From the NCBI RefSeq assembly GCF_040183065.1, contig NC_091120.1:186427627-186491626 (forward strand): a stretch of DNA of 64,000 bases. The letters run 5' to 3'. Under the pieces are notes generated by a model that was not told where the DNA came from, made no database searches, and worked only from the letters and a program-made list of their open reading frames with translations. Positions 1 through 64,000 of the stretch are shown piece by piece; the stretch's first letter is position 1, and each line of letters begins with the position of its first letter. This DNA comes from Periplaneta americana. Lineage: Eukaryota > Arthropoda > Insecta > Blattodea > Blattidae. A program made the translations under genes and the position numbers.

Positions 1-430
1 AAGGACAGAGTTGTCTCAACAGGTGGGTGAAGTGAGTAATGGCCTTGGACTACGCGCCTCATAGGATATTATACAAATAACAGTGCAAGTAAAAACGGAG
101 GAAAAAAAATAAGCCTTTCTTTGAATGCAGTTATTCCGCCAGACGAGTTCAACAATTGCTTTGACACAGCCCTACTCCCTTCTCTTTCATCTGGTCGAGG
201 GGATATGGAGAAGAATGGAGCGTGTGAAATGGACAGACAGAATAAAAAAATGTTGTGTTGGAAAGAGTGGGTGAAGAAATAATGATGCTGAAACTGATCA
301 GGAAGAGAAAAAAGGAATTGGTTGGATCACTGGCTGAAAATAAACTGTCTGTTGAAAGATGCACTGGAAGGAGTGGTGAACGGGAGAAGAATTCGGGGCA
401 GAAGAATCAGATGATAGACGACATTAAGAT
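1..430. other. Unassigned intergenic/intronic sequence
   Basis: I see no exon, tRNA or clear repeat end here. The stretch probably belongs to an intron of epoxide hydrolase gene 1, because that gene's next exon lies downstream and its first exons are missing from the window. Confidence 0.4.
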
Positions 431-910
431 ATATGAAGGGTTCAGAGCCATAGTGGGCTAAGCGCCATTTATTAAAACGGAGAAAGCAAGGGTTACAATT
501 AAGTGAATATCACAGTTTAATGAAGATTGATATATCGTTTAGTTTAATGTGTATACTTTATATCACTTTCTATAAATGTTATGTTTTATTTAACGACGCT
601 CGCAACTGCAGAGGTTATATCAGCGTCGCCGGATGTGCCGGAGTTTTGTCCCGCAGGAGTTCTTTTACATGCCAGTAAATCTACTGACATGAGCCTGTCG
701 CATTTAAGCACAATTAAATGCCATCGACCTGGCCCGGGATCGAACCCGCAACCTTGGGCATGGAAGGCTAGCGCTATACCAACTTGCCAACCAGGTCGAC
801 CACTTGCTATATGTGTTCATTGAATTATGGTAATAACTCCATTTTAATCCTTGTTTTCTACGGTTTTAGTAAATGGCGCTTGGCCCACTATGGTTCTGAA
901 CCCTTCATTT
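431..910. mobile_element. Foldback element with ~60 bp inverted ends, carrying a nested SINE
   Basis: The left end (ATGAAGGGTTCAGAGCCATA) recurs as its reverse complement at the right end (TGGTTCTGAACCCTTCAT). Complementarity continues through the CGCCATTTA and AAGCAAGG/CCTTG blocks, giving arms of roughly 60 bp. A related copy lies at about 26780-27015, and a piece at about 20240-20320. A minus-strand SINE sits inside (577-800). No coding capacity is seen, so it is probably a non-autonomous foldback/MITE. Confidence 0.65.
577..800 (-). mobile_element. tRNA-derived SINE (minus strand)
   Basis: On the minus strand a tRNA-like head begins near 800. It has an A-box region (TTGGCAAGTTGGTATAGCG) and a B box (GGTTCGATCC, near 735-745). 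A non-tRNA body follows and ends in GTCGTTAAATAA near 590. The same terminal GTCGTTAAATAA motif ends the SINE at 45659-45925, which suggests both borrow their 3' end from the same LINE partner. It is inserted in the foldback element 431-910. Confidence 0.7.
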
Positions 911-917
911 ATGGATC

Positions 918-1330
918 ATACGCGGAGACAAAGAGAAGACAGAAAAAGGAAAGATTGGAGAATGCTTGATTTTCAATGAAAGACCCGTCCTTGGGCAGAA
1001 AACTATGAATGAATGAAAGTTCATTCATTAATATAAGAGACGTACAGTGTGTTTGCTCTGTGTTGCCAAGTGGCAGATACAGGAACTTTAATGCCTCTAC
1101 AACTAGAGAGAGGACCACTACGATCACCAGACTTTATAGAGATAGAGCAACGAATCTTGGAGCTGTAGAAGAGAATTCAGGAAGAAGTAACAGAAAAATA
1201 CCGGTGTTTCCATAGGCCAACCAGTTACAGGTCCCCTGCTGTTGCCACTGCTTGCACTCCGCTGGATTAAACTTACGTACTATATTATATTAATAACATT
1301 CGTATATTTAATCATATAATTATTAGCTGA
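918..1330. other. Unassigned sequence
   Basis: No recognisable gene or element boundary is seen. Short open frames here have no recognisable motif. Confidence 0.35.
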
Positions 1331-1331
1331 G

Positions 1332-1545
1332 GTTATACTAGGGGTGATCCAGGAAGTAACGACTGTTTGCGCATTCCCGCCCTGCAGGTCAATACCTCTC
1401 CTCTATTCGAGGTCGACTGGTTTACCCAGCATCTTTTCTCAGTATTCTGTGAATGTAGGTCGTAACAAGTTGTTATTCTGCATTTTGTGAGTGTTTAAAA
1501 TGAACTATGTAATACAAAATCTCGCCGACTGTGAAGTGAAAAGTG
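1332..1545 (+). pseudogene. mariner-type transposon relic, 5' end with start of transposase
   Basis: A leader resembling a mariner left end (GGGGTGATCCAGGAAGTAAC) is followed by an ATG near 1500. The next ~15 codons resemble the mariner transposase N-terminus, with an N-L-A-D-C-E-V-K pattern like the usual N-P-A-(D/N)-C-E-V-R. The similarity stops abruptly near 1545, so the rest is lost. The family call is from memory of mariner N-termini. Confidence 0.45.
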
Positions 1546-1767
1546 TTAAGCCCGGTTTTCACAGTGCTTGTTTCTTTGATGGACAGCAAGCTTTGTACAA
1601 GCTGCTGGCTACGATGTTTGTTACAATGTTAGTTACTGTCCATTACGCAGCTGACTCTTTTCACAGTTCAAATTGTAAAAATCATCTGCTTCTTCATCTG
1701 TTACCAAGATGCATGATGAAAAAGAAACTAAACCGTGAGTGCAAAACAACTAAAGTCCTACGTTACT

Positions 1768-1800
1768 TATTTATTTATTTAATTTATTTATTTTATTTAC

Positions 1801-1853
<53 letters not shown>

Positions 1854-2050
1854 TTGCTAGTAAGTTTGAAACTAATACAAATTAATAAATACAATGTAAG
1901 ATAAACTTGCCCACTCCTGAATGAGTAAGACTCGTGCTCAGGAGGGGATTCCAATACAAACAAAAATAAAATTAAAATTGAGAGTGACTACAGATTAAAT
2001 AGTGTTTAATATGTTTAAACCCAAACTATAAATCCAATAGAGTTTTTTTT
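1768..2050 (-). mobile_element. Degraded LINE 3' region with (TTTA)n tail
   Basis: A ~85 bp TTTA/TTATT microsatellite (1768-1853) adjoins sequence containing an 'actcgtgctcaggagggg' block. A similar block follows the AAT repeat at 63079-63175 ('actcgtgctgaaggggc'). In both cases the microsatellite is the simple-repeat 3' tail of a minus-strand LINE. Confidence 0.45.
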
Positions 2051-2099
2051 ATTTATTTTTTTTATTAATTTGGGGAGGATTCGTGTTTGAAATATTGGA

Positions 2100-2420
2100 A
2101 TAAGATTTGTTTAATAACCTGGGACCTCGACTCATGCTATGATAAAAAGCTGCATTGGTTTTACATTTTGGTTCAGACAAACGCGGATAATTCATATTTT
2201 TAGTTCTATATTTATGTATATACCTTTCAAAGTTCGTTGTAACTTAGATTATAGGCTACATGGCATTCAAAATACATTATTTAAAAGGTGGGTTATAAGG
2301 GGGCCTGAATTAAATAAATCGACATAAAAATTTCTTTAAAAATCATTTCCGATAAGTTTTAGTCTTTGAAAAATTTTGATAGGACTGATATTTAATGAGA
2401 TAAAATCACGCGAAAACTAA
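2100..2420 (-). repeat. Interspersed repeat, inverted relative of 20530-20760
   Basis: Blocks such as GTAACTTAGATTATAGGCTA, GGGTTATAAGGGGGCC and GATATTTAATGAGATAAA match the reverse complement of sequence at about 20530-20760. It is non-coding. The parent element is unknown. Confidence 0.6.
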
Positions 2421-2985
2421 ATTTTTAGAAAAATTTTGTTTGTGTGGAAAATCGAATCGAGTGATAGAATTATATTTCTATCATTACAAATAATTTATCA
2501 GCATATCAATAACAACCTCATAAATTACTTACAAAAACACTCCCAAAAATAATATACACTTATGAAAAAAAAATAAATAAAAAATTATTGGATTAACAAT
2601 ATTTTCACTGTTACAATTACACATATATAAACACTAAATATAAACATTTACAAAGTTATTAAAATTTCTATGAAAATATTGTAATAAAATAAAATAATAC
2701 ATTTGTTTAATGTTGAAAACTTTGAAATGTTTAAACAACAATTCAGTTGGGTAATCTTTCTGCTTTTTTAAACAAAATGTTAATACTTTTTTCTGTAGTA
2801 AAATTAACGGATAATGGTTGGATTTATAACAACAGTAAATGTGATAAAGTAATTAAACCAGAAGTATAAAACAGCTGAAGTCCGATATTTAATTGCTGTG
2901 TCTTAGAAACTTAGGAATACAGAAAAAAAAAAGATTTAGTTGGAAAACAACGCATTTGGCAACACGGTTCCAGCAATGATACCAC
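2420..2985. other. AT-rich unassigned sequence
   Basis: Very A/T-rich with no long open frame and no repeat ends that I recognise. Confidence 0.4.
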
Positions 2986-2987
2986 AG

Positions 2988-3161
2988 TATAGTATATACA
3001 GTCACGAAGCTTAATACGTAGGAAATATGCATCCATATATACAGTTGCTGACCACTAGGATCGCTAATATCGCCTTATTACAGACAATGCGAAATAGTAC
3101 CGGCACAATCTTTTGTTCCTAGCATCCTCACAACTCAAGCTTCGTGACTGTATATACTAGA
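2988..3161. mobile_element. ~170 bp MITE with ~20 bp terminal inverted repeats
   Basis: The left end TACAGTCACGAAGCTT and right end AAGCTTCGTGACTGTA are perfect inverted repeats, flanked by TATA-rich sequence. No coding capacity. The TA flanks suggest a Tc1/mariner-type MITE. Confidence 0.75.
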
Positions 3162-3264
3162 CTGTAGTGATACTATATGAGGCGTATAGTTGCAAAATCA
3201 GATACATCACTTTTTTTTTTCGAAAATGAGTTAATGTTATATTTCATATCTTCATATGATTCTA

Positions 3265-4347
3265 CAGGGACATCATTTTATTTTTACTAACATTTTTAAT
3301 ATTAACCTGGTTATACCTTTAGAGAACCGGAAACACCCTTCCACGACTGTAGTTCGATGATACTGACGTAAAACACAAACAAATCACTTTATTAGGTATA
3401 GGAGGGAAGAAAAGTAGTTAATCCATTTACGTAAACTAGGAAATATTGCGATTTTGAGTTCGATCATTTTCATTAGGTTTTTGTTTAATTAAAATGCAGT
3501 ACTGTATTAAGAATAATTTTTTTTTTTTACTCACGAACTGAGTTATCCATTCGGACGTATTCATTATGCAGTGTATATTATACTGTCTACAACACATTAA
3601 AGTACAATATAGAGAATGAATTGAAAAATGATCATAATATGGATATTTAAACACATTTTTGAAAGTGGTGGCCGTTCATTTCGATACAGGCTTCAGTTCT
3701 TTTGTGCATATTATCGTACTATACAGCAGACTATTGCATCTAATTCCAATTTCCAGTTTAGTATTTCGTACGAGTAACTCATGTTCAAATAATTCCGTAC
3801 CTACTCTATAAAAGAGTACATTACGTACTGTAAATTCAATCTTCACTTCTGCCCGACCTGCACAGATAAAATTACTCAGACATACTATCTACTGTCCGTC
3901 CAAGTGGTTATGCCGCAGGATCATAGAAAGGGGGAAATCACGTGACAGTTAATTACTTAACGAGACCCTTTTATTTAAGTTATTTTAAACAGTTGTATAA
4001 TATTACGTACACGTCCAATTCCTAACAGAAATTAATGTTCTCAGAAAAGAGCTAAGACTGCCCAGCTTTTACAGAGGGGCGAGCAGAAGCAGGTGGGGGG
4101 AAATCGAGATGCGACGTAGGCAAACGGGCAGTACCTGTGCGAAAATATGATTCCTCTTGCGTCACTGGAAAATGCGAACATATTTCTGGAACGTACTATG
4201 CTCACTAAGTCAGTGCTGTTTACTATATGCAGTCTTGATTCTGTGTGGAGGACAGTTCGACCTTCATTAGTAGAAGGGGTGGGAGTGAAGTACATTCAAA
4301 AACTCAGGTACAATAAAAATTTAAGTAAAAATAAAATGATGTCCCTG
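3265..4347. mobile_element. TA-inserting DNA transposon, copy 1 (non-autonomous)
   Basis: It begins CAGGGACATCATTTTATTT and ends with the reverse complement (AAATAAAATGATGTCCCTG), with TA on both sides. It is 1083 bp long. It matches copies at 28090-29210, 29718-30851 and 41397-42483 along their length (shared inner blocks include ATCACGTGACAGTTAATTA and CAGAAAAGAGCTAAGAC). No intact transposase is visible. TA duplication points to the Tc1/mariner supergroup, although the CAGGG terminus alone would also suit hAT. Confidence 0.85.
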
Positions 4348-4832
4348 TACAACTGCTATGACACTGTTATGCTCCAAAGCCAGATATATTACATGGATTT
4401 GTATGATGAAAGAATAGTATTGGTTGCAAATCCTTGGTTCCTTGCATACTGAAAAATTATGTTTTAGTGATGTATTTGATTTTGCAACTATAACATATTT
4501 GGTTCCAGCATGCTAGTTACACAAAAAATAGCAAGCAATCTAATCATGAAATCCAGTAAGATAGCTAGTGGGCAGGATTTCTAGCAAGCAAGCACGCAGA
4601 ACTGCCATCAGCGCTCCTAAATGCAATCCATTACTGAAACACGCACCGTGGGAACTAGGCTTTATTCTATTCTTCAATTCTCGGAAGTTCAAACCTGCAG
4701 AAATTGATCCGGGTGTCACATACAATCCCAGAGACCAAGCACTTGAATGGCATCATCCCTCATCACATAAAAAACCGAATAAATTCAAACAGATTCGATC
4801 AACATTAAAAATTATGGCGATGTATTGAACTT

Positions 4833-4908
4833 CGGCGTAGCTCAATGGTTAAAGCGCTTGGTACGTAGTACCAAGGACCCGGGTTCGATCTGTGGTGCTG
4901 GAGCGATT
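4833..4908 (+). ncRNA. tRNA-like sequence, likely a SINE head
   Basis: An A-box-like TAGCTCAATGGTTAAAGCGC and a B box GGGTTCGATCT are at tRNA spacing, with a 5-bp anticodon stem TTGGT/ACCAA between them and a T run after ~4904. The acceptor arms do not pair convincingly and position 33 is C, so it is unlikely to be a functional tRNA. A tRNA-derived SINE head or tRNA pseudogene is more likely. Confidence 0.5.
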
Positions 4909-4969
4909 TTTTCTCCTCTAATATTAAATTTAGTTTAGTTTGTTAGAAACATAGTCAAGATGAGGATTC

Positions 4970-5110
4970 CAACAAGGATTGTTGTTGTTGGTGGTCAACT
5001 GTCCGAAAACAGGTTTGAACCTCACAAGTGACACCAACAAAACACCATTCATGAGGCAACTAAGCCAGGAGATAAAGGGGTAGGGTGGCCAGTTCCTTTC
5101 CCCCCTCCAT
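4970..5110 (+). repeat. Interspersed repeat shared with 49570-49700 (inverted)
   Basis: The block beginning TTGTTGTTG and containing AACCTCACAAGT and GGTGGCCAGTT is present in reverse complement at about 49570-49700. No coding capacity. It may be the tail of a SINE or LINE. Confidence 0.6.
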
Positions 5111-5569
5111 TGAATACATCGCTGACTAGTAACAAATTATACTAATCAGACTTCAGATACATACAAACAATTGTTCTTCCTCTGATACATATCGTTAAGT
5201 GAGATGTACTGCCTGATAATAGATGTACATATCAGCCAGAACTCAAATCAGAGGTACAAGGATTATGATCGAGAATTATGCCCAAAAACTTAGAGGTAAT
5301 GTTAATCATAAATCAAAGCAGTGCATAGAGCACAGGACGCAAGAGATGTACGGTACAGTAATTAAAAAATCGTAACATATTCCACCAAATCTGGCAAACC
5401 TATACTGTATCCACGATAAAATTAGTAGCCTGTAATATTTATTGGCTGTCGTTATAACAAAAGCTATTGACAATGTCAAAATACAAGTGTAAAATTATCG
5501 TACTAAATATAAAATATCAATAATTGATTAAATGGCGATTTTACTCATTTTAATTATGTAAGCATGTGG

Positions 5570-5613
5570 GGCTTACAGCTGTTTCGGTGCCATTCGACAC
5601 CATCCTCAGAACC
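5570..5613 (-). ncRNA. Hammerhead-ribozyme-like motif A1
   Basis: On the minus strand: stem I strand GGTT, core CTGAGGA, an extra T, stem II GGTG...CACC, core GAA, palindromic stem III ACAGCTGT, A at the cleavage position (GTA triplet), then AGCC pairing back to GGTT. The layout matches a type I hammerhead with minimal stem III. The extra T deviates from the consensus. Activity is inferred. Confidence 0.55.
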
Positions 5614-6026
5614 TACTGGATCTCGGCGCTATCTCAACTTCACTGCCTGTTGTGTGGGTGCGTTCGTGTGATGAAGAGTTGTGTTAAATAGTGTGTGTTC
5701 TGAAATTGATCTGTATGTTGAGAATTTGACTGAGGTGTGTTTTAGTGTGTCTGTATATTTCATATTGTTGTAGTGTGTTGAGTTTTTGGTTTTTGGGTTG
5801 TAAGTGTAGGATTTCCATGTCTGTATTTATGTTATTATATGTGTGGTTAGCATTAGTACTAAAACACACCCCAGTCAAATTCTCAACACACACTAAAACA
5901 CACCCCAGTCAAATTCTCAACACACAGATCAATTTCAGAACACACACACTATTTGACACAACTCTTCATCACACGAACGCACCCACACAACAGGCAGTGA
6001 AGTTGAGATAGCGCCGAGATCTAGTA

Positions 6027-6070
6027 GGCTCTGAGGATGGTATCAAGTAGCACCGAAACAGCTGTAAGCC
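6027..6070 (+). ncRNA. Hammerhead-ribozyme-like motif A2
   Basis: Right-arm counterpart of A1. Stem I GGCT (6027-6030) pairs with AGCC (6067-6070). Cores are CTGAGGA (6031-6037) and GAAA (6055-6058). Stem III is ACAGCTGT and the cleavage triplet GTA ends at 6066. Stem II is reduced to about 3 bp (GGT/ACC). Confidence 0.6.
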
Positions 6071-6134
6071 ACACATGCTTACATAATTAACACGAGTAAG
6101 ATCGCCATTTAATCAATTATTTATATTCAAGTGT

Positions 6135-6735
6135 TAAAAGTAGTGTACGAAAGATTCAACATGGATAAAATATTATATTACATACACCACTAAATATAAA
6201 ACAAACTTATTCCCAAATACTCCTTAGAGTTTATAAATGATACCGTAATCAAAAGTAGGCTTATATCTTCTAGATGAAAATTATAACATACTGATCCAAA
6301 ATAATATTTGATACTCTGTTGACATACAGTAAAACAAGGATTAACTTAATAACAATTTATGAGAAACTCCTATATATTAAAAAAAATAATAAAAATGAGA
6401 GAAAGAAACCAAAAAAAAATTGTGGAGCTTGATTTTCTAATTCAAAATATTCTTGCAAGGAATATAACGGGTTTGTAAGAAACCATGTTTTCACTTTTAC
6501 TTTGAATTTGTCTACTGACACTTTCTGTGCTTCTTGTGGTACTGTAACAAGTTAGACATCTTAGAGCCCAAGATATAAGGACTACTTTTAACTTTAGATA
6601 GTTTGCAATATGTTATGTCTAGTTTTTCTTTATTACGAGTGTTATACTCATGTTTATCCATCCTGCTGGTGAAGTCATAAAGATTTTACTTTATGTACAA
6701 AAGGAGTACAGAATAATGGGTTTGTTTTACTGTGC
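6135..6735. other. AT-rich intron sequence of gene 1
   Basis: No exon, element end or RNA motif is seen. It runs up to the polypyrimidine tract and AG acceptor of the exon at 6738. Confidence 0.4.
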
Positions 6736-6737
6736 AG

Positions 6738-6850
6738 GACTGTGGCTGTGGACATGCGAGGATATGGAGACTCAGACAAACCATCTGGACTGGAGAATTA
6801 CCGCATGTCTGCCCTTGTTAATGACATTAAGGAGATTATAGAGGCTCTCG
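6738..6850 (+). CDS. Epoxide hydrolase gene 1, exon with RGYGDSDKPSG
   Basis: Acceptor TGTGCAG precedes 6738 and donor GTATGT follows 6850. The 113 nt read T-V-A-V-D-M-R-G-Y-G-D-S-D-K-P-S-G and end in EIIEALG. The exon enters in phase 2 (completing a W codon) and exits in phase 1 (first base of a G codon). This is the strand preceding the nucleophile elbow of alpha/beta-hydrolase epoxide hydrolases. Length and phases equal those of 49133-49245 in gene 2. The preceding exon of gene 1, expected to carry HGFP, is not found between 1 and 6737. Confidence 0.93.
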
Positions 6851-8008
6851 GTATGTACATTGCTATTACAACTACCATTATCTATACTAATATTATTGCT
6901 GTTGCTACAATTAATGTAGTAGCGTTAATATTAATGGCATTAATATTTCTTCACTAGCTTCTATTTAACTACTGCTAGATAGATTGAAGTGATCTTGAAC
7001 AAACTCATTGCCGTTGCTAAGCAAATGACGTCAGATGTTGAAACTTTCATAGCATTTCATTCATTAGACCCTCGAACATAAAATGCTTCACGTTAAAGGA
7101 GATTCTGAAAATGTCTGCCTTCTTGTTCGAAACATTTTTAGCACCGCTTTAAGAAATTATGTACCAATTGCTGCAGTTTTCTTTGAAAAATGAAGGCAGT
7201 GTTTGCCCACATGCTATTTTCCAGTTCTTCTTAGGTATGATGGTAAATTTTAAAGTTCCTTACAGATAAAGTCACTGACGTTAGGCCAAAGGGGAAAAGA
7301 GGACACATTCCTACTGTGATAATAATTCTATCCTTGAACAATGTATGAAATTCGATCAAAGGTTACTCAGCTGTACTTATGTATAGAACAAGAAGACAGT
7401 TTCAGAATCTTCTTTCTTAATTTGGGTTAATAACTGATTTTTAATTGGTTGTATTTAATAAAGTTTTTCAGTACACAATAGTTATAATTGTCAATAATAT
7501 TGCCAGCTACTTCTACTACTGCTCCTACTGATACTACCTACTTCACTTGCTAATATTTGCTGCTCCTATTCTGTTATTGCTGATATTGCTATTAGCATCA
7601 TGCATTGCAGGCGCTATGTTCTATTCAAGTTTGTCGAGTATGATGAAGTTCGATATTCGCCGATGTTCACTCTGTAGAAGGCAGTTTGTCACGTGTGTTC
7701 GGCCTTGTTATAAAAATATTCGCTGTCCTCCTCCCCCCTTCATGTTTCAAACAAATTAAGAATTTTTAGAAGATATCTTGTGATTATTTTTTCATATGGA
7801 ATAAGACGCATATTCTAATACAAGTGTCTTGGTTGCCTCTCATGTTCGAACATCGCAGGACATTAACTGCTACTACTGGTTTTACTGTTATTGCTACTAC
7901 TACTGCTACTGCCACTACTACTACTTCAATTGCTAATATTTCAGCTGTTATTACTTCTGTTACTGTTGCTGCTACTGCTACTGCTGCTATTAACAACACT
8001 ATTACTGC

Positions 8009-8068
<60 letters not shown>

Positions 8069-8116
8069 TAGGCCTACTGCTTGTTTTAATTCTGCTGCAA
8101 TCTACTGTTATTTTTT
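6851..8116 (+). other. Intron of gene 1 with cryptic triplet repeats
   Basis: The first kb holds nothing recognisable. From ~7500, imperfect ACT/GCT/ATT triplets dominate and lead into a clean (ATT)n tract at about 8006-8066. The hydrophobic or Thr-rich frames here are translations of the repeats, not genes. A similar triplet-rich patch is at 8340-8460. Confidence 0.6.
8006..8066. repeat. (ATT)n microsatellite
   Basis: About 20 uninterrupted ATT units inside a broader triplet-biased stretch. Confidence 0.95.
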
Positions 8117-8284
8117 AGGATTATAATATTTATGATGAACACTTTCACGTGTTAAATGTAAACTACATTCGTAAATATTTAGTTGACTAGTTTCAGTTTA
8201 TTAGTAGCCATCTTCAGAACTAGTTATTTACAAACTTACTTTACATTTAAAACGTGAAAATGTCCATCATAAATATATTCCTAA
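8117..8284. mobile_element. Small foldback element (family B) with hammerhead-like motif
   Basis: The left end TTTATGATGAACACTTTCA and right end TGAAAATGTCCATCATAAA are inverted complements, and complementarity continues through the ACGTGTTAAATGTAA blocks. The central part contains a minus-strand hammerhead-like motif (8171-8231). No coding capacity. Confidence 0.75.
8171..8231 (-). ncRNA. Hammerhead-ribozyme-like motif B
   Basis: On the minus strand: stem I TAGTT / AACTA, extendable by GTAAATA/TATTTAC; core CTGAAGA with the extra T; core GAAA; palindromic stem III ACTAGT; then C, giving the classical GUC cleavage triplet. Stem II is weak (it starts GGC but lacks a clean partner), so this copy may be decayed. 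Confidence 0.5.
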
Positions 8285-8922
8285 GTGATATATAGTGTTA
8301 AAAGTTGTGTAATCCAGATGTACCAGGATGTTATTTTTTGTTACACTGCTACTGTTACTTCTGTTAATATTATTTCTGTTACCAGTACTGCTGGTACTGA
8401 TACCAATACTGTGGCTATTTCCCTTGGCAATAGTAGCATTCCTACTAACAATTCCACTGCCGTTCACTGATTTTCAGATTGTCAATCTATTGTATATATT
8501 ACATTTTCTCTGTAAATTAAAAGTGTCAATACATAGATCTATGTATGTAGAATGCAGAATAGAATATCAATCTTTCTTCAGTGTAAAATTTACTCCCTGA
8601 ACTAGTCCTAAATTACAGAGTGTTTATCCATTGAGGTCGAATTATGTGTATTCCACAGCTTCTAGGTACCAGATATTGTAATTAGATATCGTTTGTGCAC
8701 CATACCAGTGAATATATCAGTAAAGGCACTCGATGACTTTTACAATTCTTGTGGTGCTGAAAAACGTAATCACCTTGATGTGAAAATATTTTTCACCTTC
8801 ATACAATAACTGGTTTCCCAGATAATCGCACGTTTTCGTTCATATATTTAAATAATTTAATTTCAATTGTACTGTTACTGTTTCTATCATGTGTAGTGCT
8901 TAAATATGGCTGTATTGTTTAG

Positions 8923-9091
8923 GACATGAGAAGTGTGTTCTGGTAGCACACGACTATGGTGGCGCTATTGCTTGGAATTTTGTCATGACCCACCCAGAGA
9001 TGCTGGAGAGCTACATTATCTTGGACGCACCCTACTCTCCATCAAACCTTAAGATCATGACTTCAAACTTGTACCAGTTCCTTAAGTCATG
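8923..9091 (+). CDS. Epoxide hydrolase gene 1, nucleophile exon (HDYGG)
   Basis: Acceptor TGTTTAG precedes 8923 and donor GTGAGT follows 9091. The 169 nt encode G-H-E-K-C-V-L-V-A-H-D-Y-G-G-A-I-A-W-N-F. The Asp in H-D-Y-G-G is the expected nucleophile that forms the hydroxyalkyl-enzyme ester. The exon continues through Y-I-I-L-D-A-P-Y and ends in LKSW with the Trp codon split by the intron. Length and phases equal 54794-54962 in gene 2, which has HDWGG at the same place. Confidence 0.95.
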
Positions 9092-9366
9092 GTGAGTATG
9101 GTACAAATAGCTAAACACAATCTAGTGCATTAAACTTACTGATCTATGATAGATCTATACGCAATTCCTGTAGCAAGCAACCTTGCAGAGCTTTATTATA
9201 AGCAGAGTAAAACCTGAGTTGTACATAAGTGAAGGGAAATTATTAAATTATGCACAATTTAGAACTACGTATAAATAAGGTTTGAATATAACAACATTCG
9301 AGTGATAAGGAATCAGTTTATAAAACGTATTATATGACTTTCACTTGTTAAATTTTAAGTTACCTT

Positions 9367-9405
9367 GTTAATATGTTTCGGCCTGCTGTCAGCCATCATC
9401 AGAAC
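9367..9405 (-). ncRNA. Hammerhead-ribozyme-like motif E
   Basis: On the minus strand: stem I GTT / AAC, core CTGATGA followed by T, short stem II GGC...GCC, core GAAA, near-palindromic stem III ACATAT (one mismatch), and an ATT cleavage triplet. It is the least perfect stem III of the set. It adjoins family A-like sequence (9440-9560). Confidence 0.45.
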
Positions 9406-9439
9406 TGATTGTTGCTGGTCTTGGCGCCTTTTTTTTGTT

Positions 9440-9900
9440 TCCTGTAGGGGTGTGTTTATGTAGTGTAATGTGGAGTCAAAGAGTGTGTGTGTTCTGAAAT
9501 TGAGTTATGTGTTGAAAATTTCATTTGGATGTGTTTTTGTGTGTGTGTATATTTCGTATTGTTGTTGTTGTTGTTGTTTTCTAATGCCAGGCATTTGACA
9601 ATAAAGTCATTTGACCTCTTGCACTCCAATACTTTTAAAAGATATTGTCATGGTTAGCCACTGATGCACAGATTTTGAGATGTTCTGAATCCATTTCTTG
9701 ATTTGAGTTGCACAATGGACAGTTAGGAGACTGATATATTCCAATTCTATGCAGATGCTTGGCCAAACAGTCATGCCCTGTTGCCAATCTAAATGCAGCT
9801 ACAGACGATTTCCGTGGTAAATCGGGAATTAACATATTTCGTATTGTTCTAGTGTGTTTAGTTTCTGGCTTTTTGGTTGCATGTGTAGAATTTATTATTA
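9440..9900 (+). mobile_element. Family A foldback fragment interrupted by a LINE
   Basis: GT-rich blocks (GTGTGTTCTGAAATTGA, TATATTTCGTATTGTTCTAG) match the arm interior of the elements at 5505-6132 and 27830-29585. The fragment is split by a 270-bp minus-strand LINE insertion at 9564-9833. Confidence 0.65.
9564..9833 (-). pseudogene. 5'-truncated LINE, RNase H/zinc-knuckle end
   Basis: On the minus strand the 3' end of a LINE ORF2 is seen, with I-P-D-L-P-R-K-S-S-V-A-A-F-R-L-A-T-G-H and a C-x2-C...H...C zinc-knuckle-like end (CPLC, EHLKIC). It closes with a (GTT/AAC)n tail. The insertion is bounded by a 15-bp target duplication ATATTTCGTATTGTT at 9549-9563 and 9834-9848. The same family, longer, is at 13385-14275. 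Confidence 0.88.
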
Positions 9901-10389
9901 TTATTATTGTTATCCAAATATTGAAACCCTATTTTATCCTTTGGTATATTAGGATTGTAGATTGTTACATGTGAAATATATTATGTAGAGATAATACACA
10001 ATTTTAAAGAAGTAGTAGTAGGCATGAGTCATAGTTACAATATGAATACACTAATTAATAGACAGTAAACAATACTAAATACATTATGCAATAATTACAC
10101 TCAGTTAAAACAAAATTAAATAAATTAGAAATTATAATCGAAGGTGTAGTGAGATTGCAAGAATATGACATAAATTTGCGATTTTATACATAATTTTAAG
10201 CAATAGTAAAGAGATAATGCACAAAATTGACTTAGTTACAAACTAAACGCCTATTATATAGGTGGTTTGCGGAAGTAAAGAAATAAAAACAAAATTACTT
10301 ACGGTTACAAACTCTATACCTGACATCAAATACTGAACAATAGTAAAATCCACAATACAAACATAGTTATTGTTCCATTTTGAATCTTG

Positions 10390-10532
10390 CGTACACTACT
10401 TTTAACACTTGAATATAATTAAATGATCAACTAGTGGACTTACTAGTGTTAATTATGTAAGAAGCACTGAAACAGCTGTAAGCCGGACAAATCTTACATA
10501 ATTAACACTAGTAAGTCCACTAGTTAATCATT
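10390..10532. mobile_element. Internally deleted family A foldback
   Basis: ACTAGTGGACTTACTAGTGT and its reverse complement face each other across ~30 bp that contain TGAAACAGCTGTAAGCC, the 3' half of hammerhead-like motif A. The CTGAGGA half is gone, so this copy cannot form the core. Confidence 0.75.
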
Positions 10533-10829
10533 TACCGGTAACTTAGTTATTGTTGTTATTACTATTATTATGTCCCAAAGAGAGACAACTTGTTTTAGAT
10601 AGTGCATTAGGATTTTATATCATCATTCATTTACATACACTTAATAGCTACAGTCTTGCGTAGATGTGGTGGATAAACTCTGTGAATTGTTTATAACAAT
10701 ATTTTTTCCTAAGAGATCTTCTGCACTTTTGATCCTAAATCTTTCAAAGTAGGAACCGATGTGTAGAATTTCCATGTCTGTGTTGATGTCTCTGTATGTG
10801 TGGTTAGTATTTGTAATTTGTATACATCA

Positions 10830-10922
10830 GTTGGAAGTTTACTAGTATAGGGGGTGGGAGTGAAGTACATTCACAAACTCAGGTACAATAAAAATTGAAG
10901 TAAAAATAAAATGATGTCCCTG
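10830..10922. mobile_element. Solo right end of the TA-inserting transposon family
   Basis: Only the last ~93 bp are present, ending AAATAAAATGATGTCCCTG followed by TA. It is the same family as 3265-4347. It lies just 49 bp upstream of an exon of gene 1. Confidence 0.8.
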
Positions 10923-10971
10923 TATAAGATGAGTCATAACAACATTTTAACTCTTTTTCTTGTCAAAACAG

Positions 10972-11132
10972 GGATGTGTTCTTCTTCCAACTGCCTTACC
11001 TGCCAGAATTCATGTTCAGAGCTTACGACTTGGTGAGACTGAAGCATCTGTTCAGAGGATCAACACCCAAATCACTGTCACCCGTCACAGAGGAAGACCT
11101 AAAGGCCTACAAGTACACTTTCGGAAAATCAG
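10972..11132 (+). CDS. Epoxide hydrolase gene 1, cap-domain exon
   Basis: Acceptor CAAAACAG precedes 10972 and donor GTAAAC follows 11132. The 161 nt complete the split Trp, then read D-V-F-F-F-Q-L-P-Y-L-P-E-F-M-F-R-A-Y-D and end A-Y-K-Y-T-F-G-K-S-G. This is the lid/cap region, and its tyrosines are candidates for the residues that polarise the epoxide oxygen. Length and phases match 61932-62092 in gene 2. Confidence 0.93.
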
Positions 11133-11139
11133 GTAAACG

Positions 11140-11700
11140 ATCCATTGTAAAATTTTATACTGGTACTGGTGTATTACCTTTGAAGAAAATAATTTAATGA
11201 GCAAAATAAATTTAATTTATAATTAGAGTTGTAAGAAAACACCCAAGCCTACAACTATACACGGTTCTATTGCTCTGTACATTAAAATGAGTACAAACAA
11301 CTTGTCATCGGATTGCAGTTTATTCCATTAGACCGATTAAGGGCAAAAACGCATCCCTTCTGTTCAACAACCCGTGTATGATGATTAGATTCGCATGATA
11401 TTATACGAGAACATTGGACATTTAACGAGAATTCCACTCGCTCTACGAATTTAGTTATACACGCTTTTATGGCTCCACATTTGATAATATTAGGTTTTAA
11501 TTTTGTATATTTTTAGTATTTTTATTGACTTTATTGACAACAACACAATACATTTGAGATACCATACAAGGGCATCTACTTTGTATAGCTAAACAAATTC
11601 ACAATGTTTTAAATTAAATTTGTTTTTAATATTTTGACAGGACATTTAATGTTGGTATAGATAATATTGTCACTATGTCATATTTTATTCTAGTCATGGC
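11140..11700. other. Intron of gene 1, unassigned
   Basis: A/T-rich, with no element ends recognised. The T-rich sequence from ~11500 leads into the hammerhead-like motif at 11752 and could be the body of the same element. Confidence 0.35.
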
Positions 11701-11751
11701 ATTTTCAAATGTAAAACTTGTATTGTAATTGATTTTAAATGATACTTATTT

Positions 11752-11797
11752 CTTGTACCTGAAGATGCCCCATTGGGGCGAAAATGTTAGTATCAAG
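11752..11797 (+). ncRNA. Hammerhead-ribozyme-like motif C
   Basis: Stem I CTTG-TAC pairs with GTA-(T)-CAAG. Core CTGAAGA (11759-11765) is followed by T, stem II GCCCC-ATT-GGGGC (5 perfect pairs), core GAAA, stem III AATGTT (near-palindromic with one G-U) and a TTA cleavage triplet ending at 11789. It is the best stem II of the set. Confidence 0.55.
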
Positions 11798-12229
11798 ATT
11801 AAATAGGATGTAACACATCAATATTTTCTTTCATATGTTTTCTTTCATATGTAATTCAATGCTTAAGCCATATTGACGGAATAAATAATTCATCATATTT
11901 TGATATATGTCATTAAAATAAATCTAGTTTTCTCGCCTATGATTTTAAGATAGGCCTAGTATATCTATTGTAGTGATGAAGATAGTTCAGTCACATTGTT
12001 TCCCAGTCCAGTTGATATAAAATTTATTTGAAAAAAATGTATTTTTTCCTTCTCCTTGTGGTTTCTTACTTTTATTACATCTTAGTGACTTATTAAGGCA
12101 TCATTCCCCTTCATTTAGGTCTTCTTAACAATTGCTTCTCATTTGACTTATAATTTAGAATTTTGATGTGAGATAATAAAATCATTTATCCTACTGCAAG
12201 CACATTATTTTTCTATTCGGTTTTATATT

Positions 12230-12524
12230 TATGTAACAAAAAAAAATGCAAGTGAATTTTTAAGAAAAAAAATACTAAATAAAAATGGAAGGATCACAAA
12301 TGTAGTAAAGATATTCATAGTGAATTAAAAACTGAACTCGTTTTGTCAAAAATTAATAAATACAAAACTAACTACATCCAACATCTAAAGAGAATTAACA
12401 GGGACAAAATTGCATAGTCAGTTCTCAAATACAGACCATAGAGTAGAAGAAATCAAGGGCGTCCTCTGAAGAGACTTCTGGATGACTGAGTCACAATAGG
12501 TTATACGGCCCAACTCCATGATAG

Positions 12525-12560
<36 letters not shown>
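12230..12560 (+). pseudogene. LINE C-terminal relic with (GAT)n tail
   Basis: The + strand reads, with stops, K-I-N-K-Y-K-T-N-Y-I-Q-H-L-K-R-I and then Q-G-R-P-L-K-R-L-L-D-D. The G-R-P-x-K-R pattern is common just before the end of RTE/Jockey-like ORF2 proteins. A (GAT)n repeat at 12530-12560 is its 3' tail. Confidence 0.6.
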
Positions 12561-12797
12561 AACAGTGTCATTTCTAATTCCTAAAGAATATTTGTATTTA
12601 TAGATGTTTCTACCTAGCTTGGTACAGTACCAATATATAAGTCAGTTTTCCTAAAGAACTTAATTTAATTTCCTAAAAGTTTTTCCATGACTCATTACCA
12701 AATTTAAACATGGATCGAGCCAAACTATATTGAAACAAAAGGAGGAAGGATCATGACGTGATGAAGCTAAGAGCCTAGTTATACCTGCATTTTCTCG

Positions 12798-12935
12798 AAC
12801 ACCCTAACCTCTGTCCCCCTCTCAGAAGCTTCTCAACCGAATAATAACAGGGATTTTCCATATTTATTCTGCGTTTAATTTCCTCTCGAGTGTCATTTAT
12901 ATTTGTTACTGTTGCTCCAAGGTACTTTAATTTGT
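12798..12935 (-). mobile_element. Internally deleted fragment of the 36899-38468 LINE family
   Basis: Blocks AGCTTCTCAACCGAATAATA and GAGTGTCATTTATATTTGTT match the LINE at about 37410-37500 on the same strand, with a deletion within. It ends only ~37 bp before the acceptor of the exon at 12973. Confidence 0.75.
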
Positions 12936-12972
12936 TACAAGATGGTGAAATTGATAACTGTCTCTTTTATAG

Positions 12973-13247
12973 GCGCTTTCACACCACCCATTAACTACTT
13001 CAGAGCCAATGGTTTCTCTCTCTCGCCACCCAAATCAAAGCTGAAGAAGGACATTGAAGCACCTGGTCTGTACATGTTCGGGGAACACGATGGCCATTAC
13101 GTGTATGATCACTTGTGGACTGCCCAGAACTACATCAAGAACCTGAAGGTGAAAATGGTTAAAGGTGCCAACCATTATGTGCAGCAAGATGATCCTGAGA
13201 AGGTGAACAGTCTAATCAAAGACTTCCTGAAACAGAAGAAGCCAAAG
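12973..13247 (+). CDS. Epoxide hydrolase gene 1, catalytic acid and histidine exon
   Basis: Acceptor CTTTTATAG precedes 12973 and donor GTAAGA follows 13247. The 275 nt encode G-A-F-T-P-P-I-N-Y-F-R-A-N, then L-Y-M-F-G-E-H-D-G-H-Y-V (Asp of EHD expected to be the charge-relay acid) and K-G-A-N-H-Y-V-Q-Q-D-D-P (His expected to be the general base). It ends K-K-P-K in phase 0. If the intron were retained, translation would stop at 13275-13277. The catalytic triad with the Asp at 8923-9091 is complete, so the gene looks functional. Confidence 0.95.
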
Positions 13248-13384
13248 GTAAGATACAACCTAACAATAATTGTATAGTTCCATTTCATATTGTTATACAG
13301 TCCAACTTGTCTGATTCGTAGATTTTTATTTGAAATCGTGAATAATTCTAACGTTTTGTGTGGTCCCTTAACATTTCTATATAA

Positions 13385-14275
13385 ATTAAACCAAACCCTT
13401 TAACTCTATTAAATATAGAATATAATCTAAATTTAACAGAAGAAATACTGAAATCAGAAGTAAACACTGAAATAATGAAACAATTGTCTTTAGGGATAAT
13501 TAATATTAGGTACCCTCCACAAAACTGGCTTCATTTATACACCGACTGATCCTTGATCTCCAGAGAACAAGGTGCCGGTGCAGGTGTTACGTGCTGTCTC
13601 TTGTCACTTTATAGATCTCTTGGATATGGAACAACAAGTTTTGATGGAGAAATCGTTGCAGTAAGTGAAAGTCTCAGGAATCTGCTATGCCACATCAATA
13701 AATTTAAGAATGCAGTTATATTGTCAGACTCCAGAGCAGCTATTCTATCAAAAATCCCCTCTCAATTAATATCACTCAATAAAAGAATTGTATTCCAATG
13801 GATACCATCCCATTGTGGAATCCTGAGAAACGAGAATTCGGATGCATTAACAAAGAAGGGCAGCACTGCTACTTACAGACCTGTTACTAAATCTACATAT
13901 TACTCTGTGAAAAGATTTATTAAATCTACATACTTAGACTTCAACAAACAAAATTTGATAACACAATCACAAGAGAAAAAATGGAACTCTCTGCATCATA
14001 ATCCACAGTTAATTCCCGATTTACCACGAAAATCGTCTGTAGCTGCATTTAGATTGGCAACAGGCCATGATTGTTTGGCCAAACACCTGCATAGAATTGG
14101 AATATATCAGTCCCCTAACTGCCCATTATGCAACTCAGACCAAGAAATGGATTCGGAACACCTCAAAATCTGTGCTTCAATGGCTGACCATGATAATATC
14201 TTTGAAAAATATTGGAGTGCAAAAGGTCAAATGACTTTATTGTCAAACGCCTGGCATTAGAAAACAACAACAACA
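13385..14275 (+). pseudogene. LINE ORF2 3' fragment: RNase H domain and zinc-knuckle tail
   Basis: From ~13387 a frame reads ...Y-P-P-Q-N-W-L-H-L-Y-T-D, where the RNase H D-G-S motif is broken by TGA at the Gly codon. It then continues open to 14260. Further RNase H acidic residues are visible: E in F-D-G-E-I-V, D in S-D-S-R-A-A, D in N-S-D-A-L-T-K-K. A C-P-L-C...E-H-L-K-I-C knuckle follows. The copy ends in AAC repeats (~14262-14274). The family matches 9564-9833. It is a dead copy in the terminal intron of gene 1. Confidence 0.88.
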
Positions 14276-14376
14276 TTTCTATACAACACATTGTAAAATA
14301 TTGTCTGTAATTCGATTTTTGTTGATAATTGGAAATGAAATCCAACGAAATTCAGTTCCGAAATTTAAAAAACCAG

Positions 14377-14508
14377 CCAGCAATATGGCGTTACCATACT
14401 GTCATCCTGTCTTCAGATGAAGAAGGTCCAAAACATCCCGAGAAACAAATGCCTTCAATCCCCCAGGCCATGAACCTCATCCAGAAATTGAAGGACAACA
14501 AAATGTGA
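14377..14508 (+). CDS. Probable last coding exon of epoxide hydrolase gene 1
   Basis: The reading frame D-E-E-G-P-K-H-P-E-K-Q-M-P-S, ending K-L-K-D-N-K-M and TGA at 14506-14508, looks protein-like. It joins the previous exon in frame only from the weak acceptor AAACCAG (ends 14376). The stronger-looking acceptor CTGTCTTCAG (ends 14416) would change the frame and stop at 14471-14473 after 18 codons. The exact start is therefore unresolved. An AATAAA at 14532-14537 would serve as the poly(A) signal. Confidence 0.45.
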   Translation, partial: PAIWRYHTVILSSDEEGPKHPEKQMPSIPQAMNLIQKLKDNKM

Positions 14509-14531
14509 ATGAAACAATTTTTCAGTCACTC

Positions 14532-14537
14532 AATAAA
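14532..14537 (+). terminator. Candidate polyadenylation signal of gene 1
   Basis: AATAAA 24 bases after the candidate stop codon. Confidence 0.4.
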
Positions 14538-14539
14538 CT

Positions 14540-15020
14540 CGAAGAATTTTGCGTTAATCAAAGATTAAATGCTAAAAACAAAGAAAAGTATTTTTCTTTT
14601 AGAAATACTTTGAATGTGTTCTGTATTTTGACAGTGTTGTACAAAATCTTCAATTTATTTTTCAAATCTGAGTCACATTGAACTTGCTAGAACATAGAAT
14701 ATTATACAAAATAAGGTAATAAGGTACATCATCGAAAAATGTTACAAGTTACATGGTTAGACATGAAAAAGAAGGAAGAATAATATGTGTAAAGTATGAT
14801 ATATGTGGTATATATTTTGTCACAGCATTTCTTACATGCAATGGTGGATCTCACATTTTCATGTATCGGTATAAGGTGCTACTATTATCTGTTAGATTGG
14901 ACAACTAATCGAGAAAAATTCAGTTTTCACCAAAGAATGAACAATATTTTGCTCAACAATCAATAAACAATAAAATTACCTCCTTCATTGTTCTAAATAC
15001 ACTGTTAACACATATAATAC
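14540..15020. other. 3' flank of gene 1, unassigned
   Basis: A/T-rich and possibly 3' UTR. Nothing further recognised. Confidence 0.35.
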
Positions 15021-15021
15021 G

Positions 15022-15490
15022 GATTAACTTTATACTTCTTACTGTGTTAAAACCTATGGATCAACAATTGGCTCTCTTCTGACAAAGGAAAGATTTTACA
15101 GTCTGTACAAAAGAAACCAAATGAGCTGGAAATGTACAAAAACTTGCCCGGACATGTTCAAGCATTTTTAACAAGAGCCAGAACAGGTCACATTGTCACA
15201 CAATTGTACCTACACTGATTTCACATTTCTGATAATCCTACTTGTCTGTGGTGTAATAATCATGATGAAGACCTGAAACACATTCTTCTATACTGTCCAT
15301 CCTTAACCACGAAAGAAGTAAATTAAAATCATTAGTACCAGTCGCAGAAGACACAGTCCTGCAATATATATTGACTACACCCCAACTCTGGCTACTAGCA
15401 ACAGGCATCTATAATGAACAACGATCAAAATACCCCTCATTTCTCGTGAAAAACAAAAACTGAATAGACTACAGTGGACTATATGTTGTC
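15022..15490 (+). pseudogene. LINE ORF2 C-terminal relic (second family)
   Basis: The + strand reads L-W-I-N-N-W-L-S-S-D-K-G-K-I-L-Q and then R-A-R-T-G-H-I-V-T-Q-L-Y-L-H, followed by C-L-W-C-N-N-H-D-E-D-L-K-H-I-L, with several stops. A more intact copy lies in opposite orientation at 18008-18533. Both end near a CAGCTGGATAC block followed by a short tetranucleotide tail (GATA here). Confidence 0.8.
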
Positions 15491-15720
15491 AGCAAACAGC
15501 TGGATACAGATAGATAGATAGATTTATTCGTTCCATAATATTCTTACATTTGCTTTATGGCATAGAATAAAGAACATGTCCAATTCTTACGTTTAACAAT
15601 AAAATGCAATACATATAAAATGTAAATATGAAATATGTACAGAATTAATACAGTACCTTAATAACAATAATATTTTATACAATGTAATTATGTTTACCAT
15701 ACCATGTATATGATTGATTA

Positions 15721-15767
15721 CTGTGTTAACATTCGGAAATTACTAATTTCCTAATGTTAACACAGTG
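15721..15767. repeat. 47-bp near-perfect palindrome
   Basis: ACTGTGTTAACATT at the left is mirrored by AATGTTAACACAGT at the right, with GGAAATTA/TAATTTCC inside. There is essentially no loop and one mismatch. A further block GAAATATAAAGTTAATC (15770-15787) is the inverted match of GGATTAACTTTATACTTC (15021-15038). Confidence 0.85.
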
Positions 15768-15989
15768 AAGAAATATAAAGTTAATCAGTGAATACAATTA
15801 TCCTTAATACATGAAACAGAAGTTTCATTACAAAAAGTTTACTTTCATTTTTAACTCAACTGACTAACCATATTTCTCACATCAAGGAGTAATACTATAA
15901 ATCACAATAAGCATTAGACTGCAGTGATAGCCTTCGGATTTCTCTTCCATATAAAAGAAAAGAAAAAACTTACAATTAAGAAAGATGCA

Positions 15990-16760
15990 GAAATATCAGC
16001 CAACCACATCCCACTCCAACAACTGATATAGCCTATCGAATAGACATATTCCAAAAAGTTATCTTATCAGATTCTAAAGCAGCAAACTAAGAAATAAACT
16101 CAAGCAAAATGCTCTCATTACAAATTAAAATGATTTAACAACTTAATAAATTACACAAAATAACACAAAATTACAGTGGATACTAGAATACTGTGAAATT
16201 TGTGCTAACTAAACTGCTAACATAGATAGGGCTATGAATTTAGTCTTACATCCAGGGTGCAAATTAAGATTTCTGATGAGGGGGGATAGATTCCTAGATA
16301 GAGAATACAGTACATAAAATTATTATTACCCTCATTCCATATGGTTCAACACTTGCTTGCACTGAGTTGCTTGTCTTGCATCTTGATCATAATAATAATT
16401 ATATCTATGAGCAGGCTTAAGATAAGATGTGTAATTCCTAAGCTATTGATTATTATCAGTTTGCCAGTGATGATAATATATCAGTATTATTTTCTTTGAT
16501 TAGTTTATACTTTATAAAGTACATATACTCGTATTAAAACAATTATATTTTGTGAGGGGGGGATCCCTGACAAGGATTTTAATATGAATTTATGAGAGAG
16601 GGATAACTTTCCAACAGGGAGGAAAATCCTCCCCATCCCCTCCGTTAATTCGCACCCTGCTTACATCCATAAAGTAAGTCACTAAAACAGGCCTACCAAG
16701 TTTCAAATCTAGGAAAAGCTGATATCGGTATCTACAGAAGCTGGCAAAGGATAAAAAGGC
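15990..16760 (+). pseudogene. LINE RNase H relic interrupted by a hAT MITE
   Basis: From ~16045 a frame reads F-Q-K-V-I-L-S-D-S-K-A-A, with the RNase H S-D-S-(K/R)-A-A motif, then degenerates. It resumes after 16659 with K-V-S-H-like sequence. It probably belongs to the family of 15022-15490. Confidence 0.6.
16253..16659. mobile_element. hAT-type MITE, 407 bp, with perfect 8-bp target duplication
   Basis: The left end CAGGGTGCAAATTAA is inverted at the right end as TTAATTCGCACCCTG. It is flanked on both sides by CTTACATC (16245-16252 and 16660-16667). An 8-bp duplication with CAGGG termini is the hAT signature. No coding capacity. Confidence 0.92.
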
Positions 16761-16764
16761 TGAC

Positions 16765-18000
16765 ATTGAACTTAATTGCTATTTAAAGTAGTGACTTCAA
16801 AGAAGTTGTGAGATTTACTTTTATTGTAGTTATCAGTGACACAACTTTCTGTAAGAATTTCTCATCAAATTCCTGTTCATAACATTTGCCCTCATAATTC
16901 ATCTTGCAACATACGAGTATAAGAGAAGAGAAGAGAGTGTTCTATCAATTTTCATGCTGGAACAGTACTGTGTTTTATTTTGTCGGATTGACTGAATACT
17001 CTTTCCTCTGTTGCAATGCTGTGGGGAAAAGTTGAAACAATTTCTACAACCCTGCACAGTTTTTCATATTTTTTACACCATTGTAGTTAGTTTCAGTGTA
17101 CAGATAGTTCCACACTACCTCACAATCAACAAAATCCTCAGCAAGCTGTCTTTATTCACATTTGAATTGCATAAATTCAGCGTATATATCGAATTCAATG
17201 TTACCAACTCGATTCCTAAAAATCCGCTGTTAAGCTGTGCAGAAACCGCTAAATTGCTATATTGTCAATGTAAAATTATATTATTTTGCCGCTGTGAGTG
17301 CTAAAAATACCCGCTAAATCCCTATATCAGCAATACAAATTTCATAAATTTTATCCGCTAAACTAACGCCGAAAAACGCTAGATCTAGCGGGAAAACCGC
17401 TGTATTGGCAACACTGATCGGATTCCGTTTTCTAGTGCACTCTAACGACGATTACGCGCACTACTTCAACCAGTGCCAAGTGAACATTTGGAGATAGTAG
17501 TGACCTCTGTTGTTCAAAACAAGAACTTGGCGTCAAAAACTCTGGGAAGGAAGGTGGTGTGTTAATCTAAAGAAGATTGACATAGGCCTTTATCTTATTT
17601 TAATTTCTAAAAACGCTGACATATGTATGGCGCGCTGACATGCTGACAAGCATAAAAAACGCTGATGTCAGCTGTAAAAGCTGACACTTGGCAGGCCTAC
17701 TAAAATAGATACAGAGCTATATGTGACCAAGAACTACATAGTGTCTCGAAATTATTACCTTGATTTCGGACTGTTATTGCTTTCCATTGAGGTCAGTGAT
17801 TTCTGATTTTTCTTTGTAACTGAGATGGTACACTCTTAAAATTTTGGTGGCTATGTACCTCAGTTCCCAATTTTACCGCTAGGAGCTCTGTAGCTACTGA
17901 ATATGTGAAATGGTTTCACTATAGGAAAAATTACAGTGTGTACTGCACAGACTGCACGAAAGGATTCCTACGAGTGGAGGGATATAACAAACATAACAAA
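16765..18000. other. Unassigned intergenic sequence between the two genes
   Basis: No gene recognised. At 17215-17410 the phrase CCGCTAAA recurs several times (degenerate direct repeats). At 17610-17690 GCTGACA recurs with short inverted copies. Neither pattern belongs to a family I know. Confidence 0.4.
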
Positions 18001-18007
18001 TCAATCA

Positions 18008-18533
18008 ATCTTCTTAATGTATCCAGCTGTTTGCTGACAACATAAAGTCCACTATAGTCCACTGTAGTCTATTCAGTTGTTGTTTTTCACGAGAAATGAG
18101 GGGTATTTTGATCGGTGTTCATTATAGATGCCTGTTGCTAGTAGCCAGAGGTGGGTGTAGTCAATATATACTGCAGGGCTGTGTCTTCTGCAACTGGTAC
18201 TGATGATTTTAATTTACTTCTTTTGTGGTTTATGGATGGACAGTATAGAAGAATGTGTTCCAGATCTTCATCATGATTATTACACCACAGACAAGTAGGA
18301 TTATCAAAAATGTGAAATTTGTGTAGGTACAATTGAGTGACAATGTGACCTGTTCTGGCTCTTGTTAAAAATGTTTGAACATATCTGGGCAAGTTTTTGT
18401 ACATTTCCAGGTCATTTGGTTTCTTTTTTACAGACTGTAAAATTTTTCCTTTGTCAGAAGAGAGCCAATTGTTGATCCATAGGTTTGTAAAATGAGACTT
18501 TACTGAAGCAAAAGCACTGGATAGAGATATCAA
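18008..18533 (-). pseudogene. LINE ORF2 C-terminal fragment, longer copy of 15022-15490
   Basis: On the minus strand a 131-codon frame contains W-I-N-N-W-L-S-S-D-K-G-K, then T-R-A-R-T-G-H-I-V-T-Q-L-Y-L-H-K-F, then a C-L-W-C-N-N...H zinc-knuckle-like end. The 3' end is marked by CAGCTGGATACATT and an ATTG tetranucleotide tail at 18000-18012. It is inverted relative to 15022-15490. Confidence 0.85.
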
Positions 18534-18539
18534 AACAAA

Positions 18540-19365
18540 GACAAAGACAAAAAGTGCAATACCATTCTAAACGAAGCAGAAATTATCCTTCAAGCACCCA
18601 GCAAAACTGCAATAACAGGATTCAAGTTAACTAAAGAAAATGACTGTCTATGAAAACATCTAAACAAAATAGAAATTTACATCAAATCACTTTGCTCCCT
18701 AATTGATAAAAGGAAATGACAGAAGATCAACTCAAAATTTGTGACCTTACAGGATCCATAACAGGAATAATGGCTTTAACAACAAGAGAAAAATATAGCT
18801 GTTATCTACGTAGAAAATAAATGACGGATACATTAGCAAAGGGCAATGGCAAATCGCTGTAATTGAACATTTCAAATTCTAAAGAAATATTTTCATATCA
18901 TATATTAAAACATGAAATGATCACAGCAGTTAATATATAAATTGTGCAAAGGTCAGCACCAGCAGGATCATGTGCAATAAAATATAAATAGAGCAGATCA
19001 AACAGCTTGATCAAAATTGAAAAGTGGATATTCCAAGAAAATGAGAATAACAGCTTCAGAAAAACGTTTCCAGCTCTGTGAAAAACAGGAGACACATTGC
19101 TATAACAAATTCTCTCCCGCTTTGAAAATGCATTAAGTAATATATACAGTCAACCTGCATTATTGAACTGTCTACATTTCTGAAATTAAAATTTTGCTAC
19201 TTCAGGCTCCACCTGCAATAGAATTGGAATGATTGAAATCGAAAATTTTTGGTTAGATTAAGTTTTTCAATTAAGTTCCATAGCCGATCATAAGAAACAA
19301 AGTTCTTGTCTCAAAGCAACAGTACATTTCGTTTTTAATCTTATCTTTTTATGATCAAGTTAACC
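18540..19365. other. Unassigned sequence
   Basis: Probably more LINE remains of the adjoining family, but too decayed to show motifs. Confidence 0.3.
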
Positions 19366-19932
19366 CCAGCAATCAAGTATCAAATATCTGTAGGTTTATT
19401 ACAGTCATATTACTTATCAATAGTACACATGTTGAACCATTATGATATTACATGAAATGGTACAGCATATAAAAGTTTTTGACAAACGTTTTTGCCAACT
19501 TCAGCTTCTCCTCAATCATTTTGTAAGTACCTTTAACCACGCCTTCAAAATTAATATTTCTCTTCTTAGTTCTCAATTTAATAAATTCTCTTACATTACC
19601 CCATTATACTTTTACAGGGCTTTGATTTCATACGCCCATTAAATAGCAGCACGAGCGACCTACATACTGTAGCATGTTTTATTATTTTGGGAACTGCATC
19701 TGCCTGTATTTGAAGATTGTTATGCTTTTATTCTATTTCTTTGTACACTTATCAATCAGTACAGTGTTAATTGCCTATTCTATGTTCTTCATGGCGTTAA
19801 TTTCATGCTACATGTATATTTTTAATGGCATATGTTCAAACTGTCTACTACACCAGTTTTTAAACTTTTTAACGATTGTTTCACCTGAATATTTTAAGTG
19901 TTCATCATGTGTTATTGTGTTCTCCTTTAATA

Positions 19933-19972
19933 TGACCTGAAGATGCCATGGTTATGGCGAAAACGTTTGACA
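19933..19972 (+). ncRNA. Hammerhead-ribozyme-like motif D
   Basis: Core CTGAAGA (19937-19943) is followed by T, stem II GCCAT...ATGGC, core GAAA, perfect palindromic stem III AACGTT, and a TTT cleavage triplet ending at 19968. Stem I on the left is TGAC. Its partner here is GACA (one base off), but the opposite arm (~19480-19500) preserves GTCA, which pairs perfectly with TGAC. The element therefore once had a matching stem I. Confidence 0.55.
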
Positions 19973-19988
19973 AAAACTTTTATATGCC

Positions 19989-20966
19989 ACTAGCCGTACC
20001 CGTGCGCTCCGCTGCACCTGTTAGAAATAAATATGACGTAATTACATAATTAAAATAGGACGTTTGATCCAGGGAACATTCGTGTTTGATAGAAGGATAA
20101 ATCGTTTAATATATTACTTAATTTAAATTGTATTTAAATAACTAAAATGCGGTCATTTTGGTCCAGAGAGCAATCATTTGGTGCAATGACAATTTCCTTT
20201 AAAATGTTTCTTAATTGTTATTACATGTAACCATAGTTTAATGACATATCATTTAGTTTTAATGTGTATACTTTATATTACTTGCTATATGTTTCAGAAG
20301 TTACTGTAATAACACTGTAGAATTATGTCCATCTAGAGAAACTACACTTTCCAATGGTGAAATAATAATTAAACAATTATTAGCTTCCGATATTACTTCA
20401 TACAAACACAGAAACATTCTCTTAGGCTATGTTTAATAGCTTTCGATTGTTGTTGTCCAAGGCCCCTTATAGACGAAGTCATTTGTTTTTATTTCAGTAC
20501 AGCGCCTTAGATGGCGTTGTTATTGTAATTTTAAAACTCATTTATCTCATTAAATATCAATCCTATCAAAATTTTGTATAGAATAAAACTTATCGGAAAT
20601 TATGTTTAAAGAAACTTTTGTTATGTAATATTTTTCATGAGAATCAATAATAAGCGAGATACTTCGATTTATTTAATTTAGGCCCCCTTATAACCCCCTT
20701 TTAAATAAAATATTTTGAATGCCATATAGCCTAAAATCTAAGTTACAACGAACTGAATTTATATTCCAATTTTCATATAAATCGGTTCAGCCATTATCGC
20801 GTGAAAAGGTAACAAACATCCAGACAGACAGACAAACAAAAATTTCAAAAAAGCGATTTTCGGTTTCAGGATGGTTAATTATACATGTTAACACCAATTA
20901 TTTTTGGAAAATCGAAAATTACTGTACCAGAAAAATTTCGGGTACAGATTTATTATTAGTATAGAT
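19989..20966. mobile_element. Nested interspersed repeat starting ACTAGCCGTACCCGTGCG
   Basis: It starts with an ACTAGCCGTACCCGTGCGC block typical of a widespread arthropod repeat type. It contains GGTTCAGCCATTATCGCGTG and a CAGA tetranucleotide run at ~20820, and ends near TTATTATTAGTATAGATTT. The final block recurs at 27228-27275, and the middle (20530-20760) is inverted at 2100-2420. No coding frame. Class uncertain (RTE-derived or Helitron-like). Confidence 0.55.
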
Positions 20967-21059
20967 TTCATGTAATATCATAATGGTTCAACGTGTGTAC
21001 TATTGATAAGTAATTTGACTGTAATAAACATATTTGATACTTATATTATACTTATCGGA

Positions 21060-21965
21060 CCCAACATGCCTTTAAAATTGCCAGCAATCAAGTTTACCCC
21101 AGTTTATGGTATGGAAAATAGTTCATTTTAGAGGAAATAGGGAAGAAGTAAACCACGCGATATACCTTGTAAGGTTATTCCTAACATATCTTACTTCCTC
21201 TTAGAAAAAATTGAAATGACGCTCCAGAAATGAAGACAAATTTAAAAGGTAAAACAGAAGTCAGAAACAAATAAATTAGTGTAAATTTGAAAAGTCATAA
21301 ACCTCAAGAGTCATTTCTCAGGAGAGAAAGAAAATCTGATTTATTTACTGAATTTTGATTGCTTTCAGATGGATCTGATCTCAGTTCCCGCCTGTGAACA
21401 TGTTTCTGTTCCTCAATTAGATTCACTACAAACTGAAACACTTCCCCGCTCCTGGTGTAGCATGTGGTGCCCATTTTATGTACTGTCGCACATCTGATAC
21501 ACTGCTTTTGCTATCCGGCACCTTTAACAACCTCAGAAATCATCCTTTGAGTACTGTAGATTGTTTCTCATGTATCTTTCATTTTATTTGTAATGTTGAT
21601 CCACTCATATTTTCATATAAATTTGTTCATTATATTCACATATTAAAATCAAGAAAAAGAGCGCTAGTTCCTTGTATTGGTGCAACAAAGGGGTGGTTTG
21701 TGAAATTATTCTATTTAAGAAAATAAAATAAAGACAAATTATCCTGAATTCGTACATATTGTTTAATCACGAACGTAAATAATTTAATCATTAGAGGGAA
21801 AAAATATCACGTAGGACACCTTCCAACTCTTCCTACTATCGAAACTGTCACAGGAAGCTAATCTTAATTATTCAGAGCATTCGCTTACATAATGTAGGTT
21901 GACTGGGTGGCACACGACCGACATGAAGGCCATGTAACACGCAGAAAACCAACTCCCGCGTGTTT
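21060..21965. other. Unassigned sequence
   Basis: No gene or repeat boundary recognised. Confidence 0.35.
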
Positions 21966-21970
21966 TGCAG

Positions 21971-22362
21971 TCCAGTTCAATCTCTCTGTAGGAGTGTTGT
22001 GTTGACGTTATATTGCGTGTTATTCTTCTGAGTGTGTTAGTGAAGTGTTTAGATTTAGATTTACTGCGGTTGCTATGTGTAATGATATCATTAGGAAAAT
22101 TTCTTGCAAATCGTCTTTTTACATTTCCACAATCCCTCTTTACAAATAACTATCTACCATGAAAATCGCTTGTCTAATGTAAATTTCTGTGGTATCATGT
22201 GAACAAACTCATCTAAACACTTTACTAACGCAATCAGAAGAATAATACCCAGTCTAACATCAACACAACCACTCCCAAATCTAAATACTTCACTAACACA
22301 ATCAGAAAAATAACACGCAATCTAACCTCAACACAATCACTCCTACAGCGAGACTGAATTGG
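21971..22362. mobile_element. Foldback element with ~90 bp arms, one arm duplicated
   Basis: CTGTAGGAGTG and GCGTGTTATTCTTCTGAGTG on the left face CACTCCTACAG-type and AGAAAAATAACACGCAATC sequence on the right. The right arm carries two tandem ~70 bp versions (about 22214-22275 and 22276-22345). No hammerhead core is seen in this family. Confidence 0.75.
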
Positions 22363-22752
22363 GATATGTGGGAGACAGTTTACCATATGTTGCATGGCAA
22401 GCTACCTGATCGACCTACATGTATATGTGTATGTATAAAGTCAGTTTTAGAAATAGGTATCCATTTTCTGTGACACAATGCAGACATCATTTTTTTCTTT
22501 GAAGAAATATCCAATAAATAAATATTTCAACAAGTGTAACAAAAGATTATATTAACTTATATTTGGCCAGATCTAGATATTTTCCAGATTTTTAATTTTG
22601 TAGGCTTTCACTAGAAAGCAAGTTATAGAAACTTATTGTTCACAAGTAGTTACATTACCTCTGATTGAGGTTCTGGCTGATACATACATCTATTATCAGG
22701 CAGTACATTATACTTGATGATATGTCAGCTTTAGCCCCCTTTCAATATTGTA

Positions 22753-23145
22753 CAGTAGTGGCAAAAAAAACCGGTCTGACCCTTGTAGCTGATTTCAGAG
22801 TCACAGATTCAAATTTCGCTAGTCACAAAACACATCCATCTTGTATAATTAAGTGTAACAATGAAATTTATTGCATTTGTTCGATTCTTACCATCTTTCG
22901 TTCCCTTCAGTGCCTCAAACTTACAGACGAAAAAACTTTGAGAGTTTTATTTTGATCTGGCATCAATATTACATTTCTACCTCTAGTCGGCAAAGATAAC
23001 TGCGTATTTTTACATTAAATAGCAGTAGATAACTCTGGCTTCACTATCCATATTGAAATTACCACAGTTTGACACAATACACAGCACAGGATTCTTTCGT
23101 ATCAGCTACAAGAGTTGGTCTGTTTTTTTTTTTTTGCCACTGCTG
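22753..23145. mobile_element. Tc1/mariner-type MITE, 393 bp, TA target site
   Basis: The left end CAGTAGTGGCAAAAAAAACC and right end TTTTTTGCCACTGCTG are inverted. An inner CTTGTAGCTGAT is mirrored by ATCAGCTACAAG. TA is present on both sides (22751-22752 and 23146-23147). No coding capacity. Confidence 0.9.
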
Positions 23146-23149
23146 TACA

Positions 23150-23735
23150 TAATGCATTGTTTTAACCTCATGCATTCCTGCTTCATTTCTCATTGACTCT
23201 ATAGTTCGCATGCAACAAATATATCTTTTTGTTAATCCAGGCTTAACTTTGGAACTATATTTATATTTTAAAATATGGTACTCTAATTCCTGAAGGTGTC
23301 AGATTTGTTACTGGCACATAAATTTGTCTGGAGGATGATACTTCAGATACTAAATTAATTGGCTTTGGTGAATATGGTCACAGCTTCACTTGCTATAATG
23401 AACAAATAATGATTATTGATGGTAATTGCTTATAAAAATTTCTCCAGGTGGAGACACCAGTTGTTGTGGCTGCTGCATCATAATGTGTCAACATCTACAT
23501 CTGTAGCAGAGCACATTCCACAGAGAGGAAAATAATGGTAATTTTATTAATTAAATGTGACTTTTTTTAATGCAATTTGTAGTCTAGAAAGTTGTATATA
23601 ATGGAACTGTTAAGTTATATTATAAAATAAAAGAAAATAAAGTAATATTTAAAAATATATATAGATGTCTATCTTTGCTACTTATTTCTAATCCTTTTTC
23701 TTCATTTGTTTCTTTTTTTTACAACATAGACGTAA
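23150..23735. other. Unassigned sequence
   Basis: Nothing recognised. Confidence 0.3.
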
Positions 23736-23739
23736 GTAT

Positions 23740-24600
23740 ATTTTTTATTTCACAGAAGCAATATTACTGACTCCATTGAAGAACTATTTCAAAAGTTTGA
23801 GACAGACATTATTACTCTTGAAAACTGGTTAAGTGCAAATAGGCTTCCTTTGAATTGGAAAAAAACTGTGTATACGATTTTTAGTAAACTTTCATTTTAT
23901 TATATTATTCCGAAAGAATTAAAGTTTAATGATTCTGTAATACAAAAAGTTGCATCAGTTAAATTTTTAGGTTTGATTGTTGATGAACATTTAACATGAG
24001 ATAAGCATATTTTGGCTGTCTGTGAGAAAATTGCTTGCTCCAATGTCTGGTATTTTGAAAAGGCTTAAAAGATCTTTGCCTATATCTTGTCTCTTGAATG
24101 TAGCCTATATTATGCTTTTATCCATTCTCATTTAATGTATATGTAATTTATTTGGGGACATAACAAGAAAACTGCCTTGAGACCTTTACAAATTATTCAA
24201 AATAGAGCTTAAAGAAATTTATTGGGTTTTCATTATTTGACTCCAGTTAAATATCTATATCAATTTTCTTTCGTTCTACCAGTTGAATCAATTCTCAAAT
24301 TAGGTGCTGCCATTTTCATGTACAAAGTTATTAACAATTTAATACATAGTAATATCACATTTCAGTTTAATAAAGATATACATACTTATTTAACAAGACA
24401 AAAAAGACAATATTTTTTTTTCTCAGCATAGCTCCGTAACTTATGGAATGAAAGGACTTAACGATTTTTAACAACAACTTTTAACCAACTTCCTTTAGAA
24501 CATAGACTTTTAGCAAATTGCCGGTGTTTTAAGAATTATTTAAAAATACGTTTTTGGGAAGATTATTTATTTTAATTCTCAGTTGATTTATTGATTTCAT
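23740..24600 (+). pseudogene. LINE reverse transcriptase C-terminal relic
   Basis: Broken frames read L-E-N-W-L-S-A-N-R-L-P-L-N, then S-V-K-F-L-G-L-I-V-D-E-H-L (the post-catalytic V-K-(F/Y)-L-G block of LINE RTs), then R-A-x-R-N-L-L-G-like, and finally L-G-A-A-I-F-M-Y-K-V-I-N-N-L. Many stops are present. Related in layout to 40480-41396. Confidence 0.75.
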
Positions 24601-24609
24601 GGTTTCAAA

Positions 24610-25970
24610 CTTCTTCCTCTTTCTGCCCAAAACGTTATGTTATCTTACTATTTGTTCTTATTTTGGTTTCTTCCTTTAATAAATTCTTGTGTAATTGTTT
24701 GTTTTCACAGACTGTAGTTTCATGACTTTTTCAATTACATTGTACAACATATGTATGTGCTCTTGTATAGCCCCTACATACGAATTATACTTGTTGGGAC
24801 ATATTCAATGAATTAAAAAAAAAATTACCCAGGGAACATGAGAAATGGTATTGTTACCCCTTAATCCGAAAGATAATACATTAAAATCACACCTACAGAA
24901 AGAGCGGCCTAGGAGACCGGTTCATGATTGTTTCCATGAGTAATTTAGACACTTTTAATTCAAGATAATATATTTTTATCAATAAACACATATTGTGCAA
25001 TAAATATTATTAAAATATTTCATTCAAGCTTATTTAGTTTTATCAATTAACCAGAAGTAGGTTATAGATGTGTACAGGAACATCTGCACTACCAAAGTTT
25101 TTAGTGAATTTGGTAATAGCAGGTAGACCTCGAATAATATTGTGTGAAGGCGTTTTTCTGGTTTTTTGTTGGGGTTGGCTGTGCCATACAAACTTGTCTT
25201 CTCCAAGATAAATACGTCACTTGTTGGAGAAGTATTAGGAAAACGAGGAGGGGCTGTTTCATCTCTATTCTCATCTGGCAACTTCATTAGGGATTTGTAT
25301 GTCTATCTCTAACAACTCGTCATTGACTGTGAATCTGATATTTCGGTCTCATTAGCACTAGGGATGATAAAATCAGAGTTTGGGAAAAATCATCGAAATG
25401 TGGGCATTCACCTACTTCCTTTTCATCATCAACTTCATCTTCATCTTCTAGTCAGTGGTGCATTATTTTCCGAAAATTAGGATCAGGGGCATAATTGACA
25501 TGGTGGGATATGTTTGTAGTAACTGTGGGACAAAATAAAAACTAATTATCGAAAAAAATTAAACAAAAACATACAACAATATTGAAGTTGACGAGCTCAT
25601 CTCTTAGTATAGCTATTTATTGCTTCTAAAATAATATGTTTAATAGCTCTATATATATATATATATATATATTTCTTCCTATAACCATTACAGGTTGCCA
25701 TTGACAAAGAGTACCATGATACAATAAATATAGAGAAATACCTTGAGGCTTTATGAAACATATTTTTGTTGTTACAGTAAACAATAACAAATTGAAATAG
25801 ATTGAAACACAAAATACTATACGATGTAACGTCAAAAAGATGTGAATTAAAGACATGGTCCATGCATATAATGCCTGAAAATAGCTATTGATCCTTTGCT
25901 TCTTTATGTATCAAATATGAATGAGGTCTCGCCCACCTCATTATATTTTGCTCGACTAGTATGACTAGTC
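24610..25970. other. Unassigned sequence with a (TA)n tract
   Basis: No gene recognised. A (TA)n dinucleotide run lies at 25649-25672. Confidence 0.4.
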
Positions 25971-26009
25971 AGTTTGTTTTTATACCATTAAGTACGAGAA
26001 AAATTCGTA

Positions 26010-26084
26010 CCGGCACCGGGAATCGAACCCAGGACCTCTCAGCTGTGCGCGCTGAGTGCTCTCTAACCAACTGAGCTATGCCGG
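26010..26084 (-). ncRNA. tRNA-like sequence (SINE head or tRNA pseudogene), minus strand
   Basis: On the minus strand it folds as a tRNA. The acceptor CCGGCAT pairs with GTGCCGG over 7 pairs with one G-U. A box TAGCTCAGTTGG, anticodon stem TCAGC/GCTGA and B box GGTTCGATTCC are visible. The loop GCGCACA has C at position 33, where T is expected. Non-tRNA sequence GTACGAATTTTTCTCG follows, so a tRNA-derived SINE is more likely than a functional tRNA. Confidence 0.65.
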
Positions 26085-26099
26085 GACCCGATTCACGAC

Positions 26100-26780
26100 G
26101 CTGGCCGAACTCCTCTCGTAGTATCGTGTTACGGCCTTTGTTTTTAAAATAATGTGTTTAATCTGTAACTACAGTCACTGTATTGTTATTAGTATCTCTT
26201 TAATGTGTCATTTTAAGTCAATTTTTCTACTATTCCTTTGCTGTTTACATTTGTTTTTAAATCTTTTGTATTGTCCCTACTATTATATATTGCCCTTCAA
26301 GAATTTCGTTAGTTATAAGTCATTACTTGTCTTATTATTTTAATTATTTTACTTGTTCCTGAATCACGTATGTAACTTGTAATCCGTAAATCATTGCTTG
26401 TAATATCCTTTTATTACTCTTAACTGTTCCATTGTTCATGGTTTAAGTATTAATTTGAAAGTGAAAGTCAAACTTTGTTATATTAATGCATTATTGATTA
26501 TCTTTTTAGATCGTGTATTTACTCTGAAACGGTTAGACATTCTTGTATATATCTTTGAATTGATTATTCCTCAAACATCTCATTAATCTTTAATAGGATC
26601 CATTCTTTCTTTAAGGTGCATTCTTCTACACAATTCATGTGAATTGTAACCTTGACCACAATTTTGTTTATTGGTTATAAAATATGTATTTTGATGCCAA
26701 CTATAACCCTAATATACCTCAGGGTGAAATGGGTTTATTAAATTGGATAAAAAAATTGACGAACTATTAGGTAATACGAT
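26100..26780. other. Unassigned AT-rich sequence
   Basis: Nothing recognised. Confidence 0.3.
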
Positions 26781-27275
26781 ATACCGGTCTGTGAGACAAA
26801 TGTAGCAGACAGTAATTACCGCAGAAAACAAGGGTTAAAATGAAGTTATTACCATAATTCAATGGAAACATATAGCAAGTAATATAAAGTATACACATTA
26901 AAACTAAATAATATGTCAATCTTCATTAAACTATGGTATTCACTTAACTTTAACTCTTGCTTTCTCCGTTTTTAATAAATGGCGCTTGGCCCACTATGGC
27001 TCTGAACCCTTCATCTATAGTATATTATTATGTTTTGTCTCAATTTTAATCTTCTTAATCTTTAGATGAGGGTAACTATTTATTAGTTATTCATTTAATT
27101 ATAATATTGTAGAAAAGCTGATTCAATATTATGTGCCAACGAACTGTTAAACGCCAGGAATTGACATGTCTTAAATCATAGCCAGGAAGAGAAAGATGAG
27201 ATAAATAAATGTAAGGAAGTGAGCCAAATTACCAGAAAAATTTCGGCTACAGATTTATTATTAGTATAGATTTTG
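26780..27275. repeat. Second copy of the 431-910 foldback family plus repeat tail
   Basis: ATTCAATGG...CATATAGCAAGTA and TAAATGGCGCTTGGCCCACT match the element at 431-910. The segment 27228-27275 (CCAGAAAAATTTCGGCTACA and on) matches the end of 19989-20966. Confidence 0.65.
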
Positions 27276-27308
27276 AACATTTTTAAAAGTTTTTAAGCTA
27301 CCTAATGG

Positions 27309-27615
27309 GGTTTGAAATATCTCGTGCTCTAAAGCCTTTTAATAGAACAGAATTTCTCAAAAGAGTAATGAATAAAATAGCTTAAATAACTTGTCTATAA
27401 GAAATTTTTAATTTTGAAAAACTACGAATTTCTCGACCAATTAGTATCGAGAGAAGAATTTAGAAAATTCCTGATTATATTCAAGAGGAAGGTTAAAAAA
27501 GAAGCAAGAAAAATCGTATATTGTTCACTGGTTCTTGATGACAGCAGTGACATTACTGATACAGCAAAGCTTGAGATTTTTATCCGCGGGATTGATCAAG
27601 ATGTTAGTACAGGAA
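27309..27615 (+). pseudogene. hAT transposase fragment (ZBED/GTF2IRD2-like)
   Basis: From 27309 the frame reads F-E-I-S-R-A-L-K-P-F with one later stop. The next open frame has F-L-D-Q-L-V-S-R-E-E-F and then L-D-D-S-S-D-I-T-D-T-A-K-L-E-I-F-I-R-G-I-D. The D-(D/E)-S-(T/S)-D-x-x-D-T-A-x-L-x-I-F-(I/V)-R pattern is characteristic of hAT transposases of this branch. The rest of the gene is missing. Confidence 0.75.
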
Positions 27616-27733
27616 CCACCACTGGTTGTAGTTTTCATGCCAAGTACCTCTCCCCCGTCTCCTTACTTCATAGGCTCTCTCTCGCGTGTAATCACTCCAG
27701 CTCGAGTTTTGGCCACCGCTGCTTTATATTGAA

Positions 27734-27735
<2 letters not shown>

Positions 27736-27778
<43 letters not shown>

Positions 27779-27779
27779 G
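27736..27779. repeat. (AAT)n microsatellite
   Basis: About 14 AAT units. Confidence 0.95.
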
Positions 27780-27890
27780 ATCATATAATTTAATAATTAA
27801 ATTTCCACGCATTGTGTTAAGCTTCAATACTATGAAATAAGTAATTGATTAACTAGCGGACTTACTCGTGTTAATTATGTAAGTCTGTGC

Positions 27891-27934
27891 GGCTTACAAC
27901 TGTTTCGGTGCTTCATCACACCATCCTCAGAGCC
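27891..27934 (-). ncRNA. Hammerhead-ribozyme-like motif A4
   Basis: Minus strand: stem I GGCT / AGCC, core CTGAGGA then T, stem II GGTGTGATGAAGCACC, core GAAA, stem III ACAGTTGT (one G-U), GTA cleavage triplet. All core bases intact. Confidence 0.6.
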
Positions 27935-28089
27935 TACTAGATCTCGGCGTCATCTCCAACTTCTCTGCCTGTTATGTGGGTGCGTTTGATTGTTGAAAGG
28001 TGTTGAAAAGTGGAGTCAAATAGCGTGTGTGTACTGAAATTGATCTGTGTGTTGAGAATTTGATCGGGGTGTGTTTTAGTGTGCTTGTA

Positions 28090-29210
28090 CAGGGACATCA
28101 TTTTATTTTTACTAACATTTTTAATATTAACCTGGCAATATCTTTTGATTAAAGGTCTAGAACAGGAAACACCGCTTGCTCCCCCTTCCAAGACTGGAGT
28201 TCGATGATGCTGGCGTAAAATACAAATCACTTTACTAGGTATAGGAGGGAAGAAAAGTTGTTCATCCATTTATGTAAACTAGGAAATATCGCAATTTTGA
28301 GTTTGATAATTTTCATTACGTTTTTGTTTAATCAGAATAAAGTACTGTATTAACACTTAGTGTTTTTACTCACGAACTGAATTATCCATTAGGATGTATT
28401 AATTATGCAGTGTATATTGTACTGTTACAGCACATTAGCGTACAATTTAGAGAATGAAGTTAAATTGAAAAATAATCATAATACGGATATTTAAACACAT
28501 TTTTGAAAATGATGGCCGTTAATTTCGATATAGGCTTCAGTTCTTTTGTGCATATTATCGCACTATAGTCTATTGTGCCTAATTCCAATTACCAGTTTCG
28601 TCCTTCGTACCAGTAACTCATGTTGAAATAATTCTGTACCTACTCTATAAAAGAGTACCTTACGTACTGTAAATTCAATCTTCACTTCTGCCCTATCCGA
28701 AAAGATAAAATTACTCAGACATGCTATCTACTGTCTCTCCAAGTGGTTATGTCGCAGGGTCGCAGAAAGGGAGGGAATCACGTGACAGTTAACTACTTAA
28801 CGAGGCCCTTTTATTTAAGTTATTTTATTTATTGTATGGGTACAGTATTACGTAGACGTCCAATTCCTAACAGAAATGTTCTCAGAAAAGAGCTAAGACA
28901 GCCCAGCCACTAGCCTTTACAGAGAAGCGAATAGAAGCAGGTGGGGGAAACCGGGATGCGACGTAGGCAAATGGACGGCAGTATTTGTGCGAAAATGATT
29001 CAATATTGAAAGCTCTTTCGTTACTGGAAAATGCGAACATATTTTTGGAACGTACTGTTTACTATAACTGTAAGGTTACTATGACTGTATATGCGGTCTT
29101 GGATCTGTGTGGAGGACGGTTGAACTTCATTAGTAGAAGGGGTGGGAGTGAAGTACATTCGAAAACTCAGGTACAATAAAAATTGAAGTAAAAATAAAAT
29201 GATGTCCCTG
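28090..29210. mobile_element. TA-inserting DNA transposon, copy 2, nested in a family A foldback
   Basis: It runs from CAGGGACATCATTTTATTT to AAATAAAATGATGTCCCTG, with TA at 28088-28089 and 29211-29212. The host sequence without it reads TTGTATATTTCG, matching the uninterrupted relative at about 5748-5760 (CTGTATATTTCA). The copy thus shows its own empty site. 1121 bp, no intact ORF. Confidence 0.93.
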
Positions 29211-29472
29211 TATATTTCGTATTGTTCTAGTATGTTGAGTTTTTGGTTCTTGGAAATCCTACACATACAACCCAAGAACCAAAAACTCAACACACTAGAA
29301 CAATGCGAAATATAGGCTACAAACACACTAAAACACACCCCGATCAAATTCTCAACACACAGATCAATTTCAGTACACACACACTATTTGACTCCACTTT
29401 TCAACACCTTTCAACAATCAAACGCACCCACATAACAGGCAGAGAAGTTGGAGATGACGCCGAGATCTAGTA

Positions 29473-29516
29473 GGCTCTGAGGATGGTGTGATGAAGCACC
29501 GAAACAGCAGTAAGCC
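29473..29516 (+). ncRNA. Hammerhead-ribozyme-like motif A5
   Basis: Stem I GGCT (29473-29476) pairs with AGCC (29513-29516). Cores CTGAGGA and GAAA are intact and stem II is GGTG...CACC. Stem III is ACAGCAGT, where one substitution breaks the palindrome. Cleavage triplet GTA. Confidence 0.55.
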
Positions 29517-29717
29517 GCATAGACTTACATAATTAACACGAGTAATTCCGCTAGTTAATCAATTGCTTATTTCAAGTGTTAAAAATAGTGTACGCAAGAT
29601 TCAAAATGGACTATGAAATACATTGAATGAGGCTCTCGGCAAATTACTATTTCACTTTTGGCTCTCCTCTAATTTCTAGTAAGTATCACTGTAATCTAAA
29701 TGTAATTTATTGTAGTA

Positions 29718-30851
29718 AGGGGCATCATTTTATTTTTACTAACATTTCTAATATTAACCTGGCTATACCTTTGGATTAAACGGAAACATCGTTTGCTATC
29801 ACCTTCCACGACTGAACTTCGATGATACTGGCGTAATATGCAAACAAATCACTTTACTAGGTACAGGAGGGAAGAAAAGTAGTTCATCCATTTACGTAGA
29901 GTAGGAAATATCGCGATTTTGAGTTTGATAATTTTCAGTAGGTTTTTCTTTAATCAAAATACAGTACAGTGTTAACAATAAGTGTTTTTTAGTCACGAAA
30001 TGAACTATCCATTCGGACGTATTCATTATGCAGTGTACATTATACTGTCTACAGCACATTAGCTTACAATATAGAGAATGAAGTTAAATTGCAAAATAAT
30101 CATAATATGGTTATTTAAACACAATTTTGAAAATGGTGGCCGTTCATTTCGATACATTCTACAGTTCTTTTTTTGCATATTATCACGCTATAGACTATTG
30201 TACCTAATTCCAATTACCAGTTTCGTCCTTCGTACTAGTAACTCATGTTGAAATAATTCTGTACTTACTCTATAAAATAGTACCTTACGTACTGTAAATT
30301 CAGTCTTCACTTCTGCCCGATCCGAAAAGATAAAATTACTCAGACATGCTATCTACTGTCCGTCCAAAAGTTTTGTCGCAGGGTTGTAGAAAGGAGGGAA
30401 ATCACGTGACAATTAATTAACGAGGCCCTTTCATTTAAGTTATTTTAAACAGTTGTATAATATTACGTAGACGTCCAATTCCTAACAGAAATTAATGTTT
30501 TCAGAAAAGAGCTAAGACAGCCCAGCCACTAGCCTTTACAGAGGGCCAGCAGAAGCGGGTGGGGGAAACCAGGATGCGATGTAGGCAAATGGACGACAGT
30601 ATCTGTGCAAAAATATGATTCAATATTGAAAGCTCTTTCGTCATTGGAAAACGCGAATATATTTCTGGAACATACTATACTCACTCAGTACTGTTTGTGT
30701 TTACTATGACCTTAAGGCGACTTTGACTGTATACGCTTGGTTCTGTGTGGAGACCGGTTGAAAGTTTACTAGTAGAGGGGGTGGGAGTGAAGTACCCATT
30801 CAAAAACTCAGGTACAATAAAAATTGAAGTAAAAATAAAATGATGTCCCTG
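29718..30851. mobile_element. TA-inserting DNA transposon, copy 3
   Basis: Same family as 3265-4347. The left terminus is slightly decayed (AGGGGCATCATTTTATTT) and the right terminus AAATGATGTCCCTG is intact. TA lies on both sides. It ends ~390 bp upstream of the gene 2 start codon. Confidence 0.88.
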
Positions 30852-31199
30852 TAGAAACAAACAATATGTTTCTTTCACTGTCGCACTCGCAACGCCAGTG
30901 GGTGGGTTGTTTCTTCGTTCTTTGAACCCAATGCAATTTTAAAATACTTCCTGAAAAATGGAGGGACTTAGCCCGATGAGCCCTTCTGCCTACGCCACTA
31001 CTCGAAAATCGGTATGAAAGGTCGCTAATCGTATTTTTATGAACCTTGTCGCCGAGACTAGTTGAAAGTCCCTGTGACTTATCGCTAAATATGTCAACAC
31101 TGCTGCACGGGTAGAGAATGGGAAGTAGGGGAAGTAGGGGAAGGGCTACTTCGCTGACAGCGATTGCATGGTTGAATTCAGTTCGTGCAATTCCAGCGT

Positions 31200-31241
31200 A
31201 CAGTGCTCTGAGTTCGTGACGTCATTTCGGACGGACTTGCA
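31200..31241 (+). promoter_or_regulatory. Candidate core promoter and 5' leader of gene 2
   Basis: A CAGT initiator-like core has its A at 31202. Exactly 28 bases on (31229-31233) is GGACG, which fits the downstream promoter element pattern. A palindromic TGACGTCA (CRE/ATF-type) lies at 31217-31224. If used, the leader would be 40 nt. The match is suggestive only, and no TATA box is apparent. Confidence 0.3.
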
Positions 31242-31424
31242 ATGTCTGTGAAGGAAACGATAATCAAATACGCAGTTGCATATTACTACGGTGTGCGGCT
31301 CGCTGCTCTTCTGTTGATCGGTTTCATCTGCAAGCCGTCTGAGTTTCGAGTGAAGGAGAGGACAAAACCGCCCAAGTGTCTGAAGGATGAAGCCCTTGGC
31401 GTCCACGGATATCTCACTCTTAAA
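31242..31424 (+). CDS. Epoxide hydrolase gene 2, first coding exon (membrane anchor)
   Basis: ATG at 31242 opens M-S-V-K-E-T-I-I-K-Y-A-V-A-Y-Y-Y-G-V-R-L and continues through a hydrophobic helix (A-A-L-L-L-I-G-F-I). A charged stretch and the family-typical P-P-x-C-L-x-D-x-x-L-G-x-H-G-Y-x-x-L-K follow. Donor GTTAGT follows 31424 after codon 61 (phase 0). The helix fits an N-terminal signal anchor with the catalytic domain after it, as in EPHX4. It is linked to the next exon by frame, phase and family alignment. Confidence 0.88.
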
Positions 31425-32940
31425 GTTAGTAGAATTTTAATGACTTGGCATTAATATAGTGCAGGCATGTCAGAAATCAGACTCTAAATGTGCAATTTTG
31501 TGTGCGGATCGCCGGTCTGTGCAGACTGCATCATTCAAGCGTTGCTCTTACCCGTTCTTAGATGGAGGGGTGTACAATAATCTATTCTGCGCTTTTAGGG
31601 TTGGATTTAATAGACATTTGGACATTATAAACACACTTAGCAGAAGGAAAAAAAAACACTGTTATTATCAGTGTCTATATTTGACAATTGTAATACAAGA
31701 AACTTTGGACTTACTCAGTTACACTCCACAAAGTAGTGGTTTGTAAAGCATAATTTATTAATATGATTTTTTATATAGTATTTCAAGAAAAAGAATATTG
31801 CAGTAATTTCTAAACAACAAAAAACGAACAAATATTTCATTTTACGTAGTAGGTACTAATCATTTTAAAGTAATAGACCCTACTCTTTCATTGTTCGTCA
31901 AGTATTATTGTTTATTGGGGCCATTGGTACACAAATGTTGAAGAAAATATTATACTCCCAATTAATTACATGCAGTAGGACATTATGAAGTTTTTTACAC
32001 TGAAATCATTTCCTTGCTGTATGTCAATATAAATTAACATTAATATTAATAAATGATATAAATTAAGCTTAGAATTTAAATTCACATAAGTTTATTTGGA
32101 AAACTTTGAGAGCAAGTATCGACAAGTTGGAAGCGTTACTGAAAGAAATTAAAAGTGTAGTTCTCAAGCTGTGAAGCGACGATATTCTATTTATGTCAGG
32201 TTTAAAGGTTTATTAATGTAAGTATATTAGCATAATATAGTGACGTGAGATGGAAAATTTGCCATGAAATATTTTTTCAGAAAATTTTTCCGCCTTGCAA
32301 ATAGTTGCTTTCTTCGCTCCTTGCAACCTCAAGAGCCTCATATGTATTCCTCATTATCAAAGCTCGGATCTTGGGGACTTGTGTGTCGTGTGCTTGAGTA
32401 AGGTTACAGGCATAACGTACACAAAGCTCACGCTGCAAGTGCTCAGGGACAGTCGTTTGTACTAAGAAAGTGGTCACATCGAATGGCAAGAAGACGAAAG
32501 AATAAACTGTGTCACGTCGAAGCCAATGACATTAAGAGAATTACAGGTAAACGGTCTGTTTGAGGAATTAGAAAATACGTGTTATTCGAATGGGTGTTAT
32601 GGAAGTTTGAAAATGCATTTCTTAAATTTTAGGTACAGAATTTCCTGGAGGAATTCTGAGGAGATACATTATTTTCTTCTAATGCAGAGTTTATATCTTG
32701 TAAGTTGTACCACACATAAACTAGAGCTGGAAACGGGCATTCATTGAAAGACATTGCAGTCCTTTAAATTGATGGAGAATTTGTCCATAGCCATGGATCA
32801 AGTCGTAGAGGGACCTTCCCTAGTAGTGATACACTAATTGAAAACTATTTGCGAGAAAAATTTAGGATATACTGATCTTTCTCAGATACGAGATCTGCTG
32901 AAAATCGAACAGGAAACAGTGACAGTGAAATATTCAGTAT
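31425..32940 (+). other. Gene 2 intron 1, first part, unassigned
   Basis: Short open frames on both strands (for example 32277-32489 minus, 32526-32747 plus) have no motif I recognise and no splice context. They are not called as genes. Confidence 0.4.
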
Positions 32941-33400
32941 TTTATTTAGGCCCAAGACTTTATAATAAAATTTCAAACCATTTTCCAAATTTGAAATTTT
33001 TTTAAATTGAAACTTTTAAAAAAGAATTTTGTAAAATTATCCATGATATATAATAGTAACACATATACTTTTTTTACCTTTTATTTCTATCGACTATATT
33101 CATGTTTTTATCGAATATCACTGGCTTCTGTCGGATTGTCAATTTATATTAAATGTGTATTTTTCTCTCGTTTTCCCTTTCTTCTTTATTCTTGCTCTTG
33201 TGTTGTACTTATTGGTTTGAATTAAGTTAATTACTGTATTTAGTAAACTGTCCTTGTAAATTTTATGTTATATTATTCACTAAGACCACACCGTACACGA
33301 GCCTGACTCTTACGGTAGTGGCTAGAAACATTTTTATTTTATAAATGCAATTTGTACTCACTAGGTAGCTAGTTAAAATAAATAAAATAAAAAAATTAAA
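32941..33400 (+). mobile_element. LINE 3' end (same family as 40480-42785)
   Basis: GGCCCAAGACTTTATAATAA, CCATGATATATAATAGTAAC and TTACGGTAGTGGCTAGAAA match the elements at 41290-41396 and 42484-42785. This copy lacks the TA transposon and so shows the empty site. It is 5'-truncated and non-coding. Confidence 0.85.
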
Positions 33401-33404
33401 GTTT

Positions 33405-34300
33405 GCTCCCGTCACTTCATGTGACGTGGAAATAAGTTTCCTTCGTTTCAAATCATGTTTAACTAACAGACGAAGAATTTATGGGTTCGAAAATCTTCGA
33501 ATGCATGTAGTCATACACTGTAATGAAATGTACAGAGCAGAACTGTAAATTTGATGTATTTTGCATGTTTATTTATATATATGCTATAAAATTAGATGTT
33601 TCAACCTATCATAATATTATCATTATGTTGTTCCAGCCAGGAACCACTTTTATAGCAGACCTGACAGTACCTCCGTGCTGGAAGCGGGAGTTTGTTGACA
33701 TTGAAGTCCGGTCGCTTAGCCACGTTCAAAGACACAAGTTCCCAACTTCCGAGCTTTGCTCATTATATTCTCATCACTTACCAGCTTATGAAATGAGTGT
33801 CATAAGTCATCTAATTTCTGATGGTTGTGTTAGTACAGACTAAAAAACAACGCCATTGTCAAGTTCGTTTTGCCGTGAGAGTACTGATTAAGAAATAAGC
33901 GCTGGTAATATCATATTTTGAGAACTTTACTAATCTGATCTGAACTGTCACAAGACTATTACCTCGACATGGGCTGATGAAAGCCTTTCATTTTAAAATA
34001 ATTATTGTTGGCTGAGGAAAACATTATAACAATTATGTTATATGATTCGTAACTTCTCTTCTTCTTTATCTGTGAACTCCTCACTTTATTTACCATAACT
34101 CTTTCACAGACATAGCCAAATCAGCACCCGTACTGAAACTGCATTACTGAAACAAAAGCTGATATGCTGTTGCAGGTCTGTATAGCCCTGTCGCGTTCCC
34201 CTCCAAAGTGATTCACTCCCTCCAGGTAGGGGAATAGAAAGTGCACATCGCACAGAGACTACTACACAATGTGCAGGGTTTTGGAATGGCTGGTCTAGCG
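33405..34300 (+). other. Gene 2 intron 1, unassigned
   Basis: Nothing recognised. An open frame ending at 33843 has no family resemblance I can name. Confidence 0.35.
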
Positions 34301-34301
34301 T

Positions 34302-35417
34302 GCGGGCTATTCCATATGAAATCGATCAGTAAAAAACCTCGCATTTTTTAATACTCTAATTTTTTCCCTATTTACACAAGGTACTGAGGAGAGTGCATTT
34401 TCAAAAATATACTATCGAAAGTCAAACTGTTTTCGTACCATTGAGCGACAAATTTAGCGTATTTTTTTTAAAAACAAGCCTCTTTCAGCGCTCAGAACTC
34501 TGGAACCATTTACTGCAGAACATTGAACGGGAGCTCATTTTGAAGCTGACATTTAGTAAGTTATGATAAGAAGTAATACTTATTTTTATTGTATATAGAG
34601 AGACAGATAATCTGATTTTACTTACTTTTAGGCTTTTCGCCCATTTGTAAAAATGTAAATAATATTAAGAAAAAACCTTTCATTATTAAGAGGGATTCGG
34701 CATTGTTTGCTTAGTGTCTCGGCAATAAGTTTCGAGGGTATTAAATAAATTATTTTCACACGCCTAGACTTGAACGGTGCAGTACCCCACACACTGGCCG
34801 AGAGCTGAAGATAAGCGAGCATTGTTCATGAAAACTTGTGATAAAGCTAGCCCAGCCATGACTGCTAGACGACACATCACGTGTTTGTCTCCTGGCCTTG
34901 CTTGTCTCGACTACCTACAGTCAGCTGGTTAGTTCACGCGCGTACTATTTATTTTCTTTATTTGTTATATTAAATACTTTCTTATCAACGGTGCACCTGT
35001 AAAAAATATGTGTTTATTTGTACTTTCAACGCGGAATCTAACCATATATTTTAAAAATATTTTTTCGTGGGCAAAGGCGTCTTAATGAAGAAAAATATAA
35101 ATTTCTCCATTTCCATAAAAAGTAAGAAAAACTGTTTACATGTTAATATAAACTATAATTTCTAAGCATCGAAATAAACCATGATTTTGATCATTGGGTG
35201 AAAGGGTTTCGGAGCCACAACAGTTTAAAGTTGCTAATTTTATGAAAATACGATAAATTTAAAAATTTTTAATTTAAACACTATGAAGTTATGATGCCTC
35301 AAACTTTGCACAAAGCATTGTATCACAGTTGTCTACGGACAGAAAAAGTTTCATTGTATTTAAAAATTGCAAGGTCAATTTTCTCTATATTTCGGTCGAT
35401 TTGAGATGGAATAGCCC
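34302..35417. mobile_element. TIR element, 1.1 kb, ends GGGCTATTCCAT...
   Basis: GGGCTATTCCATATGAAATC at the left is mirrored by GATTTGAGATGGAATAGCCC at the right, so TIRs are ~25 bp with few mismatches. No transposase recognised. Target duplication unclear. Confidence 0.75.
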
Positions 35418-35419
35418 GT

Positions 35420-36090
35420 ACGTATAACGCGACTTGATCCGTTGTTTCGCGAATTCAGCGACATGTCATAGACCTTAAATACGACAAACATTGATTTGAA
35501 GCTTAGTTTTAAAAGAAAATTTCCGGATCATTTCTCCTCTCTTCCAGGGTACTATTTTTCGAGGCCGGGAGGCGCCAGGGCACTTTTATGATTTTCATAT
35601 CGTCGAATTTTGCATTTATAAGAAGTTACATTTTTTTCATGTCTAAACAATATCTCATAATGAAGTGTACTCCGCAAACCCAACAACCTCTATATCTAAT
35701 GTCGAATACATGTATTTTCCTCTGACATTCCATAATTAATCCTACGGAAATGATGATGATGATGGTGATGATCAGGCTTCGAGACTTTGGACCCGATACA
35801 ATAAGTTTACTGTGCATGTACTATAGGTTGTTGACTCGCTGCAGGTAGTGAAAGGTAGAGATGTGTTGAGGTAACAACGTTGCTATTTATAGTAGAGTAC
35901 GGTAGTATGGGGAAACATACACATAATTATGTACATTATGAAAGTAAATATACATTACACAATGACAATGTCAAAAGAATTTGAAAAGCACATATTCTCC
36001 TGTCTTTTATAAGCATTTGTGTTTAATTATACACAGTGTTAATGGTGGAAATAAACATGTAGCAATTTTAATTTTTGTTTTTTTTTTTTT
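35420..36090. other. Gene 2 intron 1, unassigned, with short (GAT)n
   Basis: Only a (GAT)n run near 35747-35775 is notable. Confidence 0.4.
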
Positions 36091-36502
36091 TTTGCGATGC
36101 TCAGAAAGGTCAGTTTGTTTACAAAGTTGAATGCTTTTGCAAAGAAGTACGGGAAGAATTATTTAACAGTAGACGGAGAAAATATTGTCTGTAAAGTCTG
36201 TGTTGTGACATTAAGGGGGTGTAGAAGACAGGGGTGTATAGAACGCCACTGCAATTTAAAAAGGCATATTAAACACGACAAAAATTATTAGTAAGAAAAA
36301 TGAATAAAGAAATTTTAAACAGCGTAAATACGCCTTCAAGCAGCACACCGAACACATTTTTCAAAGAATTGTGCGAAATGATTATTCACACGAACATTCC
36401 TTTTAATGTAGTTAACAATCCATACTTCAAAACATTCATTAAAAAATAGTAAAAATACACTGAGAAATCAGTTCCTTCCGATACCACCCAGCACACAACA
36501 TA

Positions 36503-38868
36503 CAGGGTGATTCACGAGGAGTTACCGTCGCTTACAGAGCTTATTTCCAAAGAAATTCTGAGCAAAAAATGTCATATACACATTTTTTCTAATCTCAATA
36601 TTTTCAAAGTTATACTAATTTGAAATTGTTTGTAAAATACATTTTTTCTTTTTTTTTAAGGGAAAAAGAATATTACAAATAGAGAATGAAATATTCAGAA
36701 GTATCATTTCATTAATTGGCTAGTGTTCTGAAGATAAAAATATGTTGTTAGTTGCTTTGTGCAGATTTTGTTTTTCAGTTTTTAACTAAAAATGGCATTA
36801 TTCCTACGTAGTTATCACAAAAATTGTTACAAGTTATACAACTTTAGGAACTTAATTCTTTACAGTTTAATTATGCATTCTAATGTACTTACTTACTTAC
36901 AAATGGCTTTTAAGGAACCGAAGGTTCATTGCCGCCCTCACATAAACCAGCCATCGGTCCCTATCCTGAGCAAGATTAATCCAGTCTCTATCATCATATC
37001 CCACCTCCCTCAAATCCATTTTAATATTATCCTCCTATCTACGTCTCGGCCTCCCCAAAGGTCTTTTTCCCTCCGGTCTCCCGACTAACACACTATATGC
37101 ATTCCTGGATTCGCCCATACGTGCTACATGCCCTGCCCATCGCAAACGTCTAGATTTAATGTTCCTAATTATGTCAGGTGAAGAATACAATGCGTGCAGT
37201 TCTGTGTTGTGTAACTTTCTCCATTCTCCTGTAACTTCATCCCTCTTAGCCCCAAATATTTTCCTAAGCGCCTTATTCTCAAACACCCTTAACCTATGTT
37301 CCTCTCTCAAAGTGAGAGTCCAAGTTTCACAACCATACAGAACAACCGGTAATACAACTGTTTTATAAATTCTAACTTTCAGATTTTTTGACAGCAGACT
37401 AGATGATAAAAGCTTCTCAACCGAATAATAACAGGCATTTCCCATATTTATTCTGTGTTTAGTTTCCTCCCGAGTGTCATTTATATTTGTTACTGTTGCT
37501 CCAAGATATTTGAATTTTTCCATCCCTTCGAAGGATAAATCTCCAATTTTTATATTTCCATTTCGTACAATATTCTGGTCACGAGACATAATCATATACT
37601 TCGTCTTTTCGGGATTTACTTCCAAACCGATCGCTTTACTTCCTTCAAGTAAAATTTCCGTGTTTTCCCTAATCGTTTGTGGATTTTCTCCTAAGATATT
37701 CACGTCATCCGCATAGACAAGAAGCTGATGTAACCCGTTCAATTCCAAACCCTCTGTGTTATCCTGAACTTTCCTAATGGCATATTCTAAAGCGAAGTTA
37801 AAAAGTAAAGGTGATAGTGCATCTCCCTGCTTTAGCCCGCAGTGAATTGGAAAAGCATCAGATAGAAACTGACCTATACGGACTCTGCTGTATGTTTCAC
37901 AGAGACACATTTTAATTAATCGAACTAGTTTCTTGGGAATATCAAATTCAATAAGAATATCATATAATAATTCCCTCTTAACCGAGTCATATGCCTTTTT
38001 GAAATCTATGAATAACTGATGTACTGTACCCTTATACTCCTATTTTTCTCCATTATCTGTCGAATACAAAAAATCTGCTCAATAGTCGATCTATTACGCC
38101 TAAAACCACACTGATGATCCCCAATAATTTCATCTACGTACGGAGTTAATCTTCTCAAAAGAATATTGGACAAAATTTTGTACGACGTCAACAAAAGTGA
38201 TATTCCTCGAAAGTTACCACAGTTGGTTTTGTCCCCCTTCTTAAAAATAGGTACAATTATGGACTCCTTCCATTGTTCTGGTACAATTTCCTTTTCCCAA
38301 ATAGCAAGTAGAAGTTTATAAATTTCGCTATATAATGCACTTCCACCCTCTTGTAGTAATTCTGCTGGAATTTGATCGATACCTGGAGACTTGTACTTTT
38401 TCAGATTTTCTATCGCAATTTCGACTTCTGAAAGCGTGGGTGCAGGTATAAATGGCTCAGCAGTTATCCTAATGTACAGTCTTGAATAATTTACAAGAGT
38501 GGCGTGCTTTGTAAACAATTGTTGTGATAAATGCGTAGGAAAATGTAATTTTGTACCGTAGTTAAAAATCGGAAAAAAAAAAAAATAATAATAATTCTGT
38601 AGGCTACGAAGCAACAATGGAGTCCAAAACACATTTTTAGCTTCAGAATACTAGCTAATTAAGTAATGATACTCCTGAATAGTTCATTCTTTATCTGTAA
38701 TATTCTTTTACCCTTCAAACTCAAGAATAATGTTATTTTACAAACAATTTCAAAATAGGTAACTCTGAAAATATTGAGATTAGGACAAATGTTTATATGG
38801 CTTTTTTGCTCAGAATGTCTTCAGAAATAAGCTTCGTTAAGAACGGTAAATCCTCGTGAATCACCCTG
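36503..38868. mobile_element. TIR transposon with ~130 bp ends and TA target site, carrying a LINE
   Basis: The left end CAGGGTGATTCACGAGGAG and right end CTCGTGAATCACCCTG are inverted, and complementarity extends ~130 bp through blocks such as AATCTCAATATTTTCA/TGAAAATATTGAGATT. TA flanks it (36501-36502, 38869-38870). Without the inner LINE (36899-38468) the element is ~790 bp and non-coding, hence non-autonomous. Confidence 0.88.
36899..38468 (-). pseudogene. LINE reverse transcriptase, 5'-truncated, one frameshift
   Basis: On the minus strand RT motifs appear in order: [41 protein letters not shown] (catalytic Asp), [10 protein letters not shown], and V-Y-A-D-D-V (catalytic pair). The C-terminal [12 protein letters not shown] and G-R-P-R-R-R follow. 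A one-base shift near 38030-38050 breaks the frame. The 3' end has a (TTAC)n tail, and the insertion is bounded by CTAATGTAC at 36890-36898 and 38469-38477. The architecture is RTE/CR1-like. The 3' end of this family forms the array at 62164-63027. Confidence 0.93.
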
Positions 38869-39025
38869 TATTTGACCACTTGTTACGAGAATGTGCTAAA
38901 TAACATCAGGAAGAATGTAGCAGAGAACGAAATCTGGTTGTCCATAGATTCGACTACGGAAGGAACACCGCGTAAAAGAACGTTGCATATAGAATTTGTG
39001 TTTATTATTATTATTATCTTTCCAG

Positions 39026-39150
39026 GGAGTTAAAATTCACTATGTTGAGAAAGGAGACAGATCTAAACCACTCATGCTGTTTCTGCACGGGTTTCCGGAA
39101 TTCTGGTACTCATGGAGATATCAGATGAAAGAGTTTTCCAAGGATTACTG
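39026..39150 (+). CDS. Epoxide hydrolase gene 2, exon 2 (HGFP oxyanion motif)
   Basis: Acceptor CTTTCCAG precedes 39026 and donor GTGAGT follows 39150. It encodes G-V-K-I-H-Y-V-E-K-G-D, then L-M-L-F-L-H-G-F-P-E-F-W-Y-S-W-R. H-G-F-P shapes the oxyanion hole and F-W-Y-S-W-R is standard for the family. The exon ends with the first two bases of the Trp codon that the exon at 49133 completes (K-D-Y-W-T-V-A). The equivalent exon of gene 1 is outside the window. Confidence 0.95.
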
Positions 39151-39280
39151 GTGAGTTCAGTTTTTAAGCTGCCGTAATAATATGCCATTGCACAGAAACT
39201 TATAATATGTGTGCATAATATTTAGTTTATTGGAAGAATCACCATAGATAATAACCTAGTTTTAGTAGTATTTTTGGTAT

Positions 39281-39282
<2 letters not shown>

Positions 39283-39321
<39 letters not shown>

Positions 39322-40279
39322 CTGGTAGAGATAAGGTCGTTAGGCCAACTCTGCCCCTCTACCAGGACATTCCAACTATAATATGAAGAATAAAATTACA
39401 ATTAGTATTAAATTTACAATTACAATTACAAATAAAATTACAATTAGAATTAAATTTACAATAAATTACAATTACAATAAAAATCAAAGTACGAAAAGAT
39501 TACCTGACTAATGAAAGCTAGATAATTTATCATAGAAAAATAAAGAATATTTTATATTTACTGAATTACAAATTAAACCTAAAATAACAAAATTGTATAG
39601 TGATGAAATTACCGGATATTGAAATATTTTGTGATAGATTAAGAGAACTATTTACAAGAAACCATGTCTGAAAAAGTCTCAATTACTGACCAAGTGCCTA
39701 GTAAGTTTGCGTTTGAATTGAGTTTTATTTCAACAGTCCCTGATGCTAGCAGGTAGCGAATTCCAGAGTCTTGGCAGAGTTATTGTGAAAGAGGATGAGT
39801 ATGAGGAGGTGCGATGGGATAGTATTGTTCGTATTGTTTCATGGCGAGAGCGTGTGTTCAGATTATGGTGGGAAGAAACGTAAGTGAAGCGAGACGACAG
39901 GTACGAAGGAATAGAAGAGTTCAATATTTCGAAGAGAAATAGAATTTAATGTAAATTTAGTTTCTTATCTAGTTTAAGCCAACCTATTGCTTCCAGGAAT
40001 GGGGTAATATTTGCGAACATTGCTTACAAAACGTACACACAAATTATGAGCACGTTGAAGTTTCGTTTTGTTGTTGCTGGAGAGGTCAGTCAGTAAAATG
40101 TCAGCAGAGTCAAAATAGGGAAATACAAGTGTCTGCACAAGGGACTTTTTTAAGCAAGAAGGGAAATGAACATTTATCCTTTTTAGCACATGAATAATAG
40201 AATATACTTTTCTACGGGTTTCTGTGATTTGCATGTCCCAGTTGAGATTATTATCCATGTGAATGCCACCTTGTAACAC
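39283..40279 (-). pseudogene. LINE (family F) C-terminal fragment with (AAAT)n tail
   Basis: Minus-strand frames include I-H-M-D-N-N-L-N-W-D-M-Q-I, L-V-Q-T-L-V-F-P-Y-F-D-S-A-D-I-L-L and P-R-L-W-N-S-L-P-A-S-I-R-D. The 3' UTR has GCCTAACGACCTTATCTC-type sequence and a tetranucleotide tail at 39283-39320. Relatives: 42980-44215, 58470-59302, 63640-64000. Confidence 0.8.
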
Positions 40280-40479
40280 AAATGGAAATCAGTTGAAATC
40301 CGATGAATTCCAAAAGGATCTATCGGTATGATTGGACGTATTCTTTTTTAGACAATACAAAACATATTGGAGGACTATATCGGATTATGCAATCAAGGAC
40401 GACCATTTTCATCCAAAACTTTATGACATATACCATTGTCTCACTCTGCACTCATTTATAATATATAATAAGCTTATAA

Positions 40480-42785
40480 TCTTATTTATAATAGATATTA
40501 ATAATTTGTTCAAAATTGATCTAAAGAAATATGGTTGTAATTTTCTTTTGCAGATGATACTCTACTAACATTTAATGGGGAAATTGGGATAACACTTACT
40601 TAAATGCTAGTAATGGAATTAACGTAATGAAAAATTGGCTTGACTCTAATCTCCTGTCCTTAAATAGTAATAAATCTACCAATATTCAATTTTCTCTAAC
40701 AACGAAAGGTTTACCTCCACCTATGAATAATTATCACTTAGTAATACATAATATTTCATGTAATGAATTAACAAATAATTATTGTAATTGCCCACATCTA
40801 ACACCTTCACACAAGTTAAATATTTAGGAATTATTACAGATCAGCATTTACTTTGGGATAAACAAATTGGTTTTATGTGTACAAGTATAAGAAAGACAAT
40901 TTATAAATTCATAATACTTCGAAATTTTATCACTAAGGAAGCACTGGGAATAATATTTTTAGCTTTAGTATAATCATTAATACAATATGGTATAATAAAT
41001 TTGGGTGGAGTAGCATCATCTGTACTTAATCCATTAATTTTATTACATAGAAGATTAATAAAAATTTGTCTAACCAAAAATATGGACTACCCAACAAATT
41101 TAATTTATACAGAGTTTAAAGTATTAACTAATGAAGAAAATTATAAATACAGTTTACTAACTTACTACCACAGAAATCAAATAAAACATAAATCTAATCG
41201 ACAGGAATGTCGTACTCGAAGACAAAAGTCTACTTTCCCATTAATTGAGCTTAAATGTCAAACAAGTGCAGCTCTTAAACATGGTGCTAGTTTCGGCCCA
41301 AGACTTTATAATAAAATTACAAACCATTTTCCACATTTGAAATATTTTAAAATTGAAGCTTTTAAAAAATAAATTTATAAAATTATTCATGATATACAGA
41401 GACAGCATTTTATTTTTACTAAACATTTTAATATTACCGTGGCTATGCCTTTGGATTAATGGTTGCGACCCGGAAACACCTTTTGTTACCACCTTCCACG
41501 ACTGGAGTTCGGTGATACTGGCATAAAATACAAACAGATAACTTTACGTAAAGTAGGAAATATTGCAATTTTGAGTTTGATAATTTTCATTAGGTTTTGT
41601 TTAATCAAAATACAGTACAGTTTTAACAATAAGTGTTTTTACTCACGAACTGAGTTATCCATGGGAACGTATTCATTATGCAGTGTATATTATACTGTCT
41701 ACAGCACATTAGCATACAATATAGAGTAAGAAGTTAAAATTAAAAATAATCATAATATGAATATTTAAACACATTTTTGAAAATGTTGACCGTTCATTTC
41801 TATACAAACTTCATTTCTAATGTGTATATTATAGCACTATAGAGTATTGTACGTAATTCCAATTACCAGGTTCATACTTCGTATCAGTAACTCATGTTGA
41901 AATAATTCTGTACCCACTCTATAAAAGAGTACCTTACGTACTGTAAATTCAATCTTCACTTCGGTCCGATCCGTAAAAGATAAAATTACTCGGACATGCT
42001 ATCTACTGTCCGTCCAAGTGGTTATGTCGTAGGGTCGTAGAAAGGGAGGAAATCACGTGACAGTTAATTACTTAACGAGGCCCTTTTATTTAAGTTATTT
42101 TAAACAGTTGTATAATATTACGTAGAAGTCCAAATCCTAACAAAAATTAATGTTCTCAGAAAAGAGCTAAGACAGCCCAGCCACTAGCCTTTACAGAGAG
42201 GCGAATAGAAGCAGGTGGGGGAAACCGGGATGCGACGTAGGCAAATGGACGACAGTACCTGTGCGAAAATGATTCAATATTGAAAGCTCTTTCGTCACTG
42301 GAAAACGCGAACATATTTTTGGAACATACTGTTTACTATGACCGTAAGGCTACTATGTCTGTATATGCGGTCTTGGATCTGGTGGAGGACGGTTGAACGT
42401 CATTAGTAGAAGGGGTGGGAGTGAACTACATTCAAAAACTCAGGTACAATAGAAATTGAAGTAAAAATAAAATTATGTCCCTGTGTAATATTAACAAATG
42501 TGTGTATTTTTTTACCTTTTATTTCTGTCGACTATATTCTTGTTTTTGTTGAATATCACTGGCTTCTGTCTGATTGTCAATTTATATTAAATGTGTTTTT
42601 CTCTCTTTTTCTCTTTCTTCTTTTTTTTTTTTACTTTTGTGTGTTATTTATTGATTTGAATTAAGTTACTGTATTTAGTAAACTGTCGAGCCTGGCTCTT
42701 ACGGTAGTGGCTAGAAATATTTTTGTTCTATAATTTTAATTTGTACTCGCTAGCTAACTAGTTAAATAAATTTAATTAATTAAAT
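40480..42785 (+). pseudogene. LINE RT C-terminal part and 3' UTR, split by TA transposon
   Basis: T-T-T-G-C-A-G-A-T-G-A-T near 40548 encodes F-A-D-D, the RT catalytic pair, reached after a frameshift from the upstream frame. Then follow M-K-N-W-L-D-S-N-L-L-S-L-N, V-K-Y-L-G-I-I-T-D, H-R-R-L-I-K-I-C-L and F-G-P-R-L-Y-N-K-I-T-N-H-F-P, ending at 41370. The 3' UTR continues after the transposon (42484-42785). The element is truncated and frameshifted. Confidence 0.85.
41397..42483. mobile_element. TA-inserting DNA transposon, copy 4, nested in a LINE
   Basis: 1087 bp, left CAGAGACAGCATTTTATTT (two substitutions), right AAATAAAATTATGTCCCTG. Flanks are TA / TG. The intact LINE copy at 33043-33060 (ATGATATATAATAGTAAC) is the empty site. 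Confidence 0.9.
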
Positions 42786-42979
42786 TCATTTCTCTACAAT
42801 CAATTACAGTCACCGCGATTCAAAGACATGATTCGATAAGCATTTTATAAAACAGCATACATTAATGATCCCGTTGAATGGTTTGAAGAGCGAAACAGTA
42901 TGCTTTTCACATACCAGGAGTTAATTTTTGCGATATTAGTGAAGATTCTTTCTATATCAGGTGCTCATGATGCACTGTA

Positions 42980-43879
42980 AAGTTCTGCTTTGATCATTTT
43001 ATGAATGCTGGTGACTTGTACTTTTCCCACTGCCGCATTTTTGTTCATTAAGAAACATGACTTGAATCAAGTTTCTTCATGGGCGAGAAAGTTCGGACTT
43101 TGGTTAAATGCTAGTAAGCCACAAGCTATAATAATTGGACTTAAGAGACTACTGAACACAATGAACAACAGACATATCCCAATTATTACAGTAAATAATG
43201 CCACTATTCTGTACCATTCCGTCGTCAGAAACCTCGGCATTTTCTTGGACGAAAATTTAAATTGGCAATGCCAAATAAAGGAAATATCCAAGAGAGTGTG
43301 CTATACCATGCATTCTCTTAACCGTTCAGAAACTTCCTCCCGCCAGAATTAAAACAGACTTTAGTGCAAACCCTCGTACTACCACTGTTTGACTATTGCG
43401 ACGTAATACTTACAGACTTGACAACTGACCTTTCGAACAAGCTGCAGCTGTCAGATTCATCAGCAATGCTCACAAATTTGACCACATTATACCCTCGTTC
43501 AAATCTTTATCCTGGCTGCAACTTAGTAACCGTAGAACACTTCATTCGCTCTCTCTTCTGTTTCGAGTTCTCCACACTTCTACTTCAAATTATCTTCGTT
43601 CCAGGTTTAACTACTTATCCTCCAATCACAATCTAAACACCAGGTCACAGGAGAGCCAAACCCTAGCAATTCCTGCCCACAGAACATCCCACTATTCATC
43701 CTCTTTTACTGTCTCAGTCCCCCGTGAATGGAATTCTCTACCTCAGAAGATAAGGGGCTGCCAGACAATAACCACTTTCAAGAAAAGGCTAAACGATTTC
43801 TTACGGGCGCAGTCAAATTGAAGTCATATTGTGATCGAGTTTAATCAATTTAATTTAGGTATGACTATCATTACTATTA

Positions 43880-43938
<59 letters not shown>

Positions 43939-44146
43939 TTATTGGTGTTGTGAAGATGAAAAGAATTGTCATTGTATTATATTAATTATGTATTATATTG
44001 TCTTGTATTATAGTATTGTATTGCTTTGAATTGTATTGTATTATGTTATATTCATAGCATTGTAGTAATTTTCTATCATACTGGTTGAGTGGAAGAGAAG
44101 GCCGAATGGCCTTAACTCTGCCAGTTAAAATAAACCATTATTATTA

Positions 44147-44204
<58 letters not shown>

Positions 44205-44215
44205 ATCATCAAATA
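42980..44215 (+). pseudogene. LINE (family F) C-terminal fragment with (ATT)n tail
   Basis: Frames read W-A-R-K-F-G-L-W-L-N-A-S-K, V-R-N-L-G-I-F-L-D-E-N-L-N-W-Q, L-V-Q-T-L-V-L-P-L-F-D-Y-C-D-V-I-L-T-D and later R-E-W-N-S-L-P, with frameshifts. The 3' UTR contains AGTGGAAGAGAAGGCCGAAT and ends in ATT repeats (44140-44202). An internal (ATT)n lies at 43875-43937. Confidence 0.82.
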
Positions 44216-44859
44216 CGTTCATTTATATATTGATGTCTTTGAAGTTCACACTTCGAATTTTTAACTCCATTTCCCATGACCATTAACAGCTAGAAGGAAT
44301 ATCAATAAACTCTACTAATGCATGCTATGTGGCAGTATATGTTGCATTCTGAAAACGCACGGGCGAACTGGAGAGGTCTACGTGTGAGCAAAGCATAACA
44401 CTGACCTTGCTGGTGACACGTGACGTCACTGTTCGGCCTATGTGTACTCCGTTTCTCTGATAACGTAATCAATTACACTGAACAACAAGTTTTTACTTTT
44501 TGTCTTGCTCCGACATAAAAATAGGTGAATATTACTAATATGTATGCCCTAAATCTGAATTTAAAACCCAAATTGTCCCATCACGTACCGTTTTCCGGGA
44601 AAAGTGAATTGAATTTTTTCATGAAAAAACTTTTTTATTTTTCACTTCTGCTGATAGAATTACAATAGACTAGGGATTCAAAACGTCTCATAATACTTGA
44701 AAAATGTGTACTGGATACATAAATACCATAATGTTACAATGTTTAAAACTAAAAAAAATATAACAATAAAAATATTTCATATGTAGAATGAGAAAAAATT
44801 TCGGAATTTGAATTTATCATTTAAAAAGATATTCTGAATGACTTCCGTTTATAACTATA

Positions 44860-45330
44860 CCCGGGACTATCTTTTATAAGGAACCAACAATGGTCTGCAA
44901 GCATGCTGGATGATGATCTTCCTTTATATCGCCTTTCCATTTCAGATATTTCATTTCTTGATGAAATCTTTGCCCATGCTCGTCATTTACCGCTCCAAGG
45001 TTAGGAGGAAAGAAATCCGAATGAGAATGTAAAAAGTGTATTTTTGAGAGATATATTACGCCCCATTTTCTCATATGCACTTAAGATGGTTTCCACAAGT
45101 TCGATGTAGTTGTCTGCCCTAGAATTTCCAAGGAAATTTGAGCAAACATCTTTGAAAGCGCGCTATGCCATTTTTTTCTGTAACGGAAAGTTGTTCCTCA
45201 AATAAAGAGTCAGCCAAAACTTTGCGAATTTGTACACCGATGAAAACGCCCTCTTTTAATTTGCCTTCACTCAAATTGGCAAACTTTTCTTTTAAATACT
45301 GAAAACCACACCCTTGTTTGTTCATTGCGT
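44860..45330 (-). pseudogene. Degraded element-borne gene with H-S-D-F-F-P / R-F-H-Q motif
   Basis: The minus strand encodes, across at least two frame changes, F-Q-Y-L-K-E-K-F-A-N-L-S-E-G-K-L-K-E-G, then K-I-H-F-L-H-S-H-S-D-F-F-P-P-N-L-G-A-V and D-E-H-G-Q-R-F-H-Q-E. I recall the same conserved block from widespread uncharacterised insect repeat proteins, but I cannot name the superfamily. The surrounding 44360-44860 is probably the same element. Confidence 0.5.
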
Positions 45331-45658
45331 GTACTGCCCGTGTCTCACGTCCTGAACCGAAAGTTCCCTAGTGCTTATAACCACGCCTCTTAGGTCTGCT
45401 CGGAACGTCACGGGAGGTGCAACGTGCCGGAACGGCAGCATATTACATGTTCTGAAAACATTATCCTACGCCATCGCAGGGATCTTTACTGGTTATAATA
45501 CTGGATACTCTAATCGTGGTTACCACTATCGCTATTATCTCTGATGGCGATTTCCTAAAATGTATGTACACACTAGACCACTCTTCGTTCAGTCTGGACA
45601 ACTGCTGAATTACCATAGAGCAGCATTTCTCAAAGTATGTTCTGGGGTTCCGTGAGCC

Positions 45659-45925
45659 CTATATGATTTTACTTGGTTATTTAACGACATTGTATCAACT
45701 ACTAGGTTATTTTGCATCGATGGGATTGATGATAGCGAAATGGTATTTGGCGAGATGAAGTCGGGGATTCGCCAAAGATTACCTGACATTCGCCTTACGG
45801 TTGGGGAAAACCTCGGGGAAAAACCCAACCAGGTAATCAGCCCAAGCGGGAATCGAACCCGCTCCCGAGCGCAACTCTGGATCGATAGGCAAGCGCCTTA
45901 GCCGACTGGGCTGCTCCGGTGGCTA
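45659..45925 (-). mobile_element. tRNA-derived SINE with conserved body, minus strand
   Basis: The minus-strand head has A box AGCCCAGTCGGCTAAGGCG and B box GGGTTCGATTCCCGC. The body contains GGTTTTTCCCCGAGGTTTTC and CATCTCGCCAAATACCATT, and the tail is GTCGTTAAATAACC. I recognise this as a common blattodean/insect SINE type (Talu-like, from memory). Its end is shared with the SINE at 577-800. Confidence 0.82.
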
Positions 45926-46002
45926 TTTTATACTTAGTGGATACTATAAAAATATATAAATGTTACGAAAATATGAATCAATAATAACATGAAACCACCG
46001 AT

Positions 46003-46003
46003 G

Positions 46004-46064
<61 letters not shown>
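46003..46064. repeat. (AAT)n microsatellite
   Basis: About 20 AAT units. Confidence 0.95.
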
Positions 46065-46065
<1 letters not shown>

Positions 46066-46419
46066 CCAAGAATATGCGTAATAATAATATGTTTAATGAA
46101 CATCTAAAACGGAAAATACCCATAATATTTATCACTTCCATCACTGGATTGTCTGCGCATCTGTTCACTAAAACAAAATATCGAAAAGAAAAAATGCAGA
46201 AGTACAATAGAAATGAGACTACAACTTTCCGCCATAAAACCAGATTGCAGGCTTAAACAGCAAATACATTCGTCCCACTGAACAGAATTATTGAGATACT
46301 AGCTTTCACTTGTCTGTTAATTTAAACACTAATAAAATATTACAGGGATTCCGCAGTTACACTTTAGATTAAAAGGGGTTTCGCGGTGGAAAAAGTTTGA
46401 GAAACACTGCCATTGAGGA

Positions 46420-47060
46420 AAGAGTTTACGGATGTGTACACGTTATAACCGTAATCGCGATTAGGTCTATAATGTCTTGTAGAGACTGTAGTCTACAACT
46501 GGTATTAGTGTTTAGTTACAGGAATTGATGGGGACATAATCTGTTTCGTGAGGGGACAGCCTATACATTCGCTTGTCAATGGCTGATCTTGCTCCATAGC
46601 TGACGAAAGGAATCCTGAAAAGGCCGATGTGTTGAACGTAGGGTAGTAGGCACATGCGGTACGCAGCTCCTCCTACCCTGTCCCTCTGTGTCTCGCCCCG
46701 CAAAGAAACAGCTCAGGAAGTGAGGCACGGGCAGTACCTCACTTCGAACTATTACGAAATTTACTGAATAGGTGGGACCAATATCTGTTTATTTATTAGA
46801 AGTACAAAAGAACATGTCAACAACCATAAGAAACCGGCAATAGGTCATAAACTCATAAACTGCATTAGCTTTCGTTTTAGTTTACAACCCCCAACTCGCG
46901 CCAGATGTTTCCTGGAAGAGCACTTATCGAAAAGTGAAATCATAGTGTATCTTAAAAACCTTACGTGATACAAAGAAAAGAGATGCATTTTCGGATTCAG
47001 CGCACACAAAACCATAAGGGACACATTGTTTTAAATCGGAGCAAAATTCTTGTCGTTCAG
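46420..47060. other. Gene 2 intron 2, unassigned
   Basis: Nothing recognised. Confidence 0.3.
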
Positions 47061-47066
47061 TGTTAT

Positions 47067-47248
47067 TTCAATTCAATTCAATTCAATTCAGTTCAATTCA
47101 ATTCAATTCAATTCAATTCAATTCAATTCAATTCAATTCAATTCAATTCAATTCAGTTCATTTCAGTTCAATTCAATTCAATTCAATTCAATTCAATTCA
47201 ATTCAATTCAATTCAATTCAATTCAATTCAATTCAGTTCAATTCAATT
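47067..47248. repeat. (TTCAA)n pentanucleotide microsatellite
   Basis: About 36 units of TTCAA with a few A-to-G variants (GTTCA). It forms the 3' tail of the adjacent minus-strand LINE. Frames through it encode Q-F-N-S-I repeats and are not genes. Confidence 0.95.
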
Positions 47249-47860
47249 TATTTGGCCATTTGACATACAGTACAGTTTTAGGCTTCGTCAGAATACATTG
47301 AAAAACATATAAATACATTTTTAAAAAACACTAATAAAAGAAACGGTAAAATATAAATAATACAATGAAAACATGAAATAATTTGAAACTTTTAAATTAA
47401 AAAAAAACTAACTAAATTGCAGTTAAACTTGTTTATTAAAATACAATTTCATACAAATTTGTGTTGAAAAACTCAGCAACAGAATAAAAAGGATTATTTA
47501 ATAACCAATTGTAAAATCTAATTTTGAAGCTATTGATTGGTAATTTATAATATTGACTTGGGAGCTTATTATATAGTTTCATCCCCATAATTAAAAAGTT
47601 TGTGTTGCTCTTATGTAATCTACAATATGGAATATTAATTTGTTCAGTATTTCTAATTTCATGATCATGTATATTGGCCACTAATGAGTAATTGTCGATA
47701 TTTTGTCGAGTGTAAAGTACTAGATCATATATATACAAATTTATGATTGTTAAAATCCGTGATTGTCTGAAAAGTGGCCGACAATGTTCCAGATAGTTTG
47801 ATTTACATAAAATTCTAATGGGTTTCTTTTGTAAAATCAAAACGCTTGGTGGTACACTGT
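47249..47860 (-). pseudogene. LINE ORF2 C-terminus with pentanucleotide tail
   Basis: On the minus strand a 134-codon frame reads L-Q-K-K-P-I-R-I-L-C-K, I-I-N-L-Y-I-Y-D-L-V and M-G-M-K-L-Y-N-K-L-P-S-Q-Y-Y, the usual end of CR1/RTE-like LINE proteins. A ~170 bp 3' UTR and the (TTCAA)n tail follow. Confidence 0.82.
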
Positions 47861-47869
47861 TCTACACAT

Positions 47870-48900
47870 CTCCCGAATTTGGAGTCGTTCGTGCCATTCT
47901 TTCTGGGTGTTGCACTTTTCACAAACAGTAGTGTATTTTCTTCTAAAAGAGCTGACTTTCAACGGAATATAGTCCAAATATTTCCTTATTAGCTTTTTAC
48001 ACATATAAACTCCATTCTCGTTTCAATGAAGATACATAAATATCATTTTCAGACAAAATATTGTCACATTTAAATAACCATCAGTGGCGGTGCGTCAATA
48101 AGTGCACAAGAGCACGTGAACACCTTGTTTCCATTAATGCACGATTAGTTTTATTATTTGATACCGTATTGACGTAGTGGGGATGTATAATATCAGAATC
48201 GAGTATTTTAAACTTCCCGCATCTTGCATAAACTTCTTATGTAAACTTGGCAACATCCGTTCACGTACAAGCCGTGCTCTTTTCGAGATGGTTACAGGAA
48301 TTTCACGCATGCGCGGGAGAAAATTGTCTTTAGCTGGCCGCTTATGACTCGTCAAGAGCACAAAGCGTTAAGCGAACATGATGAGGATCTATCCTACAGA
48401 TGTCAGGTGCATCGATGCCTATCGTTCCCGTGCTATATCTCGAGGAGGAAATTTAAAAGCTTGTAGATGTCAGCATCTGACTGTAGGAACGTTTACTTAC
48501 GTGGATGTGTGTACAGTGCTGCTACGAGAGTGTAGTTTGTGAATTACTATACTTCAGTGTCGGCATAATAGCATAGTTTGGCTTTCAAACACGTACTGGC
48601 TGACTGTGGTGGTGATATGAATTTAAGTATTTGTATGGCAGTGTATAATAGGCCTATTTACTGGCAAGTATTTATAGTAATCTATGCGAGTGGGATTACA
48701 GTACTGATATAGGCTATAGTGTATCAGTGTGTTGAGAATCAAAATATATTACTGAACACACGCGTTTGTAAATAACGGGACTGTGGTATGTATTCATTTT
48801 TAACAAACGTAAACAATGAACTCTGTTCAAGTAATTTTGAACAATAAAGAACTGGGTAAACTGGCTTACCAAGAAAAATTGGAAACAAAAAGACTGAGTT
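47870..48900. other. Gene 2 intron 2, unassigned; possible hAT end at ~48083
   Basis: CAGTGGCGGTGCGTCAATAA near 48083 resembles a hAT left terminus, but I find no matching right end. (ATT)n follows at 48902-48949. Confidence 0.35.
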
Positions 48901-48951
<51 letters not shown>

Positions 48952-49132
48952 GTTGTTTTGAATTTATATACGGTTTTTTTCGATAGTGAAACATTGGAAT
49001 CATGACATTTCATATTGGACTAAACGTACGATTTCAAATTCTCTTCGATTTTGGAACCACAAAATTGTGAACACACATAATATTTTATCACGAGCCGCCT
49101 CTGATAACCATAGAATACTGTTATGTTCGCAG

Positions 49133-49245
49133 GACTGTGGCTATAGATCAGCGAGGTTATGGAGACTCGGAGAAGCCCTCTGGTGTGAAGAACTACGATA
49201 TTGATCTTCTTGTTGAAGACGTTAAGCAGACAGTCGAAGCATTGG
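49133..49245 (+). CDS. Epoxide hydrolase gene 2, exon 3 ([11 protein letters not shown])
   Basis: Acceptor GTTCGCAG precedes 49133 and donor GTGTGT follows 49245. It completes the split Trp, then reads [17 protein letters not shown] and ends T-V-E-A-L-G. Same length and phases as 6738-6850 in gene 1, but clearly diverged in protein sequence (for example [10 protein letters not shown] against L-E-N-Y-R-M-S-A-L-V). Confidence 0.95.
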
Positions 49246-50451
49246 GTGTGTATTAATATTGCTTACTTTTTTAGGAGTTACAATAAAATTAGAGTGATCT
49301 TACAGGCTACAACTCGCCCTCTGATAGTGATATAAAGAAAGCGATTTTAATTAATTATGTCCCTTTATCAAGATATGGCAGATTAAACGCATTTATTTTG
49401 TGCATTCCATTTATTTAATTCCGCAAATTCGTATCGTACTCATGATCGGATTGTTCTTCTAACGGCATAGGCCTATATTTCCTCACCTAAGACAGTGTTC
49501 TAAAAGCACCGCTTTCCTAATAACTAATCTAGGTTCAAAATATTTTATGTGTACCACTGTCATTTTAGGAGGATAGAAACTGGCCACCTATCCCATTATC
49601 TCTTGGTTTAGTTGCATCATAAGTTGTGCCTTGTTGGTATTACTTGTGAGGTTCAGACCTGTTCTTGGACATTTGACTAAACAACAACAAACTGTAATTT
49701 CCGTAATTTGGAAATTGTCACGATTATGCACCTAAACCATTAGTTGCGTAGTAAAGTAAATTCAATATTTTCCTCATTTTTATAAAGTCATTTTTTAAGA
49801 TTCCTTATTTAATTTTTTGAAGACACTGCCCAACCTATGTTCAATGTCGTCTTCAACACTGTCTGGCGCCTTGTATCGGGTTGTACTGAAGTAAAAACGG
49901 TAATACTATAGTATGTATTAGCTATTATACACTATCTTTATTCTTTACTCTGTTTCGGAGTTGATTTATTACTGATAAGATTTAAACACTATATAAGGCA
50001 TTTCTTCTGTATAGGTCAAGCTGTAATGTGACATTATTTTTCCAGATTTTATAATGGAAATTGCATAATCTAGCAAAAATGTAATAAAATTAAAAGTTTA
50101 GGCAGATTCTGTATGATAGGTTGAAATACATAAAACGGATAAAATCAGTTGTAGGCCTATTGCAAATTGAATTAATTCAAATGTGTAGTTACGTTGAGGT
50201 ATGCAGTATATTATCACCTGTCCTGGATTCCTGATAAGAGAATCTGGCAACCCTGTTCGCAGGCCCTACGGACAAAAAGTGCCGGTCCCTAAGTGCTGTC
50301 GCCCATTGGTAAATAGGGGCCTGTGTTCTACCAATAGCAGAGATCTTTATTTCACACTTGTCTTCAAGTTGGGAGGGTGTACAACGCTTCACACCGCCCA
50401 TCTTCAAAGTATGATATGAGATCTCTGCTATTGGCTCAATAGCAATAATTT
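49246..50451 (+). other. Gene 2 intron 3, mostly unassigned, with two repeats
   Basis: 49570-49700 is the inverted relative of 4970-5110. At 50331-50346 and 50419-50434 a 16-bp perfect inverted repeat (CCAATAGCAGAGATCT) bounds a ~104 bp hairpin or small MITE. Nothing else recognised. Confidence 0.55.
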
Positions 50452-50705
50452 ATCCCTCTCTCTCTCTCCCCCTCTCCATTATTCCCTTTCCCCTTTTCTT
50501 CCTCTCTCTCACCCCTCTTCTTCCTCTCTCTCTCTCTCTCTCTCACCCTCGCTCTCTTTCCTCTCCCTCCCTCTCCTTCCCTCTCCCTCCCTCTCCTTTC
50601 CTCCCCCTCTCTCCTATCTCTCCCTTCACCTCCTTTTCACCCTCTATATCCCAATCTCTATTCCTCCTTGTCTCCCCCTTTCCTTCAGTCTTTCTCCCTG
50701 TCTTT
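50452..50705. repeat. CT-rich polypyrimidine tract
   Basis: About 250 bp of almost pure C/T on this strand (CTCTCTCCC-type), with no repeat unit kept for long. Confidence 0.9.
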
Positions 50706-51081
50706 GCCGGCATTGTTTACGTCGCCTGTCATACATTATGAATCGAAGAACTATTACGATTTCATGACAGCTCCACCAAACGTCGGTAGATTTATTTCTG
50801 TTTGTCGTATATAATAACCCTTTCCTTTATTGCTGTTTTAAGCTGGTCACGGTGTATTCTAATTGGACGGAGTTACACAATAAGAGACCAAGCGCCAAAA
50901 GCCTGTTTCTAGATATTGGCCATCGAAATAAATCTTTTTTTATATAAAACATTTTATGCAAGAAGTATTGTAACATTCATACTGTTACAACAAATAGCAC
51001 AAATAATATTAGAAAAGGCTAACCGATTTTTAATAAGAGACCAGCAGCTGAATTAATATTTCAAAGCAAAATAAATAAATG

Positions 51082-51677
51082 CATTTTATGCTCGACCATG
51101 CCGAAATGTAGTAATTACACACCTTGTAGCAGCCCTTTAATGGACCTCATTAAAGTACACCTATTCATTAAAGTTCAGGTGTTCCGCCAATCAGAAAGCA
51201 CAATATGAAAGCGCAAGTATCGATTTCACCAATTGCACACTAAATAACTTACATTTGATATAAAGTCAGTTCTGTTACTATAATAATTAGCGTTAATTGT
51301 AAATAATATTCAAATAAATTCAATTTTTCATCTCGTTTTTCAATGTATAATTCAATTTTAAGGTTATATCAAGATTAATATTTCTTTTACTCTCTAGATT
51401 GTATCAAGGTCGTCGACATCTATTTCTCGGAAAAAATCAATACTTTCGCGTCTGCGCACATCTCACAATTTACGAGGTAGGTCAGTTCCGCTTCTCACTT
51501 AGACATCAATAACATGAATATTTACGAATAATTTCAAGTTAGAAATATGGTCGAGCATAAAAAGTCGTATGAAACTTAGCTATAATGGTAATTAAGACGC
51601 TCGTATGAAAATTATGAAACTCCCTTGCGCTCGTTTCATAAACATACTCGCGTCTTAATTACTACCATTATAGGCTC
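51082..51677. repeat. Candidate foldback element and adjacent 100-bp hairpin
   Basis: TTTATGCTCGACCAT near 51084 faces ATGGTCGAGCATAAA near 51550. Just beyond, TATAATGGTAATTAAGACGC (~51581) faces GCGTCTTAATTACTACCATT (~51650), a hairpin with ~45 bp arms. Confidence 0.6.
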
Positions 51678-52185
51678 GTTGCATAATTTACTATTATACA
51701 ATAGGCCTAAACGAATTTTTGCTTATAAATATCAGCAAAATTCAGATACCGCATTCTTAATTTTTTTCCCGAGTTAAATTAGCCTGCCATCAACAGATCT
51801 GTGTAAATATATTATTTTTTTCAAATTGTCGGTTGGTCTATTGTTGCGTAACTCAGTCCAATTATACAACATTTCTTTTACAAGAAATCCAGTGAGTAGC
51901 ATGTCTTCTTCAGTTATTAATTGCTGTTTCATAATATAAATTTCATTATAGCCTATAAGAATTCATTTCCTATGTTTTTTGTTTTTGTATTGGCCCTGAC
52001 GATACTCAGACTTGTCCAGAAGCGGCATTCATCGTGGATGCAGATTGACAATGAAGGTATATTCGCCGCGTTCATTTGGTTCCTTACCGGTAGGGTTTGT
52101 GTTGGTTATATCTTATTTCACGCATCAATATTTGTAAAATTGTAATATGAAGCTGTGTTGTCATGTTTGATTGCAAGGATTATTC

Positions 52186-52518
52186 CTATAGTCCCGTCGC
52201 TCTTATTTCCGGCAGCCAATCGCGTTGCAGGTCGGCTACATTTAAATGTGTGCGTCTTCTGATTCGCTGTTGATGACGTTATGCACTGTCTAAGGCTCGA
52301 TAAATACTTAATATAATCTGCCGCCATTTTCGCTCTTTCGTTGGCGATCGTAGAAAGCACACGAAGACGTTATTTGCCGCTCAATTATTTGCTGAATTAC
52401 AGTGCGTTTGATTTATTATCATAGGAGCTACGACATGATAATGTTTAACGGTGTGGCAAATAGATTCCTCGTCTGGTAGGTTGGCAACGAAAGAACAAAA
52501 ATGGCGAGCGATACTACC
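52186..52518 (+). mobile_element. MITE-like repeat, copy 1 (right end missing)
   Basis: It starts CTATAGTCCCGTCGCTCTTA and runs to AAAATGGCGAGCGATACTAC, parallel to 53345-53680 at high identity. The right TIR found in copy 2 is missing. Confidence 0.8.
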
Positions 52519-53344
52519 AAATACCTTACTATAATAATACCGGACAGCTAGCAGTTTTGCGTGCGAACGACGCTGGTGCTGCTACCTACCTGCCGATGTG
52601 GAGATACTCGCGAAACAAGCTGTAATCAACTGCAATGTATATTGTTGCTGGGCTGGTTAATAGTTATATTAATTAGTGCTGTGTTAAAATGTCAGGGTGT
52701 ATGTGTGCTGTTTATAATTGTGACAATTGCAGCATTACAAACTGCTCCAAATCATACTTTCGATATCCGACAGTTCATAAAACGTGAGTCAACAAAATTC
52801 GTTATTAGGCCTAATGCCTTTGTCTCTGTGTTGATAGAACAATAAAAATTAGCTTTTTTTATTTAAGCCTAATAAATGAATAGAAGTTAAAATATATTGG
52901 AAATTTTAAGGTTGTAGCAAATTAAGTTTTATTGTTGTCTACATGCCCTTACTAATAATTATTACAAGCATCAGAATACTATCATTTTTATTTTTGCAGT
53001 TGTCAGCAATGGGTATATAAAGCATTATTGTAAATTCATTCCTAATGTCAGAACTGATTTTGTCTCAGTAAAGGAAAGAAAAAATATGTAACAATTAATA
53101 ATGACAGAAAGCAATATGAAGTATGCAATATTCTCATAATATGCAGCTCTGATATAAGGTCATAATTTTACATTAAATACTATTCAACATTTCTTAAGTG
53201 TTTCATATATTATCCCACATTAGTAACTCACGTTTTAAACAATAGTCCGATTCCCGCTATGTTAATATTTGTATATGTGGACGTAATTCCATCCTCCTCC
53301 GCTAGATGTCAGGTCCGCGATATTTCGCACTCACGCCAATGCTA

Positions 53345-53765
53345 CTATAGTACCGTCGCTCTAATTTCCGGCAGCCAATCGCGTTGCAGGTCGGCTACAT
53401 TTAAATGTGTGCGTTTTGTGATTCGCTGATGAAGGCGTTATTCATTTCTTAAGGCTCGATAAATAATAATTAATATAATCGCCCGCCATTTTAGCTCTTT
53501 CGTTGGCGATCGTAGAAAGCACACGAGGACGTTATTTGCCGCTCAATTATTTGCTGAATTACAGTGCGTTTGATTTATTATCATAGGAGCTACGACATGA
53601 TAATGTTTAACGGTGTGGCAAATAGATTCCTCGTCTGGTAGCTTGACAACGAAAGAACAAAAATGGCTAACGATACTACCTACCTAGACTTTAAAGAGCC
53701 TTCACTTCCTAAGATGTAAGCAAAGAGGAGGAGTCACGCCGGGAGTAACAGCGACGCGACTATAG
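53345..53765 (+). mobile_element. MITE-like repeat, copy 2 (complete)
   Basis: The left end CTATAGTACCGTCGCTCTAA is mirrored by TAACAGCGACGCGACTATAG at the right. It is 421 bp with no ORF. Copies 1 and 2 are direct repeats ~1.16 kb apart. Confidence 0.8.
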
Positions 53766-53794
53766 TTACAATTATTTTTATTCAGGCATCAATA

Positions 53795-54131
53795 TTGACT
53801 GCCTCCGTGATCTGTTGGTCAGCATGCTGGCTTCCAGATCCGGAGGTCCCGGGTTCGATTCCCGGGCTCGGCTTTCGGTGAATTTTTCTTGAAGAACAAG
53901 ACTTCCCTGGGTGTCTAGAGTCTGGAAATTTGTATGAATGTGAGTGTGATAATCAGTGTGTCGGGTTAATATTAATTAACCAATCATCACAAATATAAAA
54001 ATACATCAGGACTGTCGCTGGGCAGTAACCTGAACACACGTTTCAGCGTCACATTGTTGACAAGTAACTCCATCTGTTAGCAGAACCATAAAGCATCTAA
54101 TAGGTGCTATAGAGTTACCAAAAAAAAAAAA
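53795..54131 (+). mobile_element. Full-length tRNA-derived SINE with poly(A) and target duplication
   Basis: The head has A-box-like TGATCTGTTGGTCAGC and B box GGGTTCGATTCCC, with TCCCGGG/CCCGGGC pairing around it. A ~230 bp body and an A tail follow. The direct repeat AGGCATCAATA flanks it (53784-53794 and 54132-54142). This is an unambiguous retroposition footprint and differs in body from the other SINEs here. Confidence 0.93.
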
Positions 54132-54312
54132 AGGCATCAATACATTTATTTCTACCACCACTATCCATAAGTTAGTGAAAAAAGTATAAGATGACTTTTA
54201 ATTATAATTGAAATTAAGATTACTCAACTTTGTTTGTTGTCATCAATTAACTCGAGATAGTACAACGTTGTTTTGTACTCCACGTCGAGTTGATATGAGC
54301 ATGTCATTTCTG

Positions 54313-54545
54313 CAGTGCTCGGGAAAACTGACATAAGTCAGTTTCCACAAACCTTTTTTGATAATTTATTGACAACTTACACTGGTTTATGTCGATTTGA
54401 TTTTTTTCTGTATGAATTATTGTAATGGGAGGAATAGACTACATATGTATTTTTCTCCAAGCGAGCAGATGTTCCGTATGTTGTCAATAAATTATCAAAA
54501 AAGGTTTGTGGAAACTGACTTGTGTCACTTTTCCCGAGCACTACA
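54313..54545. mobile_element. Foldback MITE, ~230 bp, ~64-bp arms
   Basis: GTGCTCGGGAAAACTGAC and CAAACCTTTTTTGATAATTT at the left are mirrored by AAATTATCAAAAAAGGTTTG and TTTTCCCGAGCAC at the right. No core of a hammerhead is seen. Confidence 0.85.
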
Positions 54546-54793
54546 GATTTGAAAATGCTAACACATAATTGGTAGACATATTTCTTTATGTTACTATTTT
54601 TTTGTGATTGGATCTGCATCTGAGAAGGGCTAATCAGTAAACAAACAATTATCTTATCTGTTCAAAGGAAAGCGTCCGCTTTGACAGCGGCTGGGTATTA
54701 ATTGAGCGAAGATACTACAGCCACTCGTGCGTTCCGAGTTTCGGACAGACTGAAACTACTGTGATTCATATCTTATTTACTTTCTGATTTCAG

Positions 54794-54962
54794 GTCGCCA
54801 GAAATTTATTCTTGTTGCACATGACTGGGGAGGTCTTGTCGCTTGGAATTTTGTGGCGAAGCATCACCATATGCTTGAGAAATATATCATCATGGATGCA
54901 CCGTACACTACAGCATGGATGAACACTGCGTTTACAAACAAGAAGCAATTCAAGTGTTCTTG
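54794..54962 (+). CDS. Epoxide hydrolase gene 2, exon 4 (nucleophile HDWGG)
   Basis: Acceptor TGATTTCAG precedes 54794 and donor GTAAGT follows 54962. The 169 nt encode G-R-Q-K-F-I-L-V-A-H-D-W-G-G-L-V-A-W-N-F. Asp151 (in H-D-W-G-G) is the expected nucleophile. The exon continues Y-I-I-M-D-A-P-Y-T and ends F-K-C-S-W with a split Trp. Same length and phases as 8923-9091. Confidence 0.95.
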
Positions 54963-55061
54963 GTAAGTTTCATAAAATTACTTATTTCGTAACACATGCT
55001 CTACTTCTTGTTCTAGCTACTTAAAGACGTCATACAACTAAACAGAACAAATTGTTATCAC

Positions 55062-56547
55062 TAGGGACCGGATTTTTATGTAATTACATATTATATTCCT
55101 TTCAACCTAACCGTATATAAATAACAAATCTTTGCGAAACTTGTAATTACCATTAATATATTAAAATTTGATACTACATATTTATCCCACATTACATATT
55201 ACATAAATCTATATATTTAGGGGTTTTATTCACTTTTACTTCCCTAAAAGGAAAAAAAAAAAATTCTGCTGAGGAAGTTTACAATTTGAAATACACATAC
55301 CGTATCTAAAAAGTCTTTTTACATATCCAAGAAAGGATATATTTCGGGACGAAACATAACGTCCTTAGTTTCAGAAAGTAATAGAGGCACTCATCCCATA
55401 CCGCCCACGTAAATATGAGTGAACAAAAGGCAACCTTTCTCATACAACTACCTTGTATTGTAAAAATCACTGAGAAAGTAGCGTTGTCTTCATGCGGTGG
55501 AGTGGGACTAGGACGACATGATTTGTCTCGAACTATAATTGTTCTGCACACGTCTTAACAAGCCGTTCCCATGCAATTTGCAACCTTACCCACCCTCTTC
55601 CTAATCCTTCCAGGGAAAACCCGTGTCAAGTCCGACATGAGCCGCAATAAAGTAGCCGACTTTCGAAAAGAAGCTGGAGTGAAGGAACAAACTGGAAATA
55701 TGTTGAAAGATTAAAATAAATAGCTTTTCAGGTTATTGCTTGACCTCTTTACTTTAAATTTAGTAGACCTATACGCAAATGGGATTTTCTGAGCAATTAG
55801 AAAGTATGTTCTCGGCTGAATAAGAATGAGACAGGAAAGTCACTTTTCAAACAACAGTGTGTTAGGGCCGTATTCATAGACATTTTTAGCGCGGGCTTCC
55901 GGTGGATGATCAGCGTTTTTCGTATTCATAAACCAGTGTTAGCGATAGAATATGATAGATTTGAATTCTGTATCAGTAACCAGTGGATAGCCGGGGCTAG
56001 CTTAGTACGCTCGTAGCGCGTGCTGCGAAATGTCTATGAATAGCACCCTAAGTGCCTATAGTTAGAGGTTTTAGTGGGTACTTTGTTTCTTACAGGGAGT
56101 AGCTAAAATGCATGTGTCTCACATCTGCTCTTATTTTCTCCTAATCCGGTAAAGCGAAACAGTGCTTGCAGTACTCGTGTCATTCATTTCACTCATTTTT
56201 CTTTAGTTTTAATATTTACAGCATGAAGTGCAAGTGAGTTTATTTACTGTTTTAACTAACTAAAATGGCCTATGTATCTTCAAACCTAACAACAAGAATA
56301 AAATCATGAATTGCGATGGACGAAGCTTTCACTACAGATGGAAAAACGGTAATGTGTCAAGTGTGCGGTAAAAAAGTCGGGTGCTCTATGAAATCACAAC
56401 TGGAGAGTCTTACCTATCCCATACCTGCTAGATATTGATATAAATATTTTCATGATTTTACATATTTTGGTACATATTCAGCTTATTTTTCTTATATAAA
56501 TATGTACATATTTCACACCTTGATATTACATAAAATTCCGGTCCCTA
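55062..56547. mobile_element. hAT element, 1486 bp, perfect 8-bp target duplication
   Basis: The left terminus TAGGGACCGGATTTTTATGT and right terminus ACATAAAATTCCGGTCCCTA are inverted. GTTATCAC flanks both sides (55054-55061, 56548-56555). Inside, at about 56306-56400 (+), D-E-A-F-T-T-D-G-K-T-V-M-C-Q-V-C-G-K-K-V is a BED/CGGBP1-like zinc-finger start, so it is a deleted relative of an autonomous hAT. A TIR-related element is at 59788-61160. Confidence 0.93.
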
Positions 56548-56623
56548 GTTATCACCTTAACTAGTCGTTCGCTTGTGAACCTGGTCGCCCATCCTCTGAT
56601 CATGCGCAGTGTCTCCTTTCTGG

Positions 56624-56848
56624 GACTTAGAAAATATCTGTGCACCACGACTTAGAAAATATCTGTGCACCACGACTTAGAAAATATCTGTGCACCACGA
56701 CTTAGAAAATATCTGTGCACCACGACTTAGAAAATATCTGTGCACCACGACTTAGAAAATATCTGTGCACCACGACTTAGAAAATATCTGTGCACCACGA
56801 CTTAGAAAATATCTGTGCACCACGACTTAGAAAATATCTGTGCACCAC
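56624..56848. repeat. Minisatellite, 9 x 25 bp, essentially identical units
   Basis: The unit begins GACTTAGAAAATATCTGTGC and ends ACCAC. 225 bp hold exactly nine copies with no visible divergence. Confidence 0.97.
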
Positions 56849-56849
56849 C

Positions 56850-57408
56850 AATTATTTCTAAGAATGTACATGAAGTCTCTCGGGTGTGCCACAGACACAG
56901 ACTGCCCCCACTCCCCCATTTTAGCGAGAGTACATAATGAGTGAGCTGTAAGACGTCTGAACATACAGTTTTCAAATCTTATATCTCCTGAATGATAAGA
57001 GGCTAAAGATAAAATACGACCTGATAATGTTGCTTCCCCATACAGCGACTGTGATTAAAGCACGTGCTTGACGTATGTGATGTATGACATTTAGTTTTAG
57101 CGCAGATTATAAGGTACAAAAGTTAGTAGAAAAATATGATGATTCAGTATTATGCAATAATATTATATTCATAGTCGTCATCCAGACTCAAGTGGTTGCC
57201 AATGGATACAAAGTCCGTTTCTTACACATTCTCTGTATTCTATTATTTCTTCTGCTGTTATCTTAATACAGCTTTTTATACGAGTCCAGTACTCATTATT
57301 ATTTTCAGATGTGGATTCTAATGTAGCCTAGGCTTTCTCTTGAAAATTTGCTTCAAATTTGTTCTTTTTTCTGAAGAATTTTTCCATGTTCAATTTTTCA
57401 TCACCTAT
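56850..57408 (+). other. Gene 2 intron 4, unassigned
   Basis: Nothing recognised. Confidence 0.35.
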
Positions 57409-58437
57409 CTTCCTCTTATCTTCTTTTTCTTCTTCTTCTTCTTCTTCTTCTCCTTCTTCTTCATCATCTTCTTCTTCTTCTCCTTCTTCATCATCTTCTT
57501 CTTCTTCTTCTCCTTCTTCATCATCATCTTTTTCTTCTTCTCCTTCTTCATCATCATCTTTTTCTTCTTCTCCTTCTTCATCATCATCTTCTTCTTCTCC
57601 TTCTTCATCATCTTCTTCTTCTCCTTCTTCATCTTCATCTTCTTCTCCTTCTTCATCATCATCATCTTCTTCTTCTCCTTCATCATCTTCTTATTCTTCT
57701 TCTTCTCCTTCATCATCTTCTTATTCTTCTTCTTCTTCTCCTTCATCATCTTCTTATTCTTCTTCTTCTTCTCCTTCATCATCATCATCATCTTCATCTT
57801 CATCTTCATCTTCATCTTCATCTTCTTCTTCTTCTTCTTCTTCTTCTTCTTCTTCTTCTCCTTCATCATCATCTTCTTCTTCTTCTTCTCCTTCATCATC
57901 ATCTTCTTCTTCTTCTCCTTCATCTTCTTCTTCTTCTTCTTCTTCTCCTTCATCATCATCTTCTTCTTCTTCTTCTCCTTCTTCATCATCATCTTCTTCT
58001 TCTTCTTCTCCTTCATCATCATCTTCTTCTTCTTCTTCTTCTCCTTCTTCATCATCTTCTTCTTCTCATTCTTCATCAGCTTTTTCTTCTTCTTCTTCTC
58101 CTTCTTCATCTTCTTCTCCTTCTTCATCATCATCTTCTTCTTCTTCATCATCTTCTTCTTCTTCTCCTTCTTCATCATCATCATCTTCTTCTTCTTCATC
58201 ATCTTCTTCTTCTCCTTCTTCTTCTTCTTCATCATCATCATCTTCTTCTCCTTCTTCATCTTCTTCTTCTTCTTCTCCTCCTCCTTCTTCTTCTTCTCCT
58301 CCTTCTTCTTCATCTTCTTCTTCTCCTCCTTCTTCTTCATCTTCTTCTTCTCCTTCTCCTTCATCATCTTCTTCTTCTTCATCTTCTTCTTCTTCTCCTT
58401 CTTCATCATCTTCTTCTTGTTCTTATTCTTCTTCTTC
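57409..58437. repeat. 1-kb TTC/TCA/TCC polypyrimidine-rich microsatellite
   Basis: Over 1 kb of triplets TTC, TCA and TCC arranged as CTTCTTCTTC-CTTCATCATC modules. All frames are open because stops are nearly absent, giving poly-Ser, poly-Phe/Ile or poly-Lys/Met translations. These are artefacts, not genes. A tract like this can form intramolecular triplex DNA. Confidence 0.95.
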
Positions 58438-58469
58438 GTAAGTATGATCATGTTTCCCCGTCTTTCCAA

Positions 58470-59229
58470 ACTCTGTCTTGGCTAAGGCTAAGCGACCGAC
58501 GAGCCCTGCATTCTCTTGTTCTCTTATTTCAAATTCTGCGCACCGCTACCCCAATCTATTTGACTTCTCGTTTTAAAAAATTATTCGCATATCATCATAA
58601 CAATTTACTCATTATACTCTACCACAAGACATCTTTATATTCTTCATCTTATACAGTTTCAGTTGCTAGAAATTGGAACTCGCTACCGAGTGATGTAAGG
58701 GATCGTTGGACAATAACTCCATTTAGGTCAAAATTACATAAATTCTTACTTAACAAATTAATTGCTGATTAATATTTATTACATATTATAATGAAACTAA
58801 CATCTGTCCATTCCTATTATTATCATTAATTTCTCTAAATAGATTTACAAAACCACTAATGGCAATTACATTAATATTCTCATTATAGAAATATATTTTA
58901 GATTTATATATATATTTTTTTTCTCCCTGTAACATAGTTATATTAAATTAATTTTCATCATTTTACTAGCTATCTCAAACCTCAAATTAATTATAATTGA
59001 TTGAATTAAATTAGCTCATAAATTAAATTACTACTTTACCTTATAGGTTTATCTAAATTTAAATAAATATGTAGTCTACTAGTCGTTAAAACTTAACTGA
59101 AGAATATTGCTGGAGAACCTTTTAAGTGTAGTGTAAATATTCGTAATTTAAATATGTAGTGTATTGATTAAGGCTGGTTGAGTGGAAGAGAAGGCGTTAT
59201 GGCCTTAACTCTGCGAGCGAAAATAAAAC

Positions 59230-59302
<73 letters not shown>
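58470..59302 (+). pseudogene. LINE (family F) C-terminal end with (ATT)n tail
   Basis: After a shifted frame (R-L-S-D-R-R-A-L-H-S-L-V-L-L-F), the frame L-T-S-R-F-K-K-L-F-A-Y-H-H-N-N-L and A-R-N-W-N-S-L-P-S-D-V-R-D runs to a stop at 58770. The 3' UTR ends GAGTGGAAGAGAAGGCGTTA with ATT repeats (59230-59302). Confidence 0.85.
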
Positions 59303-59304
<2 letters not shown>

Positions 59305-59787
59305 ATTTACTTCACCTATCAGCAGGACATGATATGAATTAATATCCGCTCTTGGTAAAGTCTTCGAATTTTTAAAGTAATTTCGGAATCTTTCCTATAC
59401 CAGTATGTAATCCATCTGCTATCTTCTTTCGTCCCTTGGTCATGTCCATGTACATCTTCTTCGTTTATGATGGAAAAATGTATTTCCTACAATCACTGCA
59501 TTTCTTTTACAGAAATTCACCAGCTATCCTCCTCTGTCATTTCCTCATTCCAATCCATATTTTCCAACTGTTCTTCCATCTTGTCCTTCTCCTACAACTG
59601 CTTCCAGTCACCATTAGGATTACGCATGCTCCCTTCTTCTCCTTCTCAACTATCTCTTCCATCTTGTCATAGCTTTCTTCCACTTCCTCGTCTGCTAATC
59701 CACTATGTGGCATATAAACTTGCACTGGCACTAAGTCCATTTTGTTCTCTGGTAGTCTCACCATTATCATCCGGTCATCTACATAAC

Positions 59788-61160
59788 TAGGGAGCGGATT
59801 TTTATGTGCTAAAAAATTTAAATAGACTTATATTTATTTTTTATGTGTTAAAAAGTATGAAAATATTTGCTAAAAATAAAAAAAATATTTGTTTAAATAT
59901 GACAAAAATACCTTACTTAGCTTGAAAAAAAAAATGTTACTAAGTACTCACCAATCACACTTGAATATCAGTTGCTAGTAGTTGTCCGAGAATTGCAGTG
60001 AACAACAAAGATCATTTCCAAATTCTCCATCACAAATGCATGCCCATTATCTCTGAACAACGACTTATGCTGTGAAAACGATCTTTCCACATCACAGGAT
60101 GTCAGACGTGCATATTTAAAGAGAGGAATGTCACAAACACCTACACCGTCAATTTCACCTACAGGCACACCCTCCAATACTTGAGCAACTTTACACACTT
60201 TTTATATGCACTGTTTTGCCGTGAATGCACACGTGAAGCAGCGGCAATGTGCTTGTTTCCAGACAAATGTTGGGTTACCTGAGAGCTCTGATCTGCACTT
60301 ACTGATTTACCACATGGTTGGCAAAATAACACTTTTCCGTCGGTAGTAAAAATGTTTTTAAATTCATCTACATATTGCCGAAGACGCGATCTTAAACTCG
60401 ATTTGATTTTAGGCATCTTAAGAGGCTAATATACATACGTCTTAACGTAAAAAAATGTTTCTAGCTACTGACTGACAATGTCGAAGAAAAGCTTCCTATA
60501 GCGACGCCACCACGTCTACACTACGCAGCTTATGCTTATGGTCCAATAAAGGGGAATGACAACAAGATGTATTTCCTCACTTCATAGGCATGAACGAGAG
60601 GCGAGAGATTTGTTTAAATTAAATAATGTTTATACCCGAGCTCTTATCCGTTGTGTTTCACAAACAAAGCGTGGAATGAAATCATCTTCAGCAACAATAA
60701 ACATTCCTAATTATGTGTTGCAAAATCTCTCCTTCTTGTCCATGTTAATTTATTCTCATATAATAACACTGATATGCTACCCAGCAGTTCTCAGAACTTG
60801 TGGCGATACTATTACGAAAATGGATCACGGATACACCACACAGCGCTTAGAAACACAAAGCAACCAAGAATTCTAGAAAAGATAACGTACTTATGTGTGA
60901 CATAATTGATTTAGTTTTAAAATGTTTAAAAGTTCTTGTAAAAAATTATTTAAGTAAAAAAACTCCAAGATTTATGTGTTTATAATAGATTTCCTGAAAA
61001 TATGTATTTACATAATTTTTTGTGTGAAAATATTGTGTTTTTATGTGAAATAAAATTCGGGATTTAAACTTGAAACTTGACATTCGGAATTTTTAACTTT
61101 GTTAATTGTGTTTTATCACACGCAAAAATAATATTTAATTACATAGAAATCCGCTCCTTA
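59788..61160 (-). mobile_element. hAT element related to 55062-56547, encoding a deleted transposase
   Basis: The left TAGGGAGCGGATTTTTATGT and right ACATAGAAATCCGCTCCTTA are inverted. The flanking 8-mers (TACATAAC, GTCATGGT) do not match well, so the target duplication is decayed or recombined. The transposase remnant lies at 59965-60420 (minus). Confidence 0.8.
59965..60420 (-). pseudogene. CGGBP1-like hAT transposase, N-terminus fused to C-terminus by internal deletion
   Basis: On the minus strand, ATG near 60416 opens a BED-like finger: F-T-T-D-G-K-V-L-F-C-Q-P-C-G-K-S, then V-T-Q-H-L-S-G-N-K-H. The chain soon jumps, with a frame change near 60190, to the hAT C-terminal dimerisation block F-K-Y-A-R-L-T-S-C-D-V-E-R-S-F-S and E-N-L-E-M-I-F-V-V-H-C-N. 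The several hundred residues normally between are missing. Confidence 0.85.
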
Positions 61161-61212
61161 GTCATGGTATCCTTATTCTGGGATTCTAAGATGATAATCA
61201 TGATTTAATATG

Positions 61213-61704
61213 TAGCAATGTGGAGAATAATAGCCAGAGAACGTTATTCGAATCTTCTGCGGCAACTGAAAGTGAAAATTCGCGAGAAGAGGCCGGGTAT
61301 GGTCAAGAAGAAAGTGTTGTTTCATCACGACAATGCACCTGCTCACACGTCTGCAATCGCGGTTGCCATACTACACGAACTGTTCGAATTGTTGTCGTAC
61401 CCTCCCCCTTCCCCACTCACCAGATCTCGCATCCTCAAACTTCTTTCTTTTCCCAAAGCTCAAAACTCACTTGGCTGGGAAGAAATTTTCGTCAAACGAA
61501 GAGGTTATTGCAGCAGCAGAATTTTTTTTTTTTTGCAGACCTCGAGGAATATGTGTACGAGAAAGGTATAGCAGAATTTCAACACCGGTGGACAAATTGT
61601 GTGAATCTCAGGGGAGATTATGTTGAGAAATAAAGAATGTTTCAGAATAGTCCTAGTTTAATTTCTTTGTCAGGCTATTAACTTTTCAAACAATCCTCGT
61701 ATAG
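61213..61704 (+). pseudogene. mariner transposase 3' fragment with right terminus
   Basis: V-K-K-K-V-L-F-H-H-D-N-A-P-A-H-T-S carries the second catalytic Asp region. A frame change leads to P-D-L-A-S-S-N-F-F-L-F-P (third Asp of the D,D34D triad) and A-G-K-K-F-S-S-N-E-E-V. A second change in a T run leads to R-W-T-N-C-V-N-L-R-G-D-Y-V-E-K and stop at 61631-61633. The terminus ACTTTTCAAACAATCCTCGT lies at 61681-61700. The 5' half is absent. Confidence 0.9.
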
Positions 61705-61931
61705 GCCATTCGTTATCTCGTGAAACGTACTTGCGTGTATGTTTCCACTTGCAGCTAGCTAGCTAGTTCACTTACCCTCAACATAAGGTTCTTACTCTCA
61801 GCTACGGCATACGCATTCATTTGGTTCCACGAAATAACGAATGAGCCATACTTCTATAATAAGTACATTAAATTGATGTTTTGTGCAATATTAATTGAGA
61901 TACTGATATGTTCATATTTCCATTATTTCAG

Positions 61932-62092
61932 GTACGTATTTTTTTACATTCTTCCGTACTTGCCTGAACTGATGTTTTCTGCATTTGACTTCCGAGCATT
62001 TGCTATAGTGTTCAGGAGGAAAAAGTCGAAAGATGTTTCACCTGTTAGCGACGATGACATCGAGGCATATAAATACACATTTGGAAAACCAG
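61932..62092 (+). CDS. Epoxide hydrolase gene 2, exon 5 (cap region)
   Basis: Acceptor TTATTTCAG precedes 61932 and donor GTGAGT follows 62092. It completes the split Trp, then Y-V-F-F-Y-I-L-P-Y-L-P-E-L-M-F-S-A-F-D, and ends A-Y-K-Y-T-F-G-K-P-G. Same length and phases as 10972-11132. The next exon (acid Asp, base His) is not found before 64000. Confidence 0.94.
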
Positions 62093-62102
62093 GTGAGTAG
62101 CC

Positions 62103-62107
62103 TAAAC

Positions 62108-62169
<62 letters not shown>

Positions 62170-62330
62170 CTTACTGGCTTTTACGGAACCCAAAGGTTCC
62201 TTGCGTCCTCACATAAGCCCGCCGTCGGTCCCTATCCTGTGCAAGATTAATCCAGTCTCTATCATCATATCTCACCTCCCTCAAATCCATTTTAATATTG
62301 TCTTCCCATCTACGTCTCGGCTTCCCCAAA

Positions 62331-62390
<60 letters not shown>

Positions 62391-62562
62391 TACTTACTTA
62401 CTTACTGGCTTTTACGGAACCCGGAGGTTCATTGCCGCCCTCACATAAGCCCGCCATTGGTCCCTATCCTGAGCAAGATTAATCCAGTCTCTAACATCAT
62501 ATCTCACCTCCCTCAAATCCATTTTAATATTGTCTTCCCATCTACGTCTCGGCTTCCCCAAA

Positions 62563-62639
<77 letters not shown>

Positions 62640-62800
62640 CTTACTGGCTTTTACGGAACCCAAAGGTTCCTTGCGTCCTCACATAAGCCCGCCGTCGGTC
62701 CCTATCCTGAGCAAGATTAATCCAGTCTCTAACATCATATCTCACCTCCCTCAAATCCATTTTAATATTGTCTTCCCATCTACGTCTCGGCTTCCCCAAA

Positions 62801-62851
<51 letters not shown>

Positions 62852-63023
62852 TACTTACTTACTTACTGGCTTTTACGGAACCCGGAGGTTCATTGCCGCC
62901 CTCACATAAGCCCGCCATTGGTCCCTATCCTGTGCAAGATTAATCCAGTCTCTATCATCATATCTCACCTCCCTCAAATCCATTTTAATATTGTCTTCCC
63001 ATCTACGTCTCGGCTTCCCCAAA

Positions 63024-63078
<55 letters not shown>
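62103..63078 (-). repeat. Four-unit tandem array of a LINE 3' end separated by (AAT)n
   Basis: Four ~165-bp copies of the 3' end of the 36899-38468 LINE (GGCTTTTACGGAACC to CGGCTTCCCCAAAGG) start near 62174, 62405, 62645 and 62867. They are separated by 45-70 bp of AAT repeats, so the period is ~220-240 bp. Units 1 and 3 share CCCAAAGGTTCC and CCGTCGG. Units 2 and 4 share CCCGGAGGTTC and CCATTGG. Confidence 0.93.
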
Positions 63079-63081
<3 letters not shown>

Positions 63082-63630
63082 TATTGCTAGAATAAAGATA
63101 CATATTGTTTTTTATATAATAATCACTCTAACACCCTCAGAAAGAATAAGTTTCATACTCGTGCTGAAGGGGCATTTCACATAATTTTGATACATTTTAT
63201 TAAATAATTGAATAAAAAATAAAAAAGAAAGAAAAAGAAAAGCATAGATATCACAATAATTGGAACTTTAAGTTTTCTCTCTAAACAGTATAATTTTTAA
63301 TTGATTTTTTTTTAATAAGGAGCATTAGCAAATTGTATGTCTGGGAATTTAGCTGTTTTCTTGTTATAAAGCTTTGGACCGAAGTTGCTAAACAGTGATT
63401 ATAAGCTATATTATGGTATATTTAGGTTCTGTCAAGCGTATCTTGTCTGATCTTTTGGTTTTATGTTTATATGTACAGTAGACTGCAAATTAAATATATT
63501 TCGGTTTTTATGTACGAAGTTCAAAAAGACATTGTTATAAATTTGATGGATATCAAATACTCTAAATTTTCAATACAACAGTTCTGAAAGATATTCAAGA
63601 GGTTTATTAAGACATATTTTTTATTATTCT
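63079..63630 (-). pseudogene. Degraded LINE C-terminus
   Basis: The minus strand reads, with stops, V-F-D-I-H-Q-I-Y-N-N-V-F, F-V-H-K-N-R-N-I-F and F-G-P-K-L-Y-N-K-K-T-A-K-F-P, a LINE C-terminal layout. Its 3' UTR adjoins the last AAT tract, so that tract is probably its tail. Confidence 0.65.
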
Positions 63631-63639
63631 TTCCTGCAG

Positions 63640-64000
63640 CAGTGTTATTCGCATGAAGGAGATACTTGAGTCGCTTAAGAAACTTCTTGCCCCAGCAACT
63701 AAAACTTACCCTAGTACAAACCCTAGTAATGCCGCATTTCGATTATTGTGACGTTTTGTTAAGTGACCTAAGTTCTGAACTGTCAGTCAAGTTACAGCGA
63801 GTTCAGAATATTTGCGTCAGATACGTGTGCAACATCCGACGATATGATCACATATCACCGTCCTTCGCAAGTCTTTCGTGGCTCCGACTTAAAGAACGCA
63901 GAACTTTACACTCTTTGTCTTTGCTCTTTCGAATTCTGCACACTTCAACAGCAAATTACCTTTCGTCTCGTTTCTCTTATCTATACTCTAACCACGACGT
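63640..64000 (+). pseudogene. LINE (family F) fragment, runs off window
   Basis: Across small frame changes: L-K-L-T-L-V-Q-T-L-V-M-P-H-F-D-Y-C-D-V-L-L-S-D, then L-Q-R-V-Q-N-I-C-V-R-Y-V-C-N, and L-K-E-R-R-T-L-H-S-L-S-L-L-F. Same blocks as 42980-44215 and 58470-59302. Confidence 0.85.

Follow-up and report, generated by a model that had tools for sequence, protein, structure and literature searches.

The motifs described here are, judging from their sequence, very probably hammerhead ribozymes of type I, with stem III reduced to a minimal palindrome, located in the pseudo-LTRs (pLTRs) of five families of Penelope-like elements (PLEs) in one large animal genome, apparently that of an insect. A preliminary description of the window (the whole stretch of 64 kb that was analysed) had claimed eight motif sites, and all eight are present where it placed them. 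The insertions and motifs of the window are the following:

5509-5517 (left) and 6165-6173 (right): target-site duplication (TSD) ATAAAATAT of E1
5518-6164, forward strand: E1, PLE-type insertion; inverted arm (to 5750, untailed) 93% identical to the direct arm (5888-6164), which carries a 3' tail
5567-5617, reverse strand: hammerhead motif of the E1 inverted arm
5730-6011, forward strand: stop-to-stop frame of E1 that contains the C-terminal end of the GIY-YIG frame; the L292 frame belongs to the same family
6023-6073, forward strand: hammerhead motif of the E1 direct arm
8106-8116 and 8329-8339: TSD TGTTATTTTTT of E5
8117-8328, forward strand: E5, short head-to-head PLE-type insertion with right-hand 3' tail
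8178-8225, reverse strand: hammerhead motif of E5, near the palindrome tip, with decayed stem II
9290-9566, reverse strand: E6, 3' end of a diverged lineage, frame end as in E1
9363-9410, reverse strand: hammerhead motif of E6
9834-9893 and 10761-10815: further pieces of E6, separated by later insertions
10364-10374 and 10544-10554: TSD TAGTTATTGTT of E3
10375-10543, reverse strand: E3, E1-family head-to-head copy with internal deletion
about 10464-10484, forward strand: hammerhead remnant of E3, 3' half only
11640-11860, forward strand: E7, end repeat of a separate family
11751-11796, forward strand: hammerhead motif of E7
19366-19378 and 21081-21093: TSD CCAGCAATCAAGT of E4
19379-21080, forward strand: E4, head-to-head insertion, left end untailed, right end tailed
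19929-19975, forward strand: hammerhead motif of E4, stem I partner GACA instead of the GTCA of the family
about 19990-20964: later insertion splitting the right arm of E4
27829-27839 and 29610-29620: TSD ACTATGAAATA of E2
27840-29609, forward strand: E2, E1-family head-to-head insertion
27888-27938, reverse strand: hammerhead motif of the E2 inverted arm
about 28090-29205: interruption of E2 by other repeats
29469-29519, forward strand: hammerhead motif of the E2 direct arm

The window was searched with a descriptor consisting of CTGANGA, n inserted bases, a stem II of at least 3 bp, GAAA, 2-12 nt, UH and a stem I of at least 3 bp. Six of the eight sites matched strictly, all with n=1, against an expectation of 0.045 per window and a maximum of 1 in 200 dinucleotide shuffles; n=0 or n=2 gave no match in the window. 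The CTGANGA core and GAAA are invariant at all eight sites, with one U inserted after A9. Stems I and II are intact at six sites and decayed at two, the descriptor failing at 8217(-) and 19937(+). In the former, stem II is broken, and GGCT/AGCT was found in most family copies read. In the latter, GTCA had been given as the stem I partner (site 19933), but GACA stands there and the pairing is broken; GTCA occurs in the inverted arm of E4 itself (about 19465-19497) and in family loci, the whole string GAAAACGTTTGTCA being present in 16 of 20 E4-family loci.

A model trained without the E1/E2 rows and then run on the window recovered all four E1/E2 sites with E-values of 2.9e-5 to 5.2e-5, the next match being at 0.78. 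The hammerhead layout is thus supported both by the descriptor and by a family-excluded model. Covariation was analysed across families in an alignment of nine rows from five families. Paired cells amounted to 96.0% (62.7 ± 3.9 in shuffles) and the covariation score to 0.919 (0.295 ± 0.055 shuffled; at most 0.106 for slid structures), counts which lean toward the structure since the alignment was registered to it by hand with N padding. Pairs with changes on both sides were at least as numerous in 92 of 500 shuffles. The covariation across families that had been claimed earlier was upheld. In the nine rows, C3, U4, G5, A6, G8, A9, the extra U, G10.1, G12, A13, A14, A15.1 and U16.1 are invariant, N7 is variable, and no row has G at H17 (A, C or U throughout).

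This pattern bears on the possibility that the motif is a conserved RNA hairpin bound by the protein of the element, its catalysis being lost. Mutants of the hammerhead at the pLTR of PAc, the Poseidon PLE of Anolis carolinensis, still insert in vitro according to PMC11167929, so that transposition may not require the ribozyme. The residues invariant across families, however, are exactly the catalytic ones and not the stems alone, and H17 is never G; a merely bound hairpin is therefore considered unlikely.

The Rfam hammerhead models, proposed earlier as a check, gave no match to the window motifs. Little weight was assigned to this result, because hammerhead-like sites of viral contigs that lack the extra T score poorly as well: of three such loci, two reached 18-20 bits (E 2.2 and 7.8) and one gave nothing, the gathering score being 48.5. 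Ten viral-contig loci with extra-T sites also gave nothing at gathering level, and Rfam was dropped as a decisive test since viral-contig hammerhead-like loci are likewise missed there. One viral-contig locus (L013) holds a site without T besides its extra-T site.

The extra T is present at 8/8 window sites, and 70 of 122 extra-T sites of viral contigs are predicted to fold as full hammerheads. The inserted U after A9 is hence a recurrent natural core variant, here and in viral contigs. The viroid hammerhead of CChMVd has a stable stem III, whereas that of the window sites is minimal. On the plus strand this hammerhead carries an extra base at the same position, between A9 and G10.1; this base is naturally A, unlike the U of the window sites, and its change to U, the most favourable base at this place, increased trans-cleavage 3-4 fold (PMC3705267, in part). 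That the extra T is common to all sites was confirmed, but it does not break the core, the position being already described as insertion-tolerant in that source. The extra U is rather a tolerated, possibly favourable core residue. The ORF start of PAc suggested that it is retained as part of a start codon (A9-U-G10.1 = AUG). This is unsupported, since in the copies read from all five families the frame runs for 2-18 codons before its stop (2 codons in E2, 3 in most copies of E7); splicing could rescue it.

Stem III had been described as self-complementary or nearly so, and the palindrome is indeed the majority form in all five families. ACAGCTGT was found in 26 of 29 parsed E1 loci (1 unparsed), AACGTT in 15 of the 18 parsed among 20 E7 loci (2 unparsed), ACTAGT in 5 of 6 parsed E5 loci (4 unparsed) and ACATGT in 4 of 7 E6 loci, with ACATAT in 1 and none unparsed; for E4, stem III is self-complementary in 16 of the 20 loci listed. 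The imperfect ACATAT at 9367 (E6) and AATGTT at 11752 (E7) are minority variants of their families. When two copies of each of the eight sites were folded together, a full double hammerhead was predicted for E1R only and palindrome pairing for two, E1R and E1L. If the entire E1 insertion is transcribed, the ribozyme is predicted to pair with its own inverted copy.

Family queries gave 615 to 3803 first-look candidates each, of which 40 per query were scored. All five families have at least 40 matches in the genome. The TSDs of the five complete window insertions measure 9, 11, 11, 11 and 13 bp, and overall the TSDs range from 9 to 14 bp. In the E1 family, an inverted arm lies within 1.5 kb upstream in 15 of 30 loci; the 15 loci without one in this interval may be longer or one-sided. 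Own-flank matches of at least 9 bp were obtained in 13 of the 15 loci with an inverted arm, against 2 of 210 cross pairs, and in the E7 family in 9 of 13 loci (7 of 11 distinct insertions), against 1 of 156. No inverted partner of the window copy of E7 was found in its neighbourhood. Exactly one end is tailed in 11/11 complete insertions from two families. Arm ends cluster at query positions 234-243 in 14 of 15 E1 loci, and those of complete E7 insertions lie at 263-283 or 318, a clustering which disfavours twin priming at random sites as source of the inverted arms.

Foldback DNA transposons would account for the long inverted repeats, but not for variable TSDs, fixed end sites, a one-sided tail and a retroelement coding remnant; chance palindromes are ruled out by the descriptor shuffles, the covariation and the family-excluded model, and this pair of explanations is hardly credible. 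Retrozymes are small, non-autonomous elements of tandem repeats that contain type I hammerheads and propagate through circular RNA. They share the identical ribozyme type, have been reported from insects among other animals (PMC7229834, in part), and would fit the fact that most copies read have no long open frame. A direct second arm, however, was found in 0/30 E1 loci within 1.5 kb upstream, and a single one, 89% identical and 6.5 kb distant, among 8 loci of 8 kb. The arms are inverted instead, with TSDs and a tail, and part of a GIY-YIG frame is present in the copies, making retrozymes very improbable.

This frame lies directly upstream of the hammerhead in the main (E1) lineage, and the E1 frame stops about 20 nt upstream of C3. 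The L292 frame displays the layout GVYK..YIGQ..R and matches the GIY-YIG endonuclease model TIGR01453 with an E-value of 1.4e-4, below the cut-off. A homologue 52% identical to it (P0006) passes the Pfam GIY-YIG cut-off, and another (P0007) reaches 29.5 bits for RVT_1 (cut-off 29.6). Pfam matches in the E1/E6-lineage copies themselves are sub-threshold, no RT match was found in the genome's own element copies scanned, and no copy joining RT and GIY-YIG in a single frame was found in the genome. A homologue search with a 65-aa piece returned nothing. Protein-level support is confined to the E1/E6 lineage, and E4, E5 and E7 are putative PLEs by structure only. Overall, the kinship to Penelope-like elements suggested earlier is well founded on head-to-head repeats, TSDs, a one-sided tail and, for the E1 lineage, the GIY-YIG frame.

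The role of PLE hammerheads has been termed a mystery (PMC7761336, in part). In the mechanism proposed here, the RNA would be cleaved after the NUH triplet, the cleaving form probably being a two-molecule dimer held by the palindrome and/or aided by the protein of the element, as is reported for PAc. As the inverted pair sets the ribozymes on opposite strands, a dimer needs two transcripts. The endonuclease would cut both target strands with a stagger of 9-14 bases, and reverse transcription would begin internally at two positions, one being the tail end and the other about 33-43 nt short of it. Two cDNAs would then join head to head, leaving the ribozyme in both orientations in a complete insertion. 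A further, rather doubtful idea is integration by an RNA pair joined through the stem III palindromes, each target strand priming on one RNA; differing start sites would give head-to-head complete insertions with exactly one tailed end, and the palindrome would have a role in template pairing no less than in cleavage. The presence of five families in one genome allows joint counts of PLE hammerheads, tails and insertion joints. A rule of one tail per insertion, combined with ribozymes on opposite strands, would constrain models of PLE integration and of the ribozyme's role.

For Penelope-like elements, minimal type I hammerheads were reportedly described by Cervera and de la Pena (2014) and by Lunse, Weinberg and Breaker (2017). 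Published PLE hammerheads are likewise of type I, with almost no stem III and a palindrome able to pair between two copies, and are located in pLTRs (PMC7761336 and PMC6466107, in part); the summaries present tandem copies, whereas complete insertions here have inverted ones, so that the published within-transcript dimer cannot arise from one insertion. The repeat-type hammerheads of Aedes aegypti, which likewise come from insect repeats and have a palindromic stem III and loop III, were proposed to act as dimers; in the passages concerned they are not described as PLE ends and the extra U is unmentioned (PMC3088659).

Insertion anatomy matching the present elements is described in parts of PMC3846280 and PMC11167929. 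In the Penelope families of Adineta vaga, the insert is completed by an inverted pLTR as here, with a 9-bp TSD, a 31-bp tail on one inverted pLTR and an inverted pLTR shorter by 37 bp, all similar to the present insertions; copy number is low there, in contrast to the first-look candidates counted here, and the word 'hammerhead' is absent from the main text (PMC3846280). PAc resembles the present elements in its hammerhead at the pLTR, its AT-rich targets and its insertions ending at internal start sites beyond the cut, which lies 26 bp past an ATG where stem II begins (in the present elements, 25-30 nt past the A9-U-G10.1 ATG). The PAc ORF begins at that ATG and reverse transcription starts 111-118 bp into it (PMC11167929), whereas here the ATG frame soon closes and tailed ends lie about 128 (E1), 165 (E4) and 193 (E7) nt past the ATG. 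PLE hammerheads of this type are thus mostly a known kind; the pattern of one tailed end, together with the opposite-strand ribozymes of inverted pairs, is possibly new.

All eight hammerhead-like sites named in the preliminary description were found at their positions, in Penelope-like element (PLE)-type insertions numbered E1 to E7. A descriptor was made of the core, stem II, GAAA, 2–12 nt, UH and stem I, with a minimum of 3 bp in either stem. Six sites of the window satisfied it with exactly one inserted base, which was T in each, and the mean over 200 shuffled windows was 0.045 sites. No site was detected in the window with zero or two inserted bases. The layout proposed to be common to all eight thus held for six on the strict descriptor, with 8217(-) failing on its decayed stem II and 19937(+) on its stem I partner, GACA. 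A purpose-built covariance model of nine rows from five families recovered all eight sites at E ≤ 1.1e-5 (next match 0.58), a result that is circular for the rows used. Removal of the E1/E2 rows gives a fairer test, and this model still found the four sites of that family at E 2.9e-5 to 5.2e-5 (next match 0.78). The hammerheads are real and represent further members of an already known kind; from their sequence, they would be expected to cleave.

Covariation across families, as suggested earlier, was borne out. The nine-row alignment was hand-registered with N padding, and its rows from the same family are kin. Paired cells reached 96.0% with the true partners versus 62.7 ± 3.9 with redealt ones, cells changed on both sides numbered 34 versus 13.9 ± 2.7, and the covariation score was 0.919 versus 0.295 ± 0.055 (at most 0.106 with slid partners). 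Both-sided changes were observed in 4/4 pairs of stem I, 3/4 of stem II and 2/3 of stem III, a number of pairs that was equalled or exceeded in 92 of 500 shuffles. At the family level, the first three stem I pairs formed in all five families (15/15), as they did in 2 of 120 partner reassignments, the lowest value possible because E5 and E6 have identical first three stem I pairs. Invariant columns were the conserved residues of the hammerhead itself, the extra U and G10.1.

The stem III palindrome is perfect in the majority form of each family. This form was ACAGCTGT in 26/29 parsed loci of the E1 family (1/30 unparsed), AACGTT in 15/18 of the E7 family (2/20 unparsed) and ACTAGT in 5/6 of the E5 family (4/10 stretches unparsed). 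ACATGT was present in 4/7 stretches of the E6 family, hand-picked from 46 matches, and GAAAACGTTTGTCA in 16/20 loci of the E4 family as read from the listing, where L273 and L277 overlap one place. Two copies of the right-arm site of E1 were predicted to fold as a double hammerhead whose stem III has 8 bp (-28.7 versus -8.7 kcal/mol for a single copy). For the left-arm site, pairing was predicted via the palindrome only, and for the six remaining sites the two-copy folds predicted pairings different from the hammerhead dimer. Hammerheads of an inverted pair always lie on opposite strands, one transcript carrying one hammerhead and one antisense copy; dimers therefore require two transcripts. 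In the predicted fold of a whole-E1 transcript, the hammerhead pairs with its antisense copy. This opposite-strand placement is possibly a new point.

The genome (3.23 Gb, 91 contigs) was searched with each context as query. Since only 40 candidates were scored per query from larger first-look pools, actual copy numbers are higher.

Matches and first-look candidates per family query
E1 query: at least 40 matches; 959 candidates
E4 query: at least 44 matches; 615 candidates
E7 query: at least 41 matches; 853 candidates
E5 query: at least 85 matches; 1102 candidates
E6 query: at least 46 matches; 3803 candidates

The anatomy of the E1 family was deduced from the best 30 of 40 matches. A common 3' end at query position 276 or 277 was seen in 30/30 loci, which the tail-containing query favours. 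An inverted arm was located within 1.5 kb upstream in 15 loci, and none was found over that distance in the other 15. The arm piece started at query position 234–243 in 14/15, i.e. without the last 34–43 nt, and at position 195 in the remaining one. Flank matches of at least 9 bp enclosed 13 of these 15 loci (using the outer of two arm pieces for L258), compared with 2/210 flank pairs from different loci; no such match was found for L248 and L262. In the window, target-site duplications (TSDs) measured 9 bp (E1), 11 bp (E2, E3 and E5) and 13 bp (E4). This anatomy matches that of rotifer Penelope, for which an excerpt of PMC3846280 describes inverted pLTRs, a 9-bp TSD and a tail on one arm.

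The distribution of tails, the extra 3' pieces, was asymmetric. One tailed and one untailed end were seen in 8/8 distinct complete head-to-head insertions of the E7 family, counting L302/L304 and L303/L306 as the same insertions viewed from either arm and leaving out L297, L305 and L312, truncated at one end; no TSD was found for L298. The E4 family gave 3/3 (L283, L285 and L268, the last with an inverted arm made up of just the 37-nt tail piece), leaving out L269 and L273/L277, in which one arm ends at position 182. Both queries stop short of both ends and introduce no bias towards tails. In the E1 family, whose query included the tail, 0/15 inverted arms carried one. The five complete window insertions followed the same pattern. 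One tail per insertion is possibly a new point as well. The excerpt of PMC3846280 describes the tail as optional, on one arm, and favours self-priming; that of PMC11167929, on Anolis, reports two start sites in vitro, the strands not being different. Independent strand choice would also yield two-tailed and no-tailed insertions, so that the rule, if it holds, would point to a coordinated asymmetric step or self-priming.

Near the tail end, CAACATG is common to the E1, E4 and E7 families, with variants, and this sharing may be a third new point. CAACATG is a good start-codon context, and one might guess that an ORF starts there. AGTGTTAAAA is common to the E1 and E5 tails, and tails of different families have short stretches in common.

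Protein evidence covers the E1/E2/E6 lineage, E4, E5 and E7 being known by structure. The arms of E1, E2 and E6 contain the end of a reading frame encoded upstream of the hammerhead. In L292, a longer copy, this frame contains GVYKLTCNSCDSFYIGQIGRSFQTRYKEHI, which we take to be the GIY-YIG layout. The frame gave just a sub-threshold GIY-YIG-type match in Pfam and a sub-threshold GIY-YIG endonuclease match in NCBIfam (E 1.4e-4). Its homologue P0006 (52% identical) was above the Pfam GIY-YIG cut-off (26.1 versus 22.6 bits), and P0007, annotated in its source as a GIY-YIG domain protein, scored 29.5 bits against RVT_1 (cut-off 29.6). P. americana was the named source of 12/25 homologues, which makes a cockroach the probable host. 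Among the copies examined, none was found with RT and GIY-YIG within one frame.

The window contains the following other features:
9566-9833 and 14008-14275, long inverted repeat pair, 93-97%
15050-15483 and 18053-18486, long inverted repeat pair, 93-97%
about 6740-6850, 8920-9090, 10975-11130 and 13041 onward, + strand, exon-like pieces identified by eye
26007-26085, - strand, tRNA-Cys gene or pseudogene
Frames 13550-14257 and 18141-18566 gave RNase H (sub-threshold) and zf-RVT matches, and the inverted repeat pairs therefore appear to be copies of LINEs that have no connection with the hammerheads. A broken retroelement lies at 37035-38650 (-), with two overlapping frames matching RVT_1 (E 1.1e-25 and 1.4e-8). 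The exon-like pieces look like parts of an epoxide hydrolase-type alpha/beta hydrolase; the E3, E5, E6 and E7 sites fall between them.

The extra T lies between A9 and G10.1. No PLE hammerhead with U after A9 was found in the passages of the literature that were examined. Many predicted three-stem hammerheads with this U occur in IMG/VR contigs. Two pattern scans of these viral contigs, excluding sites close to the locus end, gave 70/122 distinct extra-T sites with stems I and III of at least 4 bp among the matches listed, 0.4 being expected from shuffled downstream sequence; the extra-T variant is therefore not rare. Without the T, 103/131 sites among the matches listed formed both stems (0.55 expected). 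The Rfam gathering score was reached by 0/10 extra-U viral loci tested. According to an excerpt of PMC3705267, an additional A stands between A9 and G10.1 in the plus hammerhead of CChMVd, and its change to U raised the trans-cleaving rate 3–4 fold (citing De la Pena and Flores, 2001). The insertion is thus at the identical position in CChMVd and in the window, but the natural base is A in the former and T in the latter.
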